The position numbers and the translations under genes are program-made. From positions 1 through 44,173 of the forward strand of contig KL197792.1 in NCBI GenBank assembly GCA_000697665.1: 44,173 bases of DNA, read 5' to 3'. The notes under the pieces are model-generated. The model saw nothing but the letters and a program-made list of their open reading frames with translations. It was not told the origin of the DNA and did not search any database. Within the stretch, counting starts at the first letter, position 1, and the number at the start of each line of letters is the position of its first letter. This DNA is from Jaapia argillacea MUCL 33604. Its lineage: Eukaryota; Basidiomycota; Agaricomycetes; Jaapiales; Jaapiaceae. Below are positions 1 to 44,173 of the stretch, in pieces.

Positions 1-207
1 TGCGCGGGAGAGTGTGATGTCACATGTGACTGCCTTCCAAATCCGGCAACTGCTCCTGCTCCTGACCTCCAACTTTATACCCTCCACAGCACGCCAACCC
101 AACCACAAAAATGGATAAAATAAAGTGCATTGGATAGCCAAGAAGGTACTCTATCAGATGGAGGGGTCCCACCCCCGGAAATCTCCGCCCCAATACTTAA
201 TATTTAT

Positions 208-1305
208 TTAAGAAAGGGGTATACAGAGGAGTTTGAGGTACCTGTCGTGATGTTTCTGTGCAAAAAAACGGAAGTCATGAGGAAAGGACCAAAGGATGCG
301 AGAATCTTGGGAATCTCGCATAGTGACAATGCGACTGAAGGTGGGAAGTTCGGAGGCGGCGTGATGACAGTAGGTACTGGAGAATCGGACGAGTCTGACT
401 TCTGGGAATACTCCAGGCCACATGAGGGGGGCGAATGCAATGGGCGGTCCGTAGCACTTGGTGACCGAGATCTCCTGGAGACGACTGCGGTATGACGGTA
501 TGATTTTCTTCCACCACTCTGGTTTAACGTCGAAAGGTTCTGGTTGACTGACGTGGATGGCAAAACTAAATTGATGTAGAGAGAGACGAACGAGCTGAGG
601 GAAAGCGGGGAGAGCAAGGAGGATATCTTCTAGTCGGAGGTCCTGGAATGGGATATTGGGATAAGGTGACTCCCCATGTAGGTGGAGCGAAGTGAGGGAC
701 GGGAACGATGGCTGTATGGAAATGCAATGGTCCATGTGAAACGGTGACAATAGAAAGTGTTCGTCGAGGATGAGTTGATTAATGTACGGCAAGCCGAGCG
801 GAAATACGTGGGCGCCAATGTGCATGGGAGCCGTGTGTCTGTAACAATCTTTGCATCGGTGTTCAGGGCATTGGCGGCAGGATATGTTGATGGATTTTAA
901 CTTTGTGCGAGGGTCAGGGAGTTTAGTGAGCCAAGTAAGCAAATGTGATGACATGGGTTCGCAGGCGAGAGTGTCGACGGTGAGGTCTCCGGCGATGACG
1001 GGGGCAATGAGATCGAGGAGCTCTGTGAAAGAGGCGTGTGTGATTCGATGGTTGGAGGTGATGCGAAGGGGTAAACCCGGGGAATTTGACCTCCCGGTGA
1101 CGATGGACTTGACGAGGCCGGGTCGATCCAGAAATATTACCGCCTTGGAGGCAGGAGTGGCCATGCACACATCCCGGACATGGCGTGAGACGAACCGGTA
1201 AGAAGCCAGCTCATTCGACCAATAGACTGGATCGTCTGCAGATTGCAGATTGTATGCGATGATCTGGGATAAGTTTTCCGGAGGTATTTGATGGAGAATT
1301 GGAAA
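208..1305 (-). CDS. F-box-like/LRR-type protein, paralog 1 (main exon)
   Basis: The frame is open from the stop at 208 up to a likely 3' splice site (CTCGCAG) just after 1305, giving about 366 residues. The start resembles a degenerate F-box (IPPENLSQIIAYNL, then a D-x-Y-W segment), followed by alternating hydrophobic stretches as in fungal F-box/LRR proteins. It aligns through its length with the genes at 1969-3400 and 8827-10282: KAVIFLDRP, a C-x2-C-x4-C-x2-C cluster (CRQCPEHRCKDC) and a terminal QDSR/QESR motif. The frame also runs open to 1707, but that part is low complexity with no counterpart in the paralogs, so I prefer upstream exons that I cannot place. Such proteins usually present substrates to SCF ubiquitin ligases; that role is inferred only from family resemblance. 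Confidence 0.65.
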   Translation of the reverse strand, partial: FPILHQIPPENLSQIIAYNLQSADDPVYWSNELASYRFVSRHVRDVCMATPASKAVIFLDRPGLVKSIVTGRSNSPGLPLRITSNHRITHASFTELLDLIAPVIAGDLTVDTLACEPMSSHLLTWLTKLPDPRTKLKSINISCRQCPEHRCKDCYRHTAPMHIGAHVFPLGLPYINQLILDEHFLLSPFHMDHCISIQPSFPSLTSLHLHGESPYPNIPFQDLRLEDILLALPAFPQLVRLSLHQFSFAIHVSQPEPFDVKPEWWKKIIPSYRSRLQEISVTKCYGPPIAFAPLMWPGVFPEVRLVRFSSTYCHHAASELPTFSRIVTMRDSQDSRILWSFPHDFRFFAQKHHDRYLKLLCIPLS

Positions 1306-1968
1306 CTGCGAGGGGAGGGAGTTGTATGGACATTGACGACGAAAAAAAAGGTAGGTTAGAGACCTTTGGGGATTCGATCCCAGACTCGCTTCCATTGAGA
1401 GCGGCGAGGGAACCGTTTGTAACGGACACCTGCGCATACAAATGGGTTTTAGCGACGAGCTTGAGGTAATGGATGGGGGAAGCGTAGGAAATGGTTTGCT
1501 TACGGGTGCGACCATTGTGTTGCGAGGAGGAAAGGGAAAGGAAAGGAGAATGATGGATGTGGGAGAATATTTGGGCGTCGACGATGGGGAGAGCAAGAGA
1601 GACTGACCAAAGAGAAGCTTGCGAGAAAGCCTCAGGCTTGACATGTGAACGGAGATGTTGCGATAGTCCGATTGAGGCATCCTAATTTCCCTTTGGGGGT
1701 TAAGCATTGAGATGGAGCGGGTAACTCCATATGGAAGTAGGATTAGCTAGTAGGACTTTGATATGCAACGTGCCCCAAGAGGGGAACACTCGAGTGGAAC
1801 GGCTCGCGGGTATACTGATGGATACTCGGCAGGACTACATGCATTGCGCTGGGTGAAGAGAGTTTCAAAATTGATGGAGACGCTATTGAATGTGAAAGTA
1901 GGTACATCCGTCGATATATTGCATTAGGAATATCGGATGGTGCGACAGAAAGCGTAAAGGGAGACGGG

Positions 1969-3400
1969 CTATTGCCCAAGGGTAAAAGGTATGGGAGCTC
2001 GATGCCCACCGCTTTCGCCGTCGACCCAGCTAAATAGCCAATCTCCTCCATCTACCCTCTCATGGGCCTGGTCCAGTCCGTTGAGATCAAACCATACGAC
2101 GCCCTTCACACTGGGAGACTCCAAAAGAGGGAGGAGATGATTATGACCACCGTTTATGAAGTACCGTCGATATTGATAGGACAGACGCAACTTGACTCGT
2201 GATTCTTGTGGATGTCGTCGGGTTAGAATATCGGGAAGACGAGAAGGGAGAAAGGACGATGGACGACCACCTGACCCTGTATAGGTGAGTGTCTCGAGGT
2301 GGGGTAGTGCGCGAGGAAAATATAGGAGGGAGAAAACGAAAGGATATCCATGACATTGGGTGATGGACAGATGTTGTAGAGGACGGACACCCCGTAAGGG
2401 CGATAAAATTTCTGGTCGATCGTCGTCGGCGTCGGTGGATGGTTCAAAGCTGAAGCCGTTTAAGCTTAATCGGAAAAGGTTCGGCATGCAGTCGATTAAC
2501 TTCAAAACTTGGTCGCATGTTTTGAAGGTGATTGGATGAAAGCCCGTAATGTCCTGGTATGTGGCATCAATCGAGAGTGAAGTGAGTGCTTTCCAAGTGG
2601 GGAGCTCTGGCATTGTGGAGAAGAATCTGAGGTAATAAAATCCCTGGAGCTTGAAGGTATTGTCGATTTCGATGCGTGTGAGATGGGGTACTCCGCGACG
2701 AAAGAGATTAAGGCCGATGACAGGGGGACGGCGAAATGACATCAAACACTTGGAACAACGCTGGCCTTCACAAGGGGGACAAAGGATTCGTAAAAGCGTG
2801 GGGGTGGCTGATACGAGATGTCCGGCCCATTTAAGGATTTTGAATGCAAAGGCCGTGCACGCGGTAAAGTCGAGACTGTACTGGCCTACGATGACTGCCG
2901 TCATGAGGGACAGCAGGTCTGTGGGTGGAAGTTTCTTCAACTTTCCGACGCAGGTGATGTAGATGGGAAGTGTCGACGAATGTTGTCGGCGATGGAGGAT
3001 AGATGTTGTAAGGTGCGGTCTATCCAGAAAAATGACCTTTTTGGCGTCGGGCACATTTCTAACCACCTGAGCGATGTGACGTGAGAGTAAGACGTATGTG
3101 GTGAATTCGTTGTACCACGAAAGCGGATCGTCGAGAGGGAGGTTGTGGGTAAGGATGGACGCAATATGCTCATTCGGCAAAAGATCGAACGGACGAAATT
3201 CCTAATTTGGGACGATCAAGACTGGTAACAGCTGACGGAAATGGGGCGCTACATACCCTTGTCGAATGGTTTGCGGGCCTTGGGTTGAAATCGGACGTAG
3301 GGTGGCGAGGTTGGGATGAAGCGTTGTCGACGATGTCCTATGCCCACGGTCAGTTCATTCATATGATTCAGATAATTGGGGAACATACCAAGGCGTCCAT
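1969..3400 (-). CDS. F-box-like/LRR-type protein, paralog 2
   Basis: Three exons: 3389-3400 (only MDAL), 3257-3337 and 1969-3201, with introns of 51 and 55 nt. The product is 441 aa and all phases close. The F-box-like segment follows FRPFDLLPNEHIASIL, then a conserved block with VIFLDRP, then a cysteine cluster (CPPCEGQRCSKC) and LRR-like strands. The paralog at 8827-10282 has the same exon pattern, including the tiny first exon and an 81-nt second exon, which supports the start. The gene sits 3' of a 2OG-oxygenase-like gene on the same strand, an arrangement repeated at 8.8-13.6 kb. The function is not known; substrate recognition for ubiquitination is an inference. Confidence 0.75.
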
Positions 3401-4446
3401 TTGAACGTGTATTTGAATACCGGGGCGTTAACGGCGGGTATGGGATGTTCTGGAAATATTATCAAAGGTGAGGACAGCAAAAGAGAGGTGGACGACGAAC
3501 CTGAGTGACGGTCGGGGGGTTTGCAGTCTACCGCTGTATTGTTCGCCGGGCAATCGCCGTTCATAAGTTGGAATCGACGGGTGTAACTAGTCGTCCACGT
3601 ATGTGTAAATGATTGATCTAGATGCAGGGTTACAGAATCGAACGGATGAAACTACGGGAAATGATGATCGACGGTGGGTTGTATTGCGACGCAGAAAAGA
3701 TACAGATCGCTTGTGAGAACTCGGGACTTGAAGAGAAGTCGATGATGGCTACCCATGCTAGAAGGAGTAAAGATGAGAGCTGCGCTGTTTGAGTAGCCGC
3801 CAACTAGTATGTGAGGATGTGCGGTGATCGACGTGAGTTTGTGAAACGTCTCTGTGAAGAAAGATCTTTGTCTTCTGCTAGATTGTGATGGACGCTGTGG
3901 TTCTAGAAGGATTGCGGTAGTCGAACCGGCACCCATGATCAGCGATGCGTTGTATTTCTCCAGGTGATTGCGAAAAGTAGTAAGTCGTGATGGAGGATCC
4001 AGGAGAATACGTTACGATGCCGAATAGGGAGGAATTATTATCAAAATCTGGATTTAGCAACGGTGTTACGTGTTGGGGCGTGCCGAAAAGTCGTTACTTA
4101 CCCATGGCGACTGAGAAACCCTAAGATTCGCAAAGAGCGAGGTCGTATGATAGAGTAAAGAAAGAAGTGGGTGAAAACCAGCCATCATAGAATTGCAGAC
4201 GTTTCCCAAGAGAACAATCACTGGTAATAAACGAAGATCTTGTCAGGCCAGCTGGAGCATCATCCACTATTCCACGGACGGTTTGCTCCGGTCCCGACTG
4301 CCATTGCATCGTTCAACAGTAAGGCTTGCACCTTTCGGGATTTGGTGGAGTGTGCTTCGACCTGTAATTTGACACGACTAGTCAGCGATGAGAGAGCAAA
4401 TTAAAGTAGACATGGTTCAATTTGAGATCGGCAGCACGAAAGAGGG
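3401..4446. other. Intergenic, remnant of the duplicated block
   Basis: No ORF here has convincing coding character. Short stretches match the equivalent spacer at 10283-11258, for example CATCATAGAATT near 4182 and 11163. The interval therefore belongs to the duplicated block and has diverged as non-coding DNA. Confidence 0.5.
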
Positions 4447-5226
4447 TTAATGGATTGATAAAGGCTTTCCTTGATGCAGATTGGATACCAAAGAATGGGT
4501 GGAGAATAGGCGACCGAACCTGCATGGTGTGACATCACGGGCAGACTTTTCTCGAAATGCCTTGAAGTCGCCGATGGAATGATAAAGAGACGTGGACACG
4601 AACGAAGCAACGTGCCCAGGTTGATAACTGCATAGAGGATTAATTGGGTGACGGGGAGCGGTGACGAAGACGTACATGTCAAGTTGTGACGTGGAGAGTG
4701 CTCCCCTAGAGTGTTGGCTCAGAGTGAAACAGGCGGCAGGTCCAACGTCCTGCTTATCCACGTGTGGAGTGTCTTGAAGTTTGTATATAATCGCATGATG
4801 CAACCAGGGACAGGGATGTCCTGGAACGACAGTATAAGCTTTGAAAAACTCACGATATTCGGCGTGATCGGTGGGAGTTGGTCGTTTCTAAATCCAGAGG
4901 GAGAATGAGCAAAGGATGAGCCCATAGAACGTATGGAGACTGACCCTTCTTTGCACACCAGTGATGCTGGGCGGCAAAGATAAAGGCGTTTTCTGAAAAA
5001 GAATTGTGAGTGGGTGTCGGCAACGAATCGTTGAATGAAAGGCTACCTGGGCGGTTTGGACGGTATCCTGATCGGACCGTGAAGGGTCACGTCTCGGACA
5101 AAATGGGTGGCCAGTTTCCTAAATTCAAAGACGAGAATAAGATATAGTGAACGGGTGAGAAGATTGGTTACTTACCGCAACGTTCTCGTTGTTGGTTGTC
5201 ACGGCGTCCTGGTATCTGCTGCCCAT
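4447..5226 (-). pseudogene. 2OG-Fe(II) oxygenase-like paralog, probably decaying
   Basis: Exons at 5176-5226, 5047-5119, 4945-4992, 4676-4887 and 4447-4627 match exons of the gene at 11259-13603 in order, length and phase. The first exon is 51 nt and the third 48 nt in both. The catalytic region is recognisable: IIYKLQ, H-V-D, YQPGHV, LYHSIGD and DVTPCR. Two defects stand out. Exon 2 is 73 nt where the paralog has 72, with a run of five T on the coding strand near the extra base, so the frame shifts. Exon 4 joins the start of paralog exon 4 (KRPTPTD) directly to the middle of paralog exon 9, so about 250 residues are missing, including the GGEL strand. It could still be translated from another start. 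A TATAAAGTCT element lies 39 nt upstream. Confidence 0.6.
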
Positions 5227-5264
5227 GTCTGATACCAGTAAGATGATGGGCAATAGTGTCAGAG

Positions 5265-5274
5265 AGACTTTATA
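5265..5274 (-). promoter_or_regulatory. TATA box of the 4447-5226 gene copy
   Basis: Reads TATAAAGTCT on the minus strand, 39 nt upstream of the start codon. The same ten bases stand before the intact paralog (13651-13660) and before the helicase leader (26590-26599). Confidence 0.5.
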
Positions 5275-5525
5275 ATCAATGAGCTCGCGGCATTTGGGTG
5301 GGAATGCGGCGATCCTCGGCTGGAACGCAGAGGGTTGATTGAAATACGCTATCAGTGGGAAAAGTGCGGATGTGAGAAGCCCTACGACGGAGGATTCGGC
5401 GTTCCCGATAACGATTCAGCTTGGAGCGGCTTCAATACTGGAACAGTAGGGTATGGACGCAGCAGACGACGATACATTGCCAATACGAATTGCACATACT
5501 GCGGTCGTTCGTAAACGAGGCAGCG

Positions 5526-5543
5526 ATTCCCTCATCGGGGAAT
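5526..5543. repeat. TTCCC/GGGAA palindrome, copy 1
   Basis: Imperfect palindrome ATTCCC-N5-GGGGAAT. One of seven similar sites in the window (also 8461, 11657, 28147, 32347, 36951 and 40014). Its function is unknown. Confidence 0.4.
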
Positions 5544-5860
5544 GGGGCCCTTCAAGAACAAGAATACGCGACATTAAACGTATAACTTCTATGTTACATT
5601 ATCAAGTGAAATAATCGGAAAGGGCGGATGGGTGGGATTGAACGGAAGCCCTGGAACCCCACACCGTGAGCATACCTTGAGCAACAGGAAGCGACGAATC
5701 GAATCCTGGGTGCAACGGAGAAGCAACTCGATAACAAAAAAAAATATGGGGTGAGTAGGCTCGGGATGAAACAAATAATGAAAAGCGAGACAATACATCG
5801 ACGACGAGAAGTATAATGAAATAAAGGTATCAACGACGCTGGGAGGGTCGAGCTTATCCT

Positions 5861-5934
5861 TAAACCCTTGCTTACTAGACTGTGCCCCAGAGGACCCAGG
5901 GAAAGCGCCACTTGCTAGCGGTATCGCTTTTTGA
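5861..5934 (-). ncRNA. Recurrent two-hairpin element, copy A
   Basis: A 74-nt element also found at 14313, 35668 and 41966. On the minus strand it folds as AAAGC/GCUUU around an inner stem with a UAGCAA loop, then CCC, then a second 8-bp stem with a four-base loop, then a fixed tail CUAGUAAGCAAGGGUUUA. In this copy the second stem is CUGGGUCC/GGGCACAG with one mismatch. It lies downstream of an exon ending at 6009 whose donor is GTACGC, so it probably sits at the 3' end of an intron. I know of no family it matches. Confidence 0.5.
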
Positions 5935-6008
5935 TAGGTATCGGCGTACATCCCAGCACCGCGATATAAAGAAAAGAGAGTGGGTAAACGAAAGAAAAGA
6001 GAGCGTAC

Positions 6009-6144
6009 CTGAAGCCATAATACTCTCCAAAACCATCAAGCTTATATATCCTACTTTTGAAGCGATGGGAAGAGTTGCCAGACGCTCAAAGCCAGCAAGG
6101 CTACCGAACGGAGTTCTGACGCTCAACGCAGCATGCTTCAACAT
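6009..6144 (-). pseudogene. Conserved orphan exon in repeat copy 1
   Basis: A minus-strand exon-like segment with the core TPFGSLAGFERLATLPIA ends at a GTACGC donor. The second repeat copy (14467-14599) keeps it with few changes, but there the start ATG is lost. A gene at 35812-36034 has an exon with a similar ending, placed the same way before the same hairpin element, so these may be fragments of one family. The product is not recognised. Confidence 0.35.
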
Positions 6145-6324
6145 TCAACGATGCCAGCGGGCATCAAACAAAGTCTTGCTGCAGAAAGCAAGGCTGAGAA
6201 TCAAAGAGGAATCGAAACAGCATGACTGCTCGACGACTCTTTGAAACCAGTCCTTGAAGAGTATAGGTGAGGGTGAGATGAGGACGGACGAGCAAGTCAA
6301 ACAAGCCAAGTTGGGAATCGGAGA

Positions 6325-6349
6325 TTGCCGGTAAGCAGTCTGTACCGAC
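6325..6349. repeat. CGGTA/TACCG hairpin motif, copy 1
   Basis: Contains TTGCCGGTAAGC and TGTACCGAC, able to pair CGGTA with TACCG. Related copies lie at 14783, 14837, 30125, 38111 and 42157. Confidence 0.45.
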
Positions 6350-6710
6350 ATTTTGCCACAACGGTCCGCGGGAACCGTCTTGTCGCGTCTTGTGCAAGTC
6401 CATCTTTGGGCTTCAAGCTTCAAGCTTCGAGTGTTTCAGCTCAGTTGGAACGTCTCTAGGCTACTTGGCCGTTTCTCTGCGACGTCTCTCACTGTTAACA
6501 TTGCTTGGGCTTGTCCTATCTGTCGCCACCACCTGCAATCTCACTTGTATTTAACTCGTGTTCGCTCATATCATCCTTGGCTCGGCATCCTCGTTCACTT
6601 TCAATCCTAGTCGACCTCGGCCATTCAGAGAACTGGTAGGAGGTTTGCAGGTTGCCCCAGCGGTTTCCCCGTAAACTCCTTACGGTCTCTTCACATCTCG
6701 TCAGGCTTGT

Positions 6711-6857
6711 GGACTTTGGCTTGCTTTGAGGCTAGTTGAGCCGTCCTTCAAAGGTCTCTTGCGATCCGTCTCTTGCGATCCGTCTCTTGCACTCCATTGC
6801 GATCCGACTCATGCGACTTCCATGAGCGGTGTAGTTTTCCCAACCAGTCGCTTCAAC
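6711..6857. repeat. Spacer with short direct repeats
   Basis: GCGATCC plus CTCTTGC units repeat near 6755-6800. This is probably the promoter or leader of the small spliced ORF that follows. Confidence 0.3.
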
Positions 6858-7076
6858 ATGGAGTACAATTACGCCATGTCTGGCTCGGCGAATGTATGGG
6901 CAGATTCGGTTGGAGGGAAACCTGTGAGCCACTGATATACCTAACCGCTTGTTTTGATCCAGTTTATAGAAGAAATCACACAGGGGGCATTGTGTAGATT
7001 ACTTATGGTGAGCTTCGACGATGCAAAAAGAAGGTTTCTACCGGGTTCATCTACTGAAAGAAGTGACTTGTGCTAG
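6858..7076 (+). CDS. Small spliced ORF, orphan
   Basis: An ATG at 6858 opens MEYNYAMSGSANVWADSVGG. A GTGAGC donor after KPFIEE-type sequence and a TTGATCCAG acceptor join it to a second exon ending at the TAG at 7074-7076, giving about 60 aa. The segment ANVWADSVGG resembles STVWADLPGG at the start of the 717-aa protein at 26991-29254, so this may be a fragment of that family. An in-frame ATG 33 nt upstream is possible. It lies just after repeat copy 1, where the second copy has the JmjC-like gene. Confidence 0.35.
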
Positions 7077-7147
7077 GGAGTCGCAGGAGAAGGCGTCAAG
7101 GAGAGTAGAATTGATATTGGAACGATTGTAAAGAGGTAATTACGCAG

Positions 7148-8171
7148 TCAGTATGCACCGCTGTAATCCCAAACGGCTTCGTATTCAATGCCCGTCGTGT
7201 AGGTGAAATCGTTCAAGTACCTTTCTTGCTCTTGGCAAGCCTCAAATATGGTCCTTTTGTCCTCTGCGTATTCAAGGTACGGCTGTAGAACTTTCGCTTC
7301 TTCATCTTCCTCCTCGAGAGCGAACATTGCAACGCGTTTCCACTCCCCCATTTCAAGAATCTCAGTGAGCCGAGACACAACGGCGACTGCGACGTCCCAC
7401 AATGTCACGCCCATCGAGTTGTGAACGAGGGTAGCCGCGATACCCGGAATGATTCGAAGGGAAACGTGGGTGACAGGAGTGGCGGAAAAGAATGAGCAAG
7501 CGGCGGAGTGGTTGCGAAGGGGTTCGTCCATGTCGTGGATGATGAACGTATCGAAAACGTCTGGTTCCTCGGAGCTGACCAAAGTTTCGATATCGCAGTC
7601 CATCTCGCGCGGGATTCGTACATTTGGTAGAGATGGCGATGTATCGATGGGCAGGCCGTAATGTGGGTGCGCAATGAAGGTGCAAGTGTGGCGACGGGAG
7701 CGAATGAAAGTGGTATGACAACGAGGAATGTGGCTGGCAACGAAAAGATAGACTTCGACTGGGAGGAGGGGAGGGGTGAGATCTTCTTCGGTGGGTACAA
7801 GGGTGGTGGTTGGAGGGGCACAACCCAATTGGCGTAACAATTGTATCCAGACGCCATTGTTGTAAATGGTGCGGTATCGAGACGAGGAGGAGGACAAGCT
7901 CCTGTGGGTGATGTAATCACCCGGCGCAATAAGAAGGATTATCGCCGTCACCGTCTCTACAGGGATGTCTGGGAATAAAATGAGGCGTGACAGACGCGAT
8001 ATGACTTGCCTACAACTCACGTTCGATTTGGGCCATACCTGCCGAGGAAGACGCGCTTGGATTGAGTATATCCTCTGCGTCTCTTCTCGTGGAACGAACT
8101 GGGGAGAGAGCTTCACAGGACTGGATGAGGGAGAACTGGTTTGGAATGAGGACAAGCGCACTATAACTCAT
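7148..8171 (-). CDS. F-box-like protein, orphan
   Basis: Two exons, 8021-8171 and 7148-7968, join across a 52-nt intron (GTGAGT donor, TTCCCAG acceptor) to give 323 aa. After a short N-terminus, DIPVETVTAIILLIAPGDY and a following W-x-x-L-L-x-x-L-G resemble the start of an F-box domain. The rest is acidic and has no motif I recognise; it ends in WDYSGAY. An in-frame ATG 11 codons upstream (MSSSAIS) could also start translation, and exons may exist further upstream. The F-box reading is tentative. Confidence 0.55.
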
Positions 8172-8826
8172 GTTTTTCACGGAGATTGCCGATGAGGACA
8201 TGAGGAATCGGACGCTGGTGAAGACTGAGGTAAACGAATGCATATTTCACCTACAGGATGATCGATTGCCGAATGTTGTACATGCTCAAAACATGGAGAA
8301 ATGAAATGGTGATGGCGTTCAGAGGGAGGAGAAAGGGTATTCCAGCACTGACCGGGAGGTCTCCTACGGTCGTTCTTGGTGCGTAAACGCATGAGACGTG
8401 GAAGAAATTGCGTAAGTAACGCAGGGACCAAACAGGGATAGAGCATACTTGCGTTGAGATATCCCCGATCGGGGAATGGTACTTGAATTCGGAGGCGGCA
8501 AGTGAAGTCTACGCACGAGATACGACATGGGTAGGTTGCACGTTCGCCTCGATGTTAAAATGTTTTGAACGGTCAAGGTTCAGGTGGCAACGTGGGGGTT
8601 AGAGAAACCTGCCAAGATGCGACATTTATAGGATTGGGCAGACTATGCTTTGACTACGGAGTTCAGAGAGGTATTAAGCTACAAGTGGACGATACGGATT
8701 GTGAAAGAAAAGTGATCTATGTACACATTGCGTCTCGGAGACGATACAGCTGTAAAAGTAAGTTGGGGAATTGACACTGAGGACATCGTTGGAATCTACA
8801 CGGCTGGGACGAAGCTCCGACTAACC
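8172..8826. other. Spacer with possible minus-strand leader exons
   Basis: Contains donor- and acceptor-like sites on the minus strand and the palindrome at 8461-8477, which ends 12 nt before a GTATGC donor. I could not build a coding model that joins the gene at 7148-8171. Confidence 0.3.
8461..8477. repeat. TTCCC/GGGAA palindrome, copy 2
   Basis: ATCCCC-GA-TCGGGGAAT, a near-perfect inverted repeat. Member of the seven-site set. Confidence 0.45.
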
Positions 8827-10282
8827 CTAAGTGTCCAATGGAAGTCGACCTGCACGCCCGGTAGCTTGGCCATGAAGCCAGCGGAATCGCCGTTTTTTCT
8901 TCTCTACCCACTCGTGGGCAACGGACAACTCATCCTCACCCAACCACGATATACCGACTACATTGGGGAGATCCAAAAGGGGGACGACGTTCTGATGAAC
9001 TGCGTCATCTGAAACGGGGCGAGATACAAACGGCAGACATAACGTGATTGAGGATTCTTGCGGATCCCGATAGATGAGAGTGTCGTATAGGTCAGAAACG
9101 GGAAGAGACCGTGAACGGGGAGACGAGCTTGTAAAGGTGAAGCTTTTTAAGTTGGGTACGGCTCCAGGCCAAGCTAGGATATGGACGAGGAGAGGATAAC
9201 CATCGCACTGGGTAATCATCAGATGTTGCAAAGGATGGAGAGGTAGTGGAGGGGATGAAAGAGTTCCTTGAGGGGGGTCAGGGTTGGAGGATAGCAGGAA
9301 GGTGAATCCGCGCAAGTGGAGTCGAGAGAGATTGGGCATACGACGCAACAAGTCCAGGATTTCGTGGCAAGTTTTGTAAGGGGTCGACATATAGTAGGGG
9401 TCGCCAGGTGAGGTGGTATCAACGGAGAGGTATGTGAGTGCGTTCCAAGTCGGAAATGGCAGTGGAATTTGAGGGCGTGGATAAAACGCCAACTGAGACG
9501 AAGACTGTGGATGCAATGCGAAACCAGCCAGCCTGAAGGTGCGATCGATTTTGATGTGTTTGATGTGAGGCATTCCGAGAGGGAAAAGATCAAAGGCGAT
9601 GACGAGGGGTTGGCGAAGGGACGGACGACAGTTGGAGCAACGTTCGCGCTCGCAGTGTGGACAGAGGACCCGCAAGAAAATGAGGGTTGCAGATACAAGA
9701 CTCGCAGCCCATTTAAGAATCAAATTTCCGATTTTCCTGCAAGTGGAAAAGTCCAAGCTAAACTCGCCAGCGATGGCTGCGGTCATGAGGGACTGCATCT
9801 CTGCGGAGGGAGGATTCCGCAACGTTTTGACGCAGGTGATGTAGATGGGTATTGTCGGAGAATGTTTGCGGCGATGAAGGACGGATGTCGTGAGATCTGG
9901 TCGATCGAGAAAGATAACCCCTTTGGCCGCGGGCATATTTCTAACGACCTGAGCGATGTGACGTGAAATTAAGACGTATGTGGTGAATTCATGGTACCAG
10001 GTGAGGGGTTCGTCGAGGGGAAGGTTTAGGCTGAAGATGGACACGATATGCTCGTTCGACAAAAGGTCGAACGGACGAAACAACTGGTTATGTTGGTCAA
10101 GACCGGCAACGACTGACGGAAATAGGGCGTTACATACGTTCGGCGAATGGCTTGCGGGGTGTGGGTCAAGATGGGTCGTAGGGTGGCAAGGTTGGGATGA
10201 AACGTCGCTGGCGATGTCCTATACGGACGGTCAGTTGATTTGATACGGTTCAGATGCTTGGGGAACATACCGAGGCGTCCAT
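8827..10282 (-). CDS. F-box-like/LRR-type protein, paralog 3
   Basis: Three exons, 10271-10282 (MDAS), 10138-10218 and 8827-10083, with introns of 52 and 54 nt. The product is 449 aa and in frame throughout. FRPFDLLSNEHIVSIFSL begins the F-box-like part. VIFLDRPDLTTSVLHRR, a cysteine cluster (CPHCERERCSNC) and LRR-like strands follow. It is the closest relative of 1969-3400 and shares its exon pattern. It is the second gene of the duplicated pair, 3' of the intact oxygenase-like gene. A role as substrate adaptor is an inference. Confidence 0.8.
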
Positions 10283-11258
10283 TTAAACGTGTATTGGAAT
10301 ACTGGGGAGTTGGTGACTTGTACGGGACTTCTAGTAATATTATCAAAAGGGAGGAGAGTAAAAGAGAGTTGGGCAACGAACCTGAGCGATGGTGGGTGAG
10401 TTTACCGTCGCAAAGTTACCGACGCTTGGGATAAAGTACGCAGGACTCTGTTGATGGCCGGCTGGTGCCTTTACACAAGGTCGAATCCGGCGGTGGATCA
10501 TCCGCTGTGAAAAAAGGAAAGAGTTTTGATGATTGGTCGGGATTTCAATGGATCATAAAACTTGTCACATAAATGGACGGTTGGAAAACCTTGGGACGGG
10601 GAAAGGGTGGATGGACAGTAAGAAGTCAGGAGTAGAAGGAGTTGGGTGACAGCTTACGATACTAGTTGAACTGGAGAGGTATGCGTGGAGAGTCGCCGAT
10701 TGGCTGAGGGCGATTGGCAGTCGATGGGGGTTTGAGGAATGTCTGACGGGTTCGTGTTCCATTGGAATACGATAGGACGGTTCTTCTCCGAGGATTATGC
10801 TTCTTGAGGGGATCCTCAGATGTATCCAGTCATGAGGACATACGTACGTCAAGTGGAGGATCTACGTGATCGTTTCAACGAATTATGATCCGAGGAAGAG
10901 GGAATGTTTATGAAAGCTACTTCGAAAAGGGATGATCAATCGAAATTCGAAGGTGCAAGGGAAGGGGGTAATCCAAAGGCCGGTTCGACGGGACCAGATG
11001 AAACAAGGTCGAAGTTGTTGAGAGAACAAGTACCTCGTTGTGATTCCCAAAAGTTCCCTACACGAATGGTTGCGGATCAAACCCAGTATTATTCACGGAA
11101 CGGAGAAAAGAATTGTACGGTTACATTCGCGAAAAGAGACGAGGCGTCGACAGAGTGTCCCATCATAGAATTACGCATGTTGACGATGGGACGCTTTGTC
11201 ATCGACGGTTGGGAATCTGTCGAGGCAGCTCCGTTAGACTACACTAGACGACGATAAT
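10283..11258. other. Intergenic spacer of the second duplicated block
   Basis: No convincing ORF. Scattered matches to 3401-4446 show it is the sister spacer. Splice-like signals on the minus strand could belong to an untranslated leader of the F-box-like gene. Confidence 0.4.
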
Positions 11259-13603
11259 TTACCCTTGCCGCGCTTGCTCTTCTGGCGTTTTTCCCAGGAT
11301 TTTCCCTTTGGGTCTTCCCATATCTGAAATTGACCATGCAAGGTTAGGGAGAGGGAAGAGAGGTTGACGATGGATAGGCTTACTGGGAGAGCTGGAGGAC
11401 GGTTACCTGATAAGGTGTTGATGTTCCAGCCAGGGGGCTTGTCTTGGAGTAACTTCAACGTCGCTGAATGTGTGAAGAAGACGTGGCCGATTCTGCCTGG
11501 CGTGACATCATTGACAGACTTCTGTCCAACTGCCTTCCAATCGCCGATGGAATGATAAAGAGAGGACGACATGAAGAGGGCAACGTGGCCGGGTTTATAC
11601 CTGATAGAGTGTTAGTCGCTGAACAGAGGTGGCTGAAGATAGCTTACGCCAGTTTCATCCCCAATTGGGGAACGTAAAGCTCTCCGCCGGAGAATTGACC
11701 CAGGGGAAAACATGCGGTAGGACCGGCGTCGTGAGCGTCGGCGTGTGGTTCAACTTGTAGCTTGTATATGATCGCGCGACACATCCAAGGACCAGGATCT
11801 TCTGGAACCCAATTCCCAGCTTCGAAAGCCTTGCGGTATTGCTGATATTCTTGGGGAAATGCGGCTCGAAACATGGCACCAAGTTGAACGGACAGATCTG
11901 TCGTTCCAGTGTAATAGTATCGGACTGCCATCGCCTCCTTTGCCGAGTCGCCCAAGGTGTGCTTGGTTGGTACGGCAGGTCCATTCTGCAGGGGACGTGA
12001 GCGATTTAAGCTTGATCTTGTGGATGAAAAGTACTCACACTGTGCCCGGTTGCGGTCCACACGCCAAAATGAACAAGCCCGGTGAACTCACTGACGGTTT
12101 CGAAATTTAGGGCATCGCCTCCCTGGGGAATTCCTTGCCTGGAATCCAGCTTGTCCTGATCTTTGTGAGCTTGGTACTCCATCCCTCGGGTGTGATTTGG
12201 ATGTCGGATGTCCTTCTTTGCGATGAAAGGGCGGTGGACGGAGTGGTAGTGCTGGGTCACATACTGCCACCGGATCAGATCTTCTTCCTGTGAAGAGGCG
12301 TTAAGAGATGGAGAGAAGCACAACGGATGGAGACTAACCTTGAGTCCATCCCTAGTTATGATCATACCGTTATCTTTGGCTTTCTGGAGGTCTTCTTCGG
12401 TTCTGCCAGCGTATTGTTGAGAGATGTGGGCGTAAGTGGGCTGCTCTTCCCCGAGTTGGACTTCTGGATTGGGTTCGTCGTCGTCGGGGATTGAGGATAA
12501 TGGAGAGAGAGAATCGAGGTCGCTGGTGGGGGAGCGGGGTTCGTGGAACTCCTGTCAATGGGTCGAATTGTCAATGGGTGAAATGGACTGATATAAGGTA
12601 GCGTTACGACTCACATCAGAGAGAACATCGAGGACGGTCTGTCCGGCCGAGAATCGGGGGACTGACCCAAATCGCTGAAACATCATTCAACAAACATCAT
12701 TCGACGCGAGGTGTGAAGACAGAGGGAGATGTTTACCTTTTCGCTGAGGTCGTCATCATCTATGAGCTCTCCCGTTGCATCACCTTGGGAGCTCTCTGGC
12801 TATTTGCAAAAGGTCAGCTGTGGGCGTCGCCTGAGGAAACATGAAAAATGCTTACTAGACTGGGGGGTGGCTCGAGAGACGAGCGGCTGCTTGAAGGCTG
12901 GGAGTACTGAGAAGATATATCGGCATCTTGGGGGGCGTGTATCGAGTCGCCGAAATATACGAAAATGACTTGTCCAGACTTGTCGTGAATGACACTGGAC
13001 AAGACTTGGGAGGGTAGGTTCAACATATCATTGATCTTGTGCTTGGCTTTTTTGAGCCCCTGGGCGTTGATCTGGGCTCGGAGTTCTTCCAAGGTTTCGT
13101 CGATTTGGAAATGGTGTGAATTCGCCATTACTTTTTGGGAGCGAATGAAGGTGCTGGAGTCAAGGCGATGCAAAGCTTGAGCGGTTGTGCGATTGGATTT
13201 GGAGAGGGCCACGGAGAGTGGCAAAGGGCCCTTGGGTCTCGGTACATCAGTTGGCGTCGGTCGTTTCTAACACAAGAGGATGAGTATGGAAAGGTTAGAT
13301 TCAAGATATAAAGTTGACTGACCATTTTTTTGACTCGCGTAAGGTTGGGAGGTGGAGAGAGGCGTCTTTTCTGGAGTGTAAATATGAATAAGTTGCTTCA
13401 ATGAGGGATGCTGCAACAGACTTACTTGGGAGGTTTGGATGGCCCCAGGGATGGCGCCCGACTCCTTTTCCTTGCGAACTCGTAGGTTGTACCGCGTCTG
13501 GTAAAGCCCAATTTATGAGATGACATCTCAAAGTCGGAGTAAGATTAATTACCGCTGCGTTTACGTCCTGGGAGGACTCTGCTCTCTGGGATCTTGTATT
13601 CAT
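11259..13603 (-). CDS. 2OG-Fe(II) oxygenase-like protein, possibly TET/JBP-like
   Basis: Eleven exons close in frame to 587 aa: 13553-13603, 13426-13497, 13323-13370, 12856-13266, 12737-12799, 12615-12674, 12339-12551, 12039-12287, 11648-11985, 11407-11600 and 11259-11323. The C-terminal third carries the double-stranded beta-helix signature: H470-x-D472 in EPHADAHD, then GQFSGGELYVPQLG, YKPGHVALF, the distal H518 in LYHSIGDW and R538 in TPGRIGHVFFTH. This arrangement is typical of the large basidiomycete oxygenase families, which include TET/JBP-type 5-methylcytosine oxidases; which clade is not decidable by eye. The N-terminal half is Ser/Pro-rich and acidic and may bind DNA or partners. 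The start is supported by the paralog at 4447-5226 and by a TATA box 48 nt upstream. It would need Fe(II) and 2-oxoglutarate. Confidence 0.75.
11657..11673. repeat. TTCCC/GGGAA palindrome, copy 3 (coding)
   Basis: ATCCCC-AATT-GGGGAAC. It lies inside exon 9 of the oxygenase gene, coding VPQLGM, 9 nt before the donor, so here protein constraint alone may explain it. Confidence 0.35.
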
Positions 13604-13650
13604 ATCGAAGCGGGTGCGTCTTGCTTGGGCGAACGTTGGATCTTTCTAGA

Positions 13651-13660
13651 AGACTTTATA
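13651..13660 (-). promoter_or_regulatory. TATA box of the oxygenase-like gene
   Basis: TATAAAGTCT on the minus strand, 48 nt upstream of the ATG at 13603. It is identical to the elements at 5265 and 26590. Confidence 0.55.
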
Positions 13661-14126
13661 CTCTAGAAAAAATGTAATCGTAGGTGGGAATGCGGCGTTC
13701 CTTGAACCGAAACGCTCCGCGAGAGCTCTTCTGTTATCCTTCTGTTATTAGAGAACGAGCACCTGAGCGAATCGCAAAGCGTTATCAACGGGAAATCTAC
13801 GGATGGATGAACCACCAAGTTGGATGGAGGGATGGTTATTCCTAACGATAGTTCGGGTGGGATCGGCTTGGATACTGAGCGTGTACAGATAGGGGAGAAT
13901 GGATGCGAATACATTGCGAACGCGGACAATCGTACGACTAGTCTAAAGATGCAGAAACGCAGCGATCACATTGGTCGCACAAAATGAACAAAAAACGAGC
14001 AAAAAACATGATTGAAAGGATTCGGGAGCCTCTCGCAAAGAACCTGTGATTGATTGAGCGAGTGGGAACCAGATTCTGGGAGCGTGGATGAGTTGATCAA
14101 CGAGAACGAACCTATGACGGCGAGCT
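13661..14126. other. Upstream spacer, no gene seen
   Basis: Shares GGTGGGAATGCGGCG with the spacer upstream of the decayed paralog (near 5300), so part of the promoter region was duplicated too. No convincing ORF. Confidence 0.35.
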
Positions 14127-14312
14127 TACCTTGAGCAACAGGAAGCGACGAATCGAATCCTGGGTGCAACGGAGAAGCAACTCGATAACAAAAAAAATAT
14201 GGGGTGAGTAGGCTCGGGATGAAACGAGTAGAGAAAGCGAGACAATCCACGGACGACGAGAAGTATAATGAAATAAAGGTATCAACGACGCTGGGAGGGT
14301 CGAGCTTATCCT

Positions 14313-14386
14313 TAAACCCTTGCTTACTAGACTGTGCCCCAGAGGACCCAGGGAAAGCGCCACTTGCTAGCGGTATCGCTTTTTGA
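14313..14386 (-). ncRNA. Recurrent two-hairpin element, copy B
   Basis: Identical in sequence to the copy at 5861-5934 and part of the same segmental repeat, so it is not independent evidence of conservation. Folding and position relative to the upstream exon are the same. Confidence 0.45.
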
Positions 14387-14466
14387 TAGGCATCGGCGTA
14401 CGACACATCCCAGCACCGCGATATAAAGAAGAGAGAGTGGGGTAAACGAAAGAAAAGAGGGCGTAC

Positions 14467-14599
14467 CTGAAGCCATAATACTCTCCAAAACCATCAAGCT
14501 TACATCTCCTACTTGTGAAGCGATGGGAAGAGTTGCCAGACGCTCAAAGCCAGCAAGGCTACCGAACGGAGTTCTGACGCTCAACGCAGCATACTTCAA
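14467..14599 (-). pseudogene. Conserved orphan exon in repeat copy 2
   Basis: Counterpart of 6009-6144, with the same core TPFGSLAGFERLATLPIA and the same GTACGC donor. A single change removes the ATG present in copy 1, so it is either an internal exon or dead. Confidence 0.35.
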
Positions 14600-14782
14600 C
14601 TTTCAACGATGCCAGCGGGCATCGAACAAAGTCTTGCTGCAGAAAGCAAGGCTGAGAATCAAAGAGGAATCGAAACAGCATGACTGCTCGACGACTCTTT
14701 GAAACCGGTCCTTGAAGAGTATAGGTGAGGGTGAGATGAGGACGGAGGAACAAGTCCAACAAGCCAAGTTGGGAATCGGAGA

Positions 14783-14861
14783 TTGCCGGTAAGCAGTCTG
14801 TAACGACATTTTTGCCACAACTTGTCGCGTCGGAGATTGACTGTAAGCGGTCTGTACCGAC
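14783..14861. repeat. CGGTA/TACCG hairpin motif, two tandem copies
   Basis: Units at 14783-14807 and 14837-14861. Each has lost one pairing base (TAACG in the first, CTGTA in the second), so the doubled unit looks degenerate. Confidence 0.4.
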
Positions 14862-15438
14862 AATTTGCCACAACGGTCCGCGCGGAACCGTCTTGTCGCG
14901 TCTTGTGCAAGTCCATCTTCGTGCTTCAAGTTTGAAGTGTTGCGGCTCGGTTGTTAACTCTCCAAGCTAATTTACTGCTTCTCTGCGCCGGTCTCTCACT
15001 TTCAATCTTGCTCGTACTTGTCTCATCTATCGTTCCTGTCGTCCTTGACTTGATATCCTTGTTCACTGTCAATCCTAGTCGACCGCGCGCCCTCAGAGAA
15101 CTGGTAGGAAGCTTGCAGGTTGCCCCAGTGGTTTCCCTGTAAACTCCTTACAGTCTCTTCGCATCTCCAACAAGTAGCCTCGTCAGGCTGACGGATTGTG
15201 GCGTCGATTCGGTTGTTCACGACTCTGCAAGACCTTTTGCCAGGTCATTCTGACTTGTCCGTCCTCCGTGAGTACATGCCTTTGCCCGAGAGATAGCCGA
15301 CAGCTCCTCCCAATGCTTGAGTGCGTACACGTCCAACATATTGATGCTGACTTTCCTCGTGTGATTTTCCAGAGCATATAGTTTCCTCTCGCATCGATTA
15401 ACGGCCACCTTTCTGCCCTAATTCACACCTGGATTACC

Positions 15439-18400
15439 ATGTCCGCTGAATCAACTACAAAACCCCTGCACCCTTGGCATCTCGGCGTTCCTCCTGTACC
15501 TGACAACGGTTTCTCTCACGCTTACGCCATAAAGGGACGGAAATGTGATGCAAAATATCCCTATTTCGCAGGCGTCGCAAAGAGCTTCCAAATACACTTT
15601 GCAGTGTTCGAAGCACCTTACCAGCTGGTGCAATCGACTGGAATCATCGGAGATATATGGGTCGATATCTCCGACGATGACCCCGGCGTTTATTACAAGA
15701 TATCAGAGAATACCTGGGTGCGGTGGACGGACATGACTAGTCCGGTCTACCATCCGCAACTGAAGGATTTCTATGTACTTGGTGGTGGGACCGGAAATAC
15801 GGTCAAGACAGTAGCTTGGAGGGATGGGAGGGACAAGAATGTACTGAAGAAAGCGAATGAGGATCGAGGTCTGACATGCCCGTCGCAGATCGCCGTGGCT
15901 TTGAGGAGTCATCGGAATCGAGCAGGTGTTCAAGCGGCGAAGAGGAAAGCGGATAACGTCGTGAACGTGGCGAACCATAGAAAGAGGAAGCGTGAACGAG
16001 AGTTGAGGGAGGACGAGGAAGATTCTGGGGCCCAATCCCAGATTGGAGGCGCACCTCTCGATGCTCCGACGTCTGGAGTATTCGCATGTCCATTAGTCCC
16101 ACCGAATAGACCTTTGGGAGTTCCATCCTCGGCCGGTCCGTCGAACTTGGGGTTAGGTGACGGAATGCGTATTCCAGAGCAACCGTTGTATCGGATGCCT
16201 TCAGAACGTCCCTCTTCTGTTGGGTTACCTGCCGTCGATCGTTGGGATTATGATGGGTTGCATGACCCATCACCAAGTTATCAGGAGCCTTTAGACCTTC
16301 CCTCGACGTCTTCAAATCCACAGACGATCTCAAACTGGGCCAAGGACGTCCAAGCTTCTCATCATGAGAATGCTTTGGGTTTAGATCTTGGCTTTGGCGA
16401 GGATTCAACCGGACACCCCTCTCCTCCTCCTCTTTCAGGTCCCGACCCACCCTCACGCCCTGCTTCCCCCTCTGGGGATTACGTCAACGACTCTCCTCTG
16501 ACGGCGTTGACCGAACTGTTCGACAATTTGTATCTGGTCAACGGTAGAGAGGGGACAGAGTTTCCAGTTGGTTCAGAGCAGATAGAGTGGGCCAATGGGA
16601 TGGTATCATTTCTGCCGTGGATTCGTCCGAAGAAAGGGGAAGGTGATGTGGGTATTTTGGGTTGCTTATTGATTTCTCGCAACGATTGCTGACTGCGGAT
16701 GTAGGACGTGAGAGCGGTTAGGATTATGGCTCAAGCTGCGGATGCTTTGGCCGGGTCGAACGAAGATAGGATGGTTTACGTCATCAACATTCGAGATTAT
16801 GTGCGGTCTCCTCATCACCCAACCAACGAAGAAAGCGAAGCATTGCTCGAGGTAATCAAGCGCAACATCTCCCGCGGTAGACCAGTTGCCATTCGTGGTT
16901 ACCGGATGACGGGAATTCAACCCGAATTCGATAAGAGGTCGATCACCAACATGAAAGGATCCCTCATCAACCCCATCAATGTCCAATGTAAGTAGTTATC
17001 AACCGTGGCTCTTTTTCTAATTGATTGACATGGGGTTTGTAGGCGCTGCGAAACGATTGGCTTTTCATACGGACCCAGCAGCGCAGGACCCGGAATATCA
17101 TATTTCTGTGTCCCTCGGTGAATTCGTGGATCTGGCAGATAATCCAAATGCCTGCTTGAATCTGTTGGATAGTTACACGGTTGCTCGATCAGATATGCCG
17201 TGGTTTATATCGTAAGAATGATTCATTATTGTTCATCTTTCCTTGAGGCTGATTCGCCCCAGTGCTCTGATGGAACAACAAGCTGCGATGTACTTGAATC
17301 GAGCGCAGAACTACACACTGGAGATCAACACTGAGGACTTTAAACGCGACAAGAACAGGCAGACCGACGAGGGGCGTACGGATGACGATGCAGGGGCCAT
17401 GGAGAAGACAACCAGCCAGAAAAAGTCCACGAACGGGAAAGATTCCACCAATCGAACGGGAAAGGCTGTCAACCCAAAGGGCAAGGCTGTCAACCCAAAG
17501 GGCAAGGCTGTCGATTCAAAGGGCAAGGCTGTCGATTCAAAGGGCAAGGCTGTCGACCCAAAGGAAAAGCCTGCAAACCCAACAAACAACACCCTGGACG
17601 AGTTGAACGAGGCTCGACAGAGGGAACTTAAACTCTTCGGCCCTCAGACGATGAACCCAGACGCAGTCACGTTGATGCAATGGGATCTGTTGACCCATGG
17701 CGGTTACTTGACGAATCTCCATCACGATCCAGCGGGAACGGCGACGTGGATGGCGATCCTCTATGGTTTGAAGTTCTGGAATCTCCTGGAAGTGAACACG
17801 GAAGATGCAAAGGAGAGGGAAGCAGTGCAGAACGCGTATTTCGACGCTAGTGGCGCCTATATGAACGACGATGACATGGAGCTGGTGAATAGATCATGTA
17901 CGTTTGCCTTGAGACCTGGCGACGTCTTGTAAGTGACTTTTCGATTGATGACTGATATGAACGCTGACTTTGTTTTGTCAGAATTCAACCTCCAGGTATT
18001 ATGCACGCAGTATACTCGCCCATGAAGACTTTCGCTACCGGTGGTCACTTCTACATGTACGACGCCATGCATCTGACCGAACTCTCCCGGGATCTGGATC
18101 ACGAAAACGGCGACTTGTTGACGAATCAAGATCACGACGCGACGGAGCGTTTGTTGATCAACATGGCATTGGCACTTCCCAACCATCACGATAAACCACG
18201 ACTACGTATCCCCTTCCTGGCGTTGGCTTCCATGATTTTATGGCGGGATAGTTACGAACCCATTTCAAAAGGTGGTGGCGCTGCTTACTACTCTGGGATG
18301 GATTGCGTACGAAGAGAGCTGGAAGGGGAACGACAGGAAGCCGTCAGGATTATCGAACGAGTCCTTGATGCCAACAAGATGAACCACGAGCAAATTACAA

Positions 18401-18549
18401 CAGAGTTGAATAGAGGTGGTGCGTCGTACCGTGATCCTGGCACGGCTACCGTGGACTTGTCTTGTCTGGAGGGGTGGGCGTGTTTGAATGTGGACGATAC
18501 TAGCGGATTTTACCAGAATAAAAGGCGGCGCATACAGACATTGCAGTGA
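15439..18549 (+). CDS. JmjC-like 2OG-Fe(II) oxygenase domain protein
   Basis: Five exons, 15439-16647, 16705-16987, 17043-17211, 17263-17928 and 17982-18549, give 964 aa with introns of 51-57 nt. The JmjC-type fold is visible in the C-terminal half: THGGYLTNLHHDPAGTATW with the metal ligands H707 and D709, GLKFWNLLEV, then PPGIMHAVYSP with the distal ligand H784 and FATGGHFYMYD. Residues 1-130 form a separate aromatic-rich domain. A basic stretch (HRKRKRERELRE) near 180 could be a nuclear signal. The middle is a Pro/Ser-rich linker. Exon 4 has a five-fold 7-residue repeat before the catalytic core. The first intron's donor (GTGGGT) is weak; the phase forces it. Histone or protein hydroxylase/demethylase activity is likely for the fold, but the substrate is unknown. 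Confidence 0.85.
17460..17564 (+). repeat. 21-bp minisatellite inside the JmjC-like gene
   Basis: Five head-to-tail units coding GKAV(N/D)(P/S)K. Units 1-2 and 3-4 are near-identical pairs, showing recent duplication in frame. It forms a Lys-rich linker just before the catalytic domain. Confidence 0.85.
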
Positions 18550-18922
18550 TACCGGATAATGTCATTATATACCCATATACCCTGCCAAGAGCGTTCGTTT
18601 TTACCGTGGTGATTCTGACCTATGGATTGCTTGTAGACTGTCGCTCGTCGTAATAGATTGATTTTCATGCCAAAATGTCAGAGGTGGCTGGCCGTGAGGT
18701 CAGCAGGGATTCGTGTTTGTGATACAAGGTCCGGTTGATACCTAAATTGCGCTGTGACTTGGGGAGCTGGCACTCCTTTGAGTATGGTAAAGGTTGCAAC
18801 TGGGACGAGCTTGATAATGTCATGACGCATTGAACGATGGTGGTAGACTAATATACATGTAGAGCCGGCTGAGAGAACAACGACAAACGACAGATGGACA
18901 AATCCCTGCGATTCCTTTCACT
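18550..18922. other. Convergent intergenic region
   Basis: Separates the 3' ends of the JmjC-like gene (plus) and the helicase gene (minus). Only 3' untranslated sequence is expected; I see no ORF or repeat. Confidence 0.6.
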
Positions 18923-21900
18923 TCAATGCCTCTGCACCAAAGTTTTACCGAACGCTGAGGTGGTGACTGCCCAGTGGAATGCGCGGACAAGGTTTGGAAG
19001 TCCTGACTCGTCCACTTCTACCAACCACTGCCCAAACTGATCTAATCCAAAGACGTTTTCATCAGTGTCGAGGCCCATAGATTTCCTGAACAGAGTGCGT
19101 GATCCGGTGTTTGTGTGTTTGAAGCAATAGAAGACGATTGGTATGGGGACGTCGGTAGAATCGCACGTGCCTCCGGGAACTGGTGCAGGATGGATAGGCT
19201 GCGTCATACCGCTGTGGTTGGTGAACATGCCCTGAGTGTGTGATAAGCAAGCGTAACGAGAAACCTCATGGGAAATTTACCTTTTGCGGTATACCACACT
19301 TCCAACAGATTCCAACTGGAAGGGGGAAACGCTTGCTTTCTCGAATATATTTATACTCCGGGTCATGAGAGTTACACCGTTTATTTGGGCAATTGTTCGA
19401 GGTCTGGTGGCAGGGATTCCCAATGAACTGGCATAGGGCGCAAGAACCTTTCAGACGTTGGATAGCTAGCCATACAACTTCGTATATCTCGGAGTGTGGG
19501 TGGGGTGCTGAGTTTCGGTGGGTAAACATGATAAGATCAGCGGTGAGGGCAATTGAACCATGACCGGCAGCGAAGGCAAATTGATCATGATGACGATTAA
19601 AAAACCGACGATGGGACATACCGAGGAGTGTGGCCTGTGTTTTGTCTTTCACTTTGGACGGTGGAGGGGCACGGGTTTTGGGGGGAGATGGCAAAAAGGA
19701 TAATTCCTCTGGAACCATTGTGGGTTTGTCTATCGTATTGCGGTTGGAGGTGTATAGTTGGCGTTGTTTCTTGGGGTTGTTATTAAACGTGGGTGTGTGT
19801 TTTCTTGTAGCGTACTTTGTTGGGTTAGCAGGATAGGGTTCTCCACGAGACGAAGAGGCTTTGTGGGACGAGGAGGCTTGGTGCGACGAGGAAGAGGCAT
19901 GGTGAGAAGAGAAAGATGGTCGGCGAGACGAAGAAGAGGCTTGTGGAGAAGGTGAGAAAGGTTGAGAGGCCAGAGAAAAGTTGGATGAAGTATATGGAAG
20001 ACGGGATCGGGATCTAGAACGGCGATTAGGAGAAGCAGAACGATTGCGTTGACGACGTAGGTGCGGAGTAAGCATTCTTCCACGTGAAATTCGAGAGGGA
20101 GTTGGTGGTAGGGGGGTGGGGAAAGCGGCTTCTGAATGGGAATCGATTAAATAAAAATTGTTGTTAACGGGAGCTAGGGGAGTGTAGTCACCAAAGTCAA
20201 TCAACAATTGATGTTCAGATGGAGAGCGCTGGGGATGATCGTCGACGAGTTCCATCGGTATCTCCTCCGAAGATGACTGTTGGGACTGGCGACGGGATGG
20301 AGGCGTAGGGGCAGATGAATGCTCCGGCTTGCTCGACAGTTTGAACGGAGTGGACAACTGTCCTACAGGATTGGAGGCTAGCAGAGTCATGAGTGGATGA
20401 TCAATGGTTTGAAAGTAACTCCTGGCCAAAATAACACTTACGGGAGGAAGGGGATGGAGGGCTGGAAGGACTGTCAGGGATCGGATTTTCGCCATCGTTC
20501 AGGCGTATTTGGCGTAAGGAGACCGCATCAACATCCACAAGTCTTCCAGATTGACAAGGTGCGACAGTGAGCTGTGAAGCCACTTGTTTATCGCAATTGT
20601 CGCAAAGATGTGTACCTTTTCCCAGCTCAAAGCAAGACTTGGGCTGAGGGTCTCCATCGTTAAAGCTGGTTAAACGAATGCGCCTGCAGAGCTCATCATC
20701 TGTAACCCAATCAGCCATGATCCCAACGCCAAAGAGGTCTTCAGGGTCGGCGTAGGCGGGTATCCAAATCTTGTTGGAGTGAAAGGTAATTGAGAAGGAC
20801 TTTACTCCATCACGACCGCCCCTACCGCCTTGCTGTACTATGTTGATGGGAGTAGCAGGTCGACCACAATGTAAAACGAATCGAACGTGTTTATTGTCGA
20901 CACCGCAATCAAGGACAGAAGTGGAAACTATCCACGGATGGACTGCAGCCTTCCAACCGACGCATATCGCATCGCGTTCGTCCTTTGGTAGGCCGGCATG
21001 GACGCACGGAACCTTGAGATGTTGGGACAAGCGCTCGGCATCCGATTTGGAATGGCAGAAAACGATGCCTGTTTCGCGAGTTTTCAGTGGAGTGGTACGG
21101 ACATGTTCAGCAATTTTGTCGAAAACATGCGCTTTGGAGTGGCAGTGGATCACGCGGTAACTGATTTCCGGCCGACAGGTAGGTGCACGGATGGTTAGGT
21201 GGGCTTTAGAGCCGACAGTTTGCCATAGCGCAGGGACCAGGTACGGAGGCATTGTGGCGGTGAGCAACACGATTTGAACACCAAAAGTACGAATCACCCA
21301 GAGATCCTCCATAACAGAGCGAAATCCTGCGTGGGTGAGCAGCAGGTGAGCTTCGTCGACAACAACTCGGGCCAGATTTCCACACTTGGCATGAGTTAGA
21401 GCCCATGACACAAAGGGCTTGATGGGAGCGTTCTCCACGGGTACGAAAACAAGGGAGTGCTGTGTGGTGGGAGGGGTGGAGTGCTTCCATGTGACTCTGG
21501 AAATCTTGGCATCGGTTGCACGTTCGACGAACTCTTCATGAAGTGCTTGAAGAGGTAAAACGATGACTGTCATTCGCCCCTTGTCGAAATGCTTACAGGC
21601 GAGTTGATGAGGCAGCGTCTTCCCAGAACCTATAAAGTGTGTGAGTTGGAGGCAAATCAGATGATACTAGGAACCGTGCTGACCAGTAGGCGCAACGTAA
21701 AGGACATCGTACTTGGAATCGACCAAAGCCTGGGTTGCTTGGGCTTGCTCTGGGATCTTGAATTCAGCGTCTGGGCCCATTTCCATCTTGAGGGCAGCAT
21801 AGACCGCCCCGGTAACTGTGACTTTCTTGCTTGGTCCAGGGACGTTGGGTCCAGTCGCTGAAGTGGAGTGCTCGAGGCCGATGCCAATGGTATCGATGTA

Positions 21901-24900
21901 ATCTTTCAACTCTGCGACCCCAGCTGCGAGTGAGAGACGGCTCTCCTGCCGAATCACTGTTGTGAGACCCATGCTGACACGGTCGGCAATGTCGATGCCC
22001 AGTCTCACAGTATCGATCGAGGAGCCACCGTTAGATGCGCCTGCGGGTACTTGAATACCGAATCTGGGGTTTTTCCCCATCTTGAGGGACAGTTCGTCAT
22101 CGTATCCAAAAACCAATTGCCACTGGGCGGATGCGAACATGGAGCGGAACACGCATTCTTCTGGAATGCCTTCTGGCATGCGACGATCTTGAGCATAGAG
22201 CCGTGATGCGACATGCCCTCCATGCCCACTTTGGAGATGGAATTGGCTTGTAGTGATGCAAGTCGGATGGAGGACAAAGCCGTTGGTATTGCTATGGAAA
22301 TCGTTAATGTGGCGTTGTTCTCGAGGCCTGATCTCCACACCAAAGTGGTCCAACGTTTTGCGAGCCATGAAATCGGACAGATCCTGAGGGAAAAATGGAC
22401 GGTGACGACCAGGGAAGAGGTAGTTCCGAGCTCGTCGTCCAGCCGTTTCATCCACCAGCGCGGTCGTAAGACAAGCGACTGCTTCTCGGGAATACGCTAG
22501 GAGAGTAACGAAAAGATTGCCAATCTTGATCGAAGGAGTCCTTGCGACCACGTTGTCCCTACCAGTGAGACCCGATGCCTTGAAGTATGTGCCGATGAGC
22601 GTAAAAACTTGATTGTAGATGTGCACATTCCGAACGCTTCCGCCGGAAACATTGCGAAGGAGATGACTGCAGAGCTCTTCCAGTCGGGCGTTGTGACCTT
22701 GTGTGTATAAAGTCGCAAGGGTGATGTGCAGTAGGCACTCGTCGTGTATGTCTAACCACGCGAAGCAAGAGGAAGGTTTTAGGATAATGTTGCCTTGTGA
22801 GTCGGTATACGAAAACCGACGAGAAAGGATGGGGTCCTCGAGCATGAGGGTCAAGACTTTGTCTTTGACAGCGAGGAAAGGATTATGAGGGTCGTCGAGG
22901 AAGCAATACCCGACGTCGCGGCATGGCATTGTCTCGTGGATGATCTGAGTTCGCCAGTTCATCATTTCGTCGTCAAATCTACCAAAGAGCACCCCTTGCG
23001 ACAGTAAATGGTAAGCGGATTCGTAGAGATTGTCGGCGAATGACTTGTATTTCGCCTTGGTCAATACATGGCCTTTGAACAATAAATTGTCCCCAGAAAA
23101 GTCCATAGCAGTAAACATAGGGAAACCTTCTTCCGTGGAGCCCAGAGCTTTGAACATGTGCTGGAGGGTCAGAAGGTTCGCAGCAGGCATGAGATAGTTT
23201 TCCCGTATGGGGCTGGTATATTGGGGAATGAGTCTATACCAGATTTGTCAATACGCGAGGGAGAAAGAACTGCGTAACCGTGACTCACTGGAGAATCGGT
23301 TGACCGGTTCTGATAGAGTGTTGGATGGCTCTTTCGAGCAAAACGTGGTGAAAATAGAAAATGAGGGCAGAAATGATCTGCGTGATTTGGGATGCTGGAA
23401 TCCACAATTTGTTTCGGCGCATGCTTGCCAAAACAAGAAAACGATAGATTGGGGTATAGTATTTGTTGTTGGGATCGGCGGTGGTGTGGGTGACCAATGC
23501 ATATATGAGGTCGTCGATGGCTTGGTGAATCCGCGTGACTTCCCTAGAATCCTCTTCTGCATCTGTTCTGCGGATACGAAAGCGAGTGCGAGTAGAGGAG
23601 GAAGTGAAAACCTCAGCGTCCTCCGGCGGTTCTTGATCATCTTCATCTTCTGCGTCGTCATCATTGACATGGGCTGGTCTCTGGTCATGGCCAGGTCCGT
23701 CATCTGACAAATCGAGGGGCGAGGGACGAGGAGGTGCTAGATCCGGTGGCTCCCCTCGAGCAGCGTTGCCGTCAGTAACAGACTGAGACCGAAGGGTTAG
23801 AAGATGGGCGAGACGAGTGGCGGGAGTCTTGAGGACGGGTGGTAGAGTTACGTTGTACGTGGATCCTTCGATGGATTCCTCGGTTAGCCGGATTACAAAA
23901 GCAAGGAGTTTGGATTGTATGTGGGAGTATTTTTGAATCGTGGGGACGGTGAGAGGAGGGAGGCCTCGGTTGTTGAGCATACTGTAAATTCCAGGAGGAT
24001 CAATGTGTATTTTAAATCGAGTATAGGCCAAGCGGTACGCACATATTGCTAGAGCAGACGAAAAGTACGGGAAAATGTGAAGAGATTGGTAAATACTTGT
24101 GGAACACGTAGGAGCAAGGACTTACTCTTGGAGGGTGGTAAATTCACGGGTGACTCGGAAGACGACATCATTGTGGCTTTTTTGCAGGCCGTGGAGGTAT
24201 TCACAGGTGAGGGTGGTCAAGTCGGCGAATTTGTCTTCTACAGGGGGTTCGACCATGGAAAGGAGACCGGACCAGGAGTGTTTCTCAACATGTGAGAGCC
24301 ACCCTTCGCGAGAAATGAATTGACAAAGTTCTCGATAGTTTTCTGGAATTACGATCTCGTCTGATGGGGCATCGATGGCGGGGAGAGAAGCTTTGAACTT
24401 GAAAAACGCTCCGGATGATGGGGAAGAGGGGTTGAGAGGGGGGAGGGTAACAGGAAATATATGGACGCGGTTTCCGTGGTAAAAGGTTTGGCCGTGAGAT
24501 AGTGTCGGTTGTAGGGATGTCAAACCCATTCGTTGAGTGAAGGGAACGGGGGTACATTTATGACATCGATAAGAGGATTTATTGGTGTATCCTCGGTGAC
24601 AGGAGGGACAGAAATGCACTAGTGATGTTGGTTGCCCAAGGACGGGTATCCCTGGTATTGCTGACACAGATTCCATTGGTTGAGAGGGTCCTTGTGCGAG
24701 AAGAGGATAGGCGGTCAAGAGGTAGGCATTAAAATCTTCTTTTATGTGTCGTAACGCATGCTGGGTTCGAGCGTGCTTGGCGGCGGTGGTGGGATTGATG
24801 CAGGTCTGGAGAATGTGTTCCTCATAGCAGCTGAGGCAGACGAGGACTCTGAATGCTGTATTAACCACCAATCCAGCGCTATTGAGGCGAAGATCATCGG

Positions 24901-25526
24901 TGACGGTGTTTTGGTCCGGGTGAAAGGGAGGGAACCCTGATTCGAGTGAGTATAACGTTGTAATAAATGTGACATTGCACTTACTGGTATCGAGGGGATC
25001 TATGTCTACTTGCGCGGACCTCTCGGCCGTCTCTGATTGTTCCTGTTGTTCAGAAGGCTCGTCCTCTTCTTGTTCGTCCAAGTGTTCCTCAGAATCGATG
25101 CAGGGATTCGTGATAGTTTTCACGACGGGTTGATCGGGCAGAAGATCTGGAGGGGGTGGTAAAGTGGCGGCTTTGAGGCAAGCCTTTGCATGGGCCTGAA
25201 ACAAAGAGTAAATAGGGTGAAAGGAGTGAGGGAGATAGGGAACGGCTTACGGTGAACGCAGAGGCATTTTCATACTTTCTATCAGGGCAGTAGAGACATG
25301 TGAAGGTGCCATCGACACGTTCTACGGATAGGGAGACCGATGCCCCGCCACTAAAACGGTATTTGGCAGATGCTGATTGTTGGTGGCGGGTGCGTTTGTG
25401 AGTGGCGATGTTGCCTTTTATGGGCTCATGGCAGTCAGGACATTGTTGGGGCGCGGGCTGGGCTGAAACTGAAGGATGATGGTCTGGCGGTGTCGGGGTA
25501 GTTGGTGCGGCCAGTGTTTGTGACAT
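18923..25526 (-). CDS. OrsD-like zinc-finger / RecQ-like DEAH helicase
   Basis: Coding exons at 25251-25526, 24985-25195, 24126-24936, 24043-24048 (6-nt candidate), 23289-23981, 21684-23233, 20442-21629, 19281-20377 and 18923-19231 total 6141 nt, 2046 aa, all in frame. The N-terminus has CPDCHEPIKGNIATHKRTRH and CLYC-x-AFTAHAKAC zinc motifs. Exon 3 holds CLSCYEEHILQ...HARTQH and CPSCHRGY, resembling the fungal OrsD (DUF3505) domain. The helicase follows: Walker A APTGSGKT (1180-1187), DEAH (1274-1277), TAT (1306-1308), STSVLDCGVD and QQGGRGGRDG (1448-1457), with a RecQ-type Cys cluster ending CDNC. A Ser/Arg-rich linker leads to a C-terminal zinc ribbon (CALC...CWKC). Relatives include multicopy, often subtelomeric fungal helicases. 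It should be an ATP-dependent 3'-5' helicase acting in the nucleus. Confidence 0.85.
24043..24048 (-). other. Candidate 6-nt micro-exon
   Basis: CAATAT on the minus strand, between a TCTAG acceptor and a GTGCGT donor. It splits an otherwise outsized 144-nt intron into 77 and 61 nt, which fits this gene's other introns (48-64 nt), and it keeps the frame (adds Asn-Ile). Skipping it also keeps the frame. Confidence 0.35.
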
Positions 25527-25750
25527 TATGATATTCTTTGGAAAAAATGACTATGCGAGTAGGGTGTGGTTGACGATATGTGGCTGGCTGTAAAGGTGTT
25601 GTGGAGGTTGTCCCGTGAGCCCGAGGTGACGGTACAGAGAGTGTTGAATGGGGGCGTAGGTTCACAACACGGGTTAGTGGGGACTAAGTGATAGAACGCC
25701 ACTAATCTCGGTGAAGGATACCGTCGAGGGGTAGAGGATGGCGAGGAAAC

Positions 25751-26565
25751 CCTGCAAGATGATGGTGTATCAGCAAATGAGGATGTTGAAGCAAAAGCAG
25801 GAGTGAATGCTTACCAGAGATCGGGGGCGAGAGAAAGAGAAGCAAAGACCGAATGAGCAAGGGTTAGAGGAGGAGCTGTCGATGAAAAGACAAACGATAG
25901 CGAATGGTCAGTGTTGATCGGGAGGACTCGAAGAGAGAGACGAGCGAGTTACCAGGTGAGCGGTAAAGGAGAGATACTACAAGTTGAAGGCGTATCAGCA
26001 AACGAGACTGTTGAATCAAAAGAAAGAGTGAATACTTACTAGAGATTGATATGGAGAGAAAGAAGGAGAGAGAGAGCGAGTGTTAGGGAAGGGACTATCA
26101 ATGAAGAGATAGACAATGGAATATGATCAGTGTCGATCGGGAGGACTAGAGGTAAGGGAAGGTAACTTACCAGGTCAGCGATGTTGGTAAGAGAAATCCT
26201 ACAAGGTGACGACGTATCAGCAAACGAGGATGTTAAAGCGAAAGCAAGGGTGATTGCTTACCAGAGATTGAGAGCAAAGTCGAGAGAAAGAAGATCCGAA
26301 AGAGTGAGAGTAAGAGCGATGCTGTTGATAGAGGGAGGGTATGGTCAGTGTCGATCGGGAGGACTAGAGGTAAGGGAAGGTAACTTGCCAGGTCAGCGAT
26401 ATTAGTAAGAGAAATCCTACAAGGTGACGACGTATCAGCAAACGAGGATGATAAAGAAAAAGTAAGGGTGATTGCTTACCAGGGATTGAGAGCGAGAGCG
26501 AGAGCGAGGGAGGGGGAGGAGCAGAGCGTTAATGAGAGTGTGGAAGAGTGGATGATGGGGGGATG
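25751..26565 (-). repeat. Tandem intron-bearing leader array of the helicase gene
   Basis: Units begin GTATCAGC at 25767, 25992, 26214 and 26432, spacings 225, 222 and 218. On the minus strand each unit holds a short exon (24-28 nt), an intron (67-77 nt), a longer exon (55-61 nt) and a second intron of exactly 63 nt with a CTGATAC branch-like site. Introns: 26417-26479, 26322-26388, 26199-26261, 26095-26170, 25977-26039, 25876-25952 and 25752-25814. One donor is GC (GCAAGT at 26388). The last acceptor leads to the exon containing the ATG at 25526. The right end of 26565 is the approximate transcript start expected from the TATA box. Confidence 0.75.
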
Positions 26566-26589
26566 GGGAAAGTTATTCACGATGGTCCA

Positions 26590-26599
26590 AGACTTTATA
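26590..26599 (-). promoter_or_regulatory. TATA box of the helicase transcript
   Basis: TATAAAGTCT on the minus strand, about 110 nt before the first leader donor at 26479. It matches the elements in front of the oxygenase-like genes. Confidence 0.55.
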
Positions 26600-26990
26600 T
26601 TCGGGGATGTGAAGGGCGAGGCCTAGGTGAAGGTACGCGAAGTGGGACCTGTGAAAACAAAGCGTGAAGGGTAACCATTAAAGAAGCGGGGAAATCACTG
26701 ATCAGCGTCGACGAGAAGATCGGGACTTGGTGTTTCGGGTATTTGATGGGATGGATCTTGTTCGCTTGCACAATAATAATGATTCTAGTCTACAAGATGT
26801 ACAGTAAATTTACAAGGACGATCTGTCGACCAATGCGTATATTAACGTTCAGAAATGCGACGAGTCAGTGGTCTAAGTGGTGCGTGTAAATGAAGAGTGA
26901 TAAATGATACAATAAAAAAAATCCATGCAATATCATCAAGCGTTGCCCCAACCAACCTCCGATGAGCGATAGCAACCCTCCCCAACGATA
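26600..26990. other. Intergenic, AT-richer
   Basis: Upstream of the helicase promoter and downstream of the 717-aa gene. An AATAAAAA-like run near 26910 may relate to 3' processing. No gene seen. Confidence 0.4.
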
Positions 26991-29254
26991 CTATGCAGAC
27001 AATTTAGGCCAGGTGACTAGGGTGAAGCAAGTGCCATCAAAGACATGGGGGAAGGTGGGAACTCGACGAAGCGTTTCGAAAACAGAATTGTAGTAGAAGC
27101 GAAGGAACTCCTGCTCCCGAGAGCTGAAGAGTTCTTGGTCGAGTCCAGGTTGATCGAACTTGAATCCTTCCAAGACGGTGGGGTAGCCGGGCCAACATTG
27201 AACGGCGAGGGCAAATTTTTGGAGGGACGCCTGTGACGTGTCGCTGTCAAGGAGGTTGGGGCAACCGTCCCACATCCAAAAAAATCTGAAGAAGTTGGGA
27301 GTGGGTTGGTGGATGCGATCCCTGGCACCGGCCAACTTGAGATCGGTTTCTTCAAACTCGGCCTGCATGTTGAGGAGGATGAGGTCGTAGATGACGTGGG
27401 ACTGGAGCTTCGGACTGCTGTTGAAAACGTCGAATGTTATCGTCTGTCCAGTCTCGGAGAGTTTTGGGTGAATGTCGCGATCGAGAGGGCGGACAACGCC
27501 ATTAAGGACGCTGCCATCATCATGAACCCAAAACTTGCTGTCGACATCGAGGTCTTGGTGCGCCTGAGAACGAAAGAATCCTTGAGAAAGGATGTATTCC
27601 CATTGTCGGGGATCATGGGAGACAGCCTCGAGACTTTCACCTCTGAAGCGTATCCGATTGACAGTGGGGTGACGAAGGATGAACCATGTATAAAGCATAG
27701 TCATGCTTTTGGTTGCGGACCGGGATGCAACGAGGATAGGAAGGGGGAAGGGCGTCTTTGGAGGGGGTGCCGTGCCATATAACATTGCGAGGCGACCGAC
27801 GAAACAGTGGTCGCGCCATGCACTGTGCCAGACCGGATGTTCTTGACCATACCATTCCAGTCGGTTTTGACGAATGAACTCGTGCGCTGTTTCCATCGCT
27901 CGCGGAAACCCAGGTTGGGGCTTCTTGTCCTTTTTCCTGGGGGGTGGCCCACGGTGGTGTTGTAGGACGGCGGAGCTAAGGGGTATCATGGCTTGGGCGG
28001 AGATGAGTAAGGATTCGACGATTCTGGAATAAGAATACTTACGATGGCGATGGTCTAGCTTACGAACGCAGAGGATTCACCTTTCGAGGGCGGCAGATTG
28101 ATGGGGAGTGAGGATGGGAGGCCAAGGTCTCCCCTTCTCCTCTGCACGTTCCCTGAACAGGGAATCAACCCAATTTTCATCTCGATCGGCAACATGGTGA
28201 GGAAAGAGAGGGGCTGGAGACATAGCGAGTCAGTAATGGATTTGAGTGAAAAAAGAATACACGCACATGCGTTCAGATCGGCAGTGACGGCTCTGCAGAG
28301 GGATACATACGCAGGCTTGGGGTTGTACGGAACGTAGGGAGTAGACGTCACTGTTCTGGCGATTCTTTCAAACTCGCGAGGATTCTCCACCGACGGGGGG
28401 TACCATGCGGGCGGCACCCCATGAAAACTTTTCTCCCTTGTCCAATCTGGCTGTGCATCGAACTTGGATATGACATCCGAATAGTCGTCGGGAGTTACGA
28501 GTGCACCCTGTTTGGCACTCGACAAGTTTGATCGCTGGCTAGCGGGGAGACGCATGAAAACTGGGATACCCCAATGGGAGAAATTATGGAATGTGCGACA
28601 GTCGTCGACGATGACACCACGGAGGGGGGTTTTGGTGGCTATTTTTTGTCCTTGTCCCATCCGGGCTATTTCTTGTCGCCATCGATGATAGGCTTGTAGT
28701 TCAAGCACGAACCGCTGGAAAGCGGCGAGGACGAGTTGCAGGTGGTAGAACAACCGGGGTTGGTACTTGATGAAGAGCCAGCAAAGCTTCATATTCAAGT
28801 AAGCGGGGAGTGGGGGTTTGACGGACTGGAGAATGCGGTGGACGTTGGGGTCGGAACTTGACGGGGGTCCTTCACGACAGTCTTCGAAAGTAGCGAGGGT
28901 GGACAGATAGACCTCCTCGATGTTCGATTGTGTTTGGAGGTTGACAATACATATTGTCTCGTCCCTCTGAGCTTGGACGGTGTGGTGAGTATGTAAGGTG
29001 AGGAAAGGAGGGCGATTGCGGAGGTCGGGATGGGGCGGTGTTTCGATGAAAGCAAGGTAAGGAGAATATGGGTCAAAGGGCATGGGGGTACTTGTGTATT
29101 CGTGAGGGCCCCAGTAGCCATCTGCGCGAGGTCGACTTGCTCGGAAGTCGACAGGAATATGCGGTACATTCTGGACGCCGGAAGCTATCATACAGTCACC
29201 GCCGGGTAAGTCTGCCCAGACTGTGGAGGCTTCGATCGCTTTGTCGAATGACAT
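26991..29254 (-). CDS. Orphan 717-aa protein
   Basis: Three exons, 28267-29254, 28081-28213 and 26991-28023, with introns of 53 and 57 nt; all phases close. The first exon has TPLRGVIVDDCRTFHNFSHWGIPVF, reminiscent of an uncharacterised family expanded in Agaricomycetes in which a similar G-x-P-V-W/F block recurs. The last exon has RAMETAHEFIRQNRLEWYG and a W/F-rich C-terminus (FFRFFWMWDGCPN). No catalytic motif is evident. In-frame codons within both introns would give stops, supporting splicing. It is upstream of the helicase and on the same strand. The function is unknown. Confidence 0.7.
28147..28165. repeat. TTCCC/GGGAA palindrome, copy 4 (coding)
   Basis: GTTCCCTG-AA-CAGGGAATC, within exon 2 of the 717-aa gene (codes DSLFRE). 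Member of the seven-site set. Confidence 0.35.
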
Positions 29255-29840
29255 GGTGGAACAGTGTTGCGCTAGGATTCTTTCATCAGCCGGGGTGTTG
29301 AGATGGAGGGATGTTCACAACGTACCAAATGGTGGGTATATGCGTTGAAATACAACACAAAAGGGGAATTGACGTTGAGTTTGGGTATCTAATGTAGGGT
29401 AGGATGCGTTGGGCGTGATGAATTTGAGTGTATGCTCAAGTAGAAGGTTGACTTACATGATTGAAGTGCCGTTTGTGATTGGACGAAAACCTTTGATCCA
29501 GCGACTTCGGAATCACAGAAGCGTCCTAAACTTGCGAAAACCTCGGTTTCAAGCGTGGTTCTTCGTAAAGTACGAGGATTCGCTGCGCCAGACGGGTGGA
29601 CTTTGAAGTTGTGACGGGGACCTTGGTTCTACAACGAAACCTTTTGGAACGATGGATGGTCTTGATTCGATAGAAAGTCTGCAAACCAGTCGTGTCCTGA
29701 CAGCGTGACTGCCTGAACAACGTCCTGGAGAACAGTACTTGTGGGGTTTGGCGTTCTGCGCGGCGACGGGACCTGTAAAGATATCCATTGTGATCAGCGA
29801 CAAGTGAGATGAAGTGATACTTACTTGAGATCCGAGAGTT
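29255..29840. other. Spacer with a recurrent 55-nt motif
   Basis: 29693-29747 matches 40091-40146 (shared CCTGAC/CTGAAC and CAGTACTTG blocks). On the minus strand a spliced reading frame can be traced (LKTLGSQ joined to PRRTPNPTSTVLQDVVQ, stop near 29626), but I cannot tell coding from conserved RNA. The rest is promoter-like. Confidence 0.3.
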
Positions 29841-30026
29841 TTAAGCAAGCCTATCCTCCCTTTTGCACAGGTTACAAGCGCCGGCGATTTTGAATGAGTT
29901 ATGGTAGAAGCAGCGGTGATCGTGGTGGTCGCAGCGTCTGCAAATCACAGGAGATGTGATGAACGGCCGGAACAGCGACCGAGGGATAGAAAGCAGTAGT
30001 TCCAGGCGATTTGAGGGTGAAAGCAA
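29841..30026 (-). CDS. Small putative zinc-binding exon
   Basis: An open frame ending at the TAA at 29841 contains CRRCDHHDHRCFYH, then ACNLCKRE: paired C-x2-C motifs around a His-rich core, as in small zinc-binding domains. There is no ATG in the exon, so an upstream exon must exist if this is real. I see no further domain. Confidence 0.35.
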   Translation of the reverse strand: MLSPSNRLELLLSIPRSLFRPFITSPVICRRCDHHDHRCFYHNSFKIAGACNLCKREDRLA

Positions 30027-30527
30027 GAGAGAATAAAGAAGAAGCGAGCTAGGAAATACCGGAGACAGGCGATCGTGTTGTGGTTCAAGTCAAAGTGGCG
30101 TAGCTGAACCGGGCTCATTCAAGGTTGCCGGTAAGCACGAGTTACCGACGCGGCGTCCAATATTAAGCTTTAGATTGCCGCACTGACGCAATCAATAAAT
30201 CCATCAAATTTCAAAGTCTCGCGTCTGATTATGAAGTCTGAATACAAGGCTGTTATTGCTATCGCTTGGAAAGTTGCCAGTGGGCGTACGGACTTTGGAG
30301 ACAATGAACTGTAATGACTGTTGGGTAATTTACGACAGAGTCTACAAAACGGAACGAAACCATGCTATGGAAATAGCAAAACTCTACAAGTAGGAGCGAC
30401 AAGGCAGTAACATACGACAGAGTTTACAAAATGAAACGAAACGATCCCATGGAATGGCAAAACTCTACAAGTAGGAGCGACAAGGGAGTAAGAATATGGG
30501 CGAGAAGGATGTGAGAGGAGACGTCGA
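30027..30527. other. Spacer with a CGGTA/TACCG motif and a direct repeat
   Basis: 30125-30148 carries the hairpin motif (6-bp CGGTAA/TTACCG). Nearby, GGCAAAACTCTACAAGTAGG-type sequence is repeated at about 30368 and 30456 (87-nt spacing), each preceded by GACAGAGT. No gene seen. Confidence 0.4.
30125..30148. repeat. CGGTA/TACCG hairpin motif, copy 4
   Basis: CGGTAA-GCACGAG-TTACCG. The stem is one pair longer than in other copies through an A-T pair, and the loop differs. Confidence 0.5.
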
Positions 30528-32415
30528 TTACAACGAACCAATTGCAACAAATTGATCGTGCAACTGATGAGGGAATCGAGGAATCTTGATGTCGTTCTCG
30601 ACAGACTCGAGAAAATCGTAAACGTAGGCTGCGATTGGTGTCCCACCAATGGTCTCTATAATGGAGAGGACAGCTTGATCGATTGCGGGCTGAAGGATGG
30701 ACAACGGGTGGATATCTTCGCCCTCGGGGAGCTCTTCGGTGGCTGGGGGTAGAGTATCCGCGGCAGTGACATAGGCTTGATAGTCCTCAGAACGAGAGTG
30801 AACGGTGAGGTGTTGGAGGTCCCAAGCTGGATCCATCAAAGTGATGGCACCATACTGGGATTGGAGTGGGTTATGTAGCTAAAGAGATACGGACGTGGGT
30901 GAAAGAACTCAACGTTAATGAAGATACTAAAGAACCGGTTGCGGGCGGTTATGAGGTTGGACTGAGTCTTTCTCCAGGATCGGAATTCTTCGTCACCCTG
31001 ATAAAATGCTTTCTCGTCTTCGGGAGTCGACAGGTTTGCGGTGCGTTCAGGAAACAAGATTTTGTATATTTTCAAGTTGTATTGAAACTTCTGCAAGCCG
31101 GAGAACAGCTTCCAGTCCATCACCATGTTGATGGTTTTGACGCGGGTGATAACGGTGGATATGATTCGATTGGCGGTGAAACGTCCTTCGAAAGATTGGA
31201 AGAACTGGGTTAAAAGTCCAGTTGAGATCTAAAGGCCGTGTATGAAGAAGTGGGTGCGACTTGCCTGATCACGCTTGAGGTAGCGTTCCTTGTAGTTACG
31301 CTCACGTGGGAAATCGAGCGCCTCCTTGAGTAGGTTTTCAACATCGACAGGCGCATCTAGTCGTACATCTTCGAACATTTCGGCCTGTGATGCATGAGAT
31401 GGATGTAGATCGCAAGAACTGGAACGCTTACCCATGTTTTGGAATCCGCCCAAGGGAGACCACGAACAGCTCGTATAATGGCAGCCTGCTCTTCTTCTTC
31501 TTGCTTGAGTCCTGATGGCTTGGTGAGCACATCATAAAGTTGGGCGGGAGCCAGAACTGGCTTTCTTAACCAACTATGAAATAGATTGACGAGTTTCTGT
31601 ATACGCTTGTCTTTACGCTTTACGATTAACAATGATAATCAGTTGATCATTGGAAGCGGCAAAGGTGTGGATACTCACCTAGACGGATGATGGCGACGAG
31701 ACATGGGTGTATGCGTGGGGAAAGGATGTGATTTTTGAGTATATGCGCCTGGGGTGAACGGACAATGGTACCTCTTGCTTTTTCTGCTTCCTCGAGGCAT
31801 GGGCGTTCTAATATCGATGAGGGGTGAATACGCTATCGAATGAAGGCGACGATACAAACCTGCGGCTCCTCCTCCTCGGGATCAGGATCACCACCTGCCG
31901 GCCTTCCATCCTGGCTTGGCTCAGGACTTGAACTCTCTCGTGGTTGATTAGAGGGAGATTGCGAATCATGTGTACGTTCGGGTCGAGGCCCTCCCTCTTG
32001 CTGTGAGTCAGCGGCGGAATTACGCTTGCGGCGGGGAAGCTTTGGCTTGATACCACGGGGAACAGCATCGGTGTTCAATTGAGTGATGAGAACCTGAATC
32101 CTAGTTAAACTTTCGACGTCGACATTGTCTGCAGAGCCCACGGCGACGACGGGCAATTCTTTGATGAGGTCGATGGCTTTCTGCAATAGATTTTCCAGTT
32201 GTCGTTCGGGTGCAAGTTCGGTACCGGAAGATTGTGACATGAGTGAAACAAGAAGCTGTTGCACCAAAGCCGATTGCGTTGAAGATTAAACAAATGATTG
32301 ATAAGCGGAAGAAGGAGGGATGATAACTGACCGGACGTCTTGTGCGGATCCCCAATCGGGGAATTGCCGAAGTCTGAGTTGAGAGGATGGGGAACCAAGG
32401 TTTCCTTGCACCCAT
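30528..32415 (-). CDS. Orphan 479-aa protein
   Basis: Exons 32332-32415, 31860-32255, 31772-31807, 31432-31617, 31265-31384, 30914-31204 and 30528-30854 close in frame. The N-terminal third is Ser/Pro/Glu-rich with basic runs (PRRKRN, RKQKKQE) suggesting nuclear location. The C-terminal part is a conserved-looking helical region: KRIQKLVNLFHSWLRKP, RNYKERYLKRDQ, TRVKTINMVMDWK. One intron uses a GC donor (GCAAGT at 31264). Two joins are weak: the 154-nt intron at 31618-31771 with an AAG acceptor, and a GTTGAG donor at 30913. No family recognised. Its start lies only 48 bp from a divergent plus-strand gene. Confidence 0.55.
32347..32365. repeat. TTCCC/GGGAA palindrome, copy 5 (coding)
   Basis: GATCCCC-AAT-CGGGGAATT in exon 1 of the 479-aa gene, 16 nt before its donor. 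Confidence 0.4.
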
Positions 32416-32463
32416 TTTGACGACCTCGAGGCATACAGTTTACGCCTTGCCTCTGCGACGGGT

Positions 32464-33374
32464 ATGAAGGAACTGAAGCCTAAGATCTTGGCTGCTCCTA
32501 CAACATGGGTAGATGCGCTGAGAGAAAGCGCGACTGGTCAGTCTATGCGGTCGAGGTTGAGTGGGGTTGCGGTACGACCCAAAGATCCCTCTGACAGTAG
32601 AAATTCTTCGGTAAGTTGTGTTACTTTGTGTGAATACATGGACTACAACGCTAATCTCATCCAGTAAAGCCAGAGAGGGCTTTATCGGATTGGAGTGTAT
32701 CCGGAGGGAAACCAACCCCTGAGCCCGGTAAAATGGGTTCTAAAGGGATGATGGTGTGAGTGTCACACTCCCAGATGACGGTCATTTAGCTTACTGTTGA
32801 AACCGATAGGGGGGGAGAGGTCGATGAACAGGACGGCCGAGGGTCAGAGATGGAGGTTGATGAATTGGATGACCCAGGTATGTCGTTCAATAGTTGCGTT
32901 TGAGGCGAGACTGCGAGCCGAGGATTTAGTCACTGTGGGAGGTAAGGATAAGGACAAAGGAGGGGAAGAGGAGAAGGAGAACAAAAGGGGCGACAAGGAT
33001 GGGGAGGTGGTAAAGGTAAAGGTAACGAAAGGGAAAAATAAGGCGAAGGATAAGAAAGTGGTAGAAGACCGTCCACTGACCAAGAAAGGGAGAGTTGCAG
33101 AGGGAAGTGTCGGAAAGGAGGGTATGTTCGTCGGCATCATGCTCGAGAAACACATCTGAAAGAGCGGAATTAGAGAAGGGAAAAGAAAAGGCGGTGGAAG
33201 AAGTCAAGAAAGGAACCGTGAGTGATCTGCGTATAACTTGTCCTGAAATTAATGTAAAGGAACATTTTGCAGAAGACGTCGTCCAAGTCTCGATCCCAAA
33301 AGAAGAGAGTGCGGGAGTCTGATGACGACTCGGAGGTCAGCAAAGTGCTCTACCAGATGATGTTTTGGCATTGA
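32464..33374 (+). CDS. Lys/Glu-rich nuclear-type orphan protein
   Basis: Six exons, 32464-32610, 32670-32755, 32810-32877, 32930-33121, 33165-33217 and 33273-33374, give 215 aa. After an acidic segment (EMEVDELDDP) comes a long charged stretch (GGKDKDKGGEEEKENKRGDK, then VTKGKNKAKDKK), then KSRSQKKRVRESDDDSE, a likely nuclear signal and acidic patch. Two acceptors are not YAG (AAAG before 32670, GAG before 33165), so those joins are less sure. The composition suggests a disordered nucleic-acid-binding protein. It is divergent to the 479-aa gene and may share its promoter. Confidence 0.5.
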
Positions 33375-33724
33375 CGTACCTTTCAAAGACGGAGTCCCGA
33401 CTTGTCGAGAGCATGGTCGCAGGTCCTTCCAAGAGGAAGAAGCGCGGTGATAAACGTGGCGACTGAGGAAGGAATGGGTCAAGTTGCTCAGATTAGCATG
33501 AGCTTGTCGGCGTCTTCCATTGTGTAGACTTATTGGAATGCATATGATGCGATCATTTGATCGCAAGGACTGGGTTGTGCATCTACTTTTTCAGTACAGA
33601 CCAAGAAGGGAATCATCGATATCAAACACTGACAAAACGGTCAAACTCTGACGTACAGGCAAAAGCAGGAGTATAAAGGTACGACGTAGAAAGCGAGAAT
33701 CACGACATCCTTTTGGCATTGACC

Positions 33725-34319
33725 ATGCGACCCCAATCTGTCATCCCGTTCTTCGTGGCTCTGAGGAAGGCCGACTTCAACGAAGAAGCCTATGTCAAGG
33801 AGGAGGGCCAAGAGATGATTGTGAGATTCATAGGTGAAGACGAGAAGTGGAATGCTAACCGCCGGCTTTAGTATAGGGAGTCGACTGGTATCGTCGGTAG
33901 ATCGCAACGGTGGCCGTTGATCCTCACCGGGTTTTGCACCCACCGACCACATCACATACGTGGAGATGACGATCACGGTTGTAGGCCAAGCGATGATTCC
34001 GGGCGTCGGAGTGGGTGGTTGGGCAGGGATATGTATGCCCGCAGGTACTGTTAGGCCTTCATCCAGGGTTAGTCGGCCCATCTCTTTTGCATTAGCGCAT
34101 CTCATATGGGGTGGAAAGTGGGAGTATCGGGGGAGTTTCCAGCTGGCGGTCCAGCAAGATCAACGAACGCTTGTAGGTCAGGGCGTTGTGGGAATTGGCG
34201 AGACTGTTCAGGAGATACAAGACCGCTATGGAAAGGGCGAAATCTGGGTAACCACGACGGGCATGGGGCGTTGGAGCTGTAAAATTACGACAAAGGTCTT
34301 TGTGTTGGTAAAGGGGTGA
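33725..34319 (+). pseudogene. Tandem paralog 1, probably frameshifted
   Basis: Exon 1 (33725-33820) and a GTGAGA intron lead to an exon at 33872. The reading frame in use then changes near 33930-33950. The C-terminal frame (YVEMTITVVGQAMIPG, AHLIWGGKWEYRGSFQLAV, GETVQEIQDRYGKGEIWV, stop at 34317) is clearly coding and contains a 51-nt intron. It aligns with the next gene at GET(V/L)xxxxxR(Y/H)G and TxMGxW. Unless an unusual intron hides the shift, one base has been gained or lost. The family is not recognised. Confidence 0.45.
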
Positions 34320-34494
34320 TCAGATTGTGATGGGTATGCCATGACGTGTATCTTACCTTTGTAACCTTGTCTTGTAGCAGAATCAGATGTTCCCAAACCA
34401 TGAGTTTAATTAATCTGAAAATAGACATCGAATTCCTAGAGTATGAAGCGAAAAAGGGCGGAGCTGGGCTGAGAATGATTGGACGTGAACTTGG

Positions 34495-34500
34495 TATAAA
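34495..34500 (+). promoter_or_regulatory. TATA box of the 34.5-kb gene
   Basis: TATAAAA 18 nt before the first ATG (34513) and 48 nt before an in-frame ATG (34543). The spacing favours the second as the true start. Confidence 0.4.
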
Positions 34501-34512
34501 AGGGAAACACTG

Positions 34513-35176
34513 ATGATGGCGGATTGCTCACCTCGCTCTCCCATGACTACGTTAACGCCAGGATCCGCTGAGCCTACCCAAAGAATTGTCGCAAGAATGC
34601 GTGCAGGGGGAGTGGAAAGGAAAGAGCTGGTGTTTTGGGGTGTACTGGTGAGTTCAAGGTGGAATCAAGGATTGGATTTACACTAACGACGGTTTTGCAG
34701 CATAGAGTGGACGGGATCCCTGACTGCATCGGATGCGGGATGGGCATTCCAATCACGTTCAAGGATGCGGCCGGGTACCAGGACTTGGAGCCTGATGATT
34801 ACATTACGAGCATCTGGGTGGAAGCCTCTTTCACCCCTCGCCTTCTCGGCGGTGACCCAAACTCACTTATGATTGTGTACAGTGGGGAAGGGAAGCCTTT
34901 TTCCCAAGAGCCGGTAAGCTCAGAGTTGTATGTGCAAACTGTAGACTTACCGATCGAGGGTAGCGTTGTGCGTACCACGGTGGGACTAACGACCTAAGAG
35001 AAGAGGTAGTCGATGGGGTGCGACGCTGGGTTGTCAAAATGTTTGCGCCAGTGGGAGAGACTCTCAGGAACTTGCGTGAGAGACACGGCCAGACTACCGT
35101 CTGGGTCATGGGTACCAATATGGGCATGTGGACAGTTGATGTGGAGATTAAAGCCCGCGCATTGAAGGCGGTGTGA
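34513..35176 (+). CDS. Tandem paralog 2, orphan
   Basis: Exon 1 34513-34647 and exon 2 from 34701 read GIPDCIGCGMGIPITFKDA and DDYITSIWVEASFTPRLLGG. The frame then closes at 34997, but a third segment (35006-35176, VVDGVRRWVVKMFAPVGETL, then RHGQTTVWVMGTNMGMW) matches the end of paralog 1, so an intron must join them. The options are GTAAGC at 34915 with a GAG acceptor at 35005 (phase 0), or a shorter intron from GTAGCG. The true start may be the ATG at 34543. The product is about 180-200 aa, with no recognised domain or signal peptide. Confidence 0.5.
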
Positions 35177-35381
35177 AGAGGTATCAGGGGTCAATGAACG
35201 CATCCATCGCAATGGTTATTTTCATTCGACGCAACGGTAGATAACAGATGTATTGGGTTTAATGACGCGACCAATGCATGATCTGCGTTTGATCTGAAGC
35301 GAACCTGGAGGCAAGGATTAGTTATTGAGCGAAGAAAGAGAAGGAAAATCGACAGGTGACGTGACAAAAAGTAGGCCAAGT

Positions 35382-36095
35382 CTACCATTTCTGAACGGTG
35401 GAAGACCTGGAATACGAGGAACTAGTGTGTTGTTTCATGTCAGAGTTTTCCAAGGAAAAAGGGAGAGACTTACGGGAAGGAATGGAATCTGACTGTTTTG
35501 ATACGAGTGCGTTGCCTGACGATGGGTACTTGCCAACGGCGGTAGGAGGTTTCGGGGTGCCCTGGCAACATTAATGTCCGAACAGCGGACTGGTGAGTGG
35601 CACTTTGGGTAGGAACAGGAAACACCCCAGAGGAAAACTGGCGTTCAGGAGAGACATCTGGTACCCCTAAACCCTTGCTTACTAGTCTCGCACCCGAAGG
35701 TACGAGGGAAAGCGCGCTTACTAGCGGCATTGCTTTTTGAACGGGGATCCCAGACATCTCTTTCCTCGCAACCAGAGGCAAAGTGAAAAGGAATTGAGTG
35801 ATGAAACTTACCGTCGGTAGACCTGATCCTCCCAACATTGACCCGACGTAAACTCTAACCAGCGACTCCTGATGGAACGTAGAGTCGGTAAGTGAGAGAC
35901 GGCGTAGCAGCATGGCTGTACGACGGAGCTCTGAGGTACCGTACTCGGAAGGCGGGGTGTGGCGTCGAAGCAGCTTGGTGTTGGGTTTTGAAGTGTGGAG
36001 GTGGAAGAGGGCGTTTGAAAGCCACAAGAAAGGGCTGGAAAGCGTAGAAGTGTGAGTCAGAACAATTGTGAGAGAATGAAACTGATTTACTCACC
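35382..36095 (-). CDS. Orphan spliced gene carrying the two-hairpin element
   Basis: Exons about 36095 and upstream (NNWRYNWDTNLR), 35812-36034, 35474-35673 and 35382-35421. The second reads PFLWLSNALFHLHTSKPNTK and ends GSMLGGSGLPT before a GTAAGT donor. The third reads GLGVPDVSPERQFSSGVF and runs to VRFHSFP. The last ends SSTVQKW. The 138-nt intron between exons two and three contains the 73-nt hairpin element at its 3' end. An acceptor at AAG|GGT keeps the frame; CTAG or TTTAG acceptors nearby would shift it. The 5' end is not resolved and no family is recognised. Confidence 0.45.
35668..35740 (-). ncRNA. Recurrent two-hairpin element, copy C
   Basis: On the minus strand: AAAGC/GCUUU with an inner GC-rich stem and UAGUAA loop, then CUCGUACC-UUCG-GGUGCGAG, a fully paired 8-bp stem capped by UUCG, then the fixed tail. 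Stem bases differ from copies A and D at several pairs but pairing is kept. Confidence 0.55.
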
Positions 36096-36120
36096 GGAGA
36101 TTGGTATCCCAGTTGTACCT

Positions 36121-37088
36121 CCAATTATTGCTTCACCTCCGTGGCTCGAACTCGGTTCGTTGTCGGAGAGAGTGCAGAATTGACCGACGACGAAAAATGG
36201 GCGTGAGCGAATGCCGCGTAAGGGGGCGGGAAAGGATGAAAGGTCGAGTGGTAGGCGTTACAGGAGATGGACAAGCTCAGAGTGAGGCTTGGGTGATGGT
36301 GGTGAATCAGGGTGGTGCGCGTGAATGACAAGTCGGAAGCGCAGACTAGATGATAGAGGTGATGGGGTGGGGTGTTGCACATATCCCGGAATGATGGTGG
36401 AGTTGTGTGTTTGTGGTGCTGGGATGGTGAAGGAGCTGTGAACGAAAATATTGAATTACTGATAATAGCAGAAGAGATCGAGTTGTGACTGACCAGAACG
36501 CTTTAGAACTCTCTGATTCAGGCCAAAACGTTTACCAATTGATGGTTTGTACCTCTCAGCCTATGCCAGCGGTGTGGCAAGAGAGATGATAGGAGGAGGA
36601 AGAGTGCAGGACACGGGATTCATGGAGCGAATTGGGGATCGAGGAATTTGGAGTCACTGGCATCGCCGTGTAGTCGTGGTTTGAGGTCATTGCTGGTTGC
36701 AAAGTCTTGTAAACGAGGGATATTTGTGTTGAAGGAACGGTAGATTAGAATTGGAACGAGAGTGAAGAGAGGACGTGCGGCAATTGGGTGGTTGGAGTGT
36801 GAGTTCAAAGGCGCTTGGTGGAATTTAATCCAAAACGTCATACTGGGCATAGTCCAAGTTGATGATTCCTTTCTTTTAGGAGATTTGAGCATCGTATCTT
36901 TATTAGAATGGTATATACAAATGTTTATGGAGAGACAGGTGTACTGGCGAATTCCCCGAGAAGGGAATGTGAACGTCTATGGGAACTGAAGGAGGCTAAG
37001 ATGTGTACTAAACTGCAAACTCCGGGCTCTCTATGGATGAAACCAATCCTCTTAGGAGGCTTACGACGCTCGCCCTCTAGTGAGTAGT
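36121..37088. other. No secure gene
   Basis: An uninterrupted minus-strand ORF with ATG and stop at 36620-36892 (90 aa, TMPSMTFWIKFHQAP) is the best candidate but has no homologous partner here. The palindrome at 36951-36968 lies just upstream of it. Confidence 0.3.
36951..36968. repeat. TTCCC/GGGAA palindrome, copy 6
   Basis: ATTCCCC-GAGA-AGGGAATG. Member of the seven-site set. Confidence 0.4.
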
Positions 37089-37551
37089 TTATGGTGCAGG
37101 TGAGTTGTTGTGATGGGAGCGTGAGGGTACTGAGTAGGTGCCGAGGTGGGGTGAGGTCTGAGGATCGATCTTAGGGTCGCGCGGAGGGCTTCTGAGATGT
37201 TGAGGGGGTGAAGAAGGGTTTGTGAAGTGGGAGGGAGGAGCTGTCAAAAGTTAACTTGTTAATTAGCAGTAAACGACAGCAGAATGTATACATTGGCTTA
37301 CCTTGACAAAGGAGGGGTTGGGCAAGGGTGTCGTCGGGCGTTGAGTAGGATTGGGCGGATATGAGTGACGGCGGGGTGTTCAGAGGTAGAAGAGAATGGT
37401 ACGAATCGTCGTTGGGGTTCTGGAGGCGAGAGAAAGAACTGGAATTCAAATGTGGGGCGGTTAGTGGGAGAATACATGGGAATTCGAACATGTACTCACT
37501 TGGACTTCAGAGACCTGGGATTCTTATCATGCTGACGGTGCTTTACATTTC
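37089..37551 (-). CDS. Ser/Pro-rich orphan, 5' end missing
   Basis: Exons 37500-37551, 37302-37438 and 37089-37240 join in phase across introns of 61 nt each. They read KHRQHDKNPRSLKSNSFSRL, NPNDDSYHSLLPLNTPPSL, and a Pro-rich tail ending SHHNNSPAP. There is no ATG in the first exon listed, which starts at a TTTCAG acceptor, so upstream exons are missing. It looks like a disordered protein; the function is unknown. Confidence 0.45.
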
Positions 37552-38444
37552 CTGAAATGCCGTAGCTTCCTGGCGGGATGATTGAAGTAGCGTTGGGTTA
37601 TTTTGGGTGGAGGGTGTGAGGAAGTCGGGTGTGGGGAAAGATTGGCGGCTTGGAAGAAGAGAAAGATAGTTGAAAGGGTGGCCGGGAGTGACGAAAGGAC
37701 GTCGTACAGCGTGATTGGGGTGATGGAGAGGGTGGAAAGAAGTGTAGTTTGAAAATGGTTAGTTTGGTCAAAAGTGAAATACGAAGGTTTGTTGACTCAC
37801 ATTGGCAGCCATGACCCTAAGAACTGGTTCTAATACCATTTCCTAACATCTCCTGACATCATGCGGCTACCTTCCAGCGTAAAGGAGGGCGATAGGGAGA
37901 GCGATTGGACACTCGATCCCGGTGGGTATGTAGTCGTGTAGCAGACTTTAAGTGAGTGGAGGGAAAAGAGTGGAGGTTTGCAAAGCATAGTAAAGTGGTA
38001 GATCTGGAGTTTGAAGGGTGAGAGGGTGTCGGGTAGTTGTCAAAAACGCGATGATGGTTGGGACAGAATGATCAAGTGTAGCCAAATGCTGGTGGCCAAG
38101 TCGGCTTGTGGCTGAACCGGCGTTTGCCGGTAAGCAGACTGTACCGACCTGCACTGCGTTCTGGAGCGTCTGAGCTTCACTACATGTGAACGTATGGGTT
38201 GGTATATGGACTGATAATTGTCTCGTTGGTTGTGAGGGCCTTTTATTTAATTATTGGTCGGTTTGAGGAATGAGTAGGAGCGATGAAGGGCGTGTTAAAG
38301 TCAGCAATATTTGATTGATGCAATTTATGGTACTACAAAGGTTGGGAGTATAGAGGAACGTATTGGATGGGAATGGTTATGCGTAGAAAGGTACGAGAGC
38401 TGTGTGATTGTAGGTGAACAGACCAATGTAACTACACTGGTTAT
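37552..38444. other. Spacer with recurrent motifs
   Basis: Holds the CGGTA/TACCG motif (38111-38148) and a block at 37870-37915 that matches 41756-41808 (GGGAGAGCG, CACTCGATC). The two motifs stand in the same order and orientation as at 41.7-42.2 kb, where the two-hairpin element lies between them. No secure gene. Confidence 0.4.
38111..38148. repeat. CGGTA/TACCG hairpin motif, copy 5
   Basis: GCTGAACCGGCGTTTGCCGG then TAAGCAGACTGTACCGAC. Two alternative hairpins are possible: CCGGC/GCCGG or CGGTA/TACCG. Confidence 0.5.
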
Positions 38445-39554
38445 CTACAAATCGTGTGAGGGTGAACCATATAGGGATGGAGAGACGGTGGGAGCATGTC
38501 CAGACTCTATGAAGGGTGAGGAAGGGTGTAAAGGCGTTTGATGCGAAGAGGGACTTACGGAGATCGTAGGGATGACTATCTTGAAAGCTATCAGATGACA
38601 GGCGATTGCGGTCGATGTGAGCTGCAGAAATACGACCACGGATGTCACGAATCTGTTGAACAATGCGGAGTTGATTCGACAACAAGGCAAAGTGTTCTTC
38701 AAGCAACTGATTCGATTCGAGTGCTATGGCTTTTCGACGGTGGTTGATGGTCTCCATGCGAGCGCGTTGAAGGGCATGCAATTTTTGAAGGGAGTCGAGG
38801 TGTGAGTTGTAGGAGAGTAAGATGGCATCACAAGATGGGAGGTCGTGAAACATCGTCCCAAGAGTATGTTCGGAGAGGGTTATGGCGGGAGCTGAGAAAG
38901 AAAATTAGTTATTGGAAGAAGTTCAAGCTGGAAGACATACCAGGGCGCTCTTCAACGGGATTAGGTTGGGTCGCTGTATGCGCATCGCTTGATGATGGAG
39001 CGCTCGAGCGAGGGAGGGGAGAGTGGTGGGGATGTATCTGTTCTGTGGCTTGTGCATTCGCGTCCATGTCCATGTCAAGGACACCGGATTGCATGGCATG
39101 TCCGTCATTGAGATTGTCGTCGAGGACCTCGCCGTCTTGATGTAGAGACTTGTTGGCACTGTTGCTCCCGGCTGCCTCGCTCCCATCGACATCACCGCCA
39201 GCAAGGCCGCTCCCAACTACTTCTCTCCCAAGGACATGGTCGACTTGAAGGGCAGGGTCATCTGCGAGAGGAACATTACCTGCATCATGACGGACTGGAA
39301 CTGAGGCGACTGGACCACCGTTCTGAGTAGCAGTGCCATAGATCTTCCCAGGGTGGACAGGATCTACTGGCGAGTGGGTGGGTTCAGCGAGAGTGGCAAC
39401 GGGATGAGACGCCAATGAGTCTGTCATGACAGAGTCCAAAAGGTCGGACGGGATATCAGGAAGATCGCTCTGAGGAAATTGATTCCATAGTGAGTCGCTA
39501 ATGAGAGAAATGAGAATGTTAATGGTAGTAATAGGAGAGGACTGACTCTGACAT
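38445..39554 (-). CDS. Orphan 319-aa protein with a coiled-coil-like region
   Basis: Four exons, 39547-39554 (8 nt), 38941-39497, 38559-38891 and 38445-38506, with introns of 49, 49 and 52 nt, all in phase. The first half is acidic and low in structure (VHPGKIYGTATQNGG, DMDMDANAQATEQ). The third exon has a long charged helix: LDSLQKLHALQRARMETINH, RRKAIALESNQLLEEHFALL, SNQLRIVQQIRDIRGR, likely a coiled coil and so an interaction surface. Clean introns and balanced codon use support it. The short first exon follows from the phase of the GTCAGT donor at 39546. Function unknown. Confidence 0.65.
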
Positions 39555-41755
39555 CTTGGACGGACGTGATAATCGCGTAGCCAAAACGAATTGGGGCTTT
39601 ATGGGTGGAGGACGCGACGGGACTCGATGGGCGTTCGAGGTTAACCGAGTAAGAGAGAGGGTGAAGAGAAGTTGGGAGAAATAGAAGGTAAAGAAGCGTA
39701 CTTGTGAGGGGATCCACATGTGGACCGAGCCATTTCGAAGTTGAGGCTAGAATTTTTGGTCCATATGGATGAGATGATATTCAAGTTTAAGGGATAGTGG
39801 TGGGCGACGATGTGGATTGCAATGTAGTCCGAGTAGAAGGAAAGGACGGGTGCAGGCCATGTAAGATGGGATGTGCGAGAATAAAACGGAGCAGAAAGGG
39901 GACGTGCCGATAGATTGGAAGAGGAAGCAGTGGTATTTGGAGGAAAGAGCCCCCGAATAACTGATGGGAGAAGTTGACATACCATAAATGCATTTTCCCC
40001 TGCCAGCTTCGCCATTCCCCAAAAGGGGGATGGAAGCTTGATGGGGAGGCCGACTTCTTGGGTGATACATGGCAAGTCTGGAAATCAGAGGTGTTCTGAC
40101 AAGCATGGCTGTCTGAACATCACTCTGAAGAGCAGTACTTGGGGCGTAGGCGAGGAAACGAAGTTTCAACCTTGACTGGACATCAAGTCGAATTCGAAGC
40201 CTGATTGAGAGATGACGTCACGAGCTATCTGGTAACTGTGTCGACTGATTGCGCGTGGATGTCGAATTTGCATGGGGATCAGAAAAGTAGGTACAGCTGA
40301 GATGGTGGCTTGATCTGGGAGGGTCGACTGGCATGAATTCTCACCTCACACTTTGAGACATGGCTCCGAATATTTGAGGTCTTGAAAGTAGTACAGATAT
40401 ATGGCATAAATGGGAGAATAAGCGAAGAATGGGTTAGGAGTGGTTTGCAGTGCTCATCGTGGTTGGTGCACTCGACAATGTCCGAAGTGAGGTCATTTCA
40501 AACTCCGTGCACAGGACTTACCTTGGTCGCCCATGCTGCTCGTACTCGATGCTCGTGTTCAGAGTTGAAGGCTAAACTGATTATATCATAAATTCTCTCT
40601 CAAGTAATAAATACATGTTTGTATCATGACTACTTGAACGCATAAAAATCTCTGCAAGCGGTCGAGAAATAGACGTGGAACTGAAATGGAAATGAGTACT
40701 CTAAGCGTACATCAGGGATTGGATGTTGCAAATAGGTGGTCGGGAGATGCGTCAGCCTCCAAATCTAAAACTGTGTCCTAAGGACGAATGCGAGAAGGCG
40801 TGAGGTGAGGAGGGTGGGGTAGGATGGTGGGAGGCAGGTTCATAAATGCGAACAAGACCGGTACCCTCAGTGAGGGCACCAGTTGGAATGAGGTATTATT
40901 GGTGGTAGGAAGTAGGATTGAACCTATCGCGACCGCTACAAAAGCAATTGCGAGGGTCGTATGTCGGGGGTTAGCTGGGTTGGTCAGAGTCGAGTTTGCG
41001 TGTGGTTGAGACGAGGCTGGTAGTGGGATAAGGTCAGAAGGGTTGCAAGAGTGACATAAACACGAATAACAACAGACTTTTTGACATACCATGAGACCGT
41101 ATACTCGTCGTGTGATGCCCATTGACCCCCTACTACATCCCTAGTATGAAGGCAGCTCATTTCGATCGGGGGCGCGGAAGTTCGAGTCGTGGTAGGCGGG
41201 GAGTGGATAGGGTGCGAGTTGAAGTGAATGGACGCGTGGTAGACGAAGCTGCTGCTTCGTCTGGTGTTCTTGGTCGCTCAGAAATCGTCCTCGGTGATAT
41301 GCAACCAACAGCGAGGCCGGTGCTGCATTGGTTGGAGGGAAGTGGTTGTTGAGGTATTGGGTCGAGTCCGAGTTTGCGGGGTTGGCGATACGCAAGGTGT
41401 CGTTATATAGCGTCGTTTGTGGTCGTGAGAATGGTGTGAAATAGATGAAAAGTCAAACGGGCAGCCATAAGGGCAACCTGAGTTGATATCGGGGGAGGGC
41501 GGGGAGTGGTTGAGTGATGCACGGGTTCGGCTGTTCGGATGGCAAAAGTGGGTGTTGCGGCAGTGTCTTATTGACCAGGAGATGTGGTGGGACGTGTGGA
41601 TGGATGGGTAGAGGCAGTGGAAAGACTATAAAATCGAAAATGAGCCAATTAGTATGAAAAAGACAAAAAATTGAATATCTTATTGACCTTCGCATCCGAG
41701 ACCTCAATTCTGAGCCCAACTAGTCCTCCAATAGCTCCCTGGCCTATGCCAGCTT
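39555..41755. other. Gene-poor stretch, scattered minus-strand exons possible
   Basis: 40091-40146 matches the motif at 29693-29747. The palindrome at 40014-40031 lies 32 nt before a GTATGT donor on the minus strand. A minus-strand frame at 40778-41030 (TTLAIAFVAVAIGSIL, a possible membrane segment) is opposed by an open plus-strand frame over the same bases, so I call neither. Confidence 0.3.
40014..40031. repeat. TTCCC/GGGAA palindrome, copy 7
   Basis: ATTCCCC-AAAA-GGGGGAT. Member of the seven-site set. Confidence 0.4.
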
Positions 41756-41965
41756 CGTTCCAGTGACTTGAGAGGGTGGGAGGGAGAGCGCGCGGGCACT
41801 CGATCTGGGGAGAAGGGCGAACGGCGCCAATTCGTTCGGAGACGTTGTTGCGATGGGTTGCGTGTCGTTGAAATCATGAGAAGGGTGTAGATGTATGATA
41901 AGGACAAGCAAATGAAAGTAAGAAGACTCACTGGATGTGATTCGAGAGTTACTATGCGCTGTCCC

Positions 41966-42038
41966 TAAACCCTTGCTTACTAGACTCGAGCACGAGGCTC
42001 GAGGGAAAGCGCCACTTACTAGCGGTATCGCTTTTTGA
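41966..42038 (-). ncRNA. Recurrent two-hairpin element, copy D
   Basis: Minus strand: AAAGCG/CGCUUU, bulge AUA, CCGC/GUGG, loop UAGUAA, then CUCGAGC/GCUCGAG (7 bp), then CUAGUAAGCAAGGGUUUA. It is followed 40 nt on by a likely donor GTGAGT at 41936. Upstream lies the CGGTA/TACCG motif. Confidence 0.55.
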
Positions 42039-42156
42039 TTAGGACATGGGCACAGCTGGTTCTCGAATACACAAACCAGCAAGTGGAAGAAGCTGATCAA
42101 TGGGATAGAGTACAGGCAAGGTGGATACAGGAAAACGCGTTGTCAGTGCTGTGGTG

Positions 42157-42194
42157 GCTGAACCGGCAATTGCCGGTAAGCAGACTGTACCGAC
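42157..42194. repeat. CGGTA/TACCG hairpin motif, copy 6
   Basis: GCTGAACCGGCAATTGCCGG then TAAGCAGACTGTACCGAC. Nearly identical to 38111-38148, and followed in both by GAGCGTCTGA about 20 nt on. Confidence 0.55.
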
Positions 42195-42539
42195 TTTGCG
42201 GCGATTTGGGAGCGTCTGAACGTCAGTACATAGACTATATGCGTGCATATATTCATATATGATGTTCCTAATACTGGTGGGGATCTAATAATAGAATTTG
42301 AGGCGTTTTAGGCGACTGGTTTGAGCGGTGTAAGCTATGTAAAACTGAATGGAATATCATTTGACATATTTACAACAGGTACAGAATAAGTATAACAGGA
42401 ATGGAGGGTCAAGCAGAGGAAATATAATATAGAGAAAGTATGTGGATGGAGAGGGAGGGGCAATTGTGGTGAGGGAAAGCGCAAGGGTAGAGATAATGGT
42501 GTGATGGTGGGTGAGGGGAGGAGTACACGGTCCACCGCG

Positions 42540-43110
42540 GGTGACAAGACAGGACAGTGTCGCAGGTGGGAAATGACGGGCTCGAGGACAGAGCTGAGGA
42601 GAGGTGTGGAAGATGAGGTGGCGCGTGGTATGGCAGAGGGTGGAAGACTGACGCAGGCAACAGAACAGGATAATGTCGCGAGGAGGAAATTACTTACTGA
42701 TGAATGGTGCCGGAGACAGGACAGTGTCGTGGAGAGGTGGCGTCGGTGATGAGGTGTGTGGAAGGTGAAGGTGGCGCGAGGTATGAGATAGTGTCGAAGA
42801 CTGGCAGAGGCAACAGGAGAGGACAGTGTCGTGGGAGGGAGATAACTGGCTGATGTGGTGGCGCCAGAGACAGGACAATGTCGTGGGGAGGTGACGTGCA
42901 CGACAGTACACCAGCAAGGATGAAGAGGGACGGGAGGACAGGACAGTGTCGAGGCAAGGACAATTGACTAGTAATGGGTCGGCACTGTCGTGCCGACAGT
43001 GCCGATCAGAGACGGTGTCCATAGGACATGACGACAATGCTAGGGTTAGGCCTCCGAGAAGGGACGACATGTGAGGGGGGCACGGACAGTGTCGGAGACA
43101 GATGTGAGAG
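42540..43110. repeat. GTGTCG repeat field
   Basis: About ten degenerate units of the form GGACAGTGTCG at 42553, 42668, 42720, 42788, 42821, 42873, 42941 and 43084, mixed with AGGTGGCG-like blocks, spaced 33-143 nt. The open minus-strand frames here are by-products of this composition. Confidence 0.6.
42981..43003. repeat. Perfect 10-bp inverted repeat
   Basis: GGCACTGTCG-TGC-CGACAGTGCC. The arms contain the ACAGTG/CACTGT core of the surrounding repeat field. Confidence 0.75.
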
Positions 43111-43658
43111 TGGCAAACGGGTTGGGTTAGGATCAGATTGTTGAGATCTCCCGTTATCTTATCTTATCTGCTGCTCAGTTGTTCAGATCTCAGAAACTGT
43201 CCGCCATGAAATCTACGCTTGATTTATGGGAGAATAGTGTTATGCTTGAGGATCTATATATGGTGAGATCAGATACTGTATTGTCACAATCAAAGCAGCA
43301 GTCACACATCACAGCTGATTTTTGTCTATGCATAATACAATCGAAAGCAAGTCTGACTTCAATACTGGTGCTGCAGAGGACGATACTCCCCTCACAAAGG
43401 AGGTAAAGAAGAATAATGAAGAGGATTCAGAACAAACCAGATGGCAGGCGGTCAACCTGCATTAGGCTCTAGCACATCAAGTAACTCTTGAGTAATTTGC
43501 TATCAAGAAGTACAACTCTGTAGAATATGTTGCATTTGTTGCATTATAATCTTCGTTCAATCCTTTCCGGCCATCAGTACAGGTATCTGCCAGTACATCA
43601 CCAGAAAACAACAAGATAACATTACAATATTCGAGAGGCGACATCGGAGGATTGCCGA

Positions 43659-44173
43659 TTAGTACTCAGACAACGGAATGACTTTGCCTACAGGAGGGAG
43701 AGCATGAGCATCACCAAACGTCGAAGAAGACGAATTGTGAACTTACCGACGTGCTCATAGGGAGATCGTTTCTTGCGGGCGAGCATCTCAACATCCCCGC
43801 TATCAAAGAACGAGTAACCTGCTAGAGATCCATTCAAATCAGATAAAAGATTTACAGAAGGAAGAGCAGGGGTGGCATACGCATAGTCCAGTCGTAATCG
43901 CCGTACTCGCTTTCTCCACCATGCCCATTGATGGGCCGTCCCGTCTTCGAATCTCGAAGAACACCGGCATGATCAACGAATGGTGCCGGGCGCTCGTTAG
44001 CAGCCATATGCAATTTGATGAGGGTCTTCTGGACATCAAGGAGGTAACCTTCGAGAGTGTCGAGGAAACGGCGTGTTTGGAGATGCCTCGACGACGCACA
44101 ACTGCCAACCACAGATGACAACAATGAAGCATCAGAATTGACGGTGACGTACACTGAGATTCCATCTTCCTTA
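43659..44173 (-). CDS. Orphan gene, 5' end beyond the window
   Basis: Three C-terminal exons are visible, 43659-43687, 43747-43818 and from 43881 rightward, joined in phase by introns of 59 and 62 nt. The product includes TRRFLDTLEGYLLDVQKTLI, APFVDHAGVLRDSKTGRPIN, GHGGESEYGDYDWT, then SFFDSGDVEMLARKKRSPYE and ends HVGKVIPLSEY. A CAG at about 44123 could be another acceptor. The family is not recognised. Confidence 0.6.

Follow-up and report, generated by a model that had tools for sequence, protein, structure and literature searches.

The window examined here, the whole stretch of 44,173 nucleotides from Jaapia argillacea, carries four copies of a short sequence that a preliminary description, made from the letters alone, had offered as an intron-borne structured RNA, a ribozyme or a spreading intron module. 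The question addressed below is which kind of element this is, and on which strand and in what setting it would act.

Copies and their independence

The element of 73-74 nt was located at all four of the positions reported previously and measures 74 nt at 5861 and 14313 and 73 nt at 35668 and 41966. Copies 5861 and 14313 belong to one tandem duplication with a common block of approximately 740 nt, in which 92-100% of ungapped columns agree per 50-column step. Because these two copies share the duplicated block, only three copies are independent, as had been stated. Beyond the element, 35668 has no similarity to the other loci better than E 0.05, and 41966 has one further, separate upstream motif common to 5861 and 14313. 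Apart from that motif, the independent loci keep only pairing outside the conserved head, to which likeness in sequence is limited. The heads and the predicted units that enclose them are as follows.

5861..5934, minus strand: conserved head, copy 1, in the same duplication as copy 2
5828..5966, minus strand: head and closing stem, copy 1, 139 nt; lowest-energy fold differs from the consensus head
14313..14386, minus strand: conserved head, copy 2, in the same duplication as copy 1
14280..14423, minus strand: head and closing stem, copy 2, 144 nt; weaker stem, and lowest-energy fold differs from the consensus head
35668..35740, minus strand: conserved head, copy 3; P3 is CUCGUACC-UUCG-GGUGCGAG
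35638..35775, minus strand: head and predicted closing stem P1, copy 3, 138 nt
41966..42038, minus strand: conserved head, copy 4, with hairpins P2, P3 (CUCGAGC/GCUCGAG) and P4 (predicted)
41926..42084, minus strand: head and long predicted closing stem P1, copy 4, 159 nt, the entire predicted unit

Structure of the conserved head

The sequence CUAGUAAGCAAGGGUUUA is invariant in all four copies, and 9 of the 11 P2 pairs are without any variation. The exact conservation claimed earlier stands for CUAGUAAGCAAGGGUUUA, and that of the UAGUAA loop for two copies, the 5861/14313 pair having UAGCAA in the P2 loop instead; the tail that was described as single-stranded is predicted to fold as a third hairpin, P4 (UAAGC-AAGG-GUUUA). 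Covariation speaks neither for nor against P4, because the tail never varies. A motif CUAGYAAG lies in the P2 loop and recurs as CUAGUAAG on the 5' side of P4.

The second stem, P3, behaves as had been proposed, changing in sequence while remaining paired: both sides are altered at 3 of its 8 column pairs, the exceptions being one G-A mismatch in 5861/14313 and an unpaired eighth pair in 41966. Over the whole alignment, 92% of cells are paired, a figure that comes from four rows, two of them near-identical, with the structure taken from those same rows. When the pairing partners were shifted against each other by 1-3 columns, this share fell to 21-48%. In tests on the same four-row alignment, the covariation score was matched by none of 500 shuffles and the share of paired cells by 1 of 500, while the number of pairs altered on both sides was matched by 38 of 500; with so few sequences the power is modest.

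Closing stem, strand and stability

The flanks of the head are predicted to pair into a closing stem, P1, whose letters differ at each independent locus. With this stem and the P4 hairpin, the predicted unit comes to 138-159 nt; both features had been overlooked in the preliminary description. At 41966 the P1 arms measure 46 and 40 nt and flank the 73-nt centre. With 45-nt arms on the minus strand, 41966 and 35668 each out-paired all of 3000 random places, whereas 0.17% of these places matched 14313 and 2.3% matched 5861; once the arms were lengthened to 60 nt, 5861 was matched by 16% of random places. Plus-strand flanks of 45 nt also pair well (0.07%, 2.2%, 1.0% and 2.2% for 41966, 35668, 14313 and 5861, respectively). 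Arm scores restricted to Watson-Crick pairs were 15, 11, 10 and 8; the 5000 controls averaged 7.2 (sd 1.6) and reached at most 16.5, so that 5861 is ordinary on that measure. RNAalifold returned a four-way fold for the three independent rows, more stable for the minus strand (-28.2 kcal/mol) than for the plus strand (-22.5 kcal/mol), and lost the closing stem when all four rows were used. P1 pairing was shown by computation to be strong in two of the three independent loci.

The strand was assessed from mismatches in Watson-Crick-only alignments of the arms and P3 at the three independent loci, with 14313 left out. Read on the minus strand, the helical transition mismatches comprised 11 G-U and no A-C pairs (binomial p 0.0005), and the ratio was 11:3 (p 0.029) when all mismatches were counted. 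At control places, G-U and A-C numbered 140:191, and at least 3 G-U with no A-C occurred in 1 of 386 overlapping places. The excess of G-U over A-C supports an RNA of the minus strand, the orientation that had been deduced earlier from the odd pairs. A structured RNA on the minus strand is supported by P3 covariation, the locus-specific closing stem and the G-U excess taken together.

Fold stability is not uniform among the copies: 41966 and 35668 stand out from shuffled sequences, and 5861 and 14313 do not. For 150-nt units, z was -6.3 on the minus and -4.4 on the plus strand at 41966, and -3.4 and -1.1, respectively, at 35668, the minus strand at both being more stable than all 200 shuffles; z was -1.3 at 14313 (18 of 200 shuffles as stable) and -0.8 at 5861 (39 of 200). 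At 101 nt, the values for 41966, 35668, 14313 and 5861 were -2.6, -2.9, +1.1 and +0.7. The 170-nt steps covering the 41966 and 35668 units ranked 2 and 8 of 2201 on the minus strand. The lowest-energy head differs from the consensus by 2.1 kcal/mol at 5861 and 14313, and the corresponding gap at 35668 is 0.7 kcal/mol.

Distribution of the element

All copies fall within 36 kb of one contig (C84). The genome comprises 43.7 Mb, and in its readable portion DNA searches and two-part pattern searches yielded no other convincing copy; no exact match to the pattern occurred in collections of viral and prokaryotic genomes. When as many as 3 mismatches were allowed, the invariant 18-mer was found at 26 sites in the genome (the four exact copies, one site with 2 mismatches and 21 with 3), and the reversed 18-mer, used as a control, at 35. 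A covariance model, R1, recovered the four copies from the window, the next best match having E 0.71. Applied to other contigs (20 stretches, each of 10 kb, with 22% of the letters left out), R1 gave one weak match of 11.9 bits (E 0.38), which was provisionally taken as chance; the same match has E 0.025 when the search space is only 13 kb. On six further loci R1 gave one match (8.1 bits, E 0.48), which is the 18-mer site with 2 mismatches, on contig C12; the surroundings of that site fold no better than shuffles. With only four copies in the readable genome, the reading as a spreading intron module is not supported; an absence of further copies was one of the outcomes that the preliminary description had named as refuting.

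The stretch that follows 41805 is a member of a dispersed family with nine other places. At three of these nine, the approximately 380-400 nt upstream are alike among themselves and unlike 41966, and no R1 match was found there. A foreign origin of the contig is not supported: its G+C and dinucleotide make-up falls within the range of 14 of the 20 stretches, the 6 with many letters left out being omitted.

Candidate host introns

Splice signals, read by eye, suggest possible host introns for two of the loci (a slash marks the exon boundary).

5706..6008, minus strand: possible host intron of copy 1, from CAG/GTACGC through CTACTCAC to CACCCAG/
35562..35811, minus strand: possible host intron of copy 3, from ACG/GTAAGT through ACTCACC to GTTGCCAG/; other acceptors are possible

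Removal of the candidate intron of copy 1 would leave a first exon of 10 nt (ATGGCTTCAG) joined in frame with an exon at 5676-5705. The suggestion that the element is borne by introns is therefore plausible for 5861/14313 and 35668, and 41966 has no clear intron placement. As judged from the sequence, the element would lie in a first or early intron of local genes at 5861/14313 and 35668, and in a 5' leader at 41966.

Relation to known RNAs

Rfam 15 gave no match at the element at the curated thresholds. With E up to 5, the sole match in the window was sR41, away from the element (21.8 bits versus a threshold of 54), and a tRNA finder run with the bacterial-code setting reported no genes. No description of this element appeared among the papers listed in literature searches, and a search for terms in PMC4457414 gave no hit. 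The closest parallels are fungal RNA motifs of introns and leaders (lysyl-tRNA synthetase intron/5' UTR, RPS13 intron, rpl7-l8-s3 and hexA), which are likewise structured and were found by conserved pairing (PMC8216456, PMC5640933). Those motifs are tied to particular genes or kinds of gene across several species. The present element differs in that it occurs at three dissimilar loci on a single contig, has a long stem specific to each locus and has no Rfam match. The fungal TPP riboswitch of a 5' UTR intron shows that a leader-intron RNA governing splicing is a proven fungal mechanism (PMC8216456); the element is unlike it in that no TPP match occurs within the window. The shared element is probably an undescribed structured RNA, and probably resides in gene introns or leaders.

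Weighing of explanations

As a whole, the observations are best explained by a structured RNA that measures 138-159 nt and acts in cis within pre-mRNAs of the minus strand, an explanation to which we assign a probability of about one half. In such an RNA the flanks would zip into the basal stem P1, with letters specific to each locus, and P1 would bear a four-way-junction head composed of P2 (UAGYAA loop), P3 (free in sequence but paired) and P4 (UAAGC-AAGG-GUUUA). In the most likely mechanism, the stem would hold the head clear of the transcript, the invariant parts would be bound by a protein or a small ligand, and this binding would alter how the host intron is spliced or whether it is retained. 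A role of the element in splicing is a guess.

A stand-alone RNA released from the host transcript, either snoRNA-like or a small-RNA precursor whose long stem is excised to leave the head as product, would suit the long stem at 41966 and has fungal intronic counterparts (an atypical snoRNA and an intronic H/ACA RNA; PMC5640933 and PMC8216456); with no Rfam match at the element and no C/D or H/ACA box pattern by eye, it is considered unlikely. Likewise unlikely is a symmetrical intron or introner-like element of the stwintron kind, self-inserted with terminal inverted repeats. The Hypoxylaceae sister stwintrons, symmetrical introns and fungal introner-like elements have long inverted arms and CTAG with TAAG junctions in common with the element, and the 41966 arms recall the terminal inverted repeats of 45-55 nt, in one example 102 nt apart, reported in PMC8469720. 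Both of the CUAG-UAAG junctions that had prompted the comparison with stwintrons are indeed present, but nothing resembling a fungal-type branch site was seen by eye ahead of either CUAG, and the stwintron proposal is unsupported. The published family is recognised by similarity of intron sequence, with arms that decay in older copies (PMC8469720), and its copies are many and alike in sequence, 36 sister stwintrons being named in PMC9024468, whereas here the arms vary between loci, the centre is kept, and just four copies lie inside 36 kb. That is also short of the many similar copies in unrelated genes by which introner-like elements are recognised, as far as the readable genome extends. The neighbourhood of 38108, which is partly like that of 41966 and has no element, was evaluated as an empty site, and this candidate was set aside. 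The two neighbourhoods align in two blocks separated by 348 and 189 nt, the difference being the unit's 159 nt, and global alignments scatter the gaps; with the unit deleted, the alignment score was 1.0 against a shuffle mean of 1.1 (sd 5.7), and among 190 deletions of the same size this one ranked 13th. As 41966 without its unit aligns no better than shuffles, an empty site is not demonstrated.

An improbable alternative is a hairpin that a recombinase or transposase recognises in DNA, formed either by the minus strand when single-stranded or by a mobile element with inverted repeats. Single-stranded DNA of the minus strand would tolerate G-T wobble too, and some ORFs of the window are presumably mobile-element-type genes, although only 1 of 20 scanned ORFs, a helicase, reached the Pfam cut-off; against it, the conserved sequence is central and not terminal, and the eye-read splice signals fit a transcript at two loci. 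A self-cleaving ribozyme of an undescribed class, as the preliminary description allowed, would account for the multi-helix junction, the invariant stretches and the one stem free in sequence, yet no Rfam ribozyme match was obtained even at E up to 5, and invariant stems such as P2 and P4 are unusual among known small ribozymes; it is regarded as highly improbable. Least credible is a conserved protein-coding exon. Each copy has one open minus-strand frame, which reads QKA(I/M)PL in all four, but the difference between 73 and 74 nt puts 5861/14313 in another frame than the remaining copies, so that the invariant tail is not accounted for by coding, and the P3 changes are compensated at the level of RNA.

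Significance

A much stronger form of the cis-acting reading, which we consider very improbable, would place the element in a new class of regulatory RNAs carried by introns, a riboswitch of eukaryotes or a switch that senses a protein, confined to a single gene neighbourhood. Its invariant head would offer two splice-site-like CUAGUAAG motifs and so toggle recursive or alternative splicing in several unlike genes at once. Local RNA-based co-regulation devices are, to our knowledge, rare in eukaryotes. If the favoured explanation, the cis-acting structured RNA, is correct, a number of unlike genes that lie close together in this genome would share a private structured RNA, conserved in the sequence of its head and elsewhere only in pairing. 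Such an RNA would constitute a local RNA-based co-regulation device, and it would allow the part played by intron structure in the control of splicing to be tested directly.

Copies of the element and their distribution

The conserved 73-74 nt element (the head) was present at the four places claimed in the preliminary description, and each copy can be read from the minus strand:

5861-5934, minus strand (as RNA), element copy 1
14313-14386, minus strand (as RNA), element copy 2
35668-35740, minus strand (as RNA), element copy 3
41966-42038, minus strand (as RNA), element copy 4

The window comprises bases 1-44173 of contig C84 (KL197792.1) in an assembly of 43.7 Mb and 95 contigs, and genome counts of the element refer to the readable part of that assembly (22% of a 200 kb sample lay outside that part). 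Within the readable part, DNA similarity revealed no element beyond the four copies, and three two-part patterns (head hairpin P2 and the P3-P4 part) gave 4 sites, all on C84 and 0 elsewhere, with 0, 0 and 1 hits in the reversed control. The 18-mer, an invariant stretch of the head, added 22 sites to the copies at up to 3 mismatches (26 in total versus 35 in the control). Copies 5861 and 14313 lie inside duplicated blocks:

5686-6423 and 14140-14936, high-identity blocks of ~740 nt, much of them apparently non-coding

Identity within the block was 92-100% (ungapped columns, per 50-column step), the one exception being a 54-nt repeat difference, and likeness was lower outside it in the surrounding tandem duplication, where the other matching blocks were mostly 73-85% identical, which suggests gene conversion or strong constraint. 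A single upstream motif was the only similarity among the independent loci beyond the element under E 0.05. The element rests on few independent copies (three).

Predicted fold, strand and stability

The conserved part is predicted to fold into three hairpins, P2 (AAAGC...CGCU-loop-AGYG...GCUUU), P3 and P4 (UAAGC-AAGG-GUUUA). P3, the second stem, had been described as altered yet paired, and this largely held: its strand pairs are CUCGAGC/GCUCGAG, CUCGUACC/GGUGCGAG and CUGGGUCC/GGGCACAG, with both-side changes in 3 of 8 pairs. Pairs invariant across copies (9/11 in P2, 5/5 in P4) were counted against the reading. The lowest-energy head of 5861 and 14313 differs from the consensus head.

Outside the head, sequence likeness stops while the flanks still pair, forming a basal stem (P1) with unrelated letters at each independent locus. 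Flank pairing was compared with 3000 random places in the window using arms of 25, 45 or 60 nt. With 45-nt arms on the minus strand, 0/3000 places paired as well as 41966, 0/3000 as well as 35668, 0.17% as well as 14313 and 2.3% as well as 5861; the plus-strand values, in the same order, were 0.07%, 2.2%, 1.0% and 2.2%. On the minus strand, random places were as good in 0.5%, 0, 1.3% and 0.9% of cases with 25-nt arms and in 0, 0.3%, 2.8% and 16% with 60-nt arms. Under Watson-Crick-only scoring the arms of 5861 were ordinary, and RNAalifold retained the closing stem with three rows and lost it with four.

For the strand signal, arms and P3 of the three independent loci were aligned by Watson-Crick matches only. 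Read from the minus strand, transition mismatches in helical context comprised 11 G-U and 0 A-C (11:3 when all mismatches were included), and control arms gave 140:191 over 386 overlapping places and 40:46 over the best 90. Because of this bias relative to controls, selection on a minus-strand RNA is favoured over a neutral DNA inverted repeat. Against shuffles, the 150-nt units of 41966 (z -6.3) and 35668 (z -3.4) were each better than 200/200; for 14313 and 5861, 18/200 and 39/200 shuffles were equally stable, and z was positive for both at 101 nt. Given the fold, stability, alifold and copy-number limits, two loci therefore have good support, and one seems weakened or decayed.

Possible placement in genes and neighbouring features

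The element had been proposed to be intron-borne, and candidate splice signals in keeping with this were read at 5861/14313 and 35668. At 5861/14313, a putative first exon ATGGCTTCAG is followed by donor GTACGC, a branch-like site CTACTCAC, a T run and acceptor CACCCAG; the candidate splice joins a 30-nt exon in frame, near whose end the high-identity block ends. At 35668, a candidate GTAAGT donor precedes the element and a branch-like ACTCACC with GTTGCCAG follows. Copy 41966 lies between the upstream motif and a dispersed family. For all these loci, we infer the position relative to exons and introns from sequence.

41500-41872, dispersed sequence family, 68-81% identical to sequences on nine other contigs
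6309-6349, 14767-14807, 14821-14861, 38108-38148 and 42154-42194, second repeated motif, around CCGGTAAGCAGACTGTACCGAC

In 6 of the 9 other places, similarity to the dispersed family begins at 41805, where a CCCCAG ends; one match extends to 41872, and the upstream sequence was different and without the element in 3/3 places read. The CCGGTAAGCAGACTGTACCGAC motif has inverted CGG/CCG triplets, lies upstream (minus strand) of three element copies, occurs at 38108 without the element, was absent outside C84 by DNA searches of the readable assembly, and may be a promoter site. The element as an insertion was tested against the 38108 neighbourhood, which is partly alike to that of 41966, and found no support.

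A further strong minus-strand hairpin lies at 6130-6260, upstream of copy 1 and within its conserved block (z -3.8; 1/200 shuffles equally stable). Among 2201 minus-strand steps of 170 nt, the one at 6084 ranks third and its twin at 14544 seventh. G exceeds C on the plus strand in 42/44 one-kilobase steps of the window; strong G/C skew was seen in 2/14 sampled stretches of other contigs, both on small contigs. Within a G-rich stretch at 42544-42980, a GACAGTGTCG-like word recurs several times in irregular form.

Proposed mechanism and comparison with known RNAs

The element would be a cis-acting RNA whose stem presents the invariant head, and binding there would affect how the host intron is processed. 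The fold has better support than the putative location in the host gene, the trans factor or the splicing effect, the last two being guesses. Recursive splicing via the double CUAGUAAG motif was not adopted because no branch-like site was seen before either motif. Symmetrical stwintrons, as described in PMC8469720, share the long inverted arms but form many-copy families with sequence likeness. Rfam gave no match to the element, either with curated cut-offs or with a permissive one. Two papers (PMC5640933, PMC8216456) report structured RNAs in fungal introns and leaders; the element is therefore of a kind already known, and its family seems to be new.
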